Below, one piece after another: positions 1 to 64,000 of a DNA stretch of 64,000 bases. A program made the translations under genes and the position numbers. The notes beneath the pieces are model-generated. The model made no database searches. It worked only from the letters and a program-made list of their open reading frames with translations, and was not told the origin of the DNA. Position 1 is the stretch's first letter. Every line of letters begins with the position of its first letter. The DNA is from Mycobacterium sp. Root265 (GTDB lineage Bacteria; Actinomycetota; Actinomycetes; Mycobacteriales; Mycobacteriaceae), in assembly GCF_001428895.1 (NCBI RefSeq), contig NZ_LMJA01000030.1:1-64000 (forward strand), written 5' to 3'.

Positions 1-174
1 CGATCCACCGGGCGATAACCCCTAGCCATCACCCCATTCTCGAGGACACCAACCGCCAAGTCACCCCGACACACTCACCAATTCGCAACAGCCACTGATT
101 CCGACTGAAACTCCACAAACCGTTGAGCTGACCAGCTGCGTGACAGCTGCCGCAAAATTTGTTAACTGAGACCC

Positions 175-217
175 TTGTCACAGATCGCAAACCAACCTAC
201 TGTGTGTTCAGTTGGTT
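175..217 (+). promoter_or_regulatory. Promoter and probable TetR operator upstream of the first TetR gene
   Basis: A perfect 7-base inverted repeat, AACCAAC (190-196) and GTTGGTT (211-217), is separated by 14 bases and overlaps a plausible promoter: TTGTCA (175-180), 17-base spacer, TACTGT (198-203). The position just before a TetR gene fits autorepression. The stretch 1-174 upstream holds nothing that I recognise. Confidence 0.45.
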
Positions 218-241
218 GGTTCATCGGTGATGGGGAGAGCG

Positions 242-874
242 GTGTCAGCAATATCTGCGGCGTCTGGGCCTCGGCCCTACGAGTCGCTCCTCGCCAAGGG
301 AGAGGACCGTAAGCAGCGCATTCTCGCTGCTGCGGAGAATCTCCTGGCGCGAAACGGCTGGCGCAACACCTCCCTGGCGCAGATCGCCCGAGAGGCCGGG
401 GTCAGCGCCGCTGGGCTGCTGCACCACTTCCAGTCCAAGGAACAACTGCTGCACGCGGTGCTCGACGCCCGGGACTTCGACGATGACACCCATGCCGACC
501 GGGGTGGCGATCTGATCGCCAACATCGGGAGAGTCGCCGAGCGCTTCGATCGCGCTCCCGAACTTGTCGGAACCTTCACTGTGCTGCTGGTGGAGAACAT
601 CCAGCCGGACGCCCCGCTGCACGACCGGCTGGTGGCCCGGCAGCAGGCCGCCGTCGGGATCGTCGCCGACGGAATCCGGCGCGGCCAGCTCAGCGGCCGT
701 TACCGCTCAGACCTCGACCCGGCCGCCAAGGCCGTGGAGATTCTCGCCTTCGTCAATGGAATGGAGACCGCATGGCTACTCGATCCATCAATCCCACTGG
801 CGGCAGTGTTCAAGGGATACACGGAGTCGCTGGCCCGCGACTTCGCGCCGGCCACCGAGAGGAATTCGCTATGA
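242..874 (+). CDS. TetR-family transcriptional regulator
   Basis: This is a DNA-binding repressor of about 210 residues with the usual TetR layout. The N-terminal helix-turn-helix lies at roughly residues 20-65 (recognition stretch AGVSAAGLLHHF) and is followed by an all-helical ligand-binding region that is too variable to predict an inducer. The start is uncertain. GTG 242 has GGGGAG at 232-237, whereas the in-frame ATG 230 has no Shine-Dalgarno sequence. A 7-14-7 inverted repeat at 190-217 suggests that it controls itself. Its stop codon overlaps the next start by ATGA, so the two genes are cotranscribed. Family assignment is secure; target genes beyond its own operon are unknown. Confidence 0.85.
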   Translation: MSAISAASGPRPYESLLAKGEDRKQRILAAAENLLARNGWRNTSLAQIAREAGVSAAGLLHHFQSKEQLLHAVLDARDFDDDTHADRGGDLIANIGRVAERFDRAPELVGTFTVLLVENIQPDAPLHDRLVARQQAAVGIVADGIRRGQLSGRYRSDLDPAAKAVEILAFVNGMETAWLLDPSIPLAAVFKGYTESLARDFAPATERNSL

Positions 875-1374
875 GGTACCGACTCGATGTGGTGGCACCC
901 ACCGTCGCCGAAGTCGTGCGTAACGCCGGCGGTTGGCTGGTCGACCGCGTGATGGCCGGCTGGGATGTCACGGTGTTGATCACCGGCGACGACGACATCC
1001 GTCCTCTGCAGATTCTCGGTGTGGACACCGGCGATCTGGAGACGGCGATGCAGCTGTGGGAGGAGCGGCCCCACCCGCAGACGGTGGCGGTGGCCGCCGG
1101 GCTGTTCGTCAGCGATGCGCGGGTCCGCGAAGGTGTGCTCGGCGCCCTGGATCAGGGCCTCATCGAGGTGACCCTCTGGGGCGACAGCTGGCCCGAAGAG
1201 CTGGACCGCACCGTTGATTCGGTCCAGCACGAGCTGAGCGCGGCGGCGCGTGCCTTCAAGGCGCAGGCACTGGCCGCAGCCGGGGACACCGATCCGTTCG
1301 GTCGCACCGAGGCCTTTCGGTGCGGCGTCATGTCTTGTCCGTCGGTGGCCGCAGACCTGGTGCCCGCCAGCTGA
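871..1374 (+). CDS. Conserved hypothetical protein in the TetR operon
   Basis: I do not recognise this 167-residue protein. It has no signal peptide or membrane segment. It begins MRYRLDVVAPT, contains alternating short hydrophobic strands (for example VTVLITGDD) and acidic helices, and has two cysteines near its C-terminus. The ATG start overlaps the TetR stop codon by four bases, so it is translationally coupled to the repressor and probably belongs to the same mycobacterial function. It converges on the LLM oxidoreductase gene, whose stop lies 10 bases away. No function can be assigned from the sequence alone. Confidence 0.7.
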   Translation: MRYRLDVVAPTVAEVVRNAGGWLVDRVMAGWDVTVLITGDDDIRPLQILGVDTGDLETAMQLWEERPHPQTVAVAAGLFVSDARVREGVLGALDQGLIEVTLWGDSWPEELDRTVDSVQHELSAAARAFKAQALAAAGDTDPFGRTEAFRCGVMSCPSVAADLVPAS

Positions 1375-1384
1375 ATTCGCCACC

Positions 1385-2332
1385 TCACAGGGACAGCGTT
1401 GCGAGAAACTCGATCGTGCGGTCCCGTGACGCGCGGCGGGCCGCGGCGTCCGCCCCGATCGGCACCACCCGGGCGGCCAGATCGGTGACGCCGGCGTCGC
1501 GATAGCGCTGCAGACTCTGGCGCACCGCCGTCTCGTCACCGGCTGCCATGGTGTCGCCGACGTCCTCGGCGTCACCGTGTTCCAGCAACCGCACATAGTT
1601 CGGTGACAGGTGAGCGTGACCCAGTACCTCGCTCGCGTGGGCGCGGGCGTCGTCGACATCCGCAGGCGCGCACAGCGTGACCGGAATGCCGGCCACCACG
1701 CGGGGGCGGCCCCGGCCCGCAGCCTCGGCGGCCGCATTGATGCGGGGCGCAACGTGCTCGCCGATCGCCCGTTCATCAGCCATCCACAGAATCGTGCCGT
1801 CGGCCCGTTCACCCGCGATCCGCAACATGGCGGGCCCGAGCGCAGCCAGCAGCACCGGCACGGTCTGGTCGGTGACGTCCACCGGACTGTGCACGGTGAA
1901 GGCGGTGTTCTCGACGTCCACCGTGCCGGATCCGGAGAACCCGGCAAGCAATACGTCGAGGTAATCGCGTAGCAGGGCGACCGGGCGGTCATAGGACAAG
2001 CCCAACTGCCCCTTGATGATCCAGTCGTGGGACGGTCCGATGCCCAGCGCGAACCGGCCCGCGCAGGCGACCTGTGTGGTCAGCGCCTGCTGGGCCAGGA
2101 TGACCGGATGCCGCGTCTGGATCGGGACGACCGCGGTGCCGATCTCCATGGTGCGGGTGGCGGCGCCGACCAGTGCCACCGCGGTCAGTGCGTCCAGATA
2201 CCCCGGCACCTGCGGGAACCAGAACGAGCTGAAGCCGGCCGACTCCGCTGCGACCGCGTCGGACACCAACCCGGCCAGTCGTTCCGCTCGCGGGCGTTCC
2301 TTGTCCGAACCGACCATCAGTCCGATGCGCAT
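1385..2332 (-). CDS. LLM-class (luciferase-like, probably F420-dependent) oxidoreductase
   Basis: A TIM-barrel flavin- or F420-dependent oxidoreductase of 315 residues. It opens with MRIGLMVG, followed by the typical first-barrel segments (FSSFWFPQVPGYLDALT and IGTAVVPIQTRHP), and has the GRFALGIGPSH loop that is conserved in mycobacterial LLM proteins. Mycobacteria use many F420-dependent members for redox chemistry on hydrophobic substrates, so F420 is the likelier cofactor, but FMN cannot be excluded. The start is ATG 2332. It lies 13 bases downstream of the P450 gene on the same strand, so the two are probably cotranscribed and may act on the same compound. Confidence 0.85.
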   Translation of the reverse strand: MRIGLMVGSDKERPRAERLAGLVSDAVAAESAGFSSFWFPQVPGYLDALTAVALVGAATRTMEIGTAVVPIQTRHPVILAQQALTTQVACAGRFALGIGPSHDWIIKGQLGLSYDRPVALLRDYLDVLLAGFSGSGTVDVENTAFTVHSPVDVTDQTVPVLLAALGPAMLRIAGERADGTILWMADERAIGEHVAPRINAAAEAAGRGRPRVVAGIPVTLCAPADVDDARAHASEVLGHAHLSPNYVRLLEHGDAEDVGDTMAAGDETAVRQSLQRYRDAGVTDLAARVVPIGADAAARRASRDRTIEFLATLSL

Positions 2333-2345
2333 GGCTGCCCTGTCC

Positions 2346-3533
2346 TCAGGGCAGCAAGGTGGGCATGGCGGCCCAGCCGCGCACCGCGGCGGTCTCCGAC
2401 GGCACGGTGTTCGGCCAGTCGACCTCCCACTCCGGGAAGCGTTTGAGGATCTCCTCCAACGCAATCCGGCCTTCCAGCCTCGCCAGCGCATTTCCCATGC
2501 AGAAATGGGTGCCCGCGCCGAACGTCATGTGTGAGCGTGGCTCGCGGAAGATGTCGAAAACGTCGCCGTCGGGTGCGAAGCGACGGTGGTCGCGGTTGGC
2601 GGCGCCGACGAGCATGAGCATCGCCGAGCCCTGCGGCACCGTCTGCCCGTAATACTCGACGTCGCGGGTGACATAGCGGGCAATCTGCAGTGCCGGTGGC
2701 TCCCAGCGCAATATCTCCTCGATCGCCTGCGGGATCAGCGCGGGGTCCTGCACCAGGGCGCGGCGCTGATCCGGATGGTCGGCCAGCGTCTTGCCTGCCC
2801 AGCCGATCAGCCGCGTGGTGGTTTCCGAGCCGGCGGTGGCGATGACGGTCAGGTACAGCAGCAGTTCGTCACGCCGCAGCTTGCGCCGGGTGCCCGTCTC
2901 GTCCTCGAACTCGGCGTTCAGCAGGTCCGTCATGATGTCGTCGGACGGATGCTCGGCGCGCCAGTCGATGAATTCCGCGAACACCTCGCCGGTGGCCAGC
3001 CCCTCGACCCGCTCGCCCTGCAGGATCTCCTCGCCGTGATCGGTGATCTGCCGTTGCCGGTCCTCGGGGATGCCCAGCAGCATCCCGATCACCCGCATCG
3101 GCATCTGCTCGCCGAGATCGTTGACGAAATCGAAGCGGTCCGAACCGATCAGCGGGTCGAGACAGCGCGCGGTGAACTCGCGTATCTGCGGTTCGAGCGC
3201 GAGAACCTTGCGCGGGGTGAACATTCGGGAGAGCAGGTTGCGGTGGATGTTGTGGATCGGCGGGTCCTCGAAAATCAAAGTGCCGGGCGGGATCTCCATC
3301 CCGGACTTGATGATCTCGAGCACCGCGCCGCGCCCCGAGATGAAGGTCTCGTGATCGATGACCGCGGCATTGACATCGTCGTAGCGGCTCAACGCATAGA
3401 AGTCGTGTTGTTCGTTGTAGTACAGCGGCGCCTCCTCCCTGAGCCGCGCGAACACCGCGTAGGGGTCCATGTTCAGCTCGATGCTGTACGGGTCGTAATA
3501 CAGGTCGGGTGCGGCGGCGGTCGGCTGTGCCAT
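2346..3533 (-). CDS. Cytochrome P450 monooxygenase (1)
   Basis: A soluble class I bacterial P450 of 395 residues. The heme-thiolate loop FGAGTHFCMG is at residues 338-347 with Cys345 as ligand. The I-helix oxygen-activation segment reads ATAGSETTTR, and the K-helix ExxR is EEILR. It needs an electron-transfer partner; no ferredoxin is adjacent, but four are encoded elsewhere in the window. The ATG start at 3533 is preceded by a perfect 19-base palindrome at 3594-3612 that is nearly identical to one upstream of the P450 at 47741-49018, so the two genes probably share a repressor. The substrate is unknown. The CYP family number cannot be given without a search. Confidence 0.95.
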   Translation of the reverse strand: MAQPTAAAPDLYYDPYSIELNMDPYAVFARLREEAPLYYNEQHDFYALSRYDDVNAAVIDHETFISGRGAVLEIIKSGMEIPPGTLIFEDPPIHNIHRNLLSRMFTPRKVLALEPQIREFTARCLDPLIGSDRFDFVNDLGEQMPMRVIGMLLGIPEDRQRQITDHGEEILQGERVEGLATGEVFAEFIDWRAEHPSDDIMTDLLNAEFEDETGTRRKLRRDELLLYLTVIATAGSETTTRLIGWAGKTLADHPDQRRALVQDPALIPQAIEEILRWEPPALQIARYVTRDVEYYGQTVPQGSAMLMLVGAANRDHRRFAPDGDVFDIFREPRSHMTFGAGTHFCMGNALARLEGRIALEEILKRFPEWEVDWPNTVPSETAAVRGWAAMPTLLP

Positions 3534-3593
3534 CGGGGCTCCATCAGGAAGAGGCTGAGAGTGCGGGATTCGGAACGGGCTGGGTTCTCCTGA

Positions 3594-3612
3594 GCACCTG
3601 CTTAGCAGGTGC
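3594..3612. promoter_or_regulatory. Palindromic operator GCACCTGC-TTA-GCAGGTGC
   Basis: Perfect 8-3-8 palindrome between the divergent P450 gene (start 3533) and the SnoaL-like gene (start 3699). A one-arm-degenerate copy, GCACCTGCTTAGCATGTGG, lies at 49117-49135 upstream of another P450 and a TetR gene. The length and symmetry suit a TetR-family dimer. Confidence 0.65.
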
Positions 3613-3698
3613 GCCGAGCTGCGGTCAAGGATATCGGCCGGTTTACGCTATTGGCTAAGAATGTAAAGATGGTGTCAGCACAGGACGAGGGGGACGCA

Positions 3699-4055
3699 GT
3701 GACCGCAGAACAGATCGTGCGCGCAGAGATCGCCGCATGGGCCCGCAACGACGTCGAGGAGGTCATCAGTCACTTCGCCGACGACGCCACCTTCGACATC
3801 GGCCCGGACTGGCCGGCACTGTCCGGGCGCGCGGCGATCCACGACATGATGAAGGTCTTCTTCGCCGGAGGACAGTGCGTCGACCTGGAGATCCTGTACC
3901 TCGCTGTGGACGGCGACGTCGTCCTGATGGAGCGCCGGGATCACTGGATCGTCGACGGCAAGCAGATGAGCTGGCCGGTCATGGGCGCATATGAGGTGAA
4001 AGAGGAGAAGATCACCGCCTGGCGGGAGTACTTCTACCCGCCCAAACAGTCCTGA
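3699..4055 (+). CDS. SnoaL / limonene-epoxide-hydrolase-like protein
   Basis: A small alpha+beta-barrel protein of about 118 residues in the NTF2/SnoaL superfamily. The C-terminal pattern ERRDHW ... VMGAYEV ... ITAWREYF resembles the Arg-Asp part and the WRDYFD part of limonene-1,2-epoxide hydrolases, in which an Asp/Arg/Asp set activates water. Here the last acidic position reads WREYFY, so catalysis by that exact mechanism is uncertain. GTG 3699 is chosen because GAGGGGGA lies about six bases upstream; ATG 3669 in the same frame is the alternative. It is divergent from a P450 across a shared palindrome, so hydrolysis of a P450-made epoxide is an attractive but unproved role. Confidence 0.75.
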   Translation: MTAEQIVRAEIAAWARNDVEEVISHFADDATFDIGPDWPALSGRAAIHDMMKVFFAGGQCVDLEILYLAVDGDVVLMERRDHWIVDGKQMSWPVMGAYEVKEEKITAWREYFYPPKQS

Positions 4056-4063
4056 CCGGACCG

Positions 4064-5029
4064 TCATCCGATGTCGATGATCACCTTTCCGATCGCTCGT
4101 CCGTCAGCCACGTGACGCAGCGCGGAAGCGGTATCCGCCAACGCGTACGTCGCGCCGATATGCGGTGCCACGGCACCGGAGGTCAGCAGCCGGTGTAATT
4201 CTGACTCGTTGCGGGTGAACTCATCGGCCGGGATGTCCTGGAATTGGAAGCCCAGCACCTGGATGCCCTTGACCAGCACCAGATTCAAGGGGATGCGGGG
4301 GATGGATCCCGATGCGAAGCCCACGGTGACGAAACGTCCGCCGCGTGTCAGACAGCGCAGGGCGGGCTCGGAAAGCTCACCGCCGACCGGATCGATCACC
4401 GCTGCGGCGCCGCCGGGCAGGGATTCGCGCAGCGCCTGACGCAGCTCCTCGCGTCGATGGTCGATTCCACCGATGGCGCCGTGACGTGCTGCCGCGGCCA
4501 GCTTCTCGGGGGACGACGCCACCGCGATGACGCGAGCGCCGAGCGCGGTGCCCAGCGCCACCGCGGCCAGCCCGACACCCCCACCGGCCCCGAGAATCAC
4601 GATGTCGTCACCGGCGGTGACCCGCGCCGTCGAACGCAGTGCGTGATACGCGGTGCGGAATGCCACTCCGGAGGCCGCGGCGGTGTGGTCGTCGATACCG
4701 TCGGGGATCGGCGCCACGCCACCGGTCCCGAGGCAGACCTGTTCGGCGAAGGCGCCGACCATGCCGGTTCCGGTGACCCGGTCGCCGACCGCGAAATTGC
4801 CGGTATCGCCCGAGATTTCGGTGATGACACCGGCGAACTCGCTGCCCGGTACGAACGGCGGTGGCACCTTGACCTGATACGTGCCGGCGATCAGCAGCAC
4901 ATCGGGGAAGTTCACCGCCGCCGAGGCGACCTGCACCCGCACCTGACCGTCGGTGAGCTCGGGGGACGGTGACTCCTGGACCCGCACCACCTCCGGCGGC
5001 CCATATGCCGGGCAGATCGCGGCCCTCAC
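4064..5029 (-). CDS. MDR-family NADPH:quinone oxidoreductase-like protein
   Basis: A medium-chain dehydrogenase/reductase of 321 residues. The N-terminal GroES-like domain contains the PGSEFAGVI segment, and the C-terminal Rossmann domain carries ILGAGGGVGLAA for NADPH binding. The zinc-ligand cysteines of alcohol dehydrogenases are absent, which places it with quinone or enone reductases. The start is GTG 5029, overlapping the stop of the phosphotransferase gene by GTGA. It therefore closes a four-gene minus-strand operon TetR - acyl-CoA dehydrogenase - phosphotransferase-like - MDR. Reduction of an enoyl or quinone intermediate of the same lipid is a reasonable guess. Confidence 0.85.
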   Translation of the reverse strand: MRAAICPAYGPPEVVRVQESPSPELTDGQVRVQVASAAVNFPDVLLIAGTYQVKVPPPFVPGSEFAGVITEISGDTGNFAVGDRVTGTGMVGAFAEQVCLGTGGVAPIPDGIDDHTAAASGVAFRTAYHALRSTARVTAGDDIVILGAGGGVGLAAVALGTALGARVIAVASSPEKLAAAARHGAIGGIDHRREELRQALRESLPGGAAAVIDPVGGELSEPALRCLTRGGRFVTVGFASGSIPRIPLNLVLVKGIQVLGFQFQDIPADEFTRNESELHRLLTSGAVAPHIGATYALADTASALRHVADGRAIGKVIIDIG

Positions 5030-6051
5030 CGGTAGTCGCTGGATTCGGCGAGTTCGGCGGCCGAGCGCATCAGATCGGTGACGACCGGACCGAAGGCCAG
5101 CAGCTTCTCGTCATCGCCTGCGCGCTGGAAACCCTGTTCCAGCACGATGGCCAGCTTCCACTTGGCCAGCACCAGGTAGTAGTCCAGGTCGTCGACCTGA
5201 CGGCCGGACACCTCGGCGTAGCGTGCCACCACCTGATCGCGGGTCGGTGCGCCGCGCATGTCGACGTAGCCCATCGCGGCGGTGTCGTGCTCGTCGGCCG
5301 GCCAACTCTGCACCATCCAGCCGAGGTCGAGCTTCGGGTCGCCGACGGTGCCCATTTCCCAGTCGACGATCGCGGCCAGCTGGGCGGGTGCGCCGTGGCG
5401 GTACATGACGTTGGCGAACTGGTAGTCGCCGTGCATCAGGCCGGGGATGAAGTCGAGCGGCTTACGCTCCTGCAGCCACGCCGTGGCGACGTCGAGCCCC
5501 GGCAGGTCGCGTTGTTTGATGCGTTCCAGGAAGCCGATCCAGCGGGCGACCTGGCGTTCGTGGAAGCCGTCGGGCCGGCCCAGGTCCTGCAGCCCCTTGG
5601 CTTTCCAGTCCACCTTGGACAGCAGCGCAATGCCCTCGGCCAGTTGGTAACTCAGTTCCGGTCGGATGCTGAGATCGCTGTCGAACGGCTCGGGCCAGCG
5701 GGCGTGCTGGTCCATCGGGGACCAGCCGTCGACGAAGCCCATCAGATAGAACGGCCGGCCGAGCACGCTCGGGTCGTCGCAGACGCCGACGGCCTTGGTG
5801 TGCGGCACGTCGGTCCCGTCGAGTGCCTCGATGATGCGCCACTCGCGCAGGATTCCCTTGTCGCGGTCCGCGGGCGCGCCGGGCGGTGGCATCCGGATGA
5901 CGCACCGCTCGTCGCCGCGGGTCAGCTCATAGATGACGTTCTGCGTGCCGCCGGACAGGAAGCGCGCGTCCAGTGGGGCTCCCTTGCCGGGCAGCCCGGC
6001 GTCATCCATCCAATCGGCAAGGCGGGCAACATCGATGGCCGCAGCGTTCAC
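5026..6051 (-). CDS. APH-like phosphotransferase-fold protein (ACAD10/FadE36-associated type)
   Basis: An aminoglycoside-phosphotransferase-fold protein of 341 residues. The Brenner motif HGDYQFANVM starts at residue 207, and the metal-binding IVDWEMGT follows at about 229. Such proteins often accompany acyl-CoA dehydrogenases, as in the human ACAD10/11 fusions and mycobacterial FadE36-type pairs, where a phosphorylated 4-hydroxyacyl-CoA is processed. The adjacent acyl-CoA dehydrogenase overlaps it by four bases, which supports that pairing here. The start is GTG 6051. It is predicted to be cytosolic, and antibiotic modification is unlikely given the context. Phosphorylation of a hydroxyacyl-CoA is inference. 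Confidence 0.8.
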   Translation of the reverse strand: MNAAAIDVARLADWMDDAGLPGKGAPLDARFLSGGTQNVIYELTRGDERCVIRMPPPGAPADRDKGILREWRIIEALDGTDVPHTKAVGVCDDPSVLGRPFYLMGFVDGWSPMDQHARWPEPFDSDLSIRPELSYQLAEGIALLSKVDWKAKGLQDLGRPDGFHERQVARWIGFLERIKQRDLPGLDVATAWLQERKPLDFIPGLMHGDYQFANVMYRHGAPAQLAAIVDWEMGTVGDPKLDLGWMVQSWPADEHDTAAMGYVDMRGAPTRDQVVARYAEVSGRQVDDLDYYLVLAKWKLAIVLEQGFQRAGDDEKLLAFGPVVTDLMRSAAELAESSDYR

Positions 6052-7349
6052 AGGTTGCCCACCTCGGCCTCCAGATGTTCGGCAAACCGGGCCCGCGCGG
6101 CGTCCCGTTTACCGGGTATCCATTCGGTGGGCCACAGCCCGTCGGTGCCGGTGTAGTCGCGCAGTACCTGCTTGGCGACGGTGGTCTTGTGCACCTCGGT
6201 GGGACCATCGGCCAGGCCCATCACCGCGGCCCCGGTAACCATCCCGAGGAACGGCATCTCGTTGGTGACGCCGAGCGCGCCGTGTATCTGCATTGCCCGC
6301 CAGGCGATGTCGTGCAACACGGTGGGCATGACCACCTTGACCGCGGCAATGTCCTTGCGGACCTTCTTGTAGTCGTTGTACTTGTCGATCTCCCATGCGG
6401 TGAACAGCACCATCAGCCGGAACTGTTTGAGCTGGGCGTAGGAGTCGGCGATGTATCCCTGCACAGCCTGTTTGTCGGCGAGCAGGCTGCCGGCGGTGTG
6501 CCGCGACAGCACCCGCTCGCACATCATGTCCAGCGCCTTCTGCGCCAGCCCGATGGTGCGCATCGCGTGGTGGATGCGGCCGCCGCCGAGGCGGGTCTGA
6601 GCGATGACGAACGCCTGGCCCTCCCCGCCGAGCAACGCGGAATCCGGTACCCGGACGTTGTCGTAGTGGATCAGTGCGTGTGAACCCTCGCCGTCGGCCT
6701 CCCCGTACAGACCCGAGTTGCGCACGATCGTGACACCGGGTGTGTCGGTGGGCACCAGGAACATCGACATACCCTGGTAGGGGCTGACATCCGGGTTCGT
6801 CACCACCATCACGATCAGGAACGACGCGGTCGAGGCGTTGGACGAGAAGAACTTGTGGCCATTGATCACCCAGTCATCTCCGTCGCGCACCGCGGCGGTC
6901 TTGAACTGGGTGGGATCGGCGCCGCCCTGCGGCTCGGTCATCGAGTAGCAGGAGAACACCTCGCCTTCCAGTAGCGGCCGCAGGTAGCGGTCCTTCTGGT
7001 CGGGAGTGCCGTAGTGGGCGATGATCTCGGCGTTACCGGTGTCGGGGGCCTGGCAGCCGAACACGATCGGCGCCCATTGCGAGCGGCCGAGGATCTCGTT
7101 GAGCAGTGCCAGTTTCAGCTGACCGTAGCCCTGACCGCCGAGATCGGGTCCGAGATGGGTGGCCCACAACCCTTTCCGGCGAACCTGCTCCTTGAGCGGG
7201 TCCACCACCGCGCGGCGGGCGTCGTTGAGCGGGGTGAACTGCAGATGTGGCCAGATGAGATCGAGCGGTTCGACCTCATCGCGGACGAAGCGGTCCGCCC
7301 AATCGAGGAGTTCCTGGAACTCCGGGTCGGTTTCGAAATCCCATGCCAT
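6048..7349 (-). CDS. Acyl-CoA dehydrogenase
   Basis: An FAD-dependent acyl-CoA dehydrogenase of 433 residues. It has the mid-domain flavin segment SCYSMTEPQGGADPT, the beta-domain INGHKFFSSNAS, and the C-terminal helical part with the QIHGALGVTNEMPF and LADGPTEVHK signatures. It resembles the single-chain dehydrogenases found with APH-like kinases (ACAD10/11 type). ATG 7349 is supported by AAAGGAG upstream and overlaps the TetR stop codon as TGATG. It is the second gene of the operon and is probably controlled by the TetR protein encoded just before it. The likely role is alpha,beta-dehydrogenation, or conversion of a phosphorylated hydroxyacyl-CoA. Confidence 0.93.
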   Translation of the reverse strand: MAWDFETDPEFQELLDWADRFVRDEVEPLDLIWPHLQFTPLNDARRAVVDPLKEQVRRKGLWATHLGPDLGGQGYGQLKLALLNEILGRSQWAPIVFGCQAPDTGNAEIIAHYGTPDQKDRYLRPLLEGEVFSCYSMTEPQGGADPTQFKTAAVRDGDDWVINGHKFFSSNASTASFLIVMVVTNPDVSPYQGMSMFLVPTDTPGVTIVRNSGLYGEADGEGSHALIHYDNVRVPDSALLGGEGQAFVIAQTRLGGGRIHHAMRTIGLAQKALDMMCERVLSRHTAGSLLADKQAVQGYIADSYAQLKQFRLMVLFTAWEIDKYNDYKKVRKDIAAVKVVMPTVLHDIAWRAMQIHGALGVTNEMPFLGMVTGAAVMGLADGPTEVHKTTVAKQVLRDYTGTDGLWPTEWIPGKRDAARARFAEHLEAEVGNL

Positions 7350-8005
7350 CACGGTCTCCTTTGACTGGTGGTGCCTGCGATCAGGGTGGCGATATCGGTG
7401 CCGACGACATCGGCGAACGAACGGTCGCCGAACGAGCCTGCGGCCCAATGCCGGGCGCCCTCACTGACCAGCATCATGGCCAGGTAGGCCAGATGGCCGG
7501 TATCGGTGCCCTCGGGCAGCTTCCCGTCGGCGAGCGCGCGGTCGAACAGCGCGGTGAACATGCCGCCGTCCAGATCCGGGGCCTCGGCGGTGTCGAGGAT
7601 CCGGTGCTCGTGGCGATACCCCTCCAGGATGGTCTCGATGACCAGTTCCCGGGGATTGCGCGCCATCGAGCGCTCCAGGTCGGTCAGCGCCGCCGCGATG
7701 ACCGCCTGCACGTCGTAATCGCCGTCGAGCAGGGTGGCGACGGTGCGTTGCGCGGACCGGGTGGACATCACGCCGACCTCGAAGAGCACATCCTCCTTGC
7801 GGGGGAAGTAGAAGTAGAACAACGCCTTCGAGACTCCGGCGGCGGCGCAGATCTGAGCCACCGTGGTGCCGGCGTAGCCGTTGGTGCGCCACAGCGCCAT
7901 CGCGGCCTGGACCAGCATGCGCTTGGTCTCGCGCGAGTTGGACCGTTGAAACGTCGCCCTGCGCTGACCGCGGTCAGCTTCCGCTCCGCGCGAACTCTTG
8001 GGCAT
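7349..8005 (-). CDS. TetR-family transcriptional regulator
   Basis: A TetR repressor of 218 residues with a basic N-terminal tail. The helix-turn-helix spans about residues 30-75 (TTVAQICAAAGVSKALFYFYF), and a helical effector domain follows. It is the first gene of the operon containing the acyl-CoA dehydrogenase, the APH-like protein and the MDR reductase, so its effector is probably an acyl-CoA or acid of that pathway. An imperfect inverted repeat, ACCAGTGTCT (8037-8046) with AGACTGGT (8063-8070), lies just upstream and is a candidate operator. The start is ATG 8005. Confidence 0.88.
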   Translation of the reverse strand: MPKSSRGAEADRGQRRATFQRSNSRETKRMLVQAAMALWRTNGYAGTTVAQICAAAGVSKALFYFYFPRKEDVLFEVGVMSTRSAQRTVATLLDGDYDVQAVIAAALTDLERSMARNPRELVIETILEGYRHEHRILDTAEAPDLDGGMFTALFDRALADGKLPEGTDTGHLAYLAMMLVSEGARHWAAGSFGDRSFADVVGTDIATLIAGTTSQRRP

Positions 8006-8073
8006 TGACGCACCGTACCGCGTCGAGCCGCAGCTGACCAGTGTCTAACTAAGCGAGCTGGCAGACTGGTGGG

Positions 8074-8247
8074 ATGGCGTTGAGGGTGGCGGGGCTGGCC
8101 TTCGGGGTGCTGGCGCTGGTTGCCGGTGGCTTACAACTGTGGGCATTCGGCGCAGCGGGCGGCGCGCGCCATCTCATCCTGGGCGTGTTCGCCGGCTCCG
8201 TCGGAGCCTGCGTGATCGGTGCGGCGTGGCGCCGCGGTCGGCACTGA
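8074..8247 (+). CDS. Small two-helix membrane protein
   Basis: An open frame of 57 residues. ATG 8074 is preceded by a weak GGTGGG, and the frame ends at TGA 8245-8247. The protein is almost entirely hydrophobic: helix 1 at about residues 7-26 (VAGLAFGVLALVAGG) and helix 2 at about residues 34-51 (LILGVFAGSVGACVIGA), separated by GAAGGARH and ending in the basic tail WRRGRH. Its stop directly abuts the stop of the converging EBP-like gene. The frame fills the gap neatly and its composition fits an expressed membrane peptide. No homologue is recognised and expression is unproved. Confidence 0.5.
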   Translation: MALRVAGLAFGVLALVAGGLQLWAFGAAGGARHLILGVFAGSVGACVIGAAWRRGRH

Positions 8248-9033
8248 CTACAGCGGCCGCGGGCCGGCCCGCCGTGTCAGGTAATCGATCTGGCGGTGCA
8301 TCGCGATGAGCGCGAAGAACGGCAGTATCATGAAGGGCACGTTCTCGGCGATGAACTTGAACCAGAGCCCGAACGCGCCCTGGCCGATGTCGCCGAATCC
8401 CGCCCGCACCTCCGCCAGGAAGTACACGCCGGTGCTGCTGATCAGCATGGCGCAGCCGGTGAAGGCCAGCCACAGACTCTTGATTCGCGACTCGACCGGA
8501 AGATCGGTGCGCATCAGGCGGATCCAGACGATGAAGAGCATGGTGCCGGTGATGACGCCGACGAGTTCCAGGCCGAAGATCCAGGCGTTGCCACTCGTGT
8601 ACCGGGTGTCGGCGAGCCCGTACTGCCACCACAGCCATTTCCAGCCCGGGTCGGTGGTCGGCGACCACCAGTTCATCGGATGGCCGATGAGAAAGATGGT
8701 CTCGTAGCCGAGTTGGCTGCCCGCCGTGTAGGGCAGGTAGATCATCGTCAGCTCGGAGGCCCGCTCCAGCCGCGACCGTTGCTCCCCGCGCCCGGTCCAG
8801 AAATACACCAGCGGCAGCACGATCACCGGCAGGCCGAACGCCAGGTTGGCGATCACGTCGACGGTGAAGGTGGGCGGCAGCAGTCCGGTGCCGACGCCCA
8901 CCACCGCGGTGGTGAATGCGATGCCGGTGATGGCGGTGAGCGCAAGATAGGCCTTGCGGCGGTGCGGCGCCCACGGACGGGCCAGGTTCGGCTCGCTGCC
9001 TGCCGTGGCGTGCAGTTCGACGTCCGATGTCAT
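8248..9033 (-). CDS. EBP/EXPERA-like integral membrane protein
   Basis: A membrane protein of 261 residues with six or more hydrophobic segments. Several segments match the emopamil-binding-protein (sterol delta8-delta7 isomerase) family. SQLGYETIF corresponds to the HxxxE helix, with Gln in place of His. WKWLWWQYGLADTRY is the W-K-x-Y-x-x-x-D-x-R-Y signature and is followed by FGLELVG. FIAENVPFMILP corresponds to the N-x-x-W-x-x-L-P helix, with Phe for Trp. EBP-type proteins isomerise steroid double bonds in a membrane, so isomerisation of a sterol-like substrate is a possible role. The start used is ATG 9033; ATG 9093 is in frame. It is divergent from a P450 across three operator-like palindromes. 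Confidence 0.6.
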   Translation of the reverse strand: MTSDVELHATAGSEPNLARPWAPHRRKAYLALTAITGIAFTTAVVGVGTGLLPPTFTVDVIANLAFGLPVIVLPLVYFWTGRGEQRSRLERASELTMIYLPYTAGSQLGYETIFLIGHPMNWWSPTTDPGWKWLWWQYGLADTRYTSGNAWIFGLELVGVITGTMLFIVWIRLMRTDLPVESRIKSLWLAFTGCAMLISSTGVYFLAEVRAGFGDIGQGAFGLWFKFIAENVPFMILPFFALIAMHRQIDYLTRRAGPRPL

Positions 9034-9096
9034 CTCGCGATCCCGTCCTTGCCGAATCCTTCGTCTCAGCGGAGGATAGGCCTCCGGTGCCAAGGT

Positions 9097-9114
9097 GTTG
9101 AGCGAACGCTCAAC
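9097..9114. promoter_or_regulatory. Palindrome GTTGAGCG-AA-CGCTCAAC
   Basis: Perfect 8-2-8 palindrome typical of TetR operators, 64 bases upstream of the EBP-like start. An isolated half-site GTTGAGCG recurs at 9146-9153. It differs in sequence from the neighbouring GAGAAT-type sites, so two regulators may act on this divergent region. Confidence 0.5.
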
Positions 9115-9119
9115 ATTTC

Positions 9120-9134
9120 GAGAATCTCGTTCTC
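9120..9134. promoter_or_regulatory. GAGAAT-N3-ATTCTC-type operator (GAGAATCTCGTTCTC)
   Basis: This 15-base imperfect palindrome (one mismatch from the best copies at 24527 and 55303) lies in the divergent region between the EBP-like gene and the P450 at 9274. Confidence 0.55.
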
Positions 9135-9218
9135 TCCCGCCATGGGTTGAGCGGGTCGATTAGGCGTTTGCCCTCGTTGACGACGAAGCGGCGCTATGGA
9201 AATGTAATACTCATAGAT

Positions 9219-9233
9219 GAGAGCCACATTCTC
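9219..9233. promoter_or_regulatory. GAGAAT-N3-ATTCTC-type operator (GAGAGCCACATTCTC)
   Basis: The right half is perfect and the left half has two changes; flanking T and A extend the dyad to 17 bases. It sits 41 bases before the P450 start and just downstream of an AT-rich TAATAC (9205-9210), a place where a repressor would block transcription. Confidence 0.55.
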
Positions 9234-9273
9234 ATGGTGACGGGTACTGCCTGCCAGGAACGGAGTAACGCAT

Positions 9274-10551
9274 ATGGCGATCGATCCCGCCGGCATCGAC
9301 TGGTTCAAGGACCCGCGGCTGGTCGCCGATCCCTACCCGTACTTCAACGCATTGCGTGACAAGTGCCCGGTCCAGCCCGAGGACATCTACGGCGTGACCA
9401 TGGTGACCGGTTGGGAAGAGGCGGTATCGGTCTACAACGACGCGGAGACCTTCTCGTCCTGCACCTCGGTGACCGGTCCGTTCCCCGGCTTTCCGGTGCC
9501 GCTGGAGGGCCGCGACGACGTCGCCGAGCTGATCGAAAAGCACCGCGACGAGCTGCCGTTCAGCGATCAGCTGCCGACGCTGGATCCACCGGTGCACACC
9601 AACCATCGGTCTCTGATGATGCGGCTGATCACCCCGAAGCGCCTCAAGGAGAACGAGGACGCGATGTGGCAGCTCGCCGACGGGGTGCTCGACGAGTTCC
9701 TGGCTCCCGGTGAGGGTGAGTTCATCAAGGGCTTCGCCAGCCCGTTCACGCTGCTCGTCATCGCCGACCTGCTGGGCATTCCGCCCGAGGACCGCAACGC
9801 CTTCGTCGACGGCATCTCGCAGAACTCCGGTGGGGGCGTGGGCAGCACCAGCAGTGAATCGCTGTCACACAGCCCGCTGGAGTTCCTCTACGCGCAGTTC
9901 GAGGCCTATATCGAGGATCGGCGGGTCAACCCGCGCGAGGACATCATGACCGGGATGGCCACCGCGCTGTTCCCCGACGGCAGCACGCCGACCCCCGGCG
10001 ACGTCGCCCGCGTCGCCACCAACGTCTTCTCCGCGGGCCAGGAGACCACGGTCCGACTGCTGGGCACCGCACTGAAGGTGCTCGGTGACCGTCCCGACAT
10101 CCAGAAGCAGGTGCGCGAGGATCGCAGTCTGATATCCAACTTCATCGAGGAAGCGCTGCGCCACGAAAGCCCGGTCAAGGGTGACTTCCGGCTGTCGCGC
10201 ACCCCGGTCACCGTGGGGGAGAAGGAACTTCCCTCGGGCACCACCGTCATGGTGGTCAACGCCGGGGCCAATCGCGATCCGCGCCGCTTCGAGGATCCCG
10301 ACGAGTTCGACCCGGCGCGCAAGAATGCCCGCCAGCACCTGGCCTTCGGTCGCGGCATCCACAGCTGCCCGGGTGCACCGCTGGCCCGCGCCGAGACCCG
10401 GGTGGGCCTGGAGCGGCTGCTCGACCGCACCACCGACATCCGCATCTCCGAGGAGAAGCACGGTCCGGCGGGCAATCGCGACTACAACTACATCCCGACG
10501 TTCATCCTGCGCGGTCTGACCCATCTGCACCTGGAGTTCGACGTCAAATGA
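9274..10551 (+). CDS. Cytochrome P450 monooxygenase (2)
   Basis: A P450 of 425 residues. The heme loop FGRGIHSCPG begins at residue 358 with Cys365 as ligand. The I-helix segment is FSAGQETTVR, where Gln replaces the usual acidic/Thr context (AGxET is retained), and the K-helix motif is EEALR. ATG 9274 is preceded by GGAG at about 9260. The stop overlaps the start of a ferredoxin gene by ATGA, so monooxygenase and electron donor are made together. It is clearly paralogous to the P450 at 47741-49018: they share PKRLKENED / PRRLKENED, SPFTLLVIADLLG and the long HGPxGxxxxNY C-terminal region. The substrate is unknown. Confidence 0.95.
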   Translation: MAIDPAGIDWFKDPRLVADPYPYFNALRDKCPVQPEDIYGVTMVTGWEEAVSVYNDAETFSSCTSVTGPFPGFPVPLEGRDDVAELIEKHRDELPFSDQLPTLDPPVHTNHRSLMMRLITPKRLKENEDAMWQLADGVLDEFLAPGEGEFIKGFASPFTLLVIADLLGIPPEDRNAFVDGISQNSGGGVGSTSSESLSHSPLEFLYAQFEAYIEDRRVNPREDIMTGMATALFPDGSTPTPGDVARVATNVFSAGQETTVRLLGTALKVLGDRPDIQKQVREDRSLISNFIEEALRHESPVKGDFRLSRTPVTVGEKELPSGTTVMVVNAGANRDPRRFEDPDEFDPARKNARQHLAFGRGIHSCPGAPLARAETRVGLERLLDRTTDIRISEEKHGPAGNRDYNYIPTFILRGLTHLHLEFDVK

Positions 10552-10736
10552 AGGTCGGCGTCGATGAGGACCGATGCGCCGGCCACGGGATGTGCCTGAC
10601 GCTGTGCCCCGAGGTGTTCGACCTGTCCGATGACGGATGGGCGGTGGCTGCTCCCGGTGAGGTTCCGGCCGAACACGAGGCCGCCGTGCAGGAGGCCATC
10701 CAGTGTTGTCCCGAGAACGCGATTCACGAGATCTGA
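10548..10736 (+). CDS. Single-cluster ferredoxin (P450 redox partner)
   Basis: A 62-residue ferredoxin of the mycobacterial P450-associated type. Cluster ligands are Cys10, Cys16 and Cys54 (CP), with His13 at the position where a fourth cysteine would sit in a 4Fe-4S protein. Extra cysteines occur at 20 and 53. A 3Fe-4S or His-modified cluster is therefore expected. It overlaps the upstream P450 by four bases, which is strong evidence that it delivers electrons to that enzyme. A reductase is not adjacent; the NuoF-like protein at 18899-20182 is one candidate. Confidence 0.92.
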   Translation: MKVGVDEDRCAGHGMCLTLCPEVFDLSDDGWAVAAPGEVPAEHEAAVQEAIQCCPENAIHEI

Positions 10737-10773
10737 ATTTCAATCCGCTTCACCGACAAGGAGATTCCACACT

Positions 10774-11058
10774 GTGGCCAAGGGTTATGTGATCATCACC
10801 GAGGACATCAAGGACCCGGCGGGGATGGCCGAGTACGGCAAGCTCGCCAGTCAGACGATGAGCACCGCGAAGGTGCTCGCCTTCAGCCCCGCGGTCGAGT
10901 CGCTGGAGGGGGAGTGGCACGGCACCCAGACCGTGCTGCTGGAGTTCGAATCGGTCGAGGCGGCCAAGGAGTGGTACTACTCCGACGCCTACCAGGAGGC
11001 GGCGAAACTGCGCCAGGCCGCGGCCGAGTGCAACGGAGTGATCATCTCCGGCTTCTGA
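10774..11058 (+). CDS. DUF1330 family protein
   Basis: A 94-residue protein with the dimeric alpha+beta-barrel look of DUF1330: GYVIITEDIKDPAGMAEY at the N-terminus and LLEFESVEAAKEWYYSDAY in the middle. GTG 10774 is chosen because AAGGAG (10759-10764) lies nine bases upstream and the protein then begins MAKGYVII. It is 37 bases downstream of the ferredoxin gene, so it is probably the third gene of the P450 operon. DUF1330 members have no firm biochemical role; related ferredoxin-like folds include small monooxygenases and isomerases, so a helper role on the P450 product is possible. Confidence 0.85.
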   Translation: MAKGYVIITEDIKDPAGMAEYGKLASQTMSTAKVLAFSPAVESLEGEWHGTQTVLLEFESVEAAKEWYYSDAYQEAAKLRQAAAECNGVIISGF

Positions 11059-11068
11059 TTTTCCGCGC

Positions 11069-11124
11069 GAGCAGACACAAATGGCCTTAAAAGTTGACAC
11101 TTTTGGGGCCATTTGCGTCTGCTC
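11069..11124. repeat. Intergenic hairpin element, copy 1
   Basis: The 18-base arms GAGCAGACACAAATGGCC (11069-11086) and GGCCATTTGCGTCTGCTC (11107-11124) pair with one mismatch. Inside them AAAAGT-TGAC-ACTTTT forms a second perfect stem. The element sits between the DUF1330 and DUF559 genes. Copy 2 at 12071-12126 has the same outer ends and the same arm mismatch. It could act as a terminator, but its conservation of ends suggests a dispersed palindromic repeat. Confidence 0.75.
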
Positions 11125-11193
11125 ATGAAGTTATCCCCAGGCTTGACGGTCCGGCGCTGTGCAGCGGGTGCATTCTGAGCAACCATCCACGGT

Positions 11194-12072
11194 ATGTCGT
11201 GGCGGGACGCCTTCTCGGATAGTGGAGTCGCAAGCAGTCAACAACTGCTCACGCTGATCTCTCGTGGCCAGTTGCGGACGCTGATCCGCAACGGCGAGCT
11301 TATTCGAGTGCAACACGGCATCTATGCAGCCGCGGCACCCGATCACTCCACCCGGTTGGCGGCGATGGATCTGCGAACCGGCGAGCGCACGGTCGCGTGT
11401 ATGAATACCGCCGCCGCGCTCTACGGATTCGACATTGACCAGGACGGCCTGCTACACATCCTCGACCCAGGCGTCCGGATCCGACCGACTGCGGACGTGA
11501 TGGTGCACCAACGGTTGGGTGCGCCGCTTCGAGTCGTTGACGACCGTCTTGCCACCGCGCCAGCCTGGACCGCGGTTGAGCTGGCCCGTACCGTGCGACG
11601 GTCACGTGCTCTTGCCGTACTCGATGCTGCGCTGCGGAGCGGGTTTTGCACGCCGGCCGAACTGGAGTCGGCCGTGGCAGAGCAGAAAGGAAGACGGGGC
11701 ATCGTCAAGGTGCGGAACTTGTTGGTACACGCCGATGCCCGCGCGGAATCACCGATGGAGAGCGAAGCCCGCTTGGTCTTCATCGACGGGGGATTACCGC
11801 TGCCGGAATTGCAGTTCGAGATCGTCGACTGCCGCGGCAGACTGTGGCGGGTGGACTTTGCGTGGCCCGATTTCGGGGTGGTGGCTGAGTACGAAAGCAT
11901 GGAATGGCATGCCACGCCCGAAGCGCTGAAACACGACCGTATGAAAGTTGCGTCGCTGCAGGAAGTCGGATGGACTTCCGTGCCGCTGGTGGTCGACGAT
12001 GTGCGTCGGCACCCGCTGGATCTGGTCGCGCGGATGTGGACGATGTTCGAGCGGGCCGACCTGGCTGGCTGA
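11194..12072 (+). CDS. DUF559/AbiEi-type domain protein
   Basis: A 292-residue protein of a type common in mycobacteria. The N-terminal part (about residues 1-60) is a winged-helix segment like the AbiEi antitoxin N-domain (SSQQLLTLISRGQLRTLIR, then VQHGIYAAA). The C-terminal part (about 185-285) is a DUF559 endonuclease-like fold with RVDFAWPDFGVVAEYE, the (D)...(E)xE-type core of restriction-like nucleases, and ending VPLVVDDVRRHP. No toxin or restriction partner lies beside it. Its stop codon is inside the left arm of a hairpin repeat, and a related hairpin lies upstream, so the gene is bracketed by repeats. DNA cleavage is inferred from the fold only. Confidence 0.75.
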   Translation: MSWRDAFSDSGVASSQQLLTLISRGQLRTLIRNGELIRVQHGIYAAAAPDHSTRLAAMDLRTGERTVACMNTAAALYGFDIDQDGLLHILDPGVRIRPTADVMVHQRLGAPLRVVDDRLATAPAWTAVELARTVRRSRALAVLDAALRSGFCTPAELESAVAEQKGRRGIVKVRNLLVHADARAESPMESEARLVFIDGGLPLPELQFEIVDCRGRLWRVDFAWPDFGVVAEYESMEWHATPEALKHDRMKVASLQEVGWTSVPLVVDDVRRHPLDLVARMWTMFERADLAG

Positions 12073-12126
12073 GCAGTCACAAAAGGTCGCGAAATGAGGC
12101 AGTTTCACGACCTTTTGCGTCTGCTC
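12071..12126. repeat. Intergenic hairpin element, copy 2
   Basis: The 19-base arms GAGCAGTCACAAAAGGTCG (12071-12089) and CGACCTTTTGCGTCTGCTC (12108-12126) pair with two mismatches, and an inner GAAA/TTTC extends the stem. The left arm contains the stop codon of the DUF559 gene. The outer ends match copy 1 at 11069-11124 while the core differs. Confidence 0.75.
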
Positions 12127-12142
12127 GCGCAGGAAGGGGGAG

Positions 12143-12910
12143 TCAGTGCGGGACGAGCGGGCCGACCGGCTTGGTGGTGGTCGCGTGCACCAGCAGTTCG
12201 GCGAGCTCGCAGGGGCGGCTCAGAAACGGTGAGTGCGAACTGTCGATCGCCAGCTGCTGCACGCCGAGGCGGCGGGCGACGGTATCGGCGAGCCAGCGCG
12301 GCATCGACCGATCCTGTTCGCAGACAATGAAACTGCGCGGCAGGTCGGCCGCCCAGAACTGTGGGACCGACACCGGCGTCACCGTGGTGTCGCCGAAGCG
12401 CTCCGGGCCGAGCCGGTTGAACGCCCAGCGCGCGGTCTGTTCATCGCAGTCGTGGTAGAAGTACTTGCGCGCGCCGTCGAAGTCGGCAAACGTCATGGCG
12501 CCGTCCTCGTCGAAGCTGAGGTAGCTCAACATCTCTCCGACATCGGCGTCGAAGTCCTCGCCCAGCGGCTGGTCGTCATCGCGCATCGCCATCGCCTCCG
12601 GGTAGGTACGGCCCTCTCGGGGCAGCGCGGCTGCCAGATAGACCATGTGGCGCACCAGATCAGGCGCGGCATCCGCGGCGAGGGTGATGTCGAACCCGCC
12701 GCCGGAATGGCCCACCAGGACGTCGCCGGGCCGTAGTTCCGCCAGGATCGCGTCGCGGCGGTTGGCCAGGGTCGATTCCTGATCCACCAGGACGCCATGT
12801 CCCGGCAGGTCGATCGCTACGCCTTCGTGGCCCAGTTGGCCCAACGCCGCGACGGTGCGGTCCCAGCACCACGCAGCATGAAAACCGCCGTGTACGAACA
12901 GGAACCGCAT
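12143..12910 (-). CDS. Alpha/beta-hydrolase
   Basis: An alpha/beta-hydrolase of 255 residues related to the esterase / hydroxynitrile-lyase-like group. It has the oxyanion-loop HGGFHAAWCW near residue 7, the nucleophile elbow GHSGGG with Ser69, and a C-terminal His in IDSSHSPFLSRP. It lies four bases downstream of a ferredoxin gene in a P450-ferredoxin-hydrolase operon, so it may hydrolyse an ester or lactone made by that P450. Predicted cytosolic; no signal peptide. Confidence 0.85.
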   Translation of the reverse strand: MRFLFVHGGFHAAWCWDRTVAALGQLGHEGVAIDLPGHGVLVDQESTLANRRDAILAELRPGDVLVGHSGGGFDITLAADAAPDLVRHMVYLAAALPREGRTYPEAMAMRDDDQPLGEDFDADVGEMLSYLSFDEDGAMTFADFDGARKYFYHDCDEQTARWAFNRLGPERFGDTTVTPVSVPQFWAADLPRSFIVCEQDRSMPRWLADTVARRLGVQQLAIDSSHSPFLSRPCELAELLVHATTTKPVGPLVPH

Positions 12911-12914
12911 CCGG

Positions 12915-13109
12915 CTACTCTACGATGGCGATCGCCTGCCGAGGGCACTGGCGCACGGATTCGCGTACCTGCGCCTCGTTGTCGGGGGTGACTTCCTCGG
13001 TGAGCACGTGCAGGTAGTCGTCATCGTCGAGGTCGAACACCTCCGGGATGATGCCCATGCAGACGCCGTTGCTCTCGCACAGTCCGAAATCAACTTCTAT
13101 TCTGCTCAT
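12915..13109 (-). CDS. Single-cluster ferredoxin (P450 redox partner)
   Basis: A 64-residue ferredoxin with ligands Cys11, Cys17 and Cys55 (CP). Asn14 occupies the fourth-ligand position, so a 3Fe-4S cluster is likely. ATG 13109 overlaps the stop codon of the upstream P450 gene by ATGA, showing translational coupling to that monooxygenase. It differs clearly from the other three ferredoxins in this window (His, Phe and His at the same position), which may tune redox potential or partner choice. Confidence 0.92.
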   Translation of the reverse strand: MSRIEVDFGLCESNGVCMGIIPEVFDLDDDDYLHVLTEEVTPDNEAQVRESVRQCPRQAIAIVE

Positions 13110-14308
13110 TGCAGCCGCCGCACCGGCACGTGCGAGTACCCGGCCACGTTTTGCATGTGAACCCGCTGCAGCCCTTCCCATTTCACCTCGTAGCGAGGCA
13201 TGAAGTCGAGCAGCTTCTCCAGGGCGATGACGCTCTCCATCCGCGCCAGCGCAGCGCCCAGGCAGCTGTGGATGCCGTAGCCGAGTCCCAGGTTCTGCGC
13301 CTCGGTGCGGTCACGTTCGATGTCGAACTTGTCGGCATCGGTGAATGCGTCGGTGTCGCGGTTGGCCGCGGCGCTGAGCAGGAAGACCGCCTTGCCTGCC
13401 GGGATCACACCGCTGGGCACGTGTGCCTCCTTGAGCGTGTAGCGCACGTTGTACTGCACGGGGCCCTCGAAGCGCAGCAGTTCCTCCACCGCCGCGGGCA
13501 CCAGATCCCGGTTGTCCAGCAGCTTCTGCCACTGCTCGGGGTTACGCGCGAACAGCACCATCGCGGTGCCGATCAGTTTGGTGACCGTCTCCGCACCGGC
13601 CCCGCCGAGCAGGGTCGCGAAACCGGTGATCTCGATGTCGTCGAGCTTGTCGAGTCGGCCGTCCTCGCGCGGGATCTCGGCGGCGATGAGCCGGCTGATC
13701 ATGTCGTCGGTCGGGTTCTCCCGGCGCTTCTGGACCAGTGAGTAGTAGTAGATCGCGGTGTCCATGTTGGCCTGCATGCCGGCCTCGGAGGTGCCGATCT
13801 GACCGGGCTCGCGCGACAGGCTGGTGTCGATCCAATGGCGCACCATCTGGCGGTAGTCCGGTTCGACACCGGCCATCCGGGTGATCACCTCGACCGGGAA
13901 CGGCCCGGAGAAGTCCTGCACGATGTCGAAATCGTCGGAGGTGATCAGACTCAGGTAGTGGTCGATCTGCTCGACGATGGTGTCCTTCTGGGCCTGCACG
14001 GCCCGCGGCGTGAAAGCTTTGTTGAGCAGGGACCGCATGTGCCGGTGGTCGGGCGGGTCCATGAAGATGATCGATTTCTGCGGCGGTTCGTCGGCCTGCA
14101 CCATCGCCAGATCGCAACCACGCGATGAGGAGAACGCCTCATGGTCCTTGAGCGCGGCGGCGACGTCCTCGTGCCGGGTCAGGGCATAGAAATCCCGGTC
14201 GGGACAGTAGTAGAGCGGCGCTTCGGTGCGCATCCGCCGATAGATCTCGAAGGGGTTGTTGAAGTACTCGTCAGAGAACGGGTCGAACACGAGTTCCGCG
14301 GTGGTCAT
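13106..14308 (-). CDS. Cytochrome P450 monooxygenase (3)
   Basis: A P450 of 400 residues. The heme loop is LGYGIHSCLG at residues 342-351 with Cys349, so the usually conserved leading Phe is Leu. The I-helix GGAGAETVTK retains the acidic-Thr pair as ET, and the K-helix ExxR is EELLR. ATG 14308 is preceded by GGAGGA. It is coupled to a ferredoxin and followed by a hydrolase gene. The N-terminal LVFDPFSDEYFNNPFEIYRRMR resembles P450 (1), but the two genes have different upstream palindromes. Substrate unknown. Confidence 0.95.
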   Translation of the reverse strand: MTTAELVFDPFSDEYFNNPFEIYRRMRTEAPLYYCPDRDFYALTRHEDVAAALKDHEAFSSSRGCDLAMVQADEPPQKSIIFMDPPDHRHMRSLLNKAFTPRAVQAQKDTIVEQIDHYLSLITSDDFDIVQDFSGPFPVEVITRMAGVEPDYRQMVRHWIDTSLSREPGQIGTSEAGMQANMDTAIYYYSLVQKRRENPTDDMISRLIAAEIPREDGRLDKLDDIEITGFATLLGGAGAETVTKLIGTAMVLFARNPEQWQKLLDNRDLVPAAVEELLRFEGPVQYNVRYTLKEAHVPSGVIPAGKAVFLLSAAANRDTDAFTDADKFDIERDRTEAQNLGLGYGIHSCLGAALARMESVIALEKLLDFMPRYEVKWEGLQRVHMQNVAGYSHVPVRRLQ

Positions 14309-14344
14309 TCTGAGGTCCTCCTCCAGGGTGGCGCTGTCACCCGA

Positions 14345-14376
14345 AGCGTTACGGAAGGCTGTGAAACTGTAACGCT
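14345..14376. promoter_or_regulatory. Inverted repeat AGCGTTAC-N16-GTAACGCT upstream of P450 (3)
   Basis: Perfect 8-base arms lie 37-68 bases before the P450 start. The right arm is also inside ACTGT-N7-ACAGT (14366-14382). GTGAAAC occurs at 14361 and again at 14401. A regulator binding site is likely, but the family cannot be told. Confidence 0.45.
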
Positions 14377-14425
14377 AACAGTAGTCTTGTCGGGAAGTTT
14401 GTGAAACAGTCAATTTCGGGCGAAC

Positions 14426-15226
14426 TCAACGCCCCAGTCCTGCGTCGACGACGGCGTTCAGCGCGCCCAGATCGGTGCCGAGTTCGGCGACCGTCTGCCT
14501 GATCACCGCGACGTCCTTGCCGATGAATTCGCCGACGGCGGAGACGAAGGCGGCGGTCGAGCCGGCACGCGCCACATTGTCCAGCGCCCGGCTGGCACCG
14601 CTGCCGTGCGGCAGCGCGGCCAGCAGTGCGGTTTCGTCCACCCCGAGGTGGCCCGCCAGCTGGGCCGCTTCGGCCAGCAGACCGATCTGAGCGGCGAACA
14701 GGGTGTTGTTGATCAGCTTGACCTTCTGGCCCGTACCGAGCGCGCCGACGTGCAGAACCGGGCTGCCGTAGGCGGCCAGCACCGGCTGCGCCCGCTGCAC
14801 CGCATCATCGGTTCCGCCGACGAACAGGGTGACCTGACCGGCGGCGATATCGTGCGGGCCGCCGCTGACCGGGGCATCGACGACGTCGATGTGCGGTGCC
14901 AGGTCCCGCAGGTGCTCGACGGTGCGGGGGCTGCCGGTGGTGTGCACGATCAACACGGCACCGGCCGGCACCGCCGCCAGCAGCGCGGGGTCGGCGACCG
15001 CGCGTACCTGCTCGTCGGTGAACAGGCAGATCACCACCGCCTCAGCGCGCTCGATGACGGCGGCGATATCGGCGACCGGGGTGGCGCCGAGTTCGGCGAT
15101 GGCCCGGCGTTTGTCCTCGGTGCGACCGAGCGCGCGCACCTCGTGGCCCGCTTCGGCGAGCCGGCGGACCATCGGGGAGCCCATCCGGCCCGCGCCGATG
15201 AATCCGACGCGCACGCACGCGCCCAT
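14426..15226 (-). CDS. NAD(P)-dependent beta-hydroxyacid dehydrogenase
   Basis: A 3-hydroxyisobutyrate/6-phosphogluconate-dehydrogenase-family protein of 266 residues. The N-terminal Rossmann motif is GFIGAGRMGSPM, the substrate-binding DAPVSGGPHDIAAGQ lies at about residue 117, and the catalytic Lys is in TGQKVKLINN. It would oxidise a beta-hydroxy acid or its derivative with NAD(P)+. ATG 15226 overlaps the stop codon of its paralogue upstream, and the pair probably arose by duplication. It is the last gene of a minus-strand operon with two hydroxyacid dehydrogenases and a hydrolase. Confidence 0.88.
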   Translation of the reverse strand: MGACVRVGFIGAGRMGSPMVRRLAEAGHEVRALGRTEDKRRAIAELGATPVADIAAVIERAEAVVICLFTDEQVRAVADPALLAAVPAGAVLIVHTTGSPRTVEHLRDLAPHIDVVDAPVSGGPHDIAAGQVTLFVGGTDDAVQRAQPVLAAYGSPVLHVGALGTGQKVKLINNTLFAAQIGLLAEAAQLAGHLGVDETALLAALPHGSGASRALDNVARAGSTAAFVSAVGEFIGKDVAVIRQTVAELGTDLGALNAVVDAGLGR

Positions 15227-16044
15227 CAGCGCGGGTGTTCCATGAGCTGCAGCGCGGCGTCGGCGGCGTCGAACACCGCACCCTCGGGGGCCGATGCCTT
15301 GCCCGCGAGCGTCGCGGCGTGCCGGCAATCCTTCTGCAGCAGCGCACCGGCGATCGGGGCGAGATTGTCCAGGCTGCCGCCGAAGGCGGCGATGCTGCTC
15401 AGCGCCTTGCTGGTGGCCGACCCGCGGGTGACCACCTCGCACAGGCGTTCTCGCGGCACCCCCAGGGACTCACCGAGCGCCAGCGCGCTCATCGCTGCGC
15501 CGAGGTTGGCGGTGAACAACAGATTGTTCAGGATCTTGGCGACCTGCCCGCTGCCCAGCGGGCCCAGATGCACGATGGGATCGGCGTAGGTGGCGAACAC
15601 CGGACGCGCCTTCTCCGCATCGGCTTCCTCGCCGCCGATCATCACCAGCAGAGTGCCCGCCTCGACGGCGGGGCCCCCACCGCTGACCGGGGCGTCGATC
15701 ACCGAGACGCCCTTGGCGGCGGCCAATTCCGCGATCTCTGAGCAGGTGTCGGGGTGCACGGTGCTGTGGATGGCGATGATGCCGCCGGGCGCCAGCCCGG
15801 CCAGCACACCGTTCTCGCCGGAGATCACCTCGCGAACATCGTCGTCGCCGACGACGCACAGGCACACCAGATCGCTTGCGGCGCCCAGTTCGGCGGGGGT
15901 GCCTGCCGTTTTCGCCGCAGTGTCCGCGTAGGGCTCCAGCGATGCGGCGCGACGGGCCCACAGCGTGAGCTCGAAGCCGCCTTCGACGATGCGGCGGGCC
16001 ATCGGCCCACCCTGACTGCCCAGTCCGATGAATCCAACGCGCAT
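15226..16044 (-). CDS. NAD(P)-dependent beta-hydroxyacid dehydrogenase (paralogue)
   Basis: A second member of the same family, 272 residues, with GFIGLGSQGGPM at the N-terminus, DAPVSGGGPAVEAGT in the substrate region, and SGQVAKILNN carrying the catalytic Lys. Tandem paralogues with small differences in the substrate loop suggest two related hydroxyacids, or a heteromeric enzyme. ATG 16044 overlaps the upstream hydrolase stop by ATGA. The branched-acid chemistry of this family (for example beta-hydroxyisobutyrate) fits late steps in degradation of a methyl-branched skeleton, which is inference. Confidence 0.88.
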   Translation of the reverse strand: MRVGFIGLGSQGGPMARRIVEGGFELTLWARRAASLEPYADTAAKTAGTPAELGAASDLVCLCVVGDDDVREVISGENGVLAGLAPGGIIAIHSTVHPDTCSEIAELAAAKGVSVIDAPVSGGGPAVEAGTLLVMIGGEEADAEKARPVFATYADPIVHLGPLGSGQVAKILNNLLFTANLGAAMSALALGESLGVPRERLCEVVTRGSATSKALSSIAAFGGSLDNLAPIAGALLQKDCRHAATLAGKASAPEGAVFDAADAALQLMEHPR

Positions 16045-16919
16045 CAACCAGCCTCCGCTTCTCTCACGCCACCGGCACCGGCGGCGATACATTCTTCGAC
16101 AAATGACAACACCCGAAGGTGGTAGGTCTGCGCCGACAGTCCGACGCTGAGATTGTGTCCACTGTCCGGCATCTCGTTGATCGCCACCCGCGGCGCAGCA
16201 CCGAACAGGCCGGCGATTTCGGTCAGCGCCGATGCCGAGGTGTCCCAGACGCGTTCGTGGTCGGCCGCGCTGTACTGGACGGGCACCCGCACCGCGGCGG
16301 CCAACTCCGGAAAGTCCCGGCGCGACCAGTTGGCGGTCACCGGGCCCTCGTAGGCGACGCCCGGCACGGACAGCGCGCCGGTCAGCACCTCGCCCGGATA
16401 CAGTTCGGCGGGTTCCCACAACAGTTCCCGTAGCCCCACCGGTCGGCGGGTCAACGTCGCCTGGCTCAGGATCTCCTTGGCTTCGGGACGGTAATGCAGA
16501 CCCGTCCCGGCGAGTTCGACCCCGTGTACGCCGGCATCGGCGACCGTCATCCGCAGTGCCAGTTCACATCCCAGTGAATGCGCGAAGACGAAGACACCCG
16601 CCCCGCGCGCACCCTCGGCCAGGATCTTGTCCACCGCACCGGAGGCGAGCGCCACCCGGGCGGCCGGCTCGGCCATGGTGTCCTGGTACAGCGCCGAGGC
16701 GCCGTAGCCGGGACGGTCCAGGGCGATAGCGGTGAAGCCCTGCGCGGCCGCGGTCCGCAGCAGCGACAGGTCTGCCCGGCCGGGACAGTCGAAGTACGCC
16801 GACGTGGTCGCCCCGCCGTGGATGGCGACGATAACCGCGCGCGGCTCGGGGACGGTGGTCACCAGAGCGGACATCGGCACGGAACCGACCATCACCACCC
16901 GGGGCCGTGGCTGAATCAT
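16044..16919 (-). CDS. Alpha/beta-hydrolase
   Basis: An alpha/beta-hydrolase of 291 residues with the HGGATTSAYF oxyanion region, DRPGYGAS, the nucleophile elbow FAHSLGCE, and a C-terminal His in DSGHNLSVG. The substrate is unknown. It heads the three-gene stretch with the two hydroxyacid dehydrogenases, which it overlaps by four bases. Upstream, 16921-16990 is a CGCTC-rich spacer that separates it from the DUF35-thiolase gene. Confidence 0.85.
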   Translation of the reverse strand: MIQPRPRVVMVGSVPMSALVTTVPEPRAVIVAIHGGATTSAYFDCPGRADLSLLRTAAAQGFTAIALDRPGYGASALYQDTMAEPAARVALASGAVDKILAEGARGAGVFVFAHSLGCELALRMTVADAGVHGVELAGTGLHYRPEAKEILSQATLTRRPVGLRELLWEPAELYPGEVLTGALSVPGVAYEGPVTANWSRRDFPELAAAVRVPVQYSAADHERVWDTSASALTEIAGLFGAAPRVAINEMPDSGHNLSVGLSAQTYHLRVLSFVEECIAAGAGGVREAEAG

Positions 16920-16920
16920 T

Positions 16921-16990
16921 GCTCGGCTCCCGCTCGCTCCGGTCCTCGCTCGTACCTCGCTGCGATCCTCACTCCCGCTCGCCTTCGCAA
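16921..16990. repeat. CTCGCT-rich intergenic spacer
   Basis: The gap between two minus-strand genes is made of irregular repeats of CTCGCT/CGCTC units (for example CCCGCTCGCTCC and CCTCGCTCG). Similar GCGAGCGAAGC-type strings occur at 34811-34827 and inside an acyl-CoA synthetase gene at about 57850. These look like a low-complexity mycobacterial spacer sequence; no function is evident. Confidence 0.5.
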
Positions 16991-18649
16991 CTAGTCATCG
17001 GTCCGCAGCAGCAACACACCACTGGGGGTCAGGCCGCCGCTACTGGCCACCGCCACCTTCGCACCGGCGACCTGCCGGTCTCCGGCGTCACCGCGCAGCT
17101 GGGTGACCGCCTCATGGATGAGGCCCATCCCGTGCGTACGGCCGTGGGAGAGCTGGCCGCCGTGCGTGTTCAGCGGGATGACGCCGTCGCGAGCGATGGC
17201 ATGGCCACCGTCCAGGAAGTCCTTGGCCTCACCGATGCCGCAGAAGCCGAGCGCCTCCAACCAGGACAAACAGTTGAAGCTGAACCCGTCGTACAGTTCG
17301 GCGACGTCGACATCGCTGGGCCGCAACGATGTTCGCGACCACAGGTGAGCGGACTGGCCGAGTACCTGCGGCTCATGGGTCAGCGTGGTCTGATCCCAGT
17401 CCAGGCGCTCGATGATCTGGGTGCCGACGGCCTCGACCCGGATCGGTTTCTGGGGCAGGTCGCGCGCGACGTCGACGGCAGAGACGATGACGGCAACGGC
17501 ACCGTCGCAGGGCACATCGCAGTCGTACAGCCCGAACGGGGTGGTGATCATGCGCGCGGACAGATAGTCGTCCATCGTCATCGGGTCGCGGTAGATGGCC
17601 GTCGGGTTGAGCGCGGCGTTGGCGCGCTGATTCAGCGCGATCCAGCCGAGCGTCTCGCGGGTGGTGCCGTACCGGTGAAAGTGCCGGGAGGCGTTCTGCG
17701 CCAGCGTGTGCGCCGCCGAGATACCGCCAAAGGGTTGTTGCCAGCCGCTGGCGCGGGCGCCGCCCGGCGGGGACATCTTGCCTTCCTTCATCAGCTGCTG
17801 GAAGGTGGCCTCCCACAACGTGCGGAAGCACAGCACGTGACGCGCCATCCCGGTGGCGACGGCCATCATCGCGGCGATGACCGATCCGCCGGGCCCGAAC
17901 GTGTCCATGCCACCGTTGATCCAGGTCGGCCGCAGACCGAGCGCACCCTCGAGCGCGCTGACACCGCCTTCGCCCATCCCCGCGATGTCCAGGCCCGGAT
18001 AGGTGGACAGGCCGTCGATGTCGTCGAAGGTCAGACCGGCGTCGGCGACCGCTGCCTCGCACGCCTCGATGGTCAGTGACAGCGGCGCCGCCATCAGCCG
18101 CCGCCCCAGTCGGGAAGCGCCGATGCCGGTGATGGCCGCCTTGTCCTCGAACTTCTCGCTTGTCAGCATCGGCCGGACATGCTTGGCGAAATCCTTTGGG
18201 GGAATCAGGTCCTCGGGCAGCGCGGTCGGGGCGTCGGGATCTGCGGCCGGCGTGAACACCGGCAGCCAGACATCGTCGACATGCTGGAAGGCCACCTCGA
18301 CGGGCTGGCCGATCTCCAGGTCCTCGGCGTCGCAGTCCACGATGTTGGTGGTCAGCCGGACCCGGGGATCCTCCAGGATGGCGACCTCGGCGATGACATA
18401 CGGCGGTGGCAGATCGGGAAACCCGAAGCGGTGGTTGACGCTGAAGCCGGACAGCGTGGCCTTCCCCGATACCGCCCGCACGCCCAGATCGTGGCTGCGG
18501 CAGTACCGGCAGATCGGTGCCGGCGGGTGGATCAGCGCCTGGCAGGCCTGGCACTCCTGGATTCGTAACTGTCCGTCGGCGCCCGAAGTCCAGAAGAACT
18601 CGTTCTGCACCGTGAGTTGGGGCAGTGGCCGGCCGGGAATGGCGGACAA
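16991..18649 (-). CDS. DUF35 OB-fold / thiolase-like fusion (SCP2/Ltp-type, probable aldolase or lyase)
   Basis: A two-domain protein of 552 residues. Residues 1-140 form a rubredoxin-like zinc ribbon (Cys33, Cys36, Cys47, Cys50) plus OB fold of the DUF35 family. Residues about 165-552 are a thiolase/SCP-x-like domain. The usual nucleophilic Cys is missing (the segment reads NGGMDTFGPGGS), while the C-terminal HGGQLSHGRTHG loop and AELYDGFSF are kept. In actinobacterial steroid breakdown the thiolase-like aldolase Ltp2 works with a separate DUF35 domain (ChsH2); here both are in one chain. Retro-aldol C-C cleavage is therefore a good hypothesis. The start is TTG 18649 with AAGGAG five bases upstream. 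Confidence 0.85.
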   Translation of the reverse strand: MSAIPGRPLPQLTVQNEFFWTSGADGQLRIQECQACQALIHPPAPICRYCRSHDLGVRAVSGKATLSGFSVNHRFGFPDLPPPYVIAEVAILEDPRVRLTTNIVDCDAEDLEIGQPVEVAFQHVDDVWLPVFTPAADPDAPTALPEDLIPPKDFAKHVRPMLTSEKFEDKAAITGIGASRLGRRLMAAPLSLTIEACEAAVADAGLTFDDIDGLSTYPGLDIAGMGEGGVSALEGALGLRPTWINGGMDTFGPGGSVIAAMMAVATGMARHVLCFRTLWEATFQQLMKEGKMSPPGGARASGWQQPFGGISAAHTLAQNASRHFHRYGTTRETLGWIALNQRANAALNPTAIYRDPMTMDDYLSARMITTPFGLYDCDVPCDGAVAVIVSAVDVARDLPQKPIRVEAVGTQIIERLDWDQTTLTHEPQVLGQSAHLWSRTSLRPSDVDVAELYDGFSFNCLSWLEALGFCGIGEAKDFLDGGHAIARDGVIPLNTHGGQLSHGRTHGMGLIHEAVTQLRGDAGDRQVAGAKVAVASSGGLTPSGVLLLRTDD

Positions 18650-18650
18650 G

Positions 18651-18902
18651 TCAGCTCCTTGCTGTTGTGGCTGCGGGGTCGGCGGCGTGATCCTGGTCCT
18701 GTTTGACCGCCGGGATCTCGATGATGGCGTGCACCGGGCAGTCCAGGAGTGCGCGCATGACCGCGTCGCGATCCTGTTCGGGCACTTCGCCGTTGCCTAC
18801 CAGGCAGGCGTAGCCCCAGTCGTCCAGGGAGAAGTAGTCCGGTGCGTGTTTGGCGCAGATGCCGAACCCGTCGCACAGGGTCCTGTCGAGTTTGATTCTC
18901 AT
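18651..18902 (-). CDS. Single-cluster ferredoxin next to a NuoF-like flavoprotein
   Basis: An 83-residue ferredoxin with cluster ligands Cys10, Cys16 and Cys55 (CP). Phe13 is in the fourth-ligand position, so a 3Fe-4S cluster is expected. It has a 20-residue C-terminal tail rich in Asp/Ala that the other window ferredoxins lack. It overlaps the NuoF-like gene by ATGA and is followed immediately by the DUF35-thiolase gene, so its electron source is probably the NuoF-like protein. It could carry those electrons to one of the P450s. Confidence 0.92.
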   Translation of the reverse strand: MRIKLDRTLCDGFGICAKHAPDYFSLDDWGYACLVGNGEVPEQDRDAVMRALLDCPVHAIIEIPAVKQDQDHAADPAATTARS

Positions 18903-20182
18903 GACACCGCCTCAACTTCGAAGGGACGCACGGCCGAAAACCCGCTGCAGCCGGCGCAACCGCCGTCGAGGTGGGTTTCCACGAGTTCGGGGAACTGATC
19001 CAGCAGGCTGGCCGCCACGTTGGCCGCACCGTCGAGCGTCGCGCAGGCGCCGCGTCCGCGCAGCACCACCGACCAGCGGCGCAGCCGGGCCACGTCCTCC
19101 GCGGTGGCGGCACCGTCGCGCAGGGCGTCGGTGACTGCGGCCATCGCCGCGGTCCCGTTGAAGCAGGACCCGCACTGCCCGGCATTCTCCCGGTCGAAGT
19201 AGGCCAGCACCGAGGCGGCCACGGCGACCGGGCAGTCCTCGGTGAGTATCGCGACGGCGCCGCATCCGAGTCCGCTGCCCAGGGCTCGGACCGATTCATG
19301 GTCCAGGGTGGTGTCCACGATCGACCGGTTGAGCAGGCCGGCGAAATATCCGCCCATCAGCGCACCGGTGACCGTGTCGGGATCGACCCCGTGCAGAGCG
19401 AGCAGATCCGATGTCGTGGTGCCGTGCGGGATCTCGTAGAGCGCGGGTGGGCGTCCGGCGCCGGTGATGGTGGCCAGGAAGGTGCCGGGGGAGGCCTCGG
19501 TGCCGTACCGACGGAACTCGGCCGGGCCGTGGCGCAGGATGAACGGCAGGTGCGCGAGTGTTTCGACGTTGCTCACCAGCGTCGGGTGGCCGGCGACACC
19601 CTCCTCGAACACCCGCGGTGGCTTGTCGGTCGGTTTGGCCGGTCCGCCGTTGATCACCCGCACCGCCGCGGACTCCTCGCCGGCGATATACGACGAGTCG
19701 ACGGTCACCACGCTCACCTGCAGGGTGCCCAGGTGCGCGCCCGCGGCGGCGAGTGCCGACTCCACCGCGGTGGCCGCGTGCGGGTCGGAGACGTACACAT
19801 AGCCGCGCTCGGCACCGACGATCAGCGCGGCCAGGCGCAGTCCGTCGAGCACCAGATGCGGCCGGTGGCGCAGCAGCCAGCGGTCCTTCACCGAGGCCGG
19901 CTCGCCCTCCTCGCCGTTGGCGATCACGACGGTCTGCTTACCGGCGCGCCTGGCGGCCCGCACGGTGGTCAGCTTCACGGCCAGCGGGAACGCCGCGCCA
20001 CCGCGGCCGAGCAGGCCGGCGGCCGCCACCGCGTCCAGCAGGACGTCGGAGTCGTCGATGTGTTGATACCCACCGGCGTTCGCGTAGTCGGCGAGTTCTT
20101 CGGGACCGGAACCGGGCCGCAGCAGCCGCGGTGTGAGGCCGGGCCAGACGTCGACCCTGAGATCGGTCGCGGTGGTTGTCAT
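18899..20182 (-). CDS. Stand-alone NuoF-like NADH:acceptor oxidoreductase
   Basis: A 427-residue homologue of the 51-kDa (NuoF) subunit of complex I. It contains the FMN/NADH loop GRGGAAFPLAVKL, the SYIAGEESAAVR segment, SGLGCGAVAIL, and the cluster motif AGQCGSCFNG with further cysteines near residues 377 and 413-416 for a 4Fe-4S cluster. No other complex I subunits are nearby. Coupled to a one-cluster ferredoxin, it most plausibly passes electrons from NADH via FMN and 4Fe-4S to that ferredoxin, and so serves as a P450 reductase. The start is ATG 20182, divergent from a small hypothetical gene 36 bases away. Confidence 0.88.
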   Translation of the reverse strand: MTTTATDLRVDVWPGLTPRLLRPGSGPEELADYANAGGYQHIDDSDVLLDAVAAAGLLGRGGAAFPLAVKLTTVRAARRAGKQTVVIANGEEGEPASVKDRWLLRHRPHLVLDGLRLAALIVGAERGYVYVSDPHAATAVESALAAAGAHLGTLQVSVVTVDSSYIAGEESAAVRVINGGPAKPTDKPPRVFEEGVAGHPTLVSNVETLAHLPFILRHGPAEFRRYGTEASPGTFLATITGAGRPPALYEIPHGTTTSDLLALHGVDPDTVTGALMGGYFAGLLNRSIVDTTLDHESVRALGSGLGCGAVAILTEDCPVAVAASVLAYFDRENAGQCGSCFNGTAAMAAVTDALRDGAATAEDVARLRRWSVVLRGRGACATLDGAANVAASLLDQFPELVETHLDGGCAGCSGFSAVRPFEVEAVS

Positions 20183-20218
20183 GATCGGCTGGTCCTTTCC
20201 ACCGTTAGGCTGACGGCC

Positions 20219-20692
20219 GTGAGAACCGCAGTGGTGCGCGTCGATGTGGACCCGTCGGGGCGGCTGACGCCCGCACAGCTAGCCGAGGGCATGGCGACGC
20301 TCCGGCAACTGTGTGGCCCGATCGGCGCGGAGGTCGTCGATGCCGATCTCTCGGTCATGCCGACCAATCGCCGCGAAGTCGAGGTGCTGCTGGCCGGCGC
20401 CGATGCCGACGCGCTGCAGACAACGGTGGTCACGTTGTGCGGCAAGGCTTTCGGCACCGAGGTGGCGCCCGGCGTGCTGACCTTCGTCAGCCGGGGCACC
20501 GATGACGACGCGCACGGTGTGCTGGCCGGGTTCGGTCTCAGCGGACAGGTGCGCCGCCATCCCAGCGGACAGGGCTGGGATGTGGTCGAGGTGACGCTGC
20601 GCCGAGCGGATCTGGCGCGGGTGCCGGAGAGTCGTATTCACACCGCGCTGGAGGCATCGCTGAACAGCGAGGTGCGCATCCTGGTGCAGTGA
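20219..20692 (+). CDS. Conserved hypothetical protein
   Basis: I do not recognise this 157-residue cytosolic protein. GTG 20219 begins MRTAVVRVDVDPSG. It shows beta-alpha-beta spacing with VVRVDVDP, VEVLLAGADADAL and VVEVTLRRADL, and no cysteine cluster or membrane segment. It is the only plus-strand gene in an 11-kb minus-strand block and is divergent from the NuoF-like gene, with only 36 bases between the starts, so the promoters must overlap. A structural or regulatory role for the neighbouring redox genes is possible but unsupported. Confidence 0.65.
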   Translation: MRTAVVRVDVDPSGRLTPAQLAEGMATLRQLCGPIGAEVVDADLSVMPTNRREVEVLLAGADADALQTTVVTLCGKAFGTEVAPGVLTFVSRGTDDDAHGVLAGFGLSGQVRRHPSGQGWDVVEVTLRRADLARVPESRIHTALEASLNSEVRILVQ

Positions 20693-20694
20693 GG

Positions 20695-21618
20695 TCATCG
20701 CGAGGCGTCCGGGGAGCCCAGGAAATCCAGAATCGGCGGCGCGGCCTGCACCCAGGTGTCGAACAGACAGAACGTCTTGCCGCCGCTCTGCGCGAACTTC
20801 TCCCCGGCGCGCTCCCAGGCGTCCTCGGGCCACGGCGGGTCGATCAGCGTGGAACCCTTGATCAGACAGCTGACTTCCAGGGACGTCCGCTTGGGGTGGT
20901 CCCAGTCGTTCTCGCCGCCCCGGATGATCAGGGTGGGAACGGTGATGTTGTCGAACAACTCGTCGGGTACGCCGGGAATGGTCTGGCCGGGCTTCGGCAC
21001 ATAGGCGTTCAGCCAGCGCAGCATCACCTTGAGATAGGCATCGGGGTCGAGGTCCAGCAGACGCCGGCGGTTGGCCGGGTTCTGCTCGATGCGCTCGCGC
21101 CACTCGGGGACACTGAGCAGTCCCTCGATGCCCAGACCGCGCACGGCGAGAATGCTGGGGGTGACGTAGTGCCCGCCGAGCACGAACGATCCGTACACGC
21201 CGCCGACGATGTTCCACACCACCAGTTTCCGGACGATCTCCGGATACAGCATGGTGGTCAGCATGGAGTCCCTGGCGCCGCCGGACCCACCGAGGATGAT
21301 GCAGGGACCGACGCCCAGTTCGGTGATCAGCTGATACAAGGTCTCGGCCCGCATGTGTGATTCGCTCAGCCCGTAGAACTGCACATCGGACTTGCCGCAG
21401 TTGGGCCGGTCCCACAGCAGCACCCGGTAGCCGCCGGCCACCAACGCCTCGGCCAGCGGCCGCAGTCCGGGGATGTCCTTGCTGAACCGGCCGCCCGGTG
21501 TCAGGGCGATGAATTCGCCGGTGTCGCCCAGGATTTCGTAGACGACGTTGCCGCCGTTGATCTCGATGGACTGCTCACCGTTTTCGAGGTTCGGCCCCGT
21601 CTCGGTTGTCGCTGTCAT
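20695..21618 (-). CDS. Alpha/beta-hydrolase
   Basis: An alpha/beta-hydrolase of 307 residues. It has LTPGGRFSKDIPG near the N-terminus, the DRPNCGKSD turn, and the nucleophile elbow LGGSGGARDS. The expected catalytic His cannot be located with confidence near the C-terminus, so activity is uncertain. It resembles meta-cleavage-product hydrolases in layout. It overlaps the Rieske gene by four bases at the end of an operon of two amidohydrolases, Rieske protein and hydrolase. Confidence 0.85.
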   Translation of the reverse strand: MTATTETGPNLENGEQSIEINGGNVVYEILGDTGEFIALTPGGRFSKDIPGLRPLAEALVAGGYRVLLWDRPNCGKSDVQFYGLSESHMRAETLYQLITELGVGPCIILGGSGGARDSMLTTMLYPEIVRKLVVWNIVGGVYGSFVLGGHYVTPSILAVRGLGIEGLLSVPEWRERIEQNPANRRRLLDLDPDAYLKVMLRWLNAYVPKPGQTIPGVPDELFDNITVPTLIIRGGENDWDHPKRTSLEVSCLIKGSTLIDPPWPEDAWERAGEKFAQSGGKTFCLFDTWVQAAPPILDFLGSPDASR

Positions 21619-22016
21619 GCCTGCACCAGCACATCGTTGCCGACGACCCGCACCGGGTAGGTGCGGATGCTCCACTCCGGTTTCACCGCGGTGGTGCCGG
21701 TGGCCAGTTCGAAGCCCCACTGGTGCCACGGGCAGAAGATGTATTCCTTGTCGCGCACCATGACTGCGTCGCCGGGCACGTTCTCGTCGACGATGTTCAG
21801 ACCGCGTGCCCGGCCCGAACACAGCGGGCCACCCTCGTGCGGGCAGTAGTTCGCAATGGCGTAGAAGGTGCCGTTGACGTTGTAGACGCCCACGCCGTGG
21901 CGGCCGATGGGCACGAGTTTGTGTGCGCCGTGCGGAATCTCGTCGACCGTGGCGACGATGTGCTCGCGTCCTTGTGCCAGGCGGGGCTCACGCCCAGCCT
22001 CCGTTTCGCTGTTCAT
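21615..22016 (-). CDS. Rieske 2Fe-2S ferredoxin-like protein
   Basis: A 133-residue protein made of one Rieske domain. The cluster ligands are visible as Cys58-Pro-His60 and Cys95-x-x-His98 (CPH and CPWH). It is longer than a minimal Rieske ferredoxin but has no oxygenase catalytic domain, so it is a ferredoxin-type component. The partner is not obvious: no Rieske oxygenase large subunit lies in the window, and the adjacent amidohydrolase and hydrolase are not redox enzymes. It could serve a ring-hydroxylating system encoded elsewhere. Confidence 0.9.
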   Translation of the reverse strand: MNSETEAGREPRLAQGREHIVATVDEIPHGAHKLVPIGRHGVGVYNVNGTFYAIANYCPHEGGPLCSGRARGLNIVDENVPGDAVMVRDKEYIFCPWHQWGFELATGTTAVKPEWSIRTYPVRVVGNDVLVQA

Positions 22017-22019
22017 GGT

Positions 22020-23165
22020 TTAGAAGACCCGGACCTGGCCCTCAAGTGCCGGCACAGTCTCCGGCACGTTCCGGTAGGTCGACATCCCGTTGCGGAACAT
22101 GATGGGTTCGCGGGCATGCTCGGGCAGGTGCTTGACCAGCCAGCGTGGGTCGTCGAACGTCCAGTGCGGGTAATCGCTGCTGAACAACAGGATTTTTTCG
22201 CACTCCATCCACTCGAAGGCGCGGGTCAACTCGGTCTTGTCCTCCGGGTAGTCCAACGGTTGAGTGGTGAACTTGATGTGGTCCTTGACGTACTCACTGG
22301 GCTTGCGCTTGATGTCCACCCACGACTTCCGGGCCTCGTAGAGCGCGTCCATCCGCCACATCAGCGGCAGGATCCAGGTGAACGCGTGCTCGACGAAGAC
22401 GATCTTGAGCGTCGGATGGCGGTCGAAGGTCCCGTCGAAGATCAGGCTCATCACCTGATTGGCCGCCAGCAGCGAGTAGGTGACCATGAAATCGTGGTTG
22501 TAGCTGGGCAATCCGACCGGCGGCATGGGCAGCTCGTCGTAGTGGCTGCGCGACAGGTGGCAACTGACCGGGATATCGTGTTTGGTGGCCGCGGCCCAGA
22601 TGGCGTCGTACTTGGGGTTGCCCCATGACGGACGCGGCTCGGCCTTGATCAGGATCTGCGACATGAAGGGGTGATCGGCCCAGCGCTCAATCTCCTCGAC
22701 GCTCTTCTCGGGCTCCTCGATGGCCAGGCAGATCGATCCACGCCAGCGCTCGTGCCAGTTGTTCTGCGGGTCCAGCCAGTGATGGGCCTGCCAGTCGTTG
22801 AGCGCCATCGACATGGCGTGCTGCGCCTCGGGGATACGCGCGGGGTAGGCGGCGGGCTCCAGGATGGCGATATCCGCGCCGGCCTCCATGATCAGCTGCT
22901 TGAACGCCAGTTCGGGGTCGCTGCACGGGAATTGACCGTCAGGGGGGAACGAGTCCAGGCGCATGGCATAGGAATGCGCGTAGTCGGGGGCGTCGTAGTA
23001 GATCTGGTCGCCGACCTTGTGGGTGCCGAAGTACTTGCTGCGCCACGGCTCGGGGAGGTACTGGCCGAGTTCGCCCGAGCGCGGGGCCGGATGGACATCG
23101 GAGTCGACGCACCGCACGGCGATGCGCTCGGTGGCAGGTACCCGCGGATTGGCTGTGGTGGTCAT
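22020..23165 (-). CDS. Amidohydrolase_2 (ACMSD-like) metal-dependent hydrolase or decarboxylase
   Basis: A TIM-barrel metal enzyme of 381 residues in the amidohydrolase-2 group, which includes ACMSD and gamma-resorcylate decarboxylases. An early metal motif is DSDVH (residues 21-25), a mid-barrel VSCHLS follows, then FVEHAFTWILPL and the late metal-ligand segment FSSDYPHW. It lies 22 bases downstream of a related amidohydrolase gene and upstream of the Rieske gene, in an operon whose promoter region holds a GAGAAT-type operator. Such enzymes often act on ring-cleavage or side-chain acids; hydrolysis versus decarboxylation cannot be decided. Confidence 0.88.
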   Translation of the reverse strand: MTTTANPRVPATERIAVRCVDSDVHPAPRSGELGQYLPEPWRSKYFGTHKVGDQIYYDAPDYAHSYAMRLDSFPPDGQFPCSDPELAFKQLIMEAGADIAILEPAAYPARIPEAQHAMSMALNDWQAHHWLDPQNNWHERWRGSICLAIEEPEKSVEEIERWADHPFMSQILIKAEPRPSWGNPKYDAIWAAATKHDIPVSCHLSRSHYDELPMPPVGLPSYNHDFMVTYSLLAANQVMSLIFDGTFDRHPTLKIVFVEHAFTWILPLMWRMDALYEARKSWVDIKRKPSEYVKDHIKFTTQPLDYPEDKTELTRAFEWMECEKILLFSSDYPHWTFDDPRWLVKHLPEHAREPIMFRNGMSTYRNVPETVPALEGQVRVF

Positions 23166-23187
23166 GATGTGTGCCTCCTCGTTCCCT

Positions 23188-24312
23188 CTACTGTGCCCCA
23201 GCGGCGGACGCGATGACCGGGCTTTGGATCCCGTACAGTTCGGCCGCGTTGCGCCAGCACAACTTGTCCCGTTGCTCGGCGCTGTAGCTGCTCGGCACCG
23301 AGAGCTCGTTGAGCTGCCAGTGCGGATAGCTGGACCCGTACATCACCATGTCGTCCTTACCGGTGAATCCGGCCCACTCGCCGGCGAAGTCGACGTCACC
23401 GGGTCCGTCCAGCGCGCCCTGCACGAAGAAGACGTGGTTGGGGAGGTAGTCGCTGGGCATTTTGGGTGCCCACGGGGTCTGCTCGAGATGTGGCCGGCCG
23501 AAGCAGTCCATCCGCCACATGAATGGCGTCAGCAGGTCGGCGGCACCGTCGGCCCAGACGAATTTCAGCTCGGGCAACCGCTCGAAGACGCCCTCGGCGA
23601 TCATGTTCATCAGGTGGTAGAGGAAGTTCAGCGCCGTGAACCCGACGTACTGCTCGTAGGTGCGGGTGATTCCGTTGGGCGTGGGCGGCAGTGCGACACC
23701 CGAGCCGACCTCGAAGTGCACGGCGACCGGCAGCCCGGCGTCGACGGCGGCTTCCCACAGTGGCCAGAACTGTGGCTTGCCGTAGAGCTCGCGGGACTGC
23801 AGTGGAATACCGAGTTGCACCACCTGCGGGTGGTCCTTGTATTTGTCGATCTCGCGCAGCGCCCCGGTGATGTCGTCGGGGTTGACCCGGATGGTACCGC
23901 GGAAGCGGTCACCGAATTCGTCGTGCGCCAGCCAGCGGGTCACCATCATCTCGTTGTGCGCCGCGGCGAGCGCGGAGCCGAGGTGACGGTCGGGCATGAT
24001 GCCGCGCGTCATCGGATGCAGGATCGCGATGTCCACACCGCGGTCGGTGAACAGATGCTTGGCCGTGACCGCAGGATCCGATCCGGGGTACTGCCCGTCA
24101 GGGCCCGTGGTGCGGGTGGCGTACTCCCCGCCGGGCGCTCCGTACCAGTCCATCTCGTAGTCGGGGAACCCCCGGCTGGCGAACGGTTCCTTGAGGAAGT
24201 TCTTGCGAAGGTCCTTGTTCGACTCGACGAAGATGTGCACGCTGGTGTCGATCACAGGGACCATCACGCCACCTGAGTCGACACCGCCCGCACCGTCCTG
24301 CAGTTCTTTCAC
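23188..24312 (-). CDS. Amidohydrolase_2 (ACMSD-like) metal-dependent hydrolase
   Basis: A second amidohydrolase-2 protein, 374 residues from GTG 24312 (GAAGGA upstream, about nine bases). It has VIDTSVHIF at the front, AVHFEVGSG in the middle, KFVWADGAADLLTPFMWRMD and the late YGSSYPHW. It is clearly homologous to the next gene but only moderately similar, so this is an old duplication. In the leading motif the first metal pair is DTSVH rather than DxDxH. It is the first gene of a minus-strand operon, and the GAGAAT-type site at 24404-24418 lies 92 bases upstream. Confidence 0.88.
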   Translation of the reverse strand: MKELQDGAGGVDSGGVMVPVIDTSVHIFVESNKDLRKNFLKEPFASRGFPDYEMDWYGAPGGEYATRTTGPDGQYPGSDPAVTAKHLFTDRGVDIAILHPMTRGIMPDRHLGSALAAAHNEMMVTRWLAHDEFGDRFRGTIRVNPDDITGALREIDKYKDHPQVVQLGIPLQSRELYGKPQFWPLWEAAVDAGLPVAVHFEVGSGVALPPTPNGITRTYEQYVGFTALNFLYHLMNMIAEGVFERLPELKFVWADGAADLLTPFMWRMDCFGRPHLEQTPWAPKMPSDYLPNHVFFVQGALDGPGDVDFAGEWAGFTGKDDMVMYGSSYPHWQLNELSVPSSYSAEQRDKLCWRNAAELYGIQSPVIASAAGAQ

Positions 24313-24403
24313 AGTGGTCCATCCTTCAGCTCTGCGGCCGGGCCGTGGGCACAGCCCAGTGCGACGTCTCGAACCCCAGTGTAGATCCTTGTTCTTCAAT
24401 AGC

Positions 24404-24418
24404 AAGAATATTGTTCTC
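24404..24418. promoter_or_regulatory. GAGAAT-N3-ATTCTC-type operator (AAGAATATTGTTCTC)
   Basis: One mismatch in each half. It lies in the 264-base divergent region between the amidohydrolase operon and the FadE operon. An inverted GTTCTT...AAGAAT arrangement with a 7-base gap overlaps it on the left. Confidence 0.55.
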
Positions 24419-24526
24419 CAGCGGATCGCTTACATCGTCGCTGGTGAGAGTGTCTGCTGGTCAGTCGCGTAGCGGGCAGTTAGCGAAACTAGATAGCGTC
24501 GAAACGAGAATGTCGAACCCCTTGAT

Positions 24527-24541
24527 GAGAATGCTATTCTC
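24527..24541. promoter_or_regulatory. GAGAAT-N3-ATTCTC operator, perfect copy
   Basis: GAGAATGCTATTCTC is a perfect 6-3-6 dyad 35 bases before the FadE start at 24577. A half-site GAGAAT at 24506-24511 lies exactly 21 bases (two helical turns) upstream. Confidence 0.7.
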
Positions 24542-24576
24542 CCAAGGACGGAACTAGTGCAGGCGGGAGGTGCCAG

Positions 24577-25596
24577 ATGCTTCTGGAGTTCGACTCTGAT
24601 CAGCGGCTATGGCAGGAAACGGTGCGCGACGCGGTGGGCAAACAGTGCCCGGCGTCGCTCGTCCGGGGAATCGCGGAAAAGGGTGATGATCCGACGCCAC
24701 TGTGGAAGTCGTATCTGGAAGCCGGCTGGACCGAACTGACCGACCCGGAGAACGCGGTCGAACTCGCCATCGTGCTCGAGGAACTGGGCCGGGCCACCGA
24801 CCCGACGCCCTTCCTGGCCACGCTGTCGCAGTTCGCGCCGCTGGCCGGCGCGCGGTACGACGCCGGGAAAGCCGGGGCCGCGATATACGAAGGTGTCAGC
24901 GCCAACTGGAGCCGACAGGGCTGGGAACTGGACGGCACGTCAAAGTTCGTGCTCGATGGCGACCGTGCCGAACAACTCGCAGTGGTGACCCCCGCCGGGG
25001 TATTCGTGATCGATTCGCAGGACGTCCGCACGCGGCGACGCGATGTGTTCGATCCGGTGCTGCACGTCGCCGAGGTGACCTTCGACCGGTTGCGGGTGGA
25101 GGAGTCCGCCCGCCTCGACCTCGACCCGGCTGCCGCGCTGGCTCTGGTCGAGCGGTCTCGGCACATTGCATTGATGGGTATCGCCATCCACACGGTCGGT
25201 GCGTGCCAACGCATTCTGGATCTCGCGCTCGAACATGCCAAGAGCCGCCATCAGTTCGGCGTGCCGATCGGATCGTTTCAGGCCATCCAGCACAAGGCCA
25301 CCGACATGTATGTGGCGATCGAGCGCGCCCGGGCGTTGTCCTATTTCGCCGCGCTCACCATCGCGGCCGATGACCCACGGCGCCGTATCGCCGCCGCCAT
25401 GGCCAAGGCCAGCGCGGGGGAGTGCCAGACACTGGTGTTCCAGCACGGCCTGCAGACCTTCGGAGCCATGGGCTTCACCTGGGAGAACGACCTTCAGTTC
25501 GCGCTGAAGCGGGCCAAGGCCGGCGAGCTGCTGCTCGGCGGTGCCGCTGAACACCGCGCCCTCATCGCCGAGGAGTTTGATGCAACTCGAATTTGA
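24577..25596 (+). CDS. Acyl-CoA dehydrogenase, small or alpha-type chain of a FadE pair
   Basis: An acyl-CoA dehydrogenase-like chain of 339 residues, shorter than the usual 380-400. The recognisable parts are VELAIVLEELGRATDPTP, the C-terminal helices with KSRHQFGVPIGSFQAIQHK, and FQHGLQTFGAMGFTWENDL. The N-terminal flavin-contact TEP/AGSD segment is weak. In mycobacterial steroid beta-oxidation, paired FadE proteins form alpha2beta2 enzymes with one complete active site per pair. The partner gene here overlaps by 17 bases, so this is probably such a heteromer. The promoter region carries the perfect GAGAAT-type operator. Confidence 0.88.
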   Translation: MLLEFDSDQRLWQETVRDAVGKQCPASLVRGIAEKGDDPTPLWKSYLEAGWTELTDPENAVELAIVLEELGRATDPTPFLATLSQFAPLAGARYDAGKAGAAIYEGVSANWSRQGWELDGTSKFVLDGDRAEQLAVVTPAGVFVIDSQDVRTRRRDVFDPVLHVAEVTFDRLRVEESARLDLDPAAALALVERSRHIALMGIAIHTVGACQRILDLALEHAKSRHQFGVPIGSFQAIQHKATDMYVAIERARALSYFAALTIAADDPRRRIAAAMAKASAGECQTLVFQHGLQTFGAMGFTWENDLQFALKRAKAGELLLGGAAEHRALIAEEFDATRI

Positions 25597-26755
25597 TCCC
25601 GACGTCGAAGAGTTCCGCGCCGAGTTCTCGGCCTTCCTCGATGAGCACATGCCTTCTGCGGCAGATACTCTGGAGCGTCCGCGGTCGGTGTCACACATGC
25701 CGCAGTGGGCACGCGACTGGCAGCGACTGTTGTTCGACAACGGCTGGCTGCTGCCGGCGCAGCCCCCCGAATTCGGCGGCCGCAACGCATCGGTGCTGCA
25801 GAGCTTCGTGCACCTGGAGGAGCTGTGCCGGCGACGGATCTATCACAGCTTCAATCCCCAGGGCGTCAACATCATCGCGGCCTCGCTGTTGACCTTCGGC
25901 ACCGACGATCAGAAGCAGCAGTGGGCGGTGCCCGTACTCAAGGGTGAGAGAACCGCGTCGCTGGGCATGAGCGAGCCCAGCGCGGGCTCGGACCTCGCGT
26001 CGTTGCGCACCAAGGCCGTTCGTGACGGCGACGAGTTCGTGGTCAACGGACAGAAGGTCTGGACCTCGGGTGCGCACGACGCCGACTGGTTGCTGACCTT
26101 TGTGCGCACCGATCCGGACGCGCCCAAGCACAAGGGCATCAGCGTGCTGATCATCCCGACCGATACGGAAGGGGTGGTGTGCCGTCCGTTCGCCGACCTC
26201 ACCGGCGAGGAGAACAAGGACTTCAACGAGGTCTTCTTCGCCGATGTGCGGGTGCCTGCCGAGAACCTCGTCGGCCCGCTCAACGGCGGCTGGAAGGTGG
26301 CCAACGGCTCACTGGGCCATGAGCGGACCATGATGTGGCTGGGTTTCGCGGACCGGATCGCCAACTCGATCGGCGATTTCAAGCCGTCCACACCGCTGGA
26401 GCGCGATCAGCTGGCGTCCACCATCATGGATTACCAGGCGCTGCGGTTGCTCGGTTCGGTCGGGCTGGCCAAGGCGGCTCGCGGTGAGGTCGACGTGGCC
26501 GCGGTGTCGGTGCCCAAGCTGCTCGGCGCCGAGGCCGAACTGCGGGCGGCGAACAACGCCCTGGTGGCGGCCGGCCCGGACGGGCTCATCCACCCGTCGT
26601 TCAGCGGGCCGTACGCCCACATGAACCTGGACCATTACTACGCGAGCTGGTTCGAGCGGTATGCGCGGAGCTTCTCCGGGACCATTGCCGGGGGAACCTC
26701 GGAGATCCAGCGCAACATCATCGCCCAGCAGGTGCTGGGCCTGCCCCGCGGCTAG
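25580..26755 (+). CDS. Acyl-CoA dehydrogenase, large chain of a FadE pair
   Basis: An acyl-CoA dehydrogenase of 391 residues with the flavin-contact LGMSEPSAGSDLASL, the VNGQKVWTSGAHDADW segment, VFFADVRVPAENLVG, and the C-terminal IAGGTSEIQRNIIAQQVLG. ATG 25580 is preceded by AGGAG and lies inside the end of the preceding fadE gene, so the two chains are coupled. It retains the FAD-binding motifs that its partner lacks, as in FadE26-FadE27 or FadE28-FadE29 type heterotetramers. The bulky-substrate preference of such enzymes fits a steroid-like side chain. A strong terminator follows at 26771. Confidence 0.92.
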   Translation: MQLEFDPDVEEFRAEFSAFLDEHMPSAADTLERPRSVSHMPQWARDWQRLLFDNGWLLPAQPPEFGGRNASVLQSFVHLEELCRRRIYHSFNPQGVNIIAASLLTFGTDDQKQQWAVPVLKGERTASLGMSEPSAGSDLASLRTKAVRDGDEFVVNGQKVWTSGAHDADWLLTFVRTDPDAPKHKGISVLIIPTDTEGVVCRPFADLTGEENKDFNEVFFADVRVPAENLVGPLNGGWKVANGSLGHERTMMWLGFADRIANSIGDFKPSTPLERDQLASTIMDYQALRLLGSVGLAKAARGEVDVAAVSVPKLLGAEAELRAANNALVAAGPDGLIHPSFSGPYAHMNLDHYYASWFERYARSFSGTIAGGTSEIQRNIIAQQVLGLPRG

Positions 26756-26770
26756 CGCACAGCACACACG

Positions 26771-26810
26771 AAAAAGTCCCGCTCTCCGATACCGGAGAGC
26801 GGGACTTTTT
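26771..26810. terminator. Bidirectional intrinsic terminator
   Basis: A perfect 18-base stem, AAAAAGTCCCGCTCTCCG paired with CGGAGAGCGGGACTTTTT, has a four-base ATAC loop, a T run on one side and an A run on the other. It separates the convergent FadE operon and hemophore-like gene. Confidence 0.92.
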
Positions 26811-26825
26811 TCGGCTTACTACAAC

Positions 26826-27164
26826 TCAGTAGTTGTTGCAGGACGCGGCCAGCTGCTGAACAGCGCCCAGGTAGCTCGCGGCGCCCGGGTAGGCGGCGAT
26901 CTGGTTGACCGTGTTCTGCCGCTCCACCGGACCGGAGGAGAGGAAGGTCCGCAGCATTCCCAACGCCATCGGCTGCGCGTTGAACTGAGCGGCCAGATCG
27001 GGGCGCTCCGCGTTCATGGCACCCATCACCTGGTCGTAATTGCAGGTCGTGTTGATGACCGGACCGAGGTCGGGCTGGGCTGAGGCGATCCCGACCGACA
27101 TCGGCACCGACAGAGCCAAACCGCCAATCATCACGGCAAGCTTCGTGCGCGACACCTTGAGCAT
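26826..27164 (-). CDS. Secreted hemophore-related protein
   Basis: A small exported protein of 112 residues. A Sec signal peptide covers about residues 1-29 (KLAVMIGGLALSVPMSVGIASA, cleaved near ASAQ). The mature part has two cysteines (NTTCNY and LAASCNNY), probably a disulphide, and the LAAQFNAQP / FLSSGPVERQNTVNQIA pattern of the mycobacterial hemophore-related family typified by Rv0203. Heme binding cannot be confirmed. ATG 27164 is used; an in-frame ATG 27185 would add seven residues. The gap 27165-27410 behind it holds its promoter region and nothing else that I recognise. Confidence 0.75.
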   Translation of the reverse strand: MLKVSRTKLAVMIGGLALSVPMSVGIASAQPDLGPVINTTCNYDQVMGAMNAERPDLAAQFNAQPMALGMLRTFLSSGPVERQNTVNQIAAYPGAASYLGAVQQLAASCNNY

Positions 27165-27410
27165 GTGGTTTATACCTTTCCCCACCCGACTGATTCGGGC
27201 GACATCCTCCTTGTCGTGGAGGGCATCTAATTTGTTACAGATCTTGTGATTAAAAGGCTAACAGGAGCGACAGTGATCCACGCAAGTCCATTACCCAGCA
27301 CCAACGCTGGTCAAACGGCTGAGTTCCCGGCTGCAGATGACCGGGACACGAAGTCGGCGCGGGTTTGCCGTCCCCCGGAGGACGCACCCGCGCCGGATTC
27401 GTGTGCAGCA

Positions 27411-28781
27411 TCACTTCCAGTCGATGACCGCGGTTTCCTTGCGTTCGGTGATCGGCCGGGCCAGCTCCTGCTCGTCGCAGATGCGCTGCAGGTTGTCCAG
27501 CGTCTCGTCCAGGCCGGGTCCCAGCCGCTTGCCGGGGGTGAAGGTGGCGGGCAGGTTCCGCATGCCCTGGATGACACCGATGCTGTCGTAGTGCACCGTG
27601 CCCTCGGGATCGCACGTGTAGTCCGGCATCCGGTCGAGCACCGCGGTGAGCATCGACTTGAACACCGTGCGGGCCACATTGGAACCCACACAGCGGTGCA
27701 CGCCGATACCGAAGCTGAAGTGTCGGTTGCCCTTGCGATCCAGGACGATCTTGTTGGGGTCTTCGAAGACGGATGGGTCGCGGTTGGCCATCGCCCACGA
27801 GATCCACAGCCGCTCACCCTCTTTGAACTGGGTGCCCTCGACCTCGACGTCTTCGGCGAAGGTGCGTCCATCGCCGGGGGCCGGGGTGAAGAAGCGCAGG
27901 AACTCCTCGGTGGCCGGGTTCAGCAAGGTCTCCCGTTCCCGGCTCAGCAGGCTGCGCTGGTCGGGATTCTCGCCAAGCCATTCCAGCGCGTGCGCGGTCA
28001 GCGCGGTGGTGGTGTCGAAGCCACCGCCGATGATCAGGCCCAGGTTGCCCAGGATCTCCATGTCGGGCGCGGGTTCACCGTCGATGCGCAGTTGCAGCAG
28101 GGCGTTGATCAGGCCCGGCTTCGGGTTCTCCTTGAACGCGAACATGTTGGTGAGCAGGTCGATACCCATCTCACGGTGCTGTTCGTTGATCTTCTCGCGG
28201 TCCGGTGAGTGCTCGGGGGTGTAGACCGAGGCGTGCGTCGGCTCGCTGTAGACGTGCCACTTCTTCAGGTCCAGACCCATCATGGCCAGCGTCAGCACCG
28301 CGGGCACCACGTTGGCGAGGTGGTCGACGAAGTCGATCTCGCCGGTCTCGATGTGCTCATCGAGTGCCGCGCGGGTGATCTCGTCGACGAACGGCACCCA
28401 GCGCTTGATGGCTGCCGGCGACAGGTAGGGATTCAGTGCACCGCGGTAGGTGCTGTGGTCGGGTTCGTCCATCTCCAGGATGCCGCCGCGCACCGTCTTG
28501 GCTCGGCTGGCGACGGGGATGCTGATGCCCTCGTAGCCGGTGCCCTCGCCGGTGAGGTCGTGGTCGTTGGATACCACCGGGCAGCGCGCCAGTTCGAAGA
28601 CGTGCTTGCTGTCCGCGGCGACCCAGTGCCCGTCGTAGACGTCCGTCCACGCCATCGGGCACCGGGACTGCATCTCCTCGGTGATCTTCTCGAACTGCAA
28701 CCGGTATTCGGGCGTGTGCCGGTCGAAGTGGTACTTGTTCCGCTTACGCGCGTCATCGGTGGTGACGTCGTCGATACTCAC
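27411..28781 (-). CDS. Cytochrome P450 monooxygenase (4)
   Basis: A P450 of 456 residues, longer than the other four. The heme loop FGIGVHRCVG starts at residue 357 (Cys364), the I-helix is GGGFDTTTALT with Asp-Thr-Thr, and the K-helix motif is EEFLR. A C-terminal extension of about 40 residues after TPGKRLGPG (LDETLDNLQRICDEQ) is unusual. GTG 28781 has GGGAGA upstream. A ferredoxin gene ends 49 bases upstream on the same strand, and two SDR genes precede that, so hydroxylation and alcohol oxidation are encoded together. A GAGAAT-type operator precedes the operon. Confidence 0.95.
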   Translation of the reverse strand: MSIDDVTTDDARKRNKYHFDRHTPEYRLQFEKITEEMQSRCPMAWTDVYDGHWVAADSKHVFELARCPVVSNDHDLTGEGTGYEGISIPVASRAKTVRGGILEMDEPDHSTYRGALNPYLSPAAIKRWVPFVDEITRAALDEHIETGEIDFVDHLANVVPAVLTLAMMGLDLKKWHVYSEPTHASVYTPEHSPDREKINEQHREMGIDLLTNMFAFKENPKPGLINALLQLRIDGEPAPDMEILGNLGLIIGGGFDTTTALTAHALEWLGENPDQRSLLSRERETLLNPATEEFLRFFTPAPGDGRTFAEDVEVEGTQFKEGERLWISWAMANRDPSVFEDPNKIVLDRKGNRHFSFGIGVHRCVGSNVARTVFKSMLTAVLDRMPDYTCDPEGTVHYDSIGVIQGMRNLPATFTPGKRLGPGLDETLDNLQRICDEQELARPITERKETAVIDWK

Positions 28782-28830
28782 GGCGGTGTCTCCCTTGATT
28801 ATTGGTGTGGATGGCGCTTGGGTGCGGTCG

Positions 28831-29022
28831 TCATTCGACGACGATCGCCTGCTCCGGGCAGGAGTGCACGGCTTCGTTGACCGCGTCCTCCTGATCGGCG
28901 GGCACCACTTCCGACGTGGGTGAGGCGTGACCGTCGACATCATCGAGTTCGAACGAGTCGGGGGCGATCATCGCGCACAGGGTATGTCCCTGGCAGCGGC
29001 TTCCGTCGACCGAAACCTTCAC
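28831..29022 (-). CDS. Single-cluster ferredoxin (P450 redox partner)
   Basis: A 63-residue ferredoxin with ligands Cys10, Cys16 and Cys55 (CP) and His13 in the variable ligand position, like the one at 10548. GTG 29022 is chosen because GGAAGGAG lies eight bases upstream and the protein then starts MKVSVDGSRC like its relatives; the longer frame from 29097 has no such support. It lies between the mycofactocin-type SDR and P450 (4) and is the likely donor for that P450. Confidence 0.92.
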   Translation of the reverse strand: MKVSVDGSRCQGHTLCAMIAPDSFELDDVDGHASPTSEVVPADQEDAVNEAVHSCPEQAIVVE

Positions 29023-29056
29023 TGCGCCAACTCCTTCCGAGTGATTGGATGCGTCA

Positions 29057-29929
29057 TCAGACGTGGTAGTCGTACCACTTGAGGTAGCCGCCGGCATCGA
29101 CGCGCAGCTGCATGCCGGTGACGAAGCGGGACTCGTCGGACGCCAGCCACAACACCGCGTTGCTGATGTCCTCGGGCTCGATGTAGTTGACCTTCATGGC
29201 CTGCTGCACGCTGAAGACCGGCTCGGCGTCGGCGCGGGTCGGGTTCTCCAGGTCCGGGCGGAACGAGCGGTACATCGGTTCGCTCTGCAACATGTCGGTG
29301 TTGCAGTTGGTCGGATGGATGACATTGGCCCGGATGCCGCGGACAGCCAGCTCGGTGGCCAGGTAGTGCACGTACTCGGAGATGAGACGCTTGCTGACCA
29401 TGTAGCCCATGCCGCCCGGGTCGCCACCGGGGTTGGGCTTGTTGTGGGCGTCCATCAGGGCGGCGGCCGAGGCGGTCGCGACGATCGAGGCGCCCTCCTG
29501 CAGGTGGGGCAGCGCGACCTGGATGGCGTTGATGGTGCCGACGAAGTTGGTGTTGATGCCGTCGGTCCAGGCCTGCATCGGTGGCTGGCCCTTCATGGCG
29601 GCCACGCCGGCCTGCGCGACGACGATGTCTACCTTGCCCAGTTCGGCGAGCCCGGCATCCAGCGCGCTGCGCAACTCGGCCTCATTGCGGACATCGGCCT
29701 GCGCCGTGACGATGCGGCGGCCGGTCTTCTCGACGAAGTTCTTGGTTTCTTCCAGGTCTTCTGCCGTGGCCATCGGGTAGCCGACGGTGTCGTAGTCCTT
29801 ACAGATGTCGACGGCGATGATGTCGGCGCCCTCTTCGGCGAGCCGAATCGCGTGGCTGCGGCCCTGACCGCGTGCAGCGCCGGTGATGAATGCGACTTTT
29901 CCGGCTACCCGGCCTGCAGTGTTCCCCAT
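29057..29929 (-). CDS. Mycofactocin-type SDR alcohol dehydrogenase (carveol-dehydrogenase-like)
   Basis: A short-chain dehydrogenase of 290 residues with Rossmann motif TGAARGQGRS (residues 16-25), DICKD after beta-2, catalytic Ser154, and Tyr176-x-x-x-Lys180. A 20-residue insertion after beta-2 (PMATAEDLEETKNFVEKTGR) marks the mycofactocin-coupled subfamily, in which NAD is held in the enzyme and electrons leave through the peptide-derived cofactor mycofactocin. The cofactor biosynthesis genes are not in this window. Substrates in the family are secondary alcohols such as carveol, so oxidation of a P450-made alcohol is likely. ATG 29929. Confidence 0.9.
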   Translation of the reverse strand: MGNTAGRVAGKVAFITGAARGQGRSHAIRLAEEGADIIAVDICKDYDTVGYPMATAEDLEETKNFVEKTGRRIVTAQADVRNEAELRSALDAGLAELGKVDIVVAQAGVAAMKGQPPMQAWTDGINTNFVGTINAIQVALPHLQEGASIVATASAAALMDAHNKPNPGGDPGGMGYMVSKRLISEYVHYLATELAVRGIRANVIHPTNCNTDMLQSEPMYRSFRPDLENPTRADAEPVFSVQQAMKVNYIEPEDISNAVLWLASDESRFVTGMQLRVDAGGYLKWYDYHV

Positions 29930-29947
29930 GATTAGCCCTTCTCGCTT

Positions 29948-30649
29948 CTAGGTGTTCCGGCCGCCGTTGACGCCCAGGATCTGTCCGGTGATGTAGCTCG
30001 CCTCTTCGGAGATGAAGAAGGCGCAAGCCGCTGCGATGTCCTCGGGCTTGCCCATCCGGCGTACTGGGGTCTGCTCGATCTGCTTCTCGGTGTCGCCGAG
30101 GAACCCGCGGTCCTCGGCCTTGCGCAGCATGGGGGTGTCGATGAAGCCGGGCGGGACGGCGTTGACGGTGATGCCCATGGGCCCGTACTCCAGCGCCAGC
30201 GACTTCGTCAGACCGTTGACCGCGGACTTGGCCGCGACATAGGGCGCCATGAAGGGCTGGCCGGAGTGGGTGCTGGACGACGAGATGTTCACGATGCGGC
30301 CCCAGCCGGCTTCGATCATCTCGGGCAGCACGGCCTGGATGCAGTGGAACGTCCCGTTGAGGTTCACGTCGATCACACGCTGCCACTGCTCGAACGTGGT
30401 GTCGGTGAAACGGCGGAAGCTGTCCAGGCCGGCCGCGTTGACCAGGATGGAGACCGGCCCCAGCTGGCTGCGGATGCCGTTGAGCGCCTCATCCACGGCG
30501 GCGCGGTCGGTCACATTCGCGATGAACGCGTTCTGTGTATCCGAGGGGTTGAGGTCGAGGGTGGCGACGTTGTAACCGTCCGCGCGCAGACGGTCGGCGA
30601 TCGCACGTCCGATGCCCGACCCGCCGCCTGTCACGACAGCGTTCTTCAC
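29948..30649 (-). CDS. SDR-family oxidoreductase
   Basis: A classical short-chain dehydrogenase of 233 residues with TGGGSGIG (residues 7-14), NAAG, the Ser in ISSSSTHSG, and YVAAK. GTG 30649 follows GAGGAGG by eight bases. It is the first gene of the minus-strand operon SDR - mycofactocin-type SDR - ferredoxin - P450. It lacks the insertion of its neighbour, so it should use exchangeable NAD(P). The two dehydrogenases may act on different hydroxyls of one skeleton. The divergent promoter region is shared with the ALDH-mce operon and carries two GAGAAT-type sites. Confidence 0.9.
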   Translation of the reverse strand: MKNAVVTGGGSGIGRAIADRLRADGYNVATLDLNPSDTQNAFIANVTDRAAVDEALNGIRSQLGPVSILVNAAGLDSFRRFTDTTFEQWQRVIDVNLNGTFHCIQAVLPEMIEAGWGRIVNISSSSTHSGQPFMAPYVAAKSAVNGLTKSLALEYGPMGITVNAVPPGFIDTPMLRKAEDRGFLGDTEKQIEQTPVRRMGKPEDIAAACAFFISEEASYITGQILGVNGGRNT

Positions 30650-30703
30650 CTGTGAGGCCTCCTCAGTGTGGCGGCGATCTCAAGAATCGCCCTTCCGATT
30701 ATG

Positions 30704-30718
30704 AGAACCGTACTCTCG
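30704..30718. promoter_or_regulatory. GAGAAT-N3-ATTCTC-type operator (GAGAACCGTACTCTC)
   Basis: One mismatch in each half; the site lies 55 bases upstream of the SDR start at 30649, on the minus-strand side of the divergent SDR/ALDH region. Confidence 0.55.
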
Positions 30719-30855
30719 GGTCGGGTGGTACCGCAAGATAATGCGCAGGCAATTAGGGAACAAAAGTTTGGCCCGGATGGCAGCTCGTGGCATACGACTA
30801 GCGCATCTACGCTTTCTTGCGTTCTCATGAAGCGGATGTAAGATTCGCCCCTGAT

Positions 30856-30870
30856 GAGAATGAAATTTCC
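30856..30870. promoter_or_regulatory. GAGAAT-N3-ATTCTC-type operator, weak (GAGAATGAAATTTCC)
   Basis: The left half is perfect and the right half has two changes. It lies 18 bases before the ALDH start, where it would cover the ribosome-binding region or transcription start of the ALDH-mce operon. An extra half-site GTTCTC is at 30821-30826. Confidence 0.45.
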
Positions 30871-30888
30871 ATCACAGTGAGGAGCCTG

Positions 30889-32400
30889 ATGTCGGAGACC
30901 CCCACGATCACCGCCCGGAACGGCAGTGATTCGGTCAGTGAAACAGCCACCACGAAGGCTGACCGGCGGATGCTGATCGGCGGAGAGCTCGTCGACGCCG
31001 CCCGCACCTTCGCCACCGTCAACCCCGCCACCGGCGAGGTGCTCGGGTACGCGCCGGATGCGTCGGTCGCCGATGCCGAGGCCGCCGTCGCCGCGGCCCG
31101 TCGTGCCTTCGACAGCTCGGGTTGGGCCACCGATGTGGCGCTTCGGGTGCGTTGCCTGGAGCAGTTCCACGCCGCTCTGCTGGCCAACCGCGACGAGCTC
31201 GCCGCCCTGACCACCGCGGAGGTGGGCGCCACCGCCGCACTGAACCTGGGCGCCCAGCTGGATCAGCCGATCGCGATCGTCGAGTACTACACGAACCTGT
31301 TGCGCGACTACCCGCTCACCGAGGACCTCGGCCACGTCGAGAGCCGTGGACAGCAGCACCATCGCTGGATCGAGAAGGAAGCCGGCGGCGTTGTCGCCGC
31401 GATCATCGCCTACAACTATCCGAACCAGTTGGCGCTGGCCAAGTTGGCGCCCGCGCTGGCCGCCGGATGCACCGTGGTCCTCAAGGCCGCGCCGGACACC
31501 CCGCTGATCACCCTGGCCCTCGGCGAGCTCATCGCCAATCACACCGATATCCCGGCCGGCGTCGTGAACGTCATCAGCGGGGCCGACCCACAGGTCGGCG
31601 CCGTGCTGACCACCGATCCGGACGTGGACATGGTGACCTTCACCGGCTCCACGCCGACGGGCCGGGCGATCATGGCCGCGGCGAGCGCGACCCTCAAGAA
31701 GGTCTTCCTCGAACTCGGCGGCAAGTCCGCCGCAATCGTTCTCGACGATGCCGACTTCGGCACCGCCGCACTGTTCTCCGCGTTCAGCATGGTCACCCAC
31801 GCCGGCCAGGGTTGCGCGCTGACCTCACGACTGCTTGTGCCGCGCAAGCACCACGACGAGATCGTCGAACTGGTGAAGACCAACTTCGGCCATGTGCGCT
31901 ACGGGGATCCGACCGATCCCTCCACCTACATGGGTCCGCTCATCAGCGAGAAACAGCGCGACAAGGTCGACGCCATGGTGCAGCGCGCCGTCGCGGCCGG
32001 GGCCACCCTGGTGACCGGCGGCGAGAAGAAGGGGCCGGGCTACTTCTATACGCCCACCCTGCTCACCGACGTCGATCCCGACAGCGAGATCGCCCAGGAG
32101 GAGGTGTTCGGCCCGGTCCTCGCGATCATCGCCTACGACGATGACGACGACGCGGTGCGGATCGCCAACAACTCCATCTACGGGCTCTCCGGCGCGGTCT
32201 TCGGCAGCGAGGAGCGTGCGCTGGCGGTGGCGCGACGTATCCGTACCGGCACCTTCTCGATCAACGGCGGCAACTACTTCAGCCCGGACAGTCCGTTCGG
32301 CGGGTTCAAGCAATCCGGTATCGGACGCGAGATGGGTGTGGCCGGACTCGAAGAGTTCCTGGAGGGCAAGACCTTCGCGGTGCCGGTGGCTGCTGAATGA
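30889..32400 (+). CDS. NAD(P)-dependent aldehyde dehydrogenase
   Basis: An aldehyde dehydrogenase of 503 residues. The catalytic Cys309 is in GQGCALTS, general base Glu275 is in LELGGKSA, and the cofactor-binding Asn is in IAYNYPNQ. ATG 30889 is preceded by GAGGAG and is preferred to the upstream frame start at 30817. It begins a plus-strand run of about 15.7 kb that continues through CoA-transferase, OB-fold protein, thiolase, YrbE, Mce and exported proteins, with a GAGAAT-type site at its front. It would convert an aldehyde from the P450/SDR steps to an acid for CoA activation. Confidence 0.94.
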   Translation: MSETPTITARNGSDSVSETATTKADRRMLIGGELVDAARTFATVNPATGEVLGYAPDASVADAEAAVAAARRAFDSSGWATDVALRVRCLEQFHAALLANRDELAALTTAEVGATAALNLGAQLDQPIAIVEYYTNLLRDYPLTEDLGHVESRGQQHHRWIEKEAGGVVAAIIAYNYPNQLALAKLAPALAAGCTVVLKAAPDTPLITLALGELIANHTDIPAGVVNVISGADPQVGAVLTTDPDVDMVTFTGSTPTGRAIMAAASATLKKVFLELGGKSAAIVLDDADFGTAALFSAFSMVTHAGQGCALTSRLLVPRKHHDEIVELVKTNFGHVRYGDPTDPSTYMGPLISEKQRDKVDAMVQRAVAAGATLVTGGEKKGPGYFYTPTLLTDVDPDSEIAQEEVFGPVLAIIAYDDDDDAVRIANNSIYGLSGAVFGSEERALAVARRIRTGTFSINGGNYFSPDSPFGGFKQSGIGREMGVAGLEEFLEGKTFAVPVAAE

Positions 32401-33605
32401 GTAAGCCACTGGACGGAATCCGGGTCCTCGAAGTCGCGATGTACGGGTTCGTCCCGTCGGCGGGCGCCGTGCTCGCCGAATGGGGTGCCGACGTCGTCAA
32501 GGTCGAACACGCGGTGACCGGCGATCCGCAGCGCGGGCTGCGCCAGACCGGGCTGCTGCGGGTCGAGGGCGATCCGAACCCGAACATCGAGCACGCCAAC
32601 CGCGGCAAGCGCAGCATCGGTCTGGACATGTCGGTGCCCGAAGGCAAAGAGGTCCTGCTCGAACTTGCCAGCCGCGCAGACGTTTTCCTCACCAGCTTCC
32701 TGCCCGGACACCGGGAGAAGTTCGGTATCGACGTCGAGGACATCCGCAAGGTGAACCCGAACGTCATCTACGCCAGGGGCAGCGCACTCGGGCCGCGTGG
32801 CGAGGAGTCGGTCAAGGGTGGCTACGACATGACGGCATTCTGGTGCCGCGCCGGCACCGCCGCGACCATCACGCCGCCCGGCACGCCGGGCATGGTGGGC
32901 CCCCCGGGACCCGCCTACGGCGACACCATCTCCGGGACGAACCTGGCCGGCGGTATCGCCGCCGCGCTGCTCAAGCGGGAGCGCACCGGTGAACCGTCAG
33001 TGGTGGATGTCTCCCTGCTCGGCAGCGGCCTGTGGGCCCTGGGCCACACCGTGGCGCTGACGAACCACCTCGATCAGCGGATGGAAGCCTTCCCGCCCGG
33101 AACGCAGGGTTCGCCGCTCAACCCGCTCGTCGGGCTGTACCCGACCGCCGACGACCGCTACATCTCCTTCGTGATGATGCAGCCGACGAAGTTCTGGGCG
33201 GACGTGTGCCGGCACATGGACCTCGACGAGTTGATCGACGATCCCCGCTTCGCCACCGCGGAATCGATCGGTGCGAACACCGCCGCGGCCAACGAGATCC
33301 TCACCGAGGCGATGCGCAAGCGCACGCTGCCCGAATGGAGCAAGCGTTTCGCCACCCTCGCCGGTCCATGGGCTCCGGTGCAGGACACCCTGCAGGCCGC
33401 CGCCGATGACCAGATCCGATCCAACGAGTACATCGTGAAGGCCGGAGAGCTCGAATTGGTGGCCAACCCGGTGCAGTTCGACGTGACAGCGCCGAGCACC
33501 GGGGGAGCCCCGGGGTTCGCCGAACAGACCGACGAGATCCTGCTGGAACTCGGCCTGGACTGGGACCGCATCATCGAGCTCAAAACCGCAGGCGCCGTTA
33601 CTTAA
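32397..33605 (+). CDS. Family III CoA-transferase (CaiB/BaiF type)
   Basis: A class III CoA-transferase of 402 residues. Family features are LDGIRVLEVA at the start, DVVKVEHAVTGDPQR, NRGKRSIGLDM, the KGGYD segment carrying the likely catalytic Asp, and TIASG-like CoA-binding glycine stretches (GPPGPAYGDT). It overlaps the ALDH gene by ATGA, so an acid produced by the ALDH may receive CoA here without ATP use. The alternative is an alpha-methylacyl-CoA racemase function in the same superfamily; sequence alone cannot decide. Confidence 0.9.
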   Translation: MSKPLDGIRVLEVAMYGFVPSAGAVLAEWGADVVKVEHAVTGDPQRGLRQTGLLRVEGDPNPNIEHANRGKRSIGLDMSVPEGKEVLLELASRADVFLTSFLPGHREKFGIDVEDIRKVNPNVIYARGSALGPRGEESVKGGYDMTAFWCRAGTAATITPPGTPGMVGPPGPAYGDTISGTNLAGGIAAALLKRERTGEPSVVDVSLLGSGLWALGHTVALTNHLDQRMEAFPPGTQGSPLNPLVGLYPTADDRYISFVMMQPTKFWADVCRHMDLDELIDDPRFATAESIGANTAAANEILTEAMRKRTLPEWSKRFATLAGPWAPVQDTLQAAADDQIRSNEYIVKAGELELVANPVQFDVTAPSTGGAPGFAEQTDEILLELGLDWDRIIELKTAGAVT

Positions 33606-33634
33606 GTTCGTCCCGAGAGGTACCCACACAGCCC

Positions 33635-34810
33635 ATGCCCTACGTTTCGTCGATCGGTACCTACCTGCCGTGCTGGGGTACCCCCACGCACCGGGTACCC
33701 GGCGATGACGAGGACGCGATCACCCTCGCCGTCGAGGCAGGACGCGCCGCCCTGGAGTCCGGCGGCGCCGTCGAGCGGGTGGTGCTCGTCAGCCGCAGCC
33801 TGCCCTTGGTGGAGAGCAGCAATGCCGCGGTCCTGCTGGCCGGGTTGGGTCTGGACCCCGAACTCGAGGTCGACGAGCGGTTGGGCGGCGCACCCGCGAC
33901 CGCCGACGCCGTGAGTTCGGCCCGCCCGCGCACGCTGATCATCGGGGTCGACCTGGACCCTGCCGGTGCCGCCGCCCTGGTGACCGCCGAGCACGGTCTG
34001 CAGGTGCGGACCGCCGCGCGGGTGGCGCGCAGCCTGCCCGTGCGCATCCGGACCGAGGCAGGCGGCGTCCAGGACTATGGCGACCCGAGACTCCTGCACG
34101 AGCGTGGCCTGATCGCCTCACTGGAAGCCGCCTGGCTGGACACCCCGGCGGCGGTGGCGGGGGTGGATCATCCCCGCGCCGCCGATCTGTGCCTGCCCGA
34201 CCCTCCGGTACTGCCGACCATGGGCGCCAGCGCCAGTATCTTCGCCCTCGCCGGTATGGCCGACATGGGCAAGACCGGACCGCTGGTCGCTGTCGAGCAG
34301 GCCATCCTGTCCGGGATCACGGTCAGCGGCGGACGCGCGGTGACCCATCGCCGTGAGCTGACCGCACGGCCCGCGCCGACCTACACCTATGCAAAGGGCG
34401 CGGACATCCCGATCTCGCTGGCCGCCTACGAACGGGCCTTCGAGGCCAAGGTGCGTTGGGAGGCGGGCACATTCGCGGGCAGCGACGAGCTCGACTTCCC
34501 GCCCCGTTTCCGGGTGGCCCGCGACGGCACGCTGGCCACCGACTATGCGCTGGTGCCGTTACCGCGCACCGGCACCGTCTACACCGAGGTGACCGTCCAC
34601 GTCCCGGTCCCCGGGCTGCGCACGCCCTACTCGCTGGTCATCGTCGAGCTCGACGGCGTGGGGGTGCGGGCGCTGGTCAAGGTCACCGGAGTGGAACCGG
34701 GCACCGTCGACATCGGGGATCGCGGACGGATGGCGCTGCGCCGGGTCGCGATGCGCTCCGGGGTGCCCGACTACGGGTACGCCTTCGCCCCCGACGAGGC
34801 AGTCGCATGA
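33635..34810 (+). CDS. HMG-CoA-synthase-like protein fused to a DUF35 OB-fold domain
   Basis: A 391-residue protein. Residues 1-200 resemble the first half of ketosynthase/HMG-CoA-synthase proteins (VSSIGTYLPCW, IGVDLDPAGAAAL), but are shortened and lack a clear catalytic Cys-His-Asn triad. Residues about 245-391 form a DUF35-type OB fold (YTEVTVHVPVPG, VRALVKVTGVEPG) without a zinc ribbon. Such proteins pair with thiolase-like enzymes, and a thiolase gene follows. A carrier or accessory role for that thiolase is likely. The 19 bases at its end are duplicated downstream at 34860-34878. Confidence 0.75.
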   Translation: MPYVSSIGTYLPCWGTPTHRVPGDDEDAITLAVEAGRAALESGGAVERVVLVSRSLPLVESSNAAVLLAGLGLDPELEVDERLGGAPATADAVSSARPRTLIIGVDLDPAGAAALVTAEHGLQVRTAARVARSLPVRIRTEAGGVQDYGDPRLLHERGLIASLEAAWLDTPAAVAGVDHPRAADLCLPDPPVLPTMGASASIFALAGMADMGKTGPLVAVEQAILSGITVSGGRAVTHRRELTARPAPTYTYAKGADIPISLAAYERAFEAKVRWEAGTFAGSDELDFPPRFRVARDGTLATDYALVPLPRTGTVYTEVTVHVPVPGLRTPYSLVIVELDGVGVRALVKVTGVEPGTVDIGDRGRMALRRVAMRSGVPDYGYAFAPDEAVA

Positions 34811-34878
34811 GCGAAGCTTGCGAGCGAATCATCGGTCCGGCATGCGGCAGCAGAGCCTGCGAGGCAGTCGCATGAGCG
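34795..34878. repeat. Direct repeat duplicating the end of the OB-fold gene
   Basis: CGAGGCAGTCGCATGAGCG occurs at 34795-34813, where it encodes the last residues (EAVA) and the stop of the OB-fold gene, and identically at 34860-34878, with the same coding frame followed by TGA. The 46 bases between are GCGAAGC-type spacer. This looks like a small duplication of the gene end. Confidence 0.7.
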
Positions 34879-34904
34879 CATGCTGTCCGGTCGCGTGCGG
34901 ATAT

Positions 34905-34945
34905 GGCGAATATCGCCACCTTTACCGTAAACCATTCGATACTAT
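34905..34945 (+). promoter_or_regulatory. Possible internal promoter or operator before the thiolase-mce genes
   Basis: Two short dyads, GGCGA-N3-TCGCC (34905-34917) and TTTAC-C-GTAAA (34921-34931), are followed by TACTAT (34940-34945), a good -10 box 25 bases before the thiolase ATG. This is the only gap larger than 30 bases in the operon, so a second promoter here is plausible. Confidence 0.35.
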
Positions 34946-34969
34946 CCCTGCCGGCACCGAGGGGAGGTC

Positions 34970-36139
34970 ATGAGAAACGTCGCCATCGTCGGCGCGGGAA
35001 TGACCACCTTCGGTGAGCACTTCGCGCTCGGACTCAAGGATCTGCTGCCACTGGCGTTCACCGATTGTGTGCGCAGCATCGACAAGGGCCTGGACAAGTT
35101 CGACCTCCAGGCAGCGTGGTACGGCTCGATGGGTACCGCCGACGGGTTCCCGGCGGGGATCCTCGCCGACACTCTGGGGCTGCCCGACATTCCCGTGACA
35201 CGTGTCGAGAACTCTTGTGCCACCGGTAACGACGCCGTGCGCAATGCGCTGTTCGCGGTTGCCTCCGGCGCTTTCGACGTGGCACTGGTGATGGGGGCCG
35301 ACAAGCTGCGCGACACCACCTCGGCCGACATGCTGTGGGAGTGGGAGGCAATGGCGCGCGACAAGGCCTGGGACTACCCGTTGGGCCTGGTGGCGCCCGC
35401 GGGTTTCGCCCTGCACGTGCGCCGCTACCTGCACGAGTCACCGGCGACCCGCGAACACCTGGCCATGATCGCGGTCAAGAACCACCGTCACGGGGTCACG
35501 AACCCCAAGGCCCGCTTACGGTTTGAGATCACCCTGGAGCAGGCCATGGCGGCACCGGTGGTGGTCACCCCTTTCCACGTCTACGACTGCGCGCCGCAGA
35601 GTGACGGTGCCGCCGCACTGGTGATCGCCGCCGAGGACGTGGTGGAACGTTTCACCGACAGGCCGGTCTGGATTCGAGGTGTCGGCCTGGGGCTGGATTC
35701 GGTGATGCATCAACACAAAGAGGACCTGACCACCTTCCCGGCAACCGTCCGGGCCGCCAAACAGGCCTTCGGAATGGCAAATATGACGCCAAAGGATATT
35801 GATGTCGCCGAAGTCCACGATTTCTTCACCGGAATCGAGTTGATCAGCTATGAAGATCTTGGCTTTGCTGACCGCTTCGACGCGTACAAACTCGTCGAGG
35901 CGGAAGTCACCAGCGTCGGGGGAGCGCTGCCGGTGAATCCCAGTGGAGGTTTGAAGTCCAAAGGGCATCCACCGGGTGCCACCGGTGTGGCACAGTGCGT
36001 TGAGCTGTTTCAGCAGCTGCGCGGCGAGGCCTTCAACCAGGTGGATGGAGCCCGAGTCGCGTTGGCGCACAACGTAGGCGGCCCGACAGCAGTTGCAGCA
36101 GTCACGATCTTGGAAGGACCCGGTGGGCATGGTAGGTAA
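34970..36139 (+). CDS. Thiolase (SCP-x/Ltp type)
   Basis: A thiolase-superfamily protein of 389 residues with the nucleophilic Cys83 in ENSCATGND, the mid-chain DCAPQSDGAAAL, the EVHDFF segment, and the C-terminal GGLKSKGHPPGATGVAQ bearing the His base. The second catalytic Cys of degradative thiolases is not obvious near the C-terminus (HNVGGPT), as in SCP-2 type lipid-transfer thiolases. GAGGGGAGG precedes ATG 34970. It follows the OB-fold gene and overlaps yrbEA, tying thiolytic cleavage to the importer operon. Confidence 0.92.
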   Translation: MRNVAIVGAGMTTFGEHFALGLKDLLPLAFTDCVRSIDKGLDKFDLQAAWYGSMGTADGFPAGILADTLGLPDIPVTRVENSCATGNDAVRNALFAVASGAFDVALVMGADKLRDTTSADMLWEWEAMARDKAWDYPLGLVAPAGFALHVRRYLHESPATREHLAMIAVKNHRHGVTNPKARLRFEITLEQAMAAPVVVTPFHVYDCAPQSDGAAALVIAAEDVVERFTDRPVWIRGVGLGLDSVMHQHKEDLTTFPATVRAAKQAFGMANMTPKDIDVAEVHDFFTGIELISYEDLGFADRFDAYKLVEAEVTSVGGALPVNPSGGLKSKGHPPGATGVAQCVELFQQLRGEAFNQVDGARVALAHNVGGPTAVAAVTILEGPGGHGR

Positions 36140-36938
36140 GGGTCCGGACCGCTGGACACCCGGAATCGCGATAGCGCGTAACGCCTCAGGGCCGATGCAG
36201 GCCGTGGGTGGCCTGTTCGCGATGAGTGCGGACGCGGTCAAGTACCTGTTTCAGCGACCGTTCTTCTGGCGCGAGTTCCTGGAGCAGGCCTGGTTCGTGG
36301 CCAAGGTGGCACTGGGACCGACACTGTTGGTGGCGATCCCGTTCACCGTGCTGGTGTCGTTCACGCTGAACATCCTGCTGCGCGAGCTCGGCGCCGCCGA
36401 CCTGTCCGGGGCCGGTGCGGCATTCGGCGCGGTGACCCAGGTGGGCCCGATGGTCACCGTGCTGATCGTGGCCGGCGCGGGCGCGACGGCGATGTGCGCG
36501 GACCTGGGGTCGCGCACCATCCGCGAGGAGATCGACGCGATGGAGGTGCTGGGCATCAACCCGGTGCAGCGGCTGGTGACGCCCCGCATGCTGGCCTCGG
36601 GGCTGGTGGCATTCCTGCTCAACAGCCTGGTGGTCATCATCGGCATCCTGGGCGGCTACTTCTTCTCGGTGTTCGTCCAGGACGTCAACCCCGGCGCGTT
36701 CGCGGCCGGGATCACGCTGCTGACCGGTGTGCCGGAGGTCATCATTTCGTGTGTGAAGGCCGGGCTGTTCGGCCTGATCGCCGGATTGATCGCCTGCTAC
36801 CGAGGTTTGACGATCAGTGGCGGCGGCGCGAAAGCCGTCGGTAACGCAGTGAACGAGACGGTGGTGTACGCATTCATGGCGCTGTTCGTGGTCAACGTGG
36901 TGGTCACCGCCATCGGCATCCAGCTGACGGACAGCTGA
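36123..36938 (+). CDS. yrbEA: YrbE-type permease of the Mce importer (A subunit)
   Basis: An ABC-type lipid permease subunit (MlaE/YrbE family) of about 271 residues with five or six membrane segments. The cytoplasmic coupling signature REEIDAMEVLGINPVQRLVTPR sits at mid-chain, as in all YrbE proteins, and would contact the ATPase MceG. That ATPase is not encoded here, as is usual for mycobacteria. GTG 36123 is used (AAGGA upstream); ATG 36129 is in frame. It overlaps the end of the thiolase gene by 17 bases, so transport and catabolism are in one transcript. Confidence 0.94.
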   Translation: MGMVGKGPDRWTPGIAIARNASGPMQAVGGLFAMSADAVKYLFQRPFFWREFLEQAWFVAKVALGPTLLVAIPFTVLVSFTLNILLRELGAADLSGAGAAFGAVTQVGPMVTVLIVAGAGATAMCADLGSRTIREEIDAMEVLGINPVQRLVTPRMLASGLVAFLLNSLVVIIGILGGYFFSVFVQDVNPGAFAAGITLLTGVPEVIISCVKAGLFGLIAGLIACYRGLTISGGGAKAVGNAVNETVVYAFMALFVVNVVVTAIGIQLTDS

Positions 36939-36942
36939 TCAC

Positions 36943-37800
36943 ATGGGCAACGTCGCAGTACTGAAGTCGACCTACCCGCGGCTGGCGCGCAGCTTCAAGC
37001 GCCCGGTCGTCACGCTGGCCTCACTCGGTGATCACACCCTGTTCTATGCCCGGGCGGTCAAGGGCATTCCGCTGGCCGCGATGCACTACCGGCGTGAGGT
37101 CATCCGGCTGATCGCGGAGATCTCGATGGGCGCCGGAGCGCTGGCGATGATCGGCGGCACGTTGGTGATCGTCGGGTTCCTCACCCTGGCCACCGGCGGC
37201 ACCCTTGCCGTGCAGGGATATTCGAGTCTGGGCAATATCGGTATCGAGGCGTTGACGGGCTTCCTGTCCGCGTTCATCAACGTGCGCATCGCGGCACCGG
37301 TGATCGCCGGGATCGGGCTGGCGGCCACCTTCGGCGCCGGTGTGACCGCGCAGCTGGGCGCGATGCGGATCAACGAGGAGATCGACGCGCTGGAGGCCAT
37401 GGCGATCCGGCCGGTCGAATACCTGGTGTCCACCCGGATCGTGGCGGGCATGATCGCGATCACCCCGCTGTACTCGATTGCGGTCGTGCTGTCGTTCCTG
37501 GCCAGTGAATTCACCACCACGGTGCTCTTCGGTCAGTCGGGCGGGCTGTACTCGCACTACTTCAACACGTTCCTCAACCCGATCGACCTGTTGTGGTCGT
37601 TCCTGCAGGCGATTCTGATGGCGCTGGCGGTGCTGTTCATCCACACCTACTTCGGGTTCTTCGCCACCGGCGGACCGTCCGGAGTCGGTGTGGCGGTGGG
37701 CAACGCGGTGCGGACCTCACTGGTCGTGGTGGTGTCGGTGACGCTGTTGGTGTCCCTGGCCATCTACGGCTCCAACGGCAACTTCAACCTGTCGGGCTAG
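36943..37800 (+). CDS. yrbEB: YrbE-type permease of the Mce importer (B subunit)
   Basis: The second permease subunit, 285 residues. It has the conserved NEEIDALEAMAIRPVEYLVSTR coupling helix and hydrophobic segments over the rest of the chain, including IGVAVGNAV-like glycine-rich C-terminal helices (VGVAVGNAVRTSLV). YrbEA and YrbEB form the inner-membrane heterodimer through which lipids handed over by the Mce tube enter the cytoplasm. It begins four bases after yrbEA. Confidence 0.94.
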   Translation: MGNVAVLKSTYPRLARSFKRPVVTLASLGDHTLFYARAVKGIPLAAMHYRREVIRLIAEISMGAGALAMIGGTLVIVGFLTLATGGTLAVQGYSSLGNIGIEALTGFLSAFINVRIAAPVIAGIGLAATFGAGVTAQLGAMRINEEIDALEAMAIRPVEYLVSTRIVAGMIAITPLYSIAVVLSFLASEFTTTVLFGQSGGLYSHYFNTFLNPIDLLWSFLQAILMALAVLFIHTYFGFFATGGPSGVGVAVGNAVRTSLVVVVSVTLLVSLAIYGSNGNFNLSG

Positions 37801-37812
37801 GGGCAACGGTCG

Positions 37813-39000
37813 ATGAAGCAAACCAACAAGAGTGCCGTGGCCGGCCTGGTCACGGTGGTGGTGATCGGGCTGATCATCGGGCTGTCGGTCGCGCTGTTTC
37901 GCGGAGACTTCACCAAGAGTGAACCCGTCACGCTGATCTCGGACCGTGCCGGTCTGGTGATGAACCCCGACGCCAAGGTCAAGATGCACGGTGTCGAGGT
38001 GGGCAAGGTCGCCGCGATCGAGGCGCTGCCGGATGGACGAGCCGAGCTGAAGCTGGAGATGAACCCGGGGCAGCTGAAGCTGATCCCGTCCAACGTCACG
38101 GCCGACATCGCGTCGTCGACCGTGTTCGGCGCGAAATTCGTGGAGCTGCTGCCTCCCGAGAACCCTTCCGCGGCAAGGATGTACGCCGGACAGGTGCTGG
38201 AGGGCCAGCACGTCACGGTCGAGATCAACACGGTCTTCCAGCAGCTCACCCGCGTGCTCGACAAGATCGATCCGACCAAGCTGAACGAGACGCTGGGAGC
38301 CATGTCGGCGGCCTTCGGCGGCCGTGGCGAGAAGATGGGGCAGACGCTCAGCGATTTCGAAGCGCTGCTGGCCAAGCTGGAACCCAGCCTGCCCAACATG
38401 GCGCGTGATATCGAGAACACCGCCGTTGTAGCCGGTGGTTACGCCGACGCGGCGCCGGATCTGCTTCGGACGCTGGACAATACGACACAGATCAGCCAGA
38501 GCATCATCGACGAGGAGCAGAACCTCGACGCCTTCCTGGTCAGCATGATCGGGCTGGCCGATATCGGTAACGAGGTGCTCGGCGGCAACCAGCCCGCGCT
38601 GAGCGAAACGCTGCGGCTGCTGGCGCCGACCACCGACCTGCTCAACGAGTACGCGCCCGGCCTCAACTGCGCGCTCGAGGGCATGCTGTTCGTGCACAAT
38701 CAACCACCGCTGCCCGATCCGGGTGTGCTGGTCAACGTGGCCTTCACGCTGGGAATCGAGCGCTACCGCTACCCGCAGAACCTGCCCAAGGTGGCCGCCA
38801 AGGGCGGGCCCAACTGCATGGGATTGCCCTACATCGGATTCGGTAACCGGGCGAAGTACCTGGTCACCGACACCGACGCCAACCCGTGGCAGTACGGCAA
38901 CCAGGGCATCCTGCTCAACTCCGACGGACTCAAGCAGATGTTGTTCGGCCCGTTGGACGGTCCGCCGCGCAACACCACACAGGTAGGACAGCCGGGATGA
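37813..39000 (+). CDS. mceA: MceA-family lipid-transfer protein
   Basis: First Mce protein, 395 residues. An N-terminal membrane anchor (about residues 10-30, VTVVVIGLIIGLSVALF) is followed by the MCE domain (about 38-115, with SDRAGLVMNPDAKVKMHGVEVGKV), then a long helical region (about 130-300) that forms part of the periplasmic tube. The C-terminal part contains two cysteines (LNCALEG and GPNCMGLP). It starts 12 bases after yrbEB. The six Mce proteins assemble into a channel carrying hydrophobic substrates to the YrbE permease. Confidence 0.94.
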   Translation: MKQTNKSAVAGLVTVVVIGLIIGLSVALFRGDFTKSEPVTLISDRAGLVMNPDAKVKMHGVEVGKVAAIEALPDGRAELKLEMNPGQLKLIPSNVTADIASSTVFGAKFVELLPPENPSAARMYAGQVLEGQHVTVEINTVFQQLTRVLDKIDPTKLNETLGAMSAAFGGRGEKMGQTLSDFEALLAKLEPSLPNMARDIENTAVVAGGYADAAPDLLRTLDNTTQISQSIIDEEQNLDAFLVSMIGLADIGNEVLGGNQPALSETLRLLAPTTDLLNEYAPGLNCALEGMLFVHNQPPLPDPGVLVNVAFTLGIERYRYPQNLPKVAAKGGPNCMGLPYIGFGNRAKYLVTDTDANPWQYGNQGILLNSDGLKQMLFGPLDGPPRNTTQVGQPG

Positions 39001-40022
39001 CGCGCGCCACCAGCACTCTCATCAAATTCGCGGTGTTCGCCACCGTGATGGTGCTTCTCACCGCGTTCCTGTTCATGGCGTTCGGTCAGTACCGCAGTGG
39101 TTCCACCAACGGCTACTCGGCGGTGTTCACCGACGCGTCCCGGTTGGAAACCGGTGATTCGGTCCGCGTCGCCGGTGTGCGGGTGGGCACTGTCAACGAG
39201 GTGGCACTCCAGCCCGACCGGTCGGTGCTGGTGTCCTTCGACTCCGACCGCGCGATCGGGCTGACCACCGGCACCAAGGCGGCGGTGCGCTACCTGAATC
39301 TGGTGGGTGACCGCTACCTGGAGCTCATCGACGGACCCGGATCGACTCAGCCGCTGCCGGCGGGCTCGCAGATCCCCAAGGACCGCACCGCGGGAGCGCT
39401 GGATCTCGACCTGTTACTCGGTGGCCTGCGGCCGGTGATCCAGGGGCTCAACCCGCAGGACGTCAATGCGCTGACGACATCGCTGATCCAGATCCTGCAG
39501 GGCCAGGGTGATTCCCTGAGCTCGCTGATGACCAAGACCTCGTCGTTCTCGAACACGCTGGCCGACAACAACGAGGTCATCCAGGAGCTCATCACCAACC
39601 TGAACACGGTGGTGGACACGCTGGCCAAGGACGGCGACAAGTTCTCGGCCACTATCGACCGGCTCGAACAGCTGATCACCGGACTGTCGCAGGACCGCGA
39701 CCCGATCGGCGAGGCGATCACCGCGCTGGACAACGGCACATCGTCGATCGCCAGCCTGCTGACCGAGGCCCGGCCGCCGCTGAAAGGCACTGTCGACCAA
39801 CTCAATCGGATGGCCCCGCTGCTCTACGACGGACGGGCTGGTTTTGACGCCGGTCTGCAGAAGGCGCCTGACAACTACAGGAAGCTCGCGCGGCTGGGCT
39901 CCTACGGCAGCTGGATCATGTACTACATCTGTGGACTCTCAATTCGCGTCACCGACCTGCAAGGCCGTACGGCGGTGTTCCCCATGCTCAAACAAGAAGC
40001 AGGAAGGTGCGGGGAGCCCTGA
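38997..40022 (+). CDS. mceB: MceB-family lipid-transfer protein
   Basis: The second Mce protein, 341 residues from ATG 38997, which overlaps the mceA stop by ATGA. The N-terminal helix is at about residues 7-27 (IKFAVFATVMVLLTAFLF), and the MCE domain (about 36-115) contains FTDASRLETGDSVRVAGVRVG, the most conserved Mce segment. A helical tail follows, with repeated LNTVVDTLAKDGDKF-type heptads. The C-terminus has a CGLSIR cysteine and a short hydrophilic end. Confidence 0.94.
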   Translation: MTRATSTLIKFAVFATVMVLLTAFLFMAFGQYRSGSTNGYSAVFTDASRLETGDSVRVAGVRVGTVNEVALQPDRSVLVSFDSDRAIGLTTGTKAAVRYLNLVGDRYLELIDGPGSTQPLPAGSQIPKDRTAGALDLDLLLGGLRPVIQGLNPQDVNALTTSLIQILQGQGDSLSSLMTKTSSFSNTLADNNEVIQELITNLNTVVDTLAKDGDKFSATIDRLEQLITGLSQDRDPIGEAITALDNGTSSIASLLTEARPPLKGTVDQLNRMAPLLYDGRAGFDAGLQKAPDNYRKLARLGSYGSWIMYYICGLSIRVTDLQGRTAVFPMLKQEAGRCGEP

Positions 40023-41104
40023 TGCTGAAGTACCGCGGAGCCAATCTCATCAAGGCCGGAATCATGGGCGTGGTCTTGATCGTGCTCGTCATCTCGGTCG
40101 GTCTGCAGCCCGAGAAGCTGATCCAGTGGGCCACCTCGGTGCGCTATCAGGCACTGTTCACCGAGGCCGGCGGCATTGCCATCGGCAACGACGTGACCAT
40201 GTCGGGCATCAAGATCGGTTCGGTCACCGATGTCTCATTGGAAAACGGTGATGCGCTGGTCAAGTTCACCACCGCGGGCAAGTACCCGGTGGGTTCGCAG
40301 ACCACCGCCCACATCCGGACCGGGTCGCTGCTGGGCGAGCGGGTGCTGACCCTGGAGTCGGCGGGAAGCGGCACGCTCAGCCAGAACGACGTCATCCCGA
40401 CATCGCGGACCTCCTCGCCGTATTCCCTCACGGACGCCGTCAGCGATCTGACCAGCAATACGGCCGGCACCGACACGGGCCAGCTCAACCAGTCGCTGGA
40501 CACTCTGTCGGCGACGATCGACCAGCTGGCCCCGCAACTGGGACCCACCTTCGACGGTCTGAGCAGATTGTCGAAGTCGATCAACGGTCGCAACGAGGAT
40601 CTGGCCACCCTGCTCAAGAGTGCCAGCGAGGTGTCCGTTGTCCTCGGGGAGCGCAGCACGCAACTGAACACGTTGATTCTCAACGCCAACGACCTGCTCG
40701 GAGTCCTCGATGACCGCCGCGGCGCCATCGTCGACCTACTGGCCAGCACCACGGCGGTGTCACAGCAGCTGACCGGGCTGGTCGCCGACAACGAGGCACA
40801 GTTGGCACCCACCCTGGAGCGGCTGAATGCGGTCACCGAGGTGCTGGAGAAGAACCGCGACAACATCTCCAGCGCGCTGCCCAACGTCAAGAAGTTCATG
40901 CTGTCCCAGGCCGAGACGCTGGCGAACGGTCCGTTCTACAACGCCTTCGTGCCCAACCTGCAACCGGCGCAGCTCCTGCAGCCCTTTATCGATTACGCGT
41001 TCGGCTTCCGGCGCGGGGTCAACGCGGGGCAGCCGCCGGACAACGCGGGCCCGCGTGCTGAGCTACCGCTGCCCTACAACGGAATTCCCGGAGGTTCGCG
41101 CTGA
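40022..41104 (+). CDS. mceC: MceC-family lipid-transfer protein
   Basis: The third Mce protein, 360 residues. ATG 40022 shares its first base with the mceB stop (TGATG) and has GGGGAG upstream; an in-frame GTG 40007 is less likely. It has an N-terminal anchor (about 12-31), MCE domain (about 38-115, FTEAGGIAIGNDVTMSGIKIG), and a long coiled helical region with ATIDQLAPQLGPTFDGLSRL. It ends in a proline/glycine-rich tail (GQPPDNAGP), which is typical for MceC. Confidence 0.94.
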   Translation: MLKYRGANLIKAGIMGVVLIVLVISVGLQPEKLIQWATSVRYQALFTEAGGIAIGNDVTMSGIKIGSVTDVSLENGDALVKFTTAGKYPVGSQTTAHIRTGSLLGERVLTLESAGSGTLSQNDVIPTSRTSSPYSLTDAVSDLTSNTAGTDTGQLNQSLDTLSATIDQLAPQLGPTFDGLSRLSKSINGRNEDLATLLKSASEVSVVLGERSTQLNTLILNANDLLGVLDDRRGAIVDLLASTTAVSQQLTGLVADNEAQLAPTLERLNAVTEVLEKNRDNISSALPNVKKFMLSQAETLANGPFYNAFVPNLQPAQLLQPFIDYAFGFRRGVNAGQPPDNAGPRAELPLPYNGIPGGSR

Positions 41105-42561
41105 TGAACCGCAAACGTTCGACGATCCTGGCCGTAGCCGTGGTCGCGGTTCTGGTGGCGGGCGCCGGATTCCTGGCGCGTGAGCTGTATTTCGGGCCCC
41201 GCACCATCTCGGCGCTGTTCACCACCGCCACCGGCGTGTACCCGGGTGACGAGGTCCGGGTGTCCGGTGTTGTCGTGGGCACCATCGAGTCGATCGAGCC
41301 GGAGGGCACCCAGACCAGGCTCACGCTGAAGGTCGACCGCGGCGTCGAGGTCCCCGCAGACGCGAAGGCGGTGCTCGTGGCCCCCAACCTGGTGGCGGCC
41401 CGCTATGTCCAGCTGGCCCCGGCCTACCGGTCGAGCGGTCCGACATTGCCCGACGACGCGGTGATCCCCTTGGAGCGCACCGCAGTTCCCGTCGAATGGG
41501 ACGAGGTGAAGACGCAGCTCACCCGACTGGCGACCGACCTCGGTCCGCAGAGCGGGGTGTCCGACACTTCGGTGGCCAGGTTCATCGACAGTGCCGCCAA
41601 CGCCTTGGAGGGCAACGGGCCGAAGCTGCACGACACCATCAACGAACTGTCCGGTGTGGCCCGGGTGCTCGCCGAGGGCAGCGGTGACATCGTCGACATC
41701 GTCACCAATCTGCAGAAGTTCGTCACCGCGTTGAAGAACAGCGACCAGCAGGTGGTGCAGTTCCAGGACCGGCTGGCGACTTTGACCAGCGTCGTCAACG
41801 GCAGCGGGGACGATATCGATGCCTTGGTCAAGGAACTCTCGGTGGCGATCACCGAGGTGCAGCGTTTCGTGGCGGGCAGCCGCAACCAGACCTCCGAGCA
41901 GGTCCAGCGATTGTCCAACGTCACCCAGAACCTGGTCGACAACAAGATCAACCTGGAGAACGTGCTGCACATCGCGCCGAACGCATTCCTGAACGGCTAC
42001 AACATCTACAACCCGTCCACCGGCAGCGCCGTCGGCCAGTTCGTGTTGAACAACTTCTCCGACCCAGTGTCGTTTGTCTGCTCAGCCATCGGGGCGATCG
42101 AGAACACCACGGCACCGGAGACCGCGAAACTGTGCTCGCAGTACATGGGCCCGGCCCTGCGGTTGCTGAACTTCAACCACCTTCCGTTCCCGATCGCGCC
42201 GTACCTGATGCCCTCGGCCGCACCGGAAGACATCGTCTACTCTGAACCCGGTCTGATGCCCGGCGGGGCCGGCGGATCGCCGGAAGCGCCCGATCTGCCG
42301 CCGACGCTGTCGGCGTACAACGGCGGACCACCGCCACCGCCGCCCTTCACCGGCCGGCCGCCGGGGACCCCGCCGCCGGGAGCACAGCAGATGCTGCCCG
42401 GTGCTCCACCGGTCTCGGTGCTGCCGCCCAATGTGCCGTCGTCATTGCGCGACATGCTCAATCCGGCAGGGACGCTTCCCGGCCCCGCACCCGATGCGCC
42501 CCCGCCACCAGCGGCAGCGGATGCACCGTTGCTGCCAGCGGAAGGAATGCCCCCAGCATGA
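41104..42561 (+). CDS. mceD: MceD-family lipid-transfer protein
   Basis: The fourth Mce protein, 485 residues. The anchor is at about residues 7-26 (ILAVAVVAVLVAGAGFLA). The MCE domain (about 34-110) has FTTATGVYPGDEVRVSGVVVG, and the helical domain has repeated short heptads. From about residue 385 there is a very proline-rich tail (GGPPPPPPFTGRPPGTPPP), a common MceD/MceF feature thought to lie in the cell wall. It overlaps mceC by four bases (ATGA). Confidence 0.94.
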   Translation: MNRKRSTILAVAVVAVLVAGAGFLARELYFGPRTISALFTTATGVYPGDEVRVSGVVVGTIESIEPEGTQTRLTLKVDRGVEVPADAKAVLVAPNLVAARYVQLAPAYRSSGPTLPDDAVIPLERTAVPVEWDEVKTQLTRLATDLGPQSGVSDTSVARFIDSAANALEGNGPKLHDTINELSGVARVLAEGSGDIVDIVTNLQKFVTALKNSDQQVVQFQDRLATLTSVVNGSGDDIDALVKELSVAITEVQRFVAGSRNQTSEQVQRLSNVTQNLVDNKINLENVLHIAPNAFLNGYNIYNPSTGSAVGQFVLNNFSDPVSFVCSAIGAIENTTAPETAKLCSQYMGPALRLLNFNHLPFPIAPYLMPSAAPEDIVYSEPGLMPGGAGGSPEAPDLPPTLSAYNGGPPPPPPFTGRPPGTPPPGAQQMLPGAPPVSVLPPNVPSSLRDMLNPAGTLPGPAPDAPPPPAAADAPLLPAEGMPPA

Positions 42562-43877
42562 GAGGCAGACGATCGATCGTGGCCGTCGGAGTGTGTGTGG
42601 CGATCACCAGCTCCGGGTGTGCCTTCCAGGGTGTGAACTCGCTGCCGCTGCCCGGTGCCGTCGGCAGAGGGTCGGACGCGCACGTCTACCAGGTAGAGAT
42701 CGCCAATGTGGCCACCCTGGAACCGAATTCGCCGGTGATGCTCGACGACGTCGTGGTCGGCAGCGTTCGCAGCCTGTCGGTCAAGGACTGGCACGCCATC
42801 ATCGAGGTATCGGTGAAACCCGACGTGGTCATACCGGCCAACGCTGTGGCCAGCGTGGGCCAGACCAGCCTGCTCGGGTCCATGCACGTGGCACTCAATC
42901 CGCCCATCGGCGAGTCGCCCGAGGGCAAACTGCCCCCGGGGTCGACGGTGGCGCTGGCTGATTCGTCGACCTACCCGTCGACCGAGCAGACGCTGGCCTC
43001 GCTGGCGGCGGTCGTCAACGGTGGCGGGCTGGGCCAGATCGGCGACGTGATCCACAACTTCAGCACCGCCGTCAGCGGGCGCGAGACCGAGATACGGGAC
43101 CTGATCACCCGGTTGGACACCTTCGTCGGTGTGCTGGACGGGCAGCGCGGCAACATCGTTGCCTCCATCGAGTCGCTGAACAGACTGTCCTCCACCTTCG
43201 CCGGCCAGCGGGATGTCATCAGCCGGGCACTGGACAAGATCCCGCCCGCGATGGACGTGCTGATCAAGGAACGTCCCCAATTGGTGACGGCGCTGCAGAA
43301 GCTCGGCACCTTCGGTACGACGGCCAGTCGGCTCGCCAACGAATCGCAGGCCGATCTGGTGCGGAACCTGAAGAATCTGGAACCTGCGATCAAGGCGCTC
43401 GCCGATGTGGGCAAGCAGCTCCCCGATGTCCTGGAGTACGCGGTGCACTTTCCGTTCACCCAGAGCTTCATCGACCGCGCCATCCGTGGCGACTACTACA
43501 ACCTGTTCGCGACCATCGACCTCACCGTGCCGCGACTCAAGCGCAGCCTGTTCCTGGGTACACGCTGGGGTGAGTCCGGGCTTCAACTCGTTCCCGCGCC
43601 GGGGGATCCGCCGTATCTGAACTACACCTACGATCCGCTCAAGACGGGTGTCGAGCCGCCGCCGCCGGAGGTCATCAATCCGGGTGAGCCGCCGGCCGCG
43701 CCACCACCACCTCCTTTGCCGACGGGGCCGGTGCTGCCGTTCACCCCGCCGGTGAGCACGGTGGGTGGGCCGTTGCAGGTCGCCACGCCGATGGCCGGCG
43801 GTGCGGCACCCATCTTTGCGGGACCGTATGGACCGCAAGGTAATCCACCTGTCGCGCCGTCCGCTGGAGGCCGCTGA
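42558..43877 (+). CDS. mceE: MceE-family lipoprotein
   Basis: The fifth Mce protein, 439 residues. It is a lipoprotein: the signal peptide ends in the lipobox SSGC with Cys21 as lipidation site. The MCE domain (about 44-120) carries NVATLEPNSPVMLDDVVVG. A helical domain and a proline-rich C-terminus (PPAAPPPPPLPTGP) follow. MceE is the one lipid-anchored subunit in mycobacterial Mce sets, so its presence in the fifth position confirms a complete canonical operon. It overlaps mceD by ATGA. Confidence 0.94.
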   Translation: MRGRRSIVAVGVCVAITSSGCAFQGVNSLPLPGAVGRGSDAHVYQVEIANVATLEPNSPVMLDDVVVGSVRSLSVKDWHAIIEVSVKPDVVIPANAVASVGQTSLLGSMHVALNPPIGESPEGKLPPGSTVALADSSTYPSTEQTLASLAAVVNGGGLGQIGDVIHNFSTAVSGRETEIRDLITRLDTFVGVLDGQRGNIVASIESLNRLSSTFAGQRDVISRALDKIPPAMDVLIKERPQLVTALQKLGTFGTTASRLANESQADLVRNLKNLEPAIKALADVGKQLPDVLEYAVHFPFTQSFIDRAIRGDYYNLFATIDLTVPRLKRSLFLGTRWGESGLQLVPAPGDPPYLNYTYDPLKTGVEPPPPEVINPGEPPAAPPPPPLPTGPVLPFTPPVSTVGGPLQVATPMAGGAAPIFAGPYGPQGNPPVAPSAGGR

Positions 43878-45628
43878 TGTTGACCCGGTTCGTTCGAATC
43901 CAACTGATTCTGTTCACCATCGCGTCGGTGATCGGCGTCTCGGTGATGGTCTTCTCCTACATGCAGGTACCCACCCTGCTGGGATTGGGGCGCATCACCG
44001 TCAAGGTGGAGCTGCCTGCCACCGGAGGCCTGTACCGCTTCAGCAACGTCACCTACCGCGGCTCGGAGATCGGCAAGGTCACCTCTGTGGAGCTGACAGA
44101 CAGGGGAGCGCAAGCCACGCTGTCGCTGGAGACCTCGCCGGAGATCCCGGCGGACCTCAAAGCCGAGGTCCGCAGCATGTCGGCCGTCGGTGAGCAGTTC
44201 GTCGAGCTGTTGCCCCGCACCGATTCCGGGCCGTTCCTGAAGAACGGTTCGGTGATCACCCAGGACAACACCTCCGTGCCGCAGAAGGTCGGGCCGATGC
44301 TCGATCAGGTCAGCGCGTTGATGGACACCATTCCCCAGGACAAATTGAGTCAGCTGCTCGACTCGACCTACGAAGCGTTCAACGGCACGGGCTACGCATT
44401 CGGCTCGTTGCTGGACTCCGCCGAGACGATCACCAAGGACTTCAACGGCGTTTCCGATCAGTTCCGCTCCCTGGTCGACGACTCCGGACCGTTCCTGGAA
44501 GCACAGGCGCAGACCACCGAGCAGACCCGGACCTGGGCGGCCGGCCTGGCCGGTATCACGGATCAGTTGGCGGACAACGATGTCCACGTCCGGTCGATCC
44601 TGCAGAACGGTCCCGGATTCGCCAGTGAGACCTCGATGCTGCTCAACGATCTCAAGCCGACGCTGCCGGTGCTGCTGGCCAACCTGACCACCATCGGGCA
44701 GATCGGTGTCACCTACAACTCCTCGCTTGAGCAGCTGTTGGTGTTGTTGCCGCCGTACGTCTCCCAGATCCAGACCTACGCGCCGACCAACAATCCCACC
44801 GGTCTGCCCAACGGTGAGTTCTCGCTCGGGCTCGGCGATCCGCCGTCCTGCACCGTCGGGTTCCTGCCGCCCTCGGCCTGGCGTTCTCCGTCCGACACCA
44901 CCACCATCGACACCCCGGACAACATCTACTGCAAGCTGCCCCAGGACTCGCCGATCGCGGTGCGTGGTGCACGGAACTATCCCTGCCAGGGTCATCCCGG
45001 CAAGCGGGCACCCACCGTCGAATTGTGCAACGATCCGCGCGGTTTCGTGCCGCTGGCGCAGCGCCAGCATGCGCTGGGGCCGTACCCGATCGATCCCAAC
45101 CTCATAGCGCAGGGCGTTCCTCCGGACACCCGCGTGCTGCCGGACGAGAACATCTACGGTCCGCTGCAGGGCACTCCGCTACCGCCGGGGGTGAACGTGC
45201 CACCGCCCGGTCCGCCGCCGGCGCCGGAGCCGCCCGCCAGTTTCCCGGGAATGGCGCCCGGGCCGATGCTGCCGGGCCGACCGCTCTACACCGAGCCGCC
45301 GGTGGTCGGTCAATTGCCGCCTCCGGAACCGGATTACAGCGCCGTACCGCTGGCCCCCGGTGACCTGCCGCAGGCCACCCAGGTTCCGCAATTCCCGGAC
45401 ACCTACGTCAAGGTGCCCGAGGGCGGAGCACAGCCGCCGCCACCTGATGTTCCCGCGCCGGCCGCTGCGCCGAGTGCCTTCGAAGGTGCAGGCGCACAGG
45501 CTCCCTCGATGGCGGTCGCCAAGTACAACCCGCGCACCGGCGAGTACATGGGCGCCGATGGCCACCTGTACCGACAGACCGATCTGGTGAACACCGCGTC
45601 GTCGTGGCAGGACCTGATGCCGACATGA
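43877..45628 (+). CDS. mceF: MceF-family lipid-transfer protein
   Basis: The sixth Mce protein, 583 residues and the longest. It has an N-terminal anchor (about 7-28, IQLILFTIASVIGVSVMVF), MCE domain (about 37-115, PATGGLYRFSNVTYRGSEIGKV), and helical domain to about 300. A cysteine-containing region follows (DPPSCTVGF, NIYCKLP, NYPCQG, VELCND), with a long Pro/Ala tail (PPPGPPPAPEPP). It ends in YNPRTGEYMGADGHLYRQTDL, the usual MceF C-terminal motif. It shares one base with mceE (TGATG). Confidence 0.94.
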   Translation: MLTRFVRIQLILFTIASVIGVSVMVFSYMQVPTLLGLGRITVKVELPATGGLYRFSNVTYRGSEIGKVTSVELTDRGAQATLSLETSPEIPADLKAEVRSMSAVGEQFVELLPRTDSGPFLKNGSVITQDNTSVPQKVGPMLDQVSALMDTIPQDKLSQLLDSTYEAFNGTGYAFGSLLDSAETITKDFNGVSDQFRSLVDDSGPFLEAQAQTTEQTRTWAAGLAGITDQLADNDVHVRSILQNGPGFASETSMLLNDLKPTLPVLLANLTTIGQIGVTYNSSLEQLLVLLPPYVSQIQTYAPTNNPTGLPNGEFSLGLGDPPSCTVGFLPPSAWRSPSDTTTIDTPDNIYCKLPQDSPIAVRGARNYPCQGHPGKRAPTVELCNDPRGFVPLAQRQHALGPYPIDPNLIAQGVPPDTRVLPDENIYGPLQGTPLPPGVNVPPPGPPPAPEPPASFPGMAPGPMLPGRPLYTEPPVVGQLPPPEPDYSAVPLAPGDLPQATQVPQFPDTYVKVPEGGAQPPPPDVPAPAAAPSAFEGAGAQAPSMAVAKYNPRTGEYMGADGHLYRQTDLVNTASSWQDLMPT

Positions 45629-45645
45629 GGGGCAGGAGGCGTTCG

Positions 45646-46116
45646 ATGAAAGCGTTGAAAGCAGGCGCCGTGCTCGGCGCAGTGGGGGCGGCGGTGGCCG
45701 TCGGAGTAGCACCGCCCGCAGCCGCGACGATGTATCTGGGCAACTACGGGGTCAACATCCCGGACCGGCGCGACTTCCACACCTGGATCTGGTCGGCGCT
45801 GACACCGTGTGAGGAAGAAGATCGCACCGTCATCCCCGACTGCATCAACATCCTCACCATCCCGCAGCCGGTAGCCAAGGCGGAGTACACGCACGCCAAC
45901 GCCACCATGGTGGACGGTCGGTGGACGATGACCATCGACGATCCGTTCGGTCTGCGCTGCGGCAACATCTATTACGGCCCGACGGTACCCACCCACGATG
46001 TGTATTCCTGGGATGCAACGACTTTGGCGGGCCAGATGGTCTCCAGCTTCGCCGCCGGTTGCGATGGCGCACCCGGTGGGTCGCTGACCTATCCGTTCAA
46101 CCTGACGAGGATGTGA
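45646..46116 (+). CDS. Small exported protein at the end of the mce operon
   Basis: A 156-residue exported protein. ATG 45646 is preferred because AGGAGG lies six bases upstream; an in-frame ATG 45625 overlaps the mceF stop. A signal peptide spans about residues 1-28 (LGAVGAAVAVGVAPPAAA), followed by a mature part with several cysteines (TPCEEED, PDCINI, LRCGNIY, AAGCDG) that probably form two disulphides. I do not know its function. Position next to mceF and a second exported gene recalls the small exported genes after mce3 in M. tuberculosis, suggesting a cell-wall accessory of the importer. Confidence 0.8.
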   Translation: MKALKAGAVLGAVGAAVAVGVAPPAAATMYLGNYGVNIPDRRDFHTWIWSALTPCEEEDRTVIPDCINILTIPQPVAKAEYTHANATMVDGRWTMTIDDPFGLRCGNIYYGPTVPTHDVYSWDATTLAGQMVSSFAAGCDGAPGGSLTYPFNLTRM

Positions 46117-46118
46117 CG

Positions 46119-46553
46119 ATGCGTCGTGAATTGCCGCTCTGGGGCGCGCTGACGATGTTGTGCGGTGCCGTCGTCACCGCCGCGCCGGCGGCGGCCGAAC
46201 CGCCTCCTCCGCCGCCGCCACCGTTGCGGCACGTGCAGTACATCGTGACCGCGGATTCCCCGTTCTACGTGGACATCTACTACCGCGAGGCCGATCCGCC
46301 GACCTGGTCGGACTACAGTCACAATCCGTATCAGTTCAGCCCCCGTGCGCAGGTCGAGGTCGCACCCGAGCACCCGTGGGTATTCGATGCGATGCTGGCC
46401 GATCCGGACATGTGGGCGATGGTCACCGCCCAGAGCGGCGAGTCCCCGAATCTGACGCCCCCGACGATCTACTGCACATTGGCCGTAGACGGTGTGGTGC
46501 TCAAGACCGACAGCGGGCCCAAGGGCGCGCTGTGCTCGCTGCGGAGCTGGTAG
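46119..46553 (+). CDS. Small exported protein at the end of the mce operon
   Basis: A 144-residue exported protein beginning MRRELPLWGAL. A signal peptide of about 27 residues ends AAPAAAEP and is followed by a run of eight or nine prolines. The mature domain contains HVQYIVTADSPFYVDIYYREADPP and a cysteine pair (TIYCTLAV and GALCSLRSW). The DSPF/YVDIYYRE region resembles the mycobacterial MmpS-like beta fold, but this is only an impression. It starts two bases after the preceding gene and ends the 15.7-kb plus-strand run. Confidence 0.75.
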   Translation: MRRELPLWGALTMLCGAVVTAAPAAAEPPPPPPPPLRHVQYIVTADSPFYVDIYYREADPPTWSDYSHNPYQFSPRAQVEVAPEHPWVFDAMLADPDMWAMVTAQSGESPNLTPPTIYCTLAVDGVVLKTDSGPKGALCSLRSW

Positions 46554-46560
46554 CGCGGTG

Positions 46561-46962
46561 TCAGGAATCCCCGCGCCGCCAGCGCGTGTCGCCGTTCATC
46601 GCCACGCAGCTCAGGAACAGGCCATCGGGCGCCTGGGCCACGGCGTTGTTCTCGTTGATGCAGAGGCTGTTCTCGTCACGGATGCCCATCATCGGTGGCG
46701 AGCGGAACCAACGCGGCTCATAGCGCCGCGGCGAACCGCAGAACACCAGTCGGCCCCAGCCGTTTCGGGCGTCGACACCGAACACGAAGTACGTCGTGTT
46801 GGTGCACGTGTTGCCGAGGATGGCGTTCGGGTTGATCCCGGGAGTGCAAAAAGCGTCGTTGCAGGTTTGCGGTTCCGCAATCGCCTGCGGGGCATTGGCC
46901 TGCGGAGTCACCAGCACTCCGGCGGCGATCAGCGCACTGGTCGCCCATACTGTCACGCGCAC
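46561..46962 (-). CDS. Small secreted protein of unknown function
   Basis: A 133-residue protein with a signal peptide over about residues 1-30 (WATSALIAAGVLVTPQANA, cleaved near AIAEP). The mature part has six cysteines (TCNDAFC, NTCTN, LVFCGS, SLCINE, LSCVAM), so it is probably a disulphide-bonded exported protein. It contains no domain I recognise. GTG 46962 is the likely start. It converges on the mce operon and is divergent from another small exported gene. The 190-base gap between them holds an ATTCTC-N7-GAGAAT element. Confidence 0.75.
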   Translation of the reverse strand: MRVTVWATSALIAAGVLVTPQANAPQAIAEPQTCNDAFCTPGINPNAILGNTCTNTTYFVFGVDARNGWGRLVFCGSPRRYEPRWFRSPPMMGIRDENSLCINENNAVAQAPDGLFLSCVAMNGDTRWRRGDS

Positions 46963-47105
46963 ATTTCTTACTCTCGCACACTTGGAAACGAAATTCTTCT
47001 TTCTGGAGAAGATTGCTCCAACAAGGGATCTCAGCTTGGCTGGACGGTGACCGCCGAGCCGTCCCGATCTGATCGATACCCGCGGTCGGGGTGTCTGTCG
47101 CTGTT

Positions 47106-47124
47106 ATTCTCCGAAACAGAGAAT
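47106..47124. promoter_or_regulatory. ATTCTC-N7-GAGAAT element
   Basis: Two GAGAAT half-sites point outward with a 7-base gap, 29 bases before the exported-protein start at 47153. The same arrangement and gap occur at 53656-53674, so it is probably a variant of the window-wide GAGAAT operator. Confidence 0.45.
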
Positions 47125-47152
47125 GCCACTATCGCAGTAGAGGAGCGGTTCA

Positions 47153-47671
47153 ATGTCGGCCAGTAAGGTCTGCGCGGTCATTGCCTCCGCGACGTTCATC
47201 GCGCTCGGAGGGGCATCGCCGGTCAGTGCCGACCCGCTGGGTCCCGAACAGCAGTGGGGGATCAACGGAACGTTCCTCACGTCGTCCAACGGGGACTGGG
47301 CGCAGTTGAACCAGCGTTACGAAGATCAGCCGTCCACGCGCAGCACCTGGACCATCTCGACGCAGTGTGTCTCCCCGTCGGACTGCACCGGCACGGTGAA
47401 CAGCGACGCCGGCTGGAGCGCCCCGATCTACACCACGAACGGACTCTGGTACGTCAAACGTAAGGTGCCCAACTGGCGGTTCTGCGCCGACGGTGTGCCG
47501 GTGGAAGGGTTCCAGACCTACAAGTTCTATCCGGTGGGCGCCAACGGCCACGTCGATGGGGATGCCAAGGAGTACACCGGATTCGACAAGACGATCGGGC
47601 CGAGCGGCTCCTGCGGGCGCAACCAGTGGCCGGTCATCGAGATGCCGTTCTACATGAAGCCCGCCGGCTGA
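47153..47671 (+). CDS. Small secreted protein of unknown function
   Basis: A 172-residue exported protein. The signal peptide ends near residue 26 (GGASPVSADP). The mature part has paired cysteines (TQCVSPSDCTG, FCADG, GSCGRN) and beta-rich segments with many Trp and Tyr residues (TSSNGDWAQLNQRY, SAPIYTTNGLWYVKR). It resembles secreted mycobacterial proteins of the Rv2253/Rv1974-like size class, but I cannot name a family. ATG 47153 follows AGAGGAGC. A strong hairpin terminator follows at 47689. Confidence 0.75.
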   Translation: MSASKVCAVIASATFIALGGASPVSADPLGPEQQWGINGTFLTSSNGDWAQLNQRYEDQPSTRSTWTISTQCVSPSDCTGTVNSDAGWSAPIYTTNGLWYVKRKVPNWRFCADGVPVEGFQTYKFYPVGANGHVDGDAKEYTGFDKTIGPSGSCGRNQWPVIEMPFYMKPAG

Positions 47672-47688
47672 CCTCACCCGCCAGAAAC

Positions 47689-47730
47689 GACTTCGGCGCG
47701 TTCCCGTGGGTACGGGAACGCGCCGAAGTC
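47689..47730. terminator. Bidirectional hairpin terminator
   Basis: A perfect 19-base stem, GACTTCGGCGCGTTCCCGT paired with ACGGGAACGCGCCGAAGTC, with a GGGT loop. It lies between the convergent exported-protein gene and P450 (5). There is no long T run, as is common for mycobacterial terminators. Confidence 0.85.
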
Positions 47731-47740
47731 TTGAGGGGAC

Positions 47741-49018
47741 CTACCGCAGTGGCGTGTAGTTGATGTTGAGTTCGGTGAGGCCGCGCAGCACGAAGGTCGG
47801 CTCGTAGTTGAAGTTCTGATCCCCGACGGGACCATGCTTCTCGGGGTCGACGGTGATATCGCCCATCCGGTCCAGCAGGCGCTCGATCGAGACGCGGCCT
47901 TCGACCCGGGCCAGCGGTCCGCCCGGGCAGGAGTGCACGCCGCGACCGAAGGCCATGTGCTCGCGCACGTTCTTGCGGTCCAGTCGCAACTCGTGCGGAT
48001 TCTCGAAGCGCTTCGGGTCGCGGTTGACCGCGCCGGGGAGCACCATCACCGGGGCGCCCGCCTTGATCACCACACCACCGACTTCGGTTGTCTTGCGCGC
48101 CAACCGGAAATCGCACTTCACCGGACTCTCCAGGCGCAGCGATTCCTCGATGAACGTCGGGATCAGACTGCGGTCATTGCGCAGCTGCTGCTGTACTTCG
48201 GGATTCTCGGCCAGCACCCGCATCGCGGCGCTGAGCAGCTTGGTGGTGGTCTCCTGGCCCGCGGCGAAGAGGAAGGTCGCCGAGCGCACCGGCTCGATGA
48301 CCGGAGGTACCGAGCCATCGGGGTAGAGCGCGGTCGCGAGGGAGGTCAGGACGTCCTCGCGCGGGGTGGCCCGGCGATCCTCGAGGTAGGCGATGAACTT
48401 GTCGTCCAGGAACTGCAGCGGGTTCTCCGCGACGGTCTCCTGTTCCAGGGAACCCACCCGGGCGCCGGGGCGGTCGGCACCGAGCACCGTGCGGAACTGC
48501 TTGTGGTCCTCCTCGGGGACACCGAGCAGGTCGGCGATCACCAACAGCGAGAACGGCTTTGCGTATTCGGCCAGGAACTCGCACCGGCCGTTGTCGAGGA
48601 ACTCATCGAGCTGGACATCGGCCAGCTTCCACATGAAGTCCTCGTTCTCCTTCAAACGCCGCGGCGTGAGCAGCCGGTTGAGCAGCGAACGGGCCTTGGT
48701 GTGATCGGGCGGGTCCATGGTGACCATGTGCTCGAACATCGGCAGCAAATGGCGGTGCGCCTCGAGCTGCTCGGAGATGTCATCGCCCTCGGGCGTGAAC
48801 GGCAGCGGCGGGAACGGTCCGCCCAGCGCGACCGCATTGGAGAAGGCATCCGTGTTCTTGTAGACCGCGACGGCTTCCTCGTACCCGGTGACGGCGTAAC
48901 AACCCCACGGCGGCACCTGCAGTACCGGGTTCTGTTCGCGCAGGTAGTCGAAGTACGGATACGGGTTCGGAACCAGCGACTGGTCGGTGAGGAAGTCCAG
49001 CGTCGCGTATTCACTCAT
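47741..49018 (-). CDS. Cytochrome P450 monooxygenase (5)
   Basis: A P450 of 425 residues. The heme loop FGRGVHSCPG starts at residue 357 (Cys364), the I-helix segment is FAAGQETTTK, and the K-helix ExxR is EESLR. ATG 49018 replaces the longer frame start at 49120. It is a close paralogue of P450 (2) along its whole length, including a DPEKHGP region near the C-terminus, but has no ferredoxin gene of its own. Its upstream region carries a near-copy of the palindrome in front of P450 (1) and faces a divergent TetR gene, the most likely controller. Confidence 0.95.
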   Translation of the reverse strand: MSEYATLDFLTDQSLVPNPYPYFDYLREQNPVLQVPPWGCYAVTGYEEAVAVYKNTDAFSNAVALGGPFPPLPFTPEGDDISEQLEAHRHLLPMFEHMVTMDPPDHTKARSLLNRLLTPRRLKENEDFMWKLADVQLDEFLDNGRCEFLAEYAKPFSLLVIADLLGVPEEDHKQFRTVLGADRPGARVGSLEQETVAENPLQFLDDKFIAYLEDRRATPREDVLTSLATALYPDGSVPPVIEPVRSATFLFAAGQETTTKLLSAAMRVLAENPEVQQQLRNDRSLIPTFIEESLRLESPVKCDFRLARKTTEVGGVVIKAGAPVMVLPGAVNRDPKRFENPHELRLDRKNVREHMAFGRGVHSCPGGPLARVEGRVSIERLLDRMGDITVDPEKHGPVGDQNFNYEPTFVLRGLTELNINYTPLR

Positions 49019-49116
49019 GTAGGTCGATCTCCCGGGCTGTGGGTGGGGGTGGTGTTTCGGCGTTGTCTTGCGGCAGATGAAAAATCCGGCGGAAGCAATG
49101 CCGTTGAAAGTGCTGT

Positions 49117-49135
49117 GCACCTGCTTAGCATGTGG
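49117..49135. promoter_or_regulatory. Palindromic operator GCACCTGC-TTA-GCATGTGG
   Basis: Same 19-base element as 3594-3612 with two changes in the right arm. It lies exactly midway (99 bases each side) between the divergent P450 (5) and TetR starts. Confidence 0.65.
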
Positions 49136-49233
49136 ATAGAGTCGTGGTCAAGGTCACAACCGGCGAGTCGATACGATCCGGTGGGCGGCCGAGCGGACGT
49201 ACCGGAGAAGTGTCGAGCTGAAGGTGGAGTGTG

Positions 49234-49902
49234 ATGTCCACAGCGCGCAGGATCGGGGCGCCGGATGCCAAGAACCGAGGGGTGCTGCTCGACGCAGCGC
49301 AGGCGCTGATGATCGACGAGAGCTACGCCGCGGTCACCTCGCGGCGGGTTGCCGAGCGGGCCGGCCTCAAACCCCAGTTGGTGCATTACTACTTCCGGAC
49401 CATGGACGATCTGTTCCTGGCGGTGTTCCGTCGCCGCGCCGAGCAGGGACTGGTGGTGCTGGAGGCCGCACTGAAATCGGCGCAGCCACTGCGGGCCATC
49501 TGGCTGTTCAGCACCGATCAGGAGTCCACTCGGCTGACCATGGAATTCATGGGGCTGGCCAACCATCGCAAGGAACTGCGCGCGGAGATCAGCTACTACG
49601 CCGAGCGTTTCCGCGAGGACCAGCGGGTGGCCATGTCCGCCGCGCTGGAGCGCTACGGAGTGGACCCCGGCGATGTCCCGCCGGTGGTCTGGGCCGTCAT
49701 CGGCACCAGCCTGTCCTGGGCGCTGGTGATGGAACAGGCGCTGGGGATGTCGGCCGGGCATGCCGAGACGCTGGAGTTCGTGGAGCGCTGGCTGCGCGAA
49801 CTCGAGGGCGAGGCGCTGCCCCTGGAGCAGATCTTCGGCGACCTCGCGGGCAGTGGTTTCGAGGCAGCCGCCGGGAAGTTGTTGTCCGGCCCCGACGACT
49901 AG
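49234..49902 (+). CDS. TetR-family transcriptional regulator
   Basis: A TetR protein of 222 residues with helix-turn-helix at about 20-65 (VTSRRVAERAGLKPQLVHYYF). The GLKPQLVHYYFRT recognition helix is of the AcrR/RutR-like type. ATG 49234 is used, with GTG 49231 immediately before it. It is divergent from P450 (5) across the 19-base palindrome that also precedes P450 (1), so it probably represses itself and both P450 genes. The effector is unknown. It converges on the cytochrome-oxidase-like operon. Confidence 0.88.
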   Translation: MSTARRIGAPDAKNRGVLLDAAQALMIDESYAAVTSRRVAERAGLKPQLVHYYFRTMDDLFLAVFRRRAEQGLVVLEAALKSAQPLRAIWLFSTDQESTRLTMEFMGLANHRKELRAEISYYAERFREDQRVAMSAALERYGVDPGDVPPVVWAVIGTSLSWALVMEQALGMSAGHAETLEFVERWLRELEGEALPLEQIFGDLAGSGFEAAAGKLLSGPDD

Positions 49903-49904
49903 CG

Positions 49905-50183
49905 TCACACCCCGGCGAAGTACAGCCCCAGTAGCAGTGCGAAGAGGGTGATCACCCAACCGCTGGTGGCCGCCTTCAGCCACCGGGGTGCGTGCCGGAC
50001 CTCCATGAAATACCAGATCACCAACTGCGATTTCACCGCGGCGATGACCAGCACCACCACCGTCACCGCTGCGTTGAGGACGTGCGCGGAGCCGGTGTCG
50101 CGGGCCGTCAGCCAGGACACCAGGGTGACCGCGGTGAGCAGTGCCCATGCGATGGTCAGCGGGTTCCGCAGATACGACGTCAT
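49905..50183 (-). CDS. Cytochrome c oxidase subunit IV-like membrane protein
   Basis: A 92-residue protein with three membrane segments (about 8-24, 36-58 and 70-90). It fits the short prokaryotic COX subunit IV family, including the VIWYFMEVRHAPRWLK loop between helices two and three, which is the family signature. It is the last gene of a four-gene membrane operon that also contains a subunit III-like protein. No catalytic subunit I or copper subunit II is present in the window, so the partner oxidase or reductase is uncertain. Confidence 0.85.
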   Translation of the reverse strand: MTSYLRNPLTIAWALLTAVTLVSWLTARDTGSAHVLNAAVTVVVLVIAAVKSQLVIWYFMEVRHAPRWLKAATSGWVITLFALLLGLYFAGV

Positions 50184-50186
50184 CGG

Positions 50187-50798
50187 TCACCTCATCACGT
50201 AGAGCAGGGCGAACAGGACGAGCCACAGCACATCGACCATGTGCCAATAGGTGGCCGCGGTCTCGACGAACGAGATCTTCGGTGCCGCACGCCCTCTCAG
50301 ATTCCGGAGGACGAAGGACAGGATCACCAGGCCGAGCATGACGTGGCACAGGTGCAGTCCCGTCATGACGAAGTAGTACATGAAGAACAGATTCGTACCG
50401 GGAGTGACGCCCGCGACGATCTCGGGAACGTATTCGAAGAGTTTCAGGACGGGGAATGCCGCGCCGAGGCCGAGCGCAATTCCGAAGAGCCGCACACCAT
50501 CGGCGGTCTTGCCGCACCGCGCGGCCGAGGTGCCCAGCGCGACGAACAGCGAACTGGTGAGCAGCACGACGGTGTTGGCCACGCCGATGTCCAGGTTCAG
50601 CCGTGCCTGGCTTTCGAGGAACAGCTCCGGTTGCTGCCCGCGGTAGTACACATAGGCGACGAAGTACGCACCGAAGATGATGAGGTCGCCGATGACGAAG
50701 AACCACATGCTCGATTCGCCGGGAATGTGGTTGTGCCGTCCGGTGTCTCGTTGCCTGTTGCCGACGCGTTCGGCCGGGCCGTGCACGACCTCGGTCAT
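50187..50798 (-). CDS. Cytochrome c oxidase subunit III-like (NorE-type) protein
   Basis: A heme-copper oxidase subunit III homologue of 203 residues with five membrane segments. It shows MWFFVIGDLIIFGAYF, the ESxxRL-like surface, MTGLHLCHVMLGL with the conserved HxxHV-type His, and TAATYWHMVDVLWLVLF with the WHxVDxxW signature. It is short, like NorE/subunit III proteins that accompany quinol or NO reductases. ATG 50798 overlaps the upstream membrane-protein stop by four bases. Without subunit I nearby its role is uncertain. Confidence 0.87.
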   Translation of the reverse strand: MTEVVHGPAERVGNRQRDTGRHNHIPGESSMWFFVIGDLIIFGAYFVAYVYYRGQQPELFLESQARLNLDIGVANTVVLLTSSLFVALGTSAARCGKTADGVRLFGIALGLGAAFPVLKLFEYVPEIVAGVTPGTNLFFMYYFVMTGLHLCHVMLGLVILSFVLRNLRGRAAPKISFVETAATYWHMVDVLWLVLFALLYVMR

Positions 50799-51544
50799 GC
50801 GTTCTCGAGTTCGTGGTCGGGCTGATTCTTGATGGACCGGTAGATGCAGACGTAGACGATGATCTGCCACGGCACGTAGATCACCATGGCGAACCAGAAC
50901 GTCATCAACCCGTTCCACGCGAACGGTCCCGATGTGGAGATCCAGACCGGGGCCGCCATCAGCTCGGTGACGTACTGCCAGACGGTGTAGTAGCCAAGCC
51001 ATTTCGGCAGCACGTTGTTCTTGTCCAGGATGATGGCCAGCCCGAACGCCATCCACATCACGCAGAAACACCCCAGCGACCCGATATAGGCGAGGTAGCC
51101 GAAATCGTAGAGCATGGCCAGTACCGCCGGGTCGTAGCCGGCCCGGAACGACCCCAGGCCGAAGCAGAACATCGGGAACAGCATGCCGACGATGGCACCG
51201 GACATGGCGCCGACCATCAGGGAGTACCGGAACACCGGGCTCACCGACATGCGCTTGATCTGGATCAGGTACACCGCGTTGGATAGTGGCGCCAGGCCGA
51301 AGGATGCGGTCAGGATCGCGCAGGCGATCAGCAGGTTGTGGGACTGCATGAACTCGACGATCTGCGACGAGGAGCTGCTCGGAGATCGTGGCGGCATCAT
51401 CCAGCTCAGCGGGACGAACACGATGCCGAACAGGGTGAAGAAGAACGGCACGATGCAGAAGGCGATCCACTGATCGAGCTTGCGGTTCCGGCGTCTCGGT
51501 GGCGAGGGCGCGGCCGCAGGCGGTGCCGTAGCAACATCGCTCAC
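50795..51544 (-). CDS. Unknown polytopic membrane protein (tandem pair, copy 2)
   Basis: A membrane protein of 249 residues with about six helices. A cytosolic N-terminus (PPRRRNRKLDQW) and an outside serine-rich loop are visible. It shares a pattern with the preceding gene: FRAGYDPAVLAML here against FRPDRDPQLISLL, LDKNNVLPKWLGYY against LDEKPQPVFPRWVAHF, and TSGPFAWNG against TSGPLAWDG. The two are therefore tandem paralogues. I do not recognise the family. GTG 51544 overlaps the copy-1 stop by GTGA, and its own stop overlaps the subunit III-like gene, so all four products probably form one membrane complex. Confidence 0.75.
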   Translation of the reverse strand: MSDVATAPPAAAPSPPRRRNRKLDQWIAFCIVPFFFTLFGIVFVPLSWMMPPRSPSSSSSQIVEFMQSHNLLIACAILTASFGLAPLSNAVYLIQIKRMSVSPVFRYSLMVGAMSGAIVGMLFPMFCFGLGSFRAGYDPAVLAMLYDFGYLAYIGSLGCFCVMWMAFGLAIILDKNNVLPKWLGYYTVWQYVTELMAAPVWISTSGPFAWNGLMTFWFAMVIYVPWQIIVYVCIYRSIKNQPDHELENA

Positions 51545-52251
51545 ACCAGCACCTCCTGGTCCTGTTCGCTCCCTTGACGATTCACGACGCGCAGCAGCAC
51601 CGGGAACATCACCACCAGATAGGCCGCCAGAACCGCGATCCGCAGCGTGAAGGACACCGACCCGTCCCAGGCGAGGGGACCCGAGGTGAACAGGACCGAG
51701 AACGCGCCGGGAATCAGGAGCGCGGCGGTCGCGACGTTGAAATGTGCCACCCAGCGCGGAAAGACGGGCTGCGGCTTCTCGTCGAGATAGACGCTCGCCG
51801 CGAAGCAGAGGTTCTGCACCACGATGGTGCCGACCGGTGCGATGAAGAAGAACCACGCCATGTCGTTGAGCAGGCTGATCAACTGCGGGTCGCGGTCGGG
51901 CCTGAAAGCCGCCACCCCCCAGCAGTAGTCGGCCAGGATGAATGCCGTGGTGCCTACTCCGACGCAGATGATGTAGGCATAGGTGAAGACACTGCTGGAC
52001 GTGGCGGTGCGCGATATCTGCACCGCGATCACCGCGAAGAGCGGCACCAGGGAGCCGGCGATCAGATTGCAGAGGATGACCACGCCGAGGATCCCGGTGT
52101 TGTGGTCGCGGAAGAACGCCGCGACCTCCTCGGGCGTCATGGTCGGTGACAGCGGCGGCGAGAAGATCGGGAACAGCAAAAAGGCAAATGCGAACAGGAC
52201 CATGGCCGGCGGCGCCGTCCACAGCAGAATTCGTTGACCCCGGGTATTCAT
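51541..52251 (-). CDS. Unknown polytopic membrane protein (tandem pair, copy 1)
   Basis: A membrane protein of 236 residues with about six helices (for example PPAMVLFAFAFLLFPIF and LIPGAFSVLFTSG). It is the first gene of the operon with its paralogue, subunit III-like and subunit IV-like proteins. ATG 52251 is used; GTG 52257 is two codons upstream. No redox cofactor ligand pattern is clear, although a few conserved Asp/His/Trp positions are shared with copy 2. It is divergent from a VOC gene, and two palindromes of the TAGCCGATCGGCTA type lie at 52277-52324 in front of it. Confidence 0.75.
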   Translation of the reverse strand: MNTRGQRILLWTAPPAMVLFAFAFLLFPIFSPPLSPTMTPEEVAAFFRDHNTGILGVVILCNLIAGSLVPLFAVIAVQISRTATSSSVFTYAYIICVGVGTTAFILADYCWGVAAFRPDRDPQLISLLNDMAWFFFIAPVGTIVVQNLCFAASVYLDEKPQPVFPRWVAHFNVATAALLIPGAFSVLFTSGPLAWDGSVSFTLRIAVLAAYLVVMFPVLLRVVNRQGSEQDQEVLV

Positions 52252-52276
52252 CGACACCTGCCCATCACCTGGTTGC

Positions 52277-52324
52277 TAGCCGTTCGGCTATCCAGGATCC
52301 TCAGAGTAGCCGATCGGCTACTCT
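52277..52324. promoter_or_regulatory. Two palindromic operators (TAGCCG-NN-CGGCTA type)
   Basis: TAGCCGTTCGGCTA at 52277-52290, and a perfect 22-base palindrome at 52303-52324 whose core is TAGCCGATCGGCTA, flanked by AGAG and CTCT. Their centres are 30 bases apart. They lie between the divergent membrane-protein operon and the VOC gene and probably bind a TetR-type dimer pair. Confidence 0.75.
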
Positions 52325-52355
52325 GCTTCAAGAGGCGCAGGGCTAGTGTCGTGGC

Positions 52356-52883
52356 GTGGACAGTCAACGTGTTCTGCCGGGCCCGGTACGCCAGATCGGT
52401 TATGTGGTCGACGATCTGGACTCGGCGCTCGCCGACTGGGTGAAACTCGGCGTCGGCCCGTGGTTCGTCATGCGGGGATTGGCCCAGCGGGTGACCTACC
52501 GCGGTGAGCCGTGCGAGGTGACCCTGTCCCTCGCGCTGGCCAACAGCGGTGAACTGCAGATCGAGCTCATCCAGCAGACCGACGAGACGCCGAGCATCTT
52601 CGGGGAGTTTCTCCGTTCGGGGCCTGGCTTTCACCAACTCGCGTACTGGACAGAGAACTTCGACGCCACCATGGCCGCCGTCGCGGCGGCGGGCTGGCCG
52701 GTGGTGTGGTCCGGTGGCGAGGACGGGGGAGTGCGCTTCGCCTACGCCGAACCCGGCGGGGTGCCGGCGGCCATCATCGAGATCATGGAACTCACCGACG
52801 CCTCGGCCGGGATGGCGGCCTTCGTGCGTCAGGCCGGCCAGGACTGGGACGGCAGCGACCCGGTCCGCGAACTCGGCGGCTGA
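52356..52883 (+). CDS. VOC-family (glyoxalase/epimerase-like) protein
   Basis: A vicinal-oxygen-chelate protein of 175 residues with two beta-alpha-beta-beta-beta modules. It has RQIGYVVDDLDSALADW at the front, ELQIELIQQTDETPS, FHQLAYWTENFDATM and a final AAIIEIMEL. The spaced Gln/His/Glu residues could hold a metal, as in methylmalonyl-CoA epimerase or glyoxalase. GTG 52356 is the start. It is divergent from the oxidase-like membrane operon and shares its paired palindromes, so the two are probably co-regulated. The substrate is unknown. Confidence 0.82.
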   Translation: MDSQRVLPGPVRQIGYVVDDLDSALADWVKLGVGPWFVMRGLAQRVTYRGEPCEVTLSLALANSGELQIELIQQTDETPSIFGEFLRSGPGFHQLAYWTENFDATMAAVAAAGWPVVWSGGEDGGVRFAYAEPGGVPAAIIEIMELTDASAGMAAFVRQAGQDWDGSDPVRELGG

Positions 52884-52911
52884 GCCCCGCCCAGCGACCA
52901 CCGGGTAGCGG

Positions 52912-53628
52912 TTATTTCGCCCGGTTCATCACCTTGTCGGCGGCATCCCAGTGTTCCTGGGACACCCACAGCCCGGCGAAGGCCGCGACGGCCTCGGTGG
53001 TGGTCGCGCCCTTGATGACCCGTTTGATCTCGCCGGCCGGGCGGCGGGCCAGCAGCTGCGCCGTTTCGCGCCAGACGGTGTCGAAGTCGGCGCGTGGCAC
53101 CACCTGATCGATCAGCCCGACCCGCTCGGCGGAAGCGGCATCCAGGATCCGCCCGGTGCCCGCCAACAGCAGCGCCTGGCTGCGCCCCACCAGAACGCCC
53201 AGCCGCTCGGCGCCGCCCCAGGCCGGCATGATCGCCAGCGAGATCTGGTTGAAGCCGATCTTGATGTCGTCCGCGGCGATCCGGATGTCGGCGGCGACTG
53301 CGACCTCGGCTCCACCGCCCAGGGCATGCCCGTTCAGTGCGGCGATCACCGGACCGGGAAAGCCCGCGATCCGATCGCAGATCGCGCGCATCCGCCAGGC
53401 CATCGACGACGCCTCCAGTTCGGTGCGCAGCAGAGCCAGTTCCTTGAGGTCTCCGCCGGAGACGAAGGCCCGGTCGCCGGCCCCGGTGATCGCCAGCGCG
53501 GACGCACCGGCCGCACCGTCGAGGGCCTTGTTCAATTCGTCCATCGTGTCCAGCGAGATGGCATTGCGGGCATGCGGGCGGTCGATGGTGATGACCGCCA
53601 GTTCGCCGTCCAGTTCGAGGTCGACCAT
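52912..53628 (-). CDS. Enoyl-CoA hydratase/isomerase
   Basis: A crotonase-fold protein of 238 residues. It has RPHARNAIS near the front, the oxyanion-hole segments SGGDLKEL and NGHALGGGAEVAVAAD, and a C-terminal helix region. The catalytic Glu pair of classic hydratases is incomplete (the second segment reads NQISLAIMPAWGGAERL, with one Glu), so isomerase or hydrolase activity is possible. ATG 53628 is used because GGAG lies about eight bases upstream. It is divergent from an acyl-CoA synthetase across a GAGAAT-type element. Confidence 0.87.
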   Translation of the reverse strand: MVDLELDGELAVITIDRPHARNAISLDTMDELNKALDGAAGASALAITGAGDRAFVSGGDLKELALLRTELEASSMAWRMRAICDRIAGFPGPVIAALNGHALGGGAEVAVAADIRIAADDIKIGFNQISLAIMPAWGGAERLGVLVGRSQALLLAGTGRILDAASAERVGLIDQVVPRADFDTVWRETAQLLARRPAGEIKRVIKGATTTEAVAAFAGLWVSQEHWDAADKVMNRAK

Positions 53629-53646
53629 CAAACGTTCTCCAATTGC

Positions 53647-53683
53647 GGTATTGGCATTCTCGGCTGGTGAGAATAGCATCACC
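53647..53683. promoter_or_regulatory. Double GAGAAT-type element, ATTCTC-N7-GAGAAT
   Basis: ATTCTC (53656-53661) and GAGAAT (53669-53674) are each the intact half of a degenerate 15-base site (53647-53661 and 53669-53683), with centres 22 bases apart. The element covers the promoter space of the divergent enoyl-CoA hydratase and acyl-CoA synthetase genes. Confidence 0.5.
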
Positions 53684-53714
53684 AACATCTGCCCGGCGTT
53701 GCGGAGGTGCTGTC

Positions 53715-55304
53715 ATTTCGATCCGAAATATCCCTGCTGAGCTGAGTAAACGGTACGTGGAGCAGGGGTGGTGGACACCGGAAACGCTCGGCCAGCTGTT
53801 GGCCGACGGACTGCAGGCCAGTCCCGACGCCAGTTTTGTCGTGCACTCCGCCACCCGGCCCTTCAGCGGAACCTTCGCCGACGTCGAGCGCAGCGCCCGA
53901 CGGCTGGCGGCCGGCCTGCGCGACCGCGGTGTGGGAGCGGGCGACGTGGTCGCCCTGCAGCTGCCGAACTGGATGGAGGCCGCCGTCGCGTTCTGGGCCT
54001 CGGCGTTCCTCGGTGCCGTGACGGTCCCGATCGTGCATTTCTACGGCCGCAAGGAGCTCGGGCACATCATCGCGACCGCACGGCCGAAGGTCTTCCTCAG
54101 CACCTCCGAGTTCGGCCGGATGACCTTCCACGCCGACCTGTGCGCGGAGGTGCCGATCGTCGGGCTGGTCGGCGCAGACGGTGAGCTGGCCTTCGACCGG
54201 CTGCTGGCCGCCGAACCGATGACCGGGACCGTCGACGCCGATCCGGCCGCTCCGGCGCTCATCGCGTTCACCTCGGGCACCACCCGTGAACCCAAGGGCG
54301 TCATCCACAGCCATCAGACGCTGAACTGCGAGACGCGCCAGCTGCTGGACAACTACCCGCCCAACCGCGGGCGCCAGCTCACTGCCACTCCGGTCGGTCA
54401 CTTCATCGGCATGCTCGGCGCCTTCCTGATCCCGGTGCTGGAAGGTGCGCCCATCGATCTGTGCGATGTGTGGGACCCGGGCCGGGTGCTGGAGATCATC
54501 GAGCACGACGGACTGTCGATCGGCGGCGGACCGCCCTATTTCGTCACCAGCCTGATGGACCATCCGGGTTTCACCGACGCCCACTTGGCCCGGTTCTCCA
54601 CCGTGGGCCTGGGCGGGTCGACGGTCCCCTCGGCGGTCACCCGGCGCCTCGCCGACCTCGGACTTTTCGTCTTCCGCTCGTACGGCAGCACCGAACATCC
54701 CTCGATCACCGGTTCGGGCGCCGGCGCGCCGGAAGACAAACGGCTGTTCACCGACGGCAATGTCCGTCCCGGTGTGGAGATCCGGCTCGGGCCCGACGGC
54801 GAGATCTTCAGCCGGGGCCCCGACCTGTGCCTGGGCTACACCGATGAGGCGCTGACCGCGAAATCCTTCGATGACGACGGCTGGTACCGCACCGGGGATA
54901 TCGGCGTCCTCGACGCGGACGGATACCTCACCATCACCGACCGCACGGCCGACCTGATCATCCGGGGCGGCGAGAACATCAGCGCCCTGGAGGTCGAGGA
55001 AGTGCTGTTGAGCATGCCCGCCGTCCTCGAGGCCGTCGTGGTGGCCGCCCCGGATGCGCGGCTGGGGGAGCACGTCGCGGCCGTGCTGCGGATCCGGCCC
55101 GGTGCGGTGATGCCGACGCAAGAGCAGGTGCGCGCGCACTTCGAGCAGGCCGGCGTGGCCCGGCAGAAATGGCCCGAGGAACTGCTCGCGGTGCCCGATG
55201 GCCAGGACTTTCCGCGGACCGCGAGCGGCAAGGTGCAGAAGTTCCGGGTCCGCCAGGAAATCGCCGACGCCGCCCCCCGGGGCATTGCGGCATCCACATC
55301 ATGA
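53715..55304 (+). CDS. Acyl-CoA synthetase (cyclohexanecarboxylate-CoA-ligase-like)
   Basis: An AMP-forming ligase of about 529 residues. The P-loop-like ATP motif is FTSGTTREPKG, followed by RSYGSTEHPS, the YRTGDIGVLD motif, and IIRGGENISALEVEE. The C-terminal catalytic Lys is in TASGKVQKF. Start: the best Shine-Dalgarno sequence GGAGGT (53703-53708) is six bases before an ATT codon at 53715, and the protein then starts MISIRNIPAEL. An in-frame GTG at 53667 and TTG at 53643 are alternatives, but both fall inside the operator. It activates an acid to its CoA thioester via an acyl-AMP. Confidence 0.9.
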   Translation: MSIRNIPAELSKRYVEQGWWTPETLGQLLADGLQASPDASFVVHSATRPFSGTFADVERSARRLAAGLRDRGVGAGDVVALQLPNWMEAAVAFWASAFLGAVTVPIVHFYGRKELGHIIATARPKVFLSTSEFGRMTFHADLCAEVPIVGLVGADGELAFDRLLAAEPMTGTVDADPAAPALIAFTSGTTREPKGVIHSHQTLNCETRQLLDNYPPNRGRQLTATPVGHFIGMLGAFLIPVLEGAPIDLCDVWDPGRVLEIIEHDGLSIGGGPPYFVTSLMDHPGFTDAHLARFSTVGLGGSTVPSAVTRRLADLGLFVFRSYGSTEHPSITGSGAGAPEDKRLFTDGNVRPGVEIRLGPDGEIFSRGPDLCLGYTDEALTAKSFDDDGWYRTGDIGVLDADGYLTITDRTADLIIRGGENISALEVEEVLLSMPAVLEAVVVAAPDARLGEHVAAVLRIRPGAVMPTQEQVRAHFEQAGVARQKWPEELLAVPDGQDFPRTASGKVQKFRVRQEIADAAPRGIAASTS

Positions 55305-55318
55305 GAATATGATTCTCA
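55302..55318. promoter_or_regulatory. GAGAAT-N3-ATTCTC operator, perfect copy
   Basis: TGAGAATATGATTCTCA is a 7-3-7 dyad, the best in the window. Its first three bases are the stop codon of the acyl-CoA synthetase, and it lies 22 bases before the amidohydrolase ATG, giving that gene its own regulated promoter. Confidence 0.75.
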
Positions 55319-55339
55319 CGAACCGAAAAGGAGCATCTC

Positions 55340-56530
55340 ATGGGTCAACTGTCGCATCGGGTCGACATACCGTTTCCGCTGTTCGATGCGGACAACCACC
55401 TCTACGAGCCTCCGGAGGCGATGACCAAGTACCTCCCCAAGGAGTACAAGGACGTCGTCCAGTACGTGGAGATCAACGGCCGCACCAAGATTGCGCTCAA
55501 GGGCCAGATCAGCAACTACATCCCGAACCCCACCTTCTCCGTCGTCGCCAAGCCTGGCGCCTGGGAGGAGTACTTCAAGTTCGGTAACCCGGACGGCAAG
55601 AGCAAGCGCGAACTGTTCGGCGAGCCGATGAAGGCCATCCCGGCGTTCTTCGAGCCCGAGCCGCGCATCAAGGTGATGGACGAGCTCGGCCTGGACCGCT
55701 CGCTGATGTTCCCGACGCTGGCCAGCCTCATCGAAGAACGTCTGGCCGATGATCCGGTCGCCATCCACGTCATCGTCCATGCGCTCAACGAGTGGCTGCA
55801 CGAGGTGTGGGGCTTCAACTACCAGGGCCGCATCTTCACCACGCCGGTGATCACCCTGCCCATCCTGGACAAGGCGATCGAGGAACTGGAGTGGGCCGTC
55901 AAGCGCGGCGCACGGGCCATCCTGATCCGTCCGGCACCGGTCCCCGGTTTCCGCGGTCCGCGCTCGTTCGCGCTGCCGGAGTTCGATCCCTTCTGGGAGC
56001 GCTGCGTGCACCACGACATCTTCGTCGGCATGCACTCCTCGGACAGCGGCTACTCGCGCTACACCTCCGAATGGGATGGCGGCGCGCAGGAGATGCTGCC
56101 GTTCCAGACCAACGCGATGTCCATCCTCAACGAATGGCGTCCGATTCAGGATGCGGTGGCCTCCTGGGTCATCCACGGCGCGCTGTTCCGGCACCCGAAG
56201 CTGAAGGTCGGCATCGTCGAGGCCGGCTCCAAGTGGATGTTCCCGCTGCTCGATTCGATGGCCGAGGTGTACAAGAAGGCACCCGAGGCGTTCCTCGGAA
56301 ACCCGATGGAAGAGATCAAGAACCGGATCTACGTCAGCCCGTTCTACGAAGAGGGCATCGATGACCTGATCAACCTGATCGGTGTCGACCAGGTGCTGTA
56401 CGGCTCGGACTGGCCGCACCCGGAGGGCCTGGCGGAGCCGACGCACTACGTGACGGCTCTGGAGCACCTCTCCATCGAGGACCAGGCAAAGATCATGGGC
56501 GGCAACCTCGGACGCCTCATCACCACGTAG
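55340..56530 (+). CDS. Amidohydrolase_2 (ACMSD-like) metal-dependent hydrolase
   Basis: A TIM-barrel enzyme of 396 residues with the metal motif FDADNHLYE (DxDxH-like), a mid-barrel VGMHSSDSG, KVGIVEAGSKWMFPLLDS, and the late YGSDWPHPEG with the ligand Asp. ATG 55340 follows AAAAGGAG by seven bases. It is homologous to the tandem pair at 22020-24312 but more typical of the family. It sits between two acyl-CoA synthetase genes behind a perfect GAGAAT-type operator, so it belongs to the same catabolic set. Confidence 0.9.
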   Translation: MGQLSHRVDIPFPLFDADNHLYEPPEAMTKYLPKEYKDVVQYVEINGRTKIALKGQISNYIPNPTFSVVAKPGAWEEYFKFGNPDGKSKRELFGEPMKAIPAFFEPEPRIKVMDELGLDRSLMFPTLASLIEERLADDPVAIHVIVHALNEWLHEVWGFNYQGRIFTTPVITLPILDKAIEELEWAVKRGARAILIRPAPVPGFRGPRSFALPEFDPFWERCVHHDIFVGMHSSDSGYSRYTSEWDGGAQEMLPFQTNAMSILNEWRPIQDAVASWVIHGALFRHPKLKVGIVEAGSKWMFPLLDSMAEVYKKAPEAFLGNPMEEIKNRIYVSPFYEEGIDDLINLIGVDQVLYGSDWPHPEGLAEPTHYVTALEHLSIEDQAKIMGGNLGRLITT

Positions 56531-56539
56531 CTCTCGCGA

Positions 56540-58030
56540 GTGACTTACACGCAGAAGTGGCAGACCATCCCTGAGATGGTCTTGAGCGTCGGCGACCGCT
56601 TCGGTGATTCCGAAGCGGTCGTCGACGGATCGTTGCGACTCAGCTATGTCGAACTGGCGCAGCGGGTTCGGCGCGCTGCCGGTGCCTTCGCCGAGTTCGG
56701 CGTCACCAAGGGCGACCGGGTCGCGATCTGGGCGCCCAACTCCGCGGCCTGGCTGATCGCCGCGTTCGGCGCCGTCACCGCCGGCGCAGTGGTGGTCCCG
56801 GTGAACACCCGGTTCAAGGCCGAAGAGGCCGCCGACATCATCACCCGTAGCGGCGCCAAGGCGGTCCTGGTCCAAAACGGCTTCCTGGGACAGGATTTCA
56901 GCGTCCCCGAGGGCGTCCCGGCGATCGAGATCACCTCGGACTTCCTGGAGAGCGGGCAGCCCTACGAGGCGCAGGGCCTGCTGGGCACCGATATCGCCGA
57001 CATCATCTACACCTCCGGCACCACCGGCCGGGCCAAGGGCGTGATGATGAATCACGAACAGACGCTGCGGCTCTACACCGAGTGGTGCGATCTGGCCGAC
57101 CTGCGCGAGGGCGACCGCTACCTGATCGTCAACCCGTTCTTCCACACCTTCGGCTACAAGGCCGGCTGCATCTCCTCGCTGATCCGCGGCGCCACCATCC
57201 TGCCGGTTCCGGTGTTCGACGTTCCGGCCGTCGTGGACCTCATCGAGACCGAACGGATCACCATGCTGCCGGGCGCGCCGACGCTGTATCACTCACTGCT
57301 GGCGGTGCCCGACAAGCATCGGCTGGCGACCCTGCGCGCCGGGGTCACCGGAGCCGCCGACATCCCGGTGGAGCTCATCCGCCGGGTGCACGAGGAACTG
57401 CCGTTCCAGACCCTGGCGACCGGCTACGGGTTGACCGAGGCCGGCACGGTCACCCTGTCGCGTCCCGGCGACTCGTTCGAGGACATCGCGACCACGGCGG
57501 GCAAGCCCTGCGACGGTGTCGAGGTGCGTATCGCCGAGGACGAAGAGGTGCTGGTGCGCGGATACACCGTGATGCAGGGCTACCTGGATGATCCGGTGGC
57601 CACCGCGGAGACCATCGACGCCGACGGGTGGCTGCACACCGGGGATCTGGGCGCCTTCGATGAGGCCGGACGGCTCAAGATCGTCGGCCGCAAGAAGGAC
57701 ATGTTCATCGTGGGCGGCTTCAACGCCTATCCGGCCGAGATCGAGGGCTTCCTGCTCGAGCACCCGGCAGTGCGCCAGGTCGCGGTCATCGGCGTGCCCG
57801 ACGAGCGGATGGGCCAGGTGGGCAAGGCCTTCGTGGTGTTGGGCACCGGAGCGAGCGAAGCGACGGGGGCAGGCGACGGTGACGGCTTCGCCGAGACCGA
57901 TCTGATCGCCTGGAGCCGGGACCGGATGGCCGGGTATAAGGTGCCGCGGTACGTAGAGTTTCTGGATGAGCTGCCCTTGAATGCCACGGGCAAGGTGATG
58001 AAGGATCGCCTTCAGGATCTCGCCCGCTGA
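56540..58030 (+). CDS. Acyl-CoA synthetase (FadD3-like)
   Basis: An AMP-forming acyl-CoA ligase of 496 residues with YTSGTTGRAKGVMM, ATGYGLTEAG, LHTGDLGAFDEAGRLKIVGRKKD, and C-terminal Lys in NATGKVMKD. Layout and motifs resemble FadD3, the ligase for the steroid-ring propionate HIP, but the family also includes other ring-acid and fatty-acid ligases. GTG 56540 is nine bases after the amidohydrolase stop. A loop near residue 437 contains GASEATGAGDGDG, encoded by a GCGAGCGAAGCGA string like the intergenic spacers at 16921 and 34811, probably an inserted linker. Confidence 0.9.
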   Translation: MTYTQKWQTIPEMVLSVGDRFGDSEAVVDGSLRLSYVELAQRVRRAAGAFAEFGVTKGDRVAIWAPNSAAWLIAAFGAVTAGAVVVPVNTRFKAEEAADIITRSGAKAVLVQNGFLGQDFSVPEGVPAIEITSDFLESGQPYEAQGLLGTDIADIIYTSGTTGRAKGVMMNHEQTLRLYTEWCDLADLREGDRYLIVNPFFHTFGYKAGCISSLIRGATILPVPVFDVPAVVDLIETERITMLPGAPTLYHSLLAVPDKHRLATLRAGVTGAADIPVELIRRVHEELPFQTLATGYGLTEAGTVTLSRPGDSFEDIATTAGKPCDGVEVRIAEDEEVLVRGYTVMQGYLDDPVATAETIDADGWLHTGDLGAFDEAGRLKIVGRKKDMFIVGGFNAYPAEIEGFLLEHPAVRQVAVIGVPDERMGQVGKAFVVLGTGASEATGAGDGDGFAETDLIAWSRDRMAGYKVPRYVEFLDELPLNATGKVMKDRLQDLAR

Positions 58031-58044
58031 GCGGACGCACAGCA

Positions 58045-58061
58045 CGGAAATATCGTTTCCG
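58045..58061. terminator. Weak hairpin after the second acyl-CoA synthetase
   Basis: A 6-base stem CGGAAA/TTTCCG with a five-base loop, 15 bases after the stop. It is too short to be a convincing terminator and is listed as the only candidate in this gap. Confidence 0.3.
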
Positions 58062-58124
58062 CAGGAAAAGCGTTGTTTCTGGGCGAATCGGCGATGCGGT
58101 ATCGTCGAGTGAATAGTCGAATTT

Positions 58125-58139
58125 GATAACGCCATTCTC
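58125..58139. promoter_or_regulatory. GAGAAT-N3-ATTCTC-type operator (GATAACGCCATTCTC)
   Basis: The right half is perfect and the left half has two changes. It lies 20 bases upstream of the Mce-associated gene at 58160, linking it to the same candidate regulon. Confidence 0.45.
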
Positions 58140-58159
58140 GTTTGGCGCAGGAGGTCATG

Positions 58160-58987
58160 ATGCCGACCCGGAAGCGTGGGCAAGCGTCGTCGCCGGACGC
58201 CGATCAGGCGGACGTCGCGGATTTGTCCGCCGAGGAGGCGGAGGCGCTGGCCGCTGCCGCCGAGGCCGAAGCGGCTGCTGCCCGTGCCCGGGCCAATGTG
58301 CTCAGGGTGCAGCAGGCCAAAGCCGAACAGACTCAAGCCCGACAGGAGTCTGAGGCCGCGGCCGAGGTGGCCGCGGATGACGGCGCCGAGGATGCCGCTG
58401 TCGAGGACGTCGCTGTCGAGGACGTCGAGGACATCGACGATGCCGAGGCCGCGGACGATCTCGACGGGGAAACGACGCCCGGGCGCCGCCGCGCACGAAT
58501 CGCGACCATCGCGAAGTACGCCGCGGTGATCCTGGCGGTCATCGGCATCGCCGCACTGGCCAGTACCAGTGCCTGGATCGTGGTCAAGCACCGCCAAGCC
58601 GAGCATCAGCGCGATCTCAGCGCCCAGTTCTCGGCCGCCGCCCGTCAGGGTGTGGTGTCGTTGATGTCGCTGGACTTCAACCGCGCCAAGGAAGATGTGC
58701 AGCGCATCGTCGACAATTCCACCGGTCAGTTCCGCGAGGATTTCCAGAACCAGGCCGAAGAGTTTGCGAAGGTTGCCGAATCCTCGAAGGTCGTCACCGC
58801 GGCGAACGTCACCGCCACCGCGGTGCAGACGATGACCGAGGACACCGCCGACGTGCTCGTCGCGGCGGCCTCGACCATCACCAACGCCCAGGGCGCCAAG
58901 GAAGACCCGCGCAGCTGGCGGCTCATCGTGAGCGTGGCCCGCGACGGCGATCAGATCAAGATGGCGAAAGTTGAGTTTGCGCCGTGA
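58160..58987 (+). CDS. Mce-associated membrane protein (Mam)
   Basis: A Mam-family protein of 275 residues. A long acidic, alanine-rich cytosolic N-terminus (about 1-110, with repeated VEDVAVEDVED) precedes one membrane helix (about 117-140, YAAVILAVIGIAALASTSAW). A periplasmic domain follows (about 145-275, RDLSAQFSAAARQGVVSLMSLDFNRAKEDVQRI), the SnoaL-like fold seen in Mam proteins. ATG 58160 has AGGAGG five bases upstream; ATG 58157 is adjacent. Mam proteins stabilise Mce importers and usually follow mceF; here they lie 12 kb away, behind a GAGAAT-type site. Confidence 0.88.
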   Translation: MPTRKRGQASSPDADQADVADLSAEEAEALAAAAEAEAAAARARANVLRVQQAKAEQTQARQESEAAAEVAADDGAEDAAVEDVAVEDVEDIDDAEAADDLDGETTPGRRRARIATIAKYAAVILAVIGIAALASTSAWIVVKHRQAEHQRDLSAQFSAAARQGVVSLMSLDFNRAKEDVQRIVDNSTGQFREDFQNQAEEFAKVAESSKVVTAANVTATAVQTMTEDTADVLVAAASTITNAQGAKEDPRSWRLIVSVARDGDQIKMAKVEFAP

Positions 58988-59625
58988 CCGTGAAGAACGA
59001 AGAAGAACTGTTGACCGCTGTCGAGATCGACACCGAGGACAGTCCCGAGGACGCCCTCACCGTTGATGAGCCGGCAGTGGCGACGGCCGGCGGACCGCCC
59101 GATCGACCGGCCGGACCCGCCCGCCGCGTGTTGCAGGGTGCCGCGCGCTTCTGGGTGGCCATCACATTGGTGGTCTTGCTCGCAATCACCGGAGGCGTGA
59201 CCGCGTGGCTGTACTTCACCCAGTACAAGCCCGATCAGGCCACCGGGACCGCCGCAGCCGACACCGCGCTCATCGCCGCCAAAGACGGAACCGTTGCGCT
59301 GCTGTCGTACTCGCCGGAGACGCTCAACGACGACTTCACCAACGCCAAGACCCATCTCACCGGCGATTTCCTGAACTACTACAACCAGTTCACCGAGCAG
59401 ATCGTCACGCCCGCGGCCACCAAGAAATCGGTCAAGACGAGCGCGGCGATCGTCAATGCCGCAGTGGCCGAACTGCATCCCGAGTCGGCAGTGGTACTGG
59501 TGTTCCTGAACCAGACCACCACCAGCACCGAGAACCCAGACGGATCTTTTTCCACCAGCGCCGTCAAGGTCGGCCTGACCCGGGTGAACGATGACTGGTT
59601 GATCTCGTCCTTCGACCCGGTGTAG
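58984..59625 (+). CDS. Mce-associated membrane protein (Mam)
   Basis: A second Mam protein of 213 residues with a cytosolic acidic start, one helix at about 57-77 (FWVAITLVVLLAITGGVTAWL), and a periplasmic domain (LIAAKDGTVALLSYSPETLNDDF) ending in WLISSFDPV, the usual Mam C-terminus. GTG 58984 overlaps the preceding stop by GTGA. It has the same topology as its neighbour, so the pair probably forms a heterodimer alongside an Mce channel, most simply the one encoded at 36-46 kb. Confidence 0.9.
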   Translation: MTVKNEEELLTAVEIDTEDSPEDALTVDEPAVATAGGPPDRPAGPARRVLQGAARFWVAITLVVLLAITGGVTAWLYFTQYKPDQATGTAAADTALIAAKDGTVALLSYSPETLNDDFTNAKTHLTGDFLNYYNQFTEQIVTPAATKKSVKTSAAIVNAAVAELHPESAVVLVFLNQTTTSTENPDGSFSTSAVKVGLTRVNDDWLISSFDPV

Positions 59626-59628
59626 CCG

Positions 59629-60645
59629 TTGCCCGCACCGACCTCTCCTGCCGACCTGGTGCTCTCCGGCGGCGGGGTCAAGGGGGTCGGTCTGATCGGC
59701 GCCGTGGTCGCGCTGATGGACGCGGGCTACCGGGCGCAACGCGTCTCGGGGACCTCTGCGGGTTCCATCGTGGGGGCGATCGTGGCCGCTGCGGGTGGGC
59801 GGCTCTCCGGTCCGGAATTCAAAGACCTTGCGCTGGAACTGAAATACCGGAAGTTCCGGGACCCTGGGCTCGTCGGGCGGCTACCCGTCATCGGGCAGCC
59901 ACTGGCGCTGGTGCGGGGCCGCGGTATCTACAAGGGCGATTACGCCCACGACTGGCTACGCGGGCAACTCGCGAATCTCGGGGTCCGCACCTTCGGTGAC
60001 CTTGCCATCGCGGACGCCGAACTGCCGCCCGAGCAGCGCTACGCGCTGGTGGTCACCGTCGCCGATGTCACGACCGGCCAGCTGGTGCGACTGCCCTGGG
60101 ACTACCGCAGGGTCTACGGCATGGACCCGGATGAGCAGTCGGTGGCCGACGCGGTCCGCGCCTCGATGTCGATCCCGTTCTACTTCCGGCCGGTGACGCT
60201 GACCGACGCCGCCGGGCGCACCTCGACCCTGGTCGACGGCGGTCTGCTGTCCAACTTCCCGATCGACTCGCTGGACCGTATCGACGGCGGTGCCCCGCGG
60301 TGGCCGAGCTTCGGCGTCACGGTGCTGCCGAATCTGCCGAATGACACCGATCATCTGCTGCCGGCCTGGGGCCCGTTGCGCCGTCTGCTGCCGTCACGGA
60401 TGCTCGACGACGTCATCACCACCGTGCTGGTGGGCCGCGATCAGGCCTATCTGAACCAGCCCTGGGTGAGCGCCAGGACGGTGCGTGTCGACTCGACCGA
60501 GGTGGGGTTCCTCGATTTCGGTATCAGCGATACCGAGGTCGAGGCGCTGTACGCGAACGGATACTCCGCCGCGCAGGATTTCCTGGACGGCTGGAACTGG
60601 GAGGCCTACCTCACGCGCTTCCGGTCGGCCCGCCCGTTACATTGA
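59629..60645 (+). CDS. Patatin-like phospholipase/esterase
   Basis: A patatin-like lipase of 338 residues with the oxyanion GGGVKGVG at about residue 14, the nucleophile GTSAGS (Ser at about 44), and the catalytic Asp in VDGGLLSNFPID. It is a Ser-Asp dyad enzyme acting on acyl esters of lipids. The start is TTG 59629, three bases after the second Mam gene, so it may be cotranscribed with the Mam genes. It has no signal peptide. Confidence 0.9.
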   Translation: MPAPTSPADLVLSGGGVKGVGLIGAVVALMDAGYRAQRVSGTSAGSIVGAIVAAAGGRLSGPEFKDLALELKYRKFRDPGLVGRLPVIGQPLALVRGRGIYKGDYAHDWLRGQLANLGVRTFGDLAIADAELPPEQRYALVVTVADVTTGQLVRLPWDYRRVYGMDPDEQSVADAVRASMSIPFYFRPVTLTDAAGRTSTLVDGGLLSNFPIDSLDRIDGGAPRWPSFGVTVLPNLPNDTDHLLPAWGPLRRLLPSRMLDDVITTVLVGRDQAYLNQPWVSARTVRVDSTEVGFLDFGISDTEVEALYANGYSAAQDFLDGWNWEAYLTRFRSARPLH

Positions 60646-61277
60646 CCACGGTGAAACTCTCAGCGATCCTGCCGCTACCGGTGTCGGTGGCCCGGCACCC
60701 GGAATCGGTGTTCACCCCTGTCGAGGGGGAACCGGTACTGGTGCGGATCGTGCGCGCGCTGACCGCAGAGGTCGGCGCGGTGCTGGTGCCGACCGACGAT
60801 GCCCTGTTCGAGCAGGTGCGCGCCGTGCTGGCAGGGTTACCGGCTCGCGTGCTCGCGGCAGGCGAAAACCGCAGCACCGCAGATTGTCTGACGGCGACGG
60901 TGTCCCACCTGTCGGCGTCGGGCGCGACCCATGTGCTGGTGGCTGATCACCGGCATCCGGTGCTGTCGGGCGATCTGGTCGCCCGTGTCATCGCGGCACT
61001 GGCAGACGGCGCAGAACTGGTCGTCCCGGTGCTTCCGGTCACCGACACCGTGAAAAGTGTTGACGGGCAAGGCGTCATCCGATCCACGGTGGACCGCTCC
61101 GAGCTGAAGATCACCCAGTATCCGTACGGTGCCGCGGTGGCCAGGCTGGGCGATCTGCCCGCGGTGTTGAGCGCCGGAGCCGACCTGGTGTGCGTCGCCG
61201 GCGATGCGGACGCGATCTCGTTCGACCTGCCCGACGATGCGCCGCTGCTGGAAGCGGTCATCGCCTGTCGGCGTTGA
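60642..61277 (+). CDS. Degenerate IspD-like nucleotidyltransferase
   Basis: A 211-residue protein that aligns with IspD (methylerythritol-phosphate cytidylyltransferase). VVPVLPVTDTVKSVDGQGVI matches the VVPVLPLSDTIKAVD segment of mycobacterial IspD, and AADHR-like HVLVADHRHP corresponds to the VHDAAR region but lacks its Asp and Arg. The N-terminal GxGxR-K triphosphate loop is missing. It therefore probably does not carry out the cytidylyl transfer, although substrate change is possible. TTG 60642 overlaps the patatin stop; GTG 60651 is an alternative. Its end overlaps the converging IspD gene by 20 bases. Confidence 0.65.
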   Translation: MTTVKLSAILPLPVSVARHPESVFTPVEGEPVLVRIVRALTAEVGAVLVPTDDALFEQVRAVLAGLPARVLAAGENRSTADCLTATVSHLSASGATHVLVADHRHPVLSGDLVARVIAALADGAELVVPVLPVTDTVKSVDGQGVIRSTVDRSELKITQYPYGAAVARLGDLPAVLSAGADLVCVAGDADAISFDLPDDAPLLEAVIACRR

Positions 61278-61989
61278 CCGTTCCCGCCAGCAGGTGCTCG
61301 GCCAGCCGAATGTCCGGCGGGTAGGTCACCTTGAGATTGGTTGCGGCGCCGGGGAACACCCGCACCTCAAGATCGGTGAAATGCTGTACGCACGCCGAGG
61401 TGTCGGTGCCGTCGAACGCCTCGTCGGCGGCGCGCCGATAGGCCTCGAGCAACGGGGCGGCGCGAAAGGCCTGCGGGGTCTGCACGCGTACCAGGTGCTG
61501 GGTCAACGGGTCGAACCCGCCGCCCCGGCGCGGCCGGGCCAGGGCCGTCGCCGCCACCGCGGGCACCGCGCCGCCGTGGCTGCGGGCGGTGTCGAGTGCG
61601 GCCCGCATCAGATCCGGGCCCGCCAGCGGCCGCGCAGCATCGTGGATGAGCACGACGTCCACGGCACCGTCCTCGATATCTGCGGCGATGTGGCGCAGCA
61701 CGTTGAACTCGGACTCGTGGCGGGTGTCGCCGCCCTCGACGAGTTCCACCGGGACACCGGGCAGGTCGTCGCTCAGCGCGCGGGCCGCCACCTCGCGCTC
61801 GCCGCGCCGGTGCACCAGGATGACCCGGCCGATCTCCGCGGTGTCGGCCACCGCCCGCACCGACCAGGACAACATCGATCTGCCGGCCAGCCTCAGATAG
61901 GCCTTGTTGCCGTCGGCTCCGACCCGCGAACCGATCCCGGCCGCCAGCACGACACCGACCGCGGTCCGGGAGTCCGCTGCTGAAGGCAC
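61258..61989 (-). CDS. ispD: IspD-family cytidylyltransferase
   Basis: An IspD homologue of 243 residues. The nucleotide loop is LAAGIGSRVGADGNKAYLRL, including the conserved Arg and Lys, followed by LIHDAARPL and RVQTPQAFR. It would make CDP-methylerythritol in isoprenoid synthesis. It is divergent from the LtrA gene and converges on a degenerate relative. The usual mycobacterial ispD neighbours (carD, ispF) are absent, so this may be a second copy rather than the essential enzyme; the symbol is tentative. The start is GTG 61989. Confidence 0.75.
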   Translation of the reverse strand: MPSAADSRTAVGVVLAAGIGSRVGADGNKAYLRLAGRSMLSWSVRAVADTAEIGRVILVHRRGEREVAARALSDDLPGVPVELVEGGDTRHESEFNVLRHIAADIEDGAVDVVLIHDAARPLAGPDLMRAALDTARSHGGAVPAVAATALARPRRGGGFDPLTQHLVRVQTPQAFRAAPLLEAYRRAADEAFDGTDTSACVQHFTDLEVRVFPGAATNLKVTYPPDIRLAEHLLAGTVNADRR

Positions 61990-62059
61990 CCGCTCACGCT
62001 AGCCTGTCTGGTCGGCATGTCGGCGCCGCGCGGCACCGACGGGGGAGAGGATTCACCAG

Positions 62060-63325
62060 GTGAGCATTTCGGCACCACAACCTTCGGTTCCTGCCCGGGC
62101 GCACCGCCTGACCAAGATGGCCGGCCGCGATCCGCACGAACCGCACCGGGTGTCCAGCCCCCTGGAACTGCTCTTCGACCTCACCTTCGTGGTGGCGTTC
62201 GGCGTGGCCGCATCGGAGTTCGCGCACGCGATGGCGGCGGGGCATGTGGTGGTGGGACTGGCCGGGTTCGGGTTTGCGATGTTCGCGGTCTGCTGGGCCT
62301 GGATCAACTTCACCTGGTTCGCCTCGGCGTACGACACCGATGACTGGGTGTACCGGCTGATGACCATGCTGCAGATGGTCGGCGTGCTGATCCTGGCGCT
62401 CGGCATTCCGGACATGTACGCCTCGCTGGAACACGGCGGGCACGTCGACAACACCGTGATGGTGGCCGGGTATGTCGTGATGCGGGTCGCCATGGTGGGG
62501 CAGTGGCTGCGCGCCGCTCGGCAGGACCCGCCGCGGCGCCGCGCCTGCCTCACCTACGTCGCAGCCATCCTTGTCGCCCAACTTGGTTGGATCGCAGCGA
62601 TTTTCGCACACACGTCGGTTTTGGTGACGCTGTTGATCGTGGTCGTGCTGATCGGCGTGGAGATGCTCGGACCGGTGATCGCGGAGCGCCGGGCCGGCGG
62701 TACCCCCTGGCATGCCCACCACATCTCCGAGCGCTACGGCCTGATGGCGATCATCGCGCTGGGCGAGGGGGTGGTCGGCACCGTGGCGACCCTGTCGGCG
62801 GTGGTCCACGACCATGGCTGGACGACGGACGCGATCCTGGTGGCGCTGGCCGGTACCGGACTGACCTTCGGCATGTGGTGGCTGTTCTTCATGGTGCCCT
62901 CGGCCGAGCTGCTGCACGCCCACCGCGAGACGTCGTTCTGGTTCGGCTATCTGGCGATCGTGTTGTTCGGTGCGATCGTCGGCACCGGTGCCGGCCTGCA
63001 CGTGGCGGCCTACTACCTGGAAGAGCATTCCGAACTCGGGTCGGTGGGCACGGTGCTGTCGGTGGCGATACCGGTGGCGGGCTATATCGGACTGATCTAC
63101 CTGCTGCACTCGCTGTTGCTGCGCAGCGTCAATGCGGTGCACCTGCTGCTCGCGGCGCTGACGGCGGCCGTTCTGGTGGGTGCGGTGCTGCTGGCGCTCT
63201 CGGGTGTCTCGATGGCGATCTGCCTGGTCGTCGTCACGGCGGCGCCCGCGGTGGCGGTGATCGGTGACGAGTGGGTCGGTCACCGGCGGACGGCGGCCGC
63301 GGTCGCCGCCCGGATCGGGGCTTAG
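62060..63325 (+). CDS. Low-temperature-requirement A (LtrA) family membrane protein
   Basis: An integral membrane protein of 421 residues with ten or more helices. It has the LtrA opening (SSPLELLFDLTFVVAFG), the WAWINFTWFASAYDTDDW segment, and HHISERYGLMAIIALGEGVVG, all conserved in the family. The function of LtrA is poorly known. GTG 62060 is used (GGGGGAGAGG upstream, rather far). Its stop overlaps the stop of the converging MFS gene by three bases. It shows no link to the catabolic genes. Confidence 0.88.
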   Translation: MSISAPQPSVPARAHRLTKMAGRDPHEPHRVSSPLELLFDLTFVVAFGVAASEFAHAMAAGHVVVGLAGFGFAMFAVCWAWINFTWFASAYDTDDWVYRLMTMLQMVGVLILALGIPDMYASLEHGGHVDNTVMVAGYVVMRVAMVGQWLRAARQDPPRRRACLTYVAAILVAQLGWIAAIFAHTSVLVTLLIVVVLIGVEMLGPVIAERRAGGTPWHAHHISERYGLMAIIALGEGVVGTVATLSAVVHDHGWTTDAILVALAGTGLTFGMWWLFFMVPSAELLHAHRETSFWFGYLAIVLFGAIVGTGAGLHVAAYYLEEHSELGSVGTVLSVAIPVAGYIGLIYLLHSLLLRSVNAVHLLLAALTAAVLVGAVLLALSGVSMAICLVVVTAAPAVAVIGDEWVGHRRTAAAVAARIGA

Positions 63326-64000
63326 CGTCCGGCAGGCTCGAAGGTCTCCAGCAGCGAACGTTGCTGCTCGGCCTTCATCAGGCGCCGGGCCTTGCGCCGG
63401 GTGATCAGGATGCCGATGACGGCCAGCACCCACACCACGTACTGCAGCGTCCACGCCAGCCGGAACGAGTCCGTCGAGTAGCCGCCGGCGGCGTCGAGGA
63501 TCCAGCCCATCGCCTGCATCAGCAGCAGTGAGGCCAGGAAGCCGCCCATGTTGACGAAGCCCTGCGCGGTGCCAAGGGTCGCGCTCGGATTGAACGTGCG
63601 GGCGAAATCGAAGCCGACCATCGAGCCCGGACCGCCGACGGAGATGATCACGACGAGCAGCACCAGCAGCCACAGCGGTGCCCGGCCGGGGAGGGCCAGC
63701 ACGATTGTCCAGATGAGCGCATTGCTGCCGATGATGGCCAGCACCATCATCGACCGCTTGTGCGGGTAGCGGCCGGTGAGGATGCCGAGCACGACCCCGG
63801 CCGAGATCGCCGTCACCACCGAGATGGTCAGCAACATGCCGGCCACGCCCCGGGTCTGGCCCTGCGCGGTGGTGATGTAGGGGACACCCCACATCAACGC
63901 GAAGGCGGTGACCGAGAACTGGGTGCCCATGTGGGTGAAGAAGCCGAGCCGGGTGCCCGGGCGCATCCAGACCGTGCGCAGGCTCGCCATGGTGTCGTGG
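63322..64000 (-). CDS. MFS transporter, C-terminal part (cut by the window edge)
   Basis: The reading frame stays open to the window end on the minus strand. The 222 residues from Met at 63990 contain about six membrane segments and fit the C-terminal half of a 12-helix MFS transporter (LGFFTHMGTQFSVTAFALMWG, GILTGRYPHKR between helices, GFDFARTFNPSATLGTAQGF). Upstream codons continue in frame, so that Met is probably internal and the gene begins outside the window. The substrate is unknown. Confidence 0.85.
   Translation of the reverse strand, partial: HDTMASLRTVWMRPGTRLGFFTHMGTQFSVTAFALMWGVPYITTAQGQTRGVAGMLLTISVVTAISAGVVLGILTGRYPHKRSMMVLAIIGSNALIWTIVLALPGRAPLWLLVLLVVIISVGGPGSMVGFDFARTFNPSATLGTAQGFVNMGGFLASLLLMQAMGWILDAAGGYSTDSFRLAWTLQYVVWVLAVIGILITRRKARRLMKAEQQRSLLETFEPAGR

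What the first reader, a model, noticed from the sequence alone, without database searches (positions are those of the whole stretch)
9120..58139. A shared palindromic operator, GAGAAT-N3-ATTCTC, marks a regulon covering the whole catabolic island
Seen directly: perfect copies at 24527-24541 and 55303-55317, and near copies at 9120, 9219, 24404, 30704, 30856 and 58125, plus outward-facing pairs at 47106 and 53656. All lie in gaps just before gene starts: EBP-like/P450, amidohydrolase-Rieske and FadE pair, SDR-ferredoxin-P450, ALDH-thiolase-mce, enoyl-CoA hydratase/acyl-CoA synthetase, the third amidohydrolase, and the mam genes. It does not match the KstR or KstR2 motifs known for cholesterol genes. 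Inference: one TetR-like repressor, not yet described for this set, switches import, oxidation and beta-oxidation together. The regulator may or may not be one of the three TetR genes in the window.
Basis: partly seen in the sequence, partly recalled or inferred. Interest (0 to 1): 0.85.

Follow-up and report, generated by a model that had tools for sequence, protein, structure and literature searches.

The report
TetR operator and regulon, island-wide
A repeated 15-letter DNA switch site found across a large lipid- or terpenoid-degrading gene island in a mycobacterium is real, shared with related genera, and most likely read by one TetR-type regulator that lies just outside the window and that I could not find described.

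Summary
GAGAAT-N3-ATTCTC occurs exactly 8 times in the 6.67-Mb genome (2 in the window), all 8 between genes. A weight matrix trained only on relatives finds 10 window sites of at least 14 bits, against 0.235 on average (maximum 2) in 200 random windows. The outward-facing pairs are real too: ATTCTC-N7-GAGAAT is a second operator form, two degenerate palindromes 22 bp apart, that recurs in relatives.

The regulator is very probably none of the three window TetRs but a TetR gene on contig C11 (12954-13607), adjoining the window in relative G099. Of 151 family genomes, all 29 with at least 2 exact sites carry its orthologue; 0 of the 118 without it have 2. An exact operator precedes the gene in 79 of 80 named-record loci. 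Two window TetRs have other palindromes in front.

Predicted targets include an operon with an MCE gene, P450s, a Rieske oxygenase, amidohydrolases (one DitZ-like), beta-oxidation genes and a 2-oxoacid:ferredoxin oxidoreductase. Binding, repression, ligand and substrate (perhaps diterpenoid-like) are inferred. My paper searches found no report of this motif-regulator pair.

The parts
9120..9134 (.). operator GAGAATCTCGTTCTC, between genes 8248- and 9274+ (P450 with best PDB match CYP150A6)
   Evidence: 1 mismatch, 22.1 bits; the orthologous gap has a site in 4 of 4 fetched mycobacterial relatives
9198..9212 (.). weak operator, 21 bp (centre to centre) from 9219: tandem pair
   Evidence: 15.4 bits; 21/22-bp spacing enriched
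9219..9233 (.). operator GAGAGCCACATTCTC before P450 9274
   Evidence: 21.0 bits
24404..24418 (.). operator AAGAATATTGTTCTC at the amidohydrolase 23188- side (overlaps the called start by 2 bp)
   Evidence: 19.9 bits; counterpart in 4 of 4 relatives, 14.1-24.5 bits
24527..24541 (.). perfect operator GAGAATGCTATTCTC, 35 bp before FadE-pair gene 24577+
   Evidence: exact, 27.9 bits; counterpart in 4 of 4 relatives
30703..30717 (.). operator GAGAACCGTACTCTC before SDR 29948- (SDR/P450 genes)
   Evidence: 18.1 bits; counterpart in 4 of 4 relatives
30856..30870 (.). operator GAGAATGAAATTTCC, about 20 bp before the probable ATG of the aldehyde dehydrogenase and the run of genes, one of them MCE, that follows
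   Evidence: 20.3 bits; sequence context; counterpart in 4 of 4 relatives
47106..47133 (.). everted operator ATTCTC-N7-GAGAAT (47106-47124) with palindrome 47119-47133, before gene 47153+
   Evidence: 17.0 bits for 47119; same N7 form in G099 before the orthologue; not clearly kept in G052, G147, G085
53647..53683 (.). everted operator ATTCTC-N7-GAGAAT (53656-53674), two degenerate palindromes 22 bp apart, between crotonase 52912- and acyl-CoA ligase 53643+
   Evidence: 9.7 and 10.6 bits; N7 form beside the 53643 orthologue in G052, G147, G109, G045, G095, beside the 52912 orthologue in G085, and at the matching place by gene order in G099
55303..55317 (.). perfect operator GAGAATATGATTCTC, 22 bp before amidohydrolase 55340+
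   Evidence: exact, 28.4 bits; counterpart in 4 of 4 relatives
58125..58139 (.). operator GATAACGCCATTCTC just before gene 58142+
   Evidence: 22.4 bits; counterpart in 3 of 4 relatives (G099, G052, G147)
9274..10551 (+). predicted target: cytochrome P450, best PDB match CYP150A6
22020..24405 (-). predicted targets: two Amidohydro_2 proteins (23188- and 22020-)
24577..26755 (+). predicted targets: acyl-CoA dehydrogenase pair
27411..30649 (-). predicted targets: SDR 29948, SDR 29057, P450 27411 (26826-, at the end of the group, has no Pfam hit)
30817..45628 (+). predicted targets: aldehyde dehydrogenase, class III CoA-transferase, OB/ChsH2_C protein, thiolase, then same-strand genes to 45628; of these only 37813 was tested and matches the NCBIfam MCE family
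53643..58030 (+). predicted targets: acyl-CoA ligase 53643, amidohydrolase 55340, acyl-CoA ligase 56540
166..183 (.). different palindrome CTGAGACCCTTGTCACAG before the window TetR 212-874 (rival regulator)
49112..49129 (.). different palindrome GCTGTGCACCTGCTTAGC before the window TetR 49231-49902 (rival regulator)

Best explanation
GAGAAT-N3-ATTCTC is the operator of one TetR-family regulator, encoded at G000:C11:12954-13607 (protein P0001 from residue V23), in a part of the same island that is assembled on another contig. A dimer binds one 15-bp palindrome. Two dimers side by side (centres 21-22 bp, two helix turns) bind tandem sites, which at some promoters have decayed to the everted form ATTCTC-N7-GAGAAT with only the inner half-sites intact. 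The sites lie mostly within 160 bp of a start codon, so the bound protein most likely blocks transcription (inferred). A catabolic intermediate, probably an acyl-CoA by analogy with KstR2 (inferred), releases it and switches on import, P450 and Rieske oxidation, CoA activation and beta-oxidation together, and the regulator's own gene. Shown here: the site, its spacing rules, conservation, predicted target list and co-occurrence. Inferred: binding, dimer arrangement, repression, ligand, substrate.
For: Own genome: 8 exact copies, all intergenic; three copies with at most 2 mismatches flank the TetR gene, one of them exact and upstream. Across 151 family genomes all 29 with at least 2 exact sites have the orthologue and 0 of 118 without it do; 161 sites in 33 genomes against 9 in 118; the backward control pattern is 0 in every row. 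The contrast holds within genera, e.g. g22: 5 sites with, 0 or 1 without. Operator at its own gene: within 200 bp upstream in 30 of 30 orthologue loci read (27 exact), 25 of 30 also downstream; exact upstream in 79 of 80 named-record loci, downstream with at most 2 mismatches in 68 of 80 (the 80 are the best of at least 416 relatives). The HTH stretch is nearly invariant in the 17 orthologues aligned. Spacing: GAGAAT-Nn-ATTCTC 66 times at n=3 and twice at any other n from 0 to 15; a second match of at least 5 bits at 21 and 22 bp in 19 and 23 of 308 flanks, base rate 0.0016. Two window rivals have other palindromes in front.
Against: No binding or expression data. Co-occurrence alone barely separates P0001 (phi 0.922) from window TetR 212-874 (phi 0.913). 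G098 has the orthologue but no exact site (one 2-mismatch site upstream and one 1-mismatch site downstream of the gene). G076 and G092 have the orthologue but no site with at most 1 mismatch on its contig. One named locus, L119, has no upstream operator (best 3 mismatches). The genomes are related, so Fisher values overstate independence. In relatives 30 of 162 hits fall in called genes, perhaps in part because one codon model called genes of other genera. The rivals' own palindromes were found in only part of their orthologues (4 of 9 and 7 of 12 upstreams).
Confidence: 0.9

Rival explanations
1. The operator is read by window TetR 212-874, which also belongs to the island.
For: Its orthologues co-occur with sites nearly as well: 26 of 27 genomes with it have at least 2 sites. 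In G109 a 27.5-bit site lies before its gene.
Against: Missing from G031, G121 and G082, which have 6, 4 and 2 exact sites and keep P0001. Another palindrome, CTGAGACCCTTGTCACAG, stands in front: with small changes also in G099, G052 and G109, so 4 of 9 upstreams read; a GAGAAT site of at least 14 bits is missing in 8 of those 9.
Confidence: 0.04
2. The operator is read by window TetR 49231-49902 or 7349-8005.
For: 49231 co-occurs moderately (22 of 25 with at least 2 sites); in two g11 genomes GAGAAT-type sites of 18.6 and 19.4 bits lie before its gene.
Against: 49231 has no hit of 55% or more in 7 genomes with at least 2 sites, and 7 of 12 orthologue upstreams carry another palindrome GCTGAGCACYTGCTTAGC (own genome: one letter off); 7349 is found in only 3 other genomes.
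Confidence: 0.01
3. This is the 'motif X' and Rv0767c-type TetR already proposed for phytosterol-induced genes (PMC6593523).
For: Same kind of claim: palindrome, TetR with an adjacent site, P450s and dehydrogenases in the putative regulon.
Against: In this genome the TetR with the Rv0767c gene order (divergent aldehyde dehydrogenase, P450 behind) is another protein at C13 (L275:3156-3767), best blastp E 0.10 to P0001; a palindrome TTGGACATGTGTCCAG lies at its called start and no GAGAAT site is in that locus (best 6.1 bits). A paper on ChIP-derived sites reports GAC and GTC trimers enriched at Rv0767c sites (passages).
Confidence: 0.05
4. Chance palindromes in AT-richer intergenic DNA.
For: Two-mismatch matches are common genome-wide (94).
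Against: Markov controls, near-exclusive N3 spacing, orthologous-gap conservation and co-occurrence.
Confidence: 0.005

Closest known systems
KstR regulon of mycobacteria (Kendall 2007, PMC1995591; passages read)
   Same: TetR regulator of a large lipid-catabolic set including its own gene; short palindrome with AGAAC-like half-sites; many sites between divergent genes, two copies in one gap.
   Different: KstR palindrome TAGAAC-N2-GTTCTA (14 bp) against GAGAAT-N3-ATTCTC (15 bp); no exact KstR core in the window; here a tandem/everted 21-22-bp architecture; different enzyme set.
KstR2 regulon (PMC3068626; passages read)
   Same: TetR with a palindromic site in its own promoter; sites 22-82 bp before five starts (285 bp before a sixth).
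   Different: AnCAAGnnCTTGnT; no exact match in the window (three 1-mismatch matches); 15-gene regulon.
Motif X / Rv0767c-type TetR G155_05115 (PMC6593523; one section and passages read)
   Same: Palindrome beyond KstR and KstR2 over P450 and dehydrogenase operons, with a site at the TetR gene.
   Different: By gene order its counterpart here is a different TetR with a TGGACA-type palindrome; the logo itself was not seen.
Mce3R (PMC11667970; title and start of abstract in search listings only)
   Same: TetR-type control of genes linked to an mce system.
   Different: Double TetR motif and non-palindromic site according to title and abstract.
dit clusters for abietane diterpenoids (Pseudomonas, Paraburkholderia; PMC10710418, passages read)
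   Same: C11 amidohydrolase is closest in the PDB to DitZ (8uyr, E 5e-112); P450s, Rieske oxygenase, CoA ligases, thiolases.
   Different: MCE gene and B12 mutase present; no typical extradiol dioxygenase among the genes scanned (not all C11 genes were); actinobacterial; Rieske subunit only distantly like solved ones (best E 8e-25).

Membership tests
TetR-family transcriptional regulator with its own regulon | TetR_N HTH domain in the regulator | tested here: met
   PF00440 E 4e-7, 30.1 bits against a cut-off of 24
TetR-family transcriptional regulator with its own regulon | Operator at its own promoter, conserved | tested here: met
   30 of 30 loci read, 79 of 80 named-record loci; not found for G076 and G092
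TetR-family transcriptional regulator with its own regulon | Direct binding and derepression in a deletion mutant | not testable with these tools
   needs EMSA and RNA-seq
KstR regulon | TnnAACnnGTTnnA in promoters | tested here: not met
   0 exact cores in the window; three 2-mismatch matches to TAGAACNNGTTCTA, none at the GAGAAT sites
KstR2 regulon | AnCAAGnnCTTGnT in promoters | tested here: not met
   no exact match; three 1-mismatch matches at 7914, 28396 and 29733, none at the GAGAAT sites
Rv0767c / motif X regulon | Regulator is the TetR beside cyp123 and aldA | tested here: not met
   that TetR is at C13 (L275), not P0001; assigned by gene order only
Rv0767c / motif X regulon | Operator letters equal to the motif X logo | tested here: inconclusive
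   logo is a figure and was not seen; GAC/GTC trimer enrichment reported for Rv0767c sites
dit diterpenoid cluster | DitZ-type hydrolase | tested here: met
   8uyr E 5e-112 for one C11 amidohydrolase; similarity, not activity
dit diterpenoid cluster | DitA1-type ring-hydroxylating dioxygenase | tested here: inconclusive
   Rieske oxygenase present but only distant PDB relatives; DitA1 sequence not on hand
dit diterpenoid cluster | Growth on resin acids lost on mutation | not testable with these tools
   bench test

The most novel reading that the evidence does not exclude
A third master regulator of polycyclic-isoprenoid catabolism in mycobacteria and their relatives, beside KstR and KstR2: it commands a 115-135-kb island with its own Mce importer that degrades diterpenoid-like (resin-acid-type) or other non-cholesterol terpenoids, using a two-mode operator (15-bp palindrome, or everted ATTCTC-N7-GAGAAT read by two adjacent dimers).
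Probability: 0.35. Interest if true: 0.8.

Novelty: new member of a known kind. Interest (0 to 1): 0.62.

Why it matters
It ties an operon with an MCE gene and many catabolic genes of unknown substrate to one regulator and one readable operator, so the substrate question becomes testable: delete one gene, see what is switched on, and use the operator as a biosensor to screen for the inducer. It indicates that this island is controlled apart from the cholesterol regulons. The marker (regulator plus site) also predicts which species hold the system; orthologues were found in eight genera of the family sample.

Tried and rejected
Window TetR genes as regulators: rejected by distribution and by other palindromes in front of two of them. 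TetR at C11:26607-27275 and IclR at C11:37395: hits of about 70% or more are confined to the genus, others at 59% or less (TetR) and 47% or less (IclR), so they are unlikely to explain sites in other genera (TetR). KstR and KstR2: motif absent. Motif X / Rv0767c: a different TetR by gene order. One search was wrong because genome-search loci are in contig orientation; redone. The tool's backward control (6 against 94 at up to 2 mismatches; 0 for exact copies) holds stop codons, so I added Markov windows and spacing scans. P0001 was not found on plasmids at E up to 1e-40. Structure prediction was not obtained, so there is no fold comparison; the sequence search of the PDB gave only weak hits for P0001 (best 1.4e-8). 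Paper searches for the motif, its regulator, resin-acid and mce links; none of the listings or passages I saw reports this motif-regulator pair, but figures, most subscription papers and supplements were not searchable, so this does not prove absence from print.
Full report
What is there. The window is bases 1-64000 of contig C27 in a 30-contig, 6.67-Mb genome. The closest relatives of the regulator among named records are in Mycolicibacterium (sp. P9-22 97%, M. frederiksbergense 95%, which may leave out the own genome). Pfam scans show P450s, amidohydrolases, an acyl-CoA dehydrogenase pair, SDRs, an aldehyde dehydrogenase, CoA-transferase, thiolases and acyl-CoA ligases; gene 37813 matches the NCBIfam MCE family, the other genes of that run were not scanned.

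The motif. Genome-wide there are 8 exact copies: C27:24527, 55303, 226696; C11:7344, 12817, 44498, 47442; C25:340064. All 8 are intergenic by my gene calls. Of the 12 copies with at most 1 mismatch 10 are intergenic and 2 inside genes. A matrix trained on 116 intergenic sites of relatives only gives 10 window sites of at least 14 bits; 200 Markov windows give 0.235 on average, maximum 2. In 204 kb of G000 stretches 22 of 22 hits of at least 14 bits count as outside genes if 60 bp are allowed for uncertain starts; four of them lie within those 60 bp. In relatives 132 of 162 hits are outside and 30 inside called genes.

Conservation. In four fetched relatives of the same genus (G099, G052, G147, G085) a site of at least 14 bits stands in the orthologous gap for 9120/9219, 24404/24527, 30703/30856 and 55303 in 4 of 4, for 58125 in 3 of 4, and for 47119 clearly in 1 of 4. 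Sites also precede orthologues in other genera (G109, G045, G135, G095, G119, G031).

Spacing. In all fetched stretches GAGAAT-Nn-ATTCTC occurs 66 times with n=3, once with n=4, once with n=8 and with no other n from 0 to 15. ATTCTC-Nn-GAGAAT occurs 12 times with n=7, 3 times with n=6, once with n=9, and with no other n from 2 to 15. Around 154 sites (308 flanks) a second match of at least 5 bits is found 19 times at 21 bp and 23 times at 22 bp, base rate 0.0016. The 'outward-facing pairs' at 47106 and 53656 are therefore best read as tandem double operators whose inner half-sites are kept. The 53656 form recurs beside the orthologue of 53643 in G052, G147, G109, G045 and G095, beside that of 52912 in G085, and at the matching place by gene order in G099.

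The regulator. C11 carries a TetR gene (called 12888-13607) with an exact operator upstream and two more sites (1 and 2 mismatches) downstream. The real start is probably the GTG at 12954: L077, L078, L083 and L086 have a stop codon in the upstream extension, V23 is invariant in 17 aligned orthologues, and a GTG near this place is found in 75 of 80 named loci, an ATG in 4. In 151 family genomes orthologues (E below 1e-80) are in 33, of eight genera; 29 of these have at least 2 exact sites, 3 have one, 1 has none. Of the 118 without, none has 2 or more, 9 have one (G044, a 30% hit, was counted as without). The operator is upstream of the gene in 30 of 30 loci read. Of the other three genomes G141 has it about 78 bp upstream; G076 and G092 show none with at most 1 mismatch on that contig. 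In 80 named-record loci it is exact in 79. Genes of the window's start and of C11's start are neighbours in G099, so the two contigs most likely form one island.

The rivals. TetR 212-874 co-occurs almost as well but is absent from three genomes with 2 to 6 sites and has another palindrome in front, seen in 4 of 9 upstreams; TetR 49231 likewise (7 of 12; second copy at window 3589-3606); TetR 7349 is rare. Both 212-874 and 49231 have GAGAAT-type sites before them in some other genera, so they may be under this regulator there.

Targets and possible substrate. Among the C11 genes scanned are a Rieske oxygenase, four acyl-CoA dehydrogenases, SDRs, FAD enzymes, a ligase, CoA-transferases and a split B12-dependent mutase. 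Best PDB matches: DitZ for the C11 amidohydrolase (5e-112), 2-hydroxyisobutyryl-CoA mutase for the mutase (3e-152), CYP150A6 for P450 9274 (1.6e-151), Tcur3483 for FadE 25541 (1e-57). Targets elsewhere are a 2-oxoacid:ferredoxin oxidoreductase (C27:226696) and a FadE pair with crotonase (C25:340064), whose orthologues in G099 lie inside the island. This points to breakdown of polycyclic terpenoids or similar compounds; diterpenoid is a guess from DitZ.

Prior work. KstR and KstR2 have other palindromes (passages). The nearest claim is motif X with an Rv0767c-type TetR. In this genome the TetR with that gene order is a different protein with a TGGACA-type palindrome, though the motif X logo itself could not be read. 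A search for the written-out motif in papers found none. I conclude: a real regulon of a known kind, with its likely regulator now named and a distinctive double-operator rule; binding and sign of regulation remain to be tested.

Noticed in passing
window 49112-49129 and 3589-3606: A second palindrome, GCTGAGCACYTGCTTAGC-like, before TetR 49231 / P450 47741 and before gene 3609 / P450 2346: perhaps the own small regulon of TetR 49231.
   Followed up: partly
window 166-183: Palindrome CTGAGACCCTTGTCACAG before TetR 212-874, kept with one changed letter in G099 and G052 and with two in G109.
   Followed up: partly
L029 (G000:C1:26961-30545): A paralogue of the C11 TetR (33% identity) beside a 411-aa protein that looks like an amidohydrolase by eye, with a 16.1-bit half-conserved site GTGAGAATGACGTTACC in its divergent gap.
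   Followed up: partly
L275 (G000:C13), 3024-3163: Aldehyde dehydrogenase divergent from TetR plus P450 (Rv0767c-like order) with palindrome TTGGACATGTGTCCAG at the called TetR start.
   Followed up: partly
G147 C1, island stretch: Sites near the FadE pair and the aldehyde dehydrogenase occur twice with the same letters about 26 kb apart, suggesting a duplication.
   Followed up: no
window 1 / C11 1: The contig break between C27 and C11 falls in a gap of roughly 140 bp between called orthologues in G099; cause unknown.
   Followed up: no
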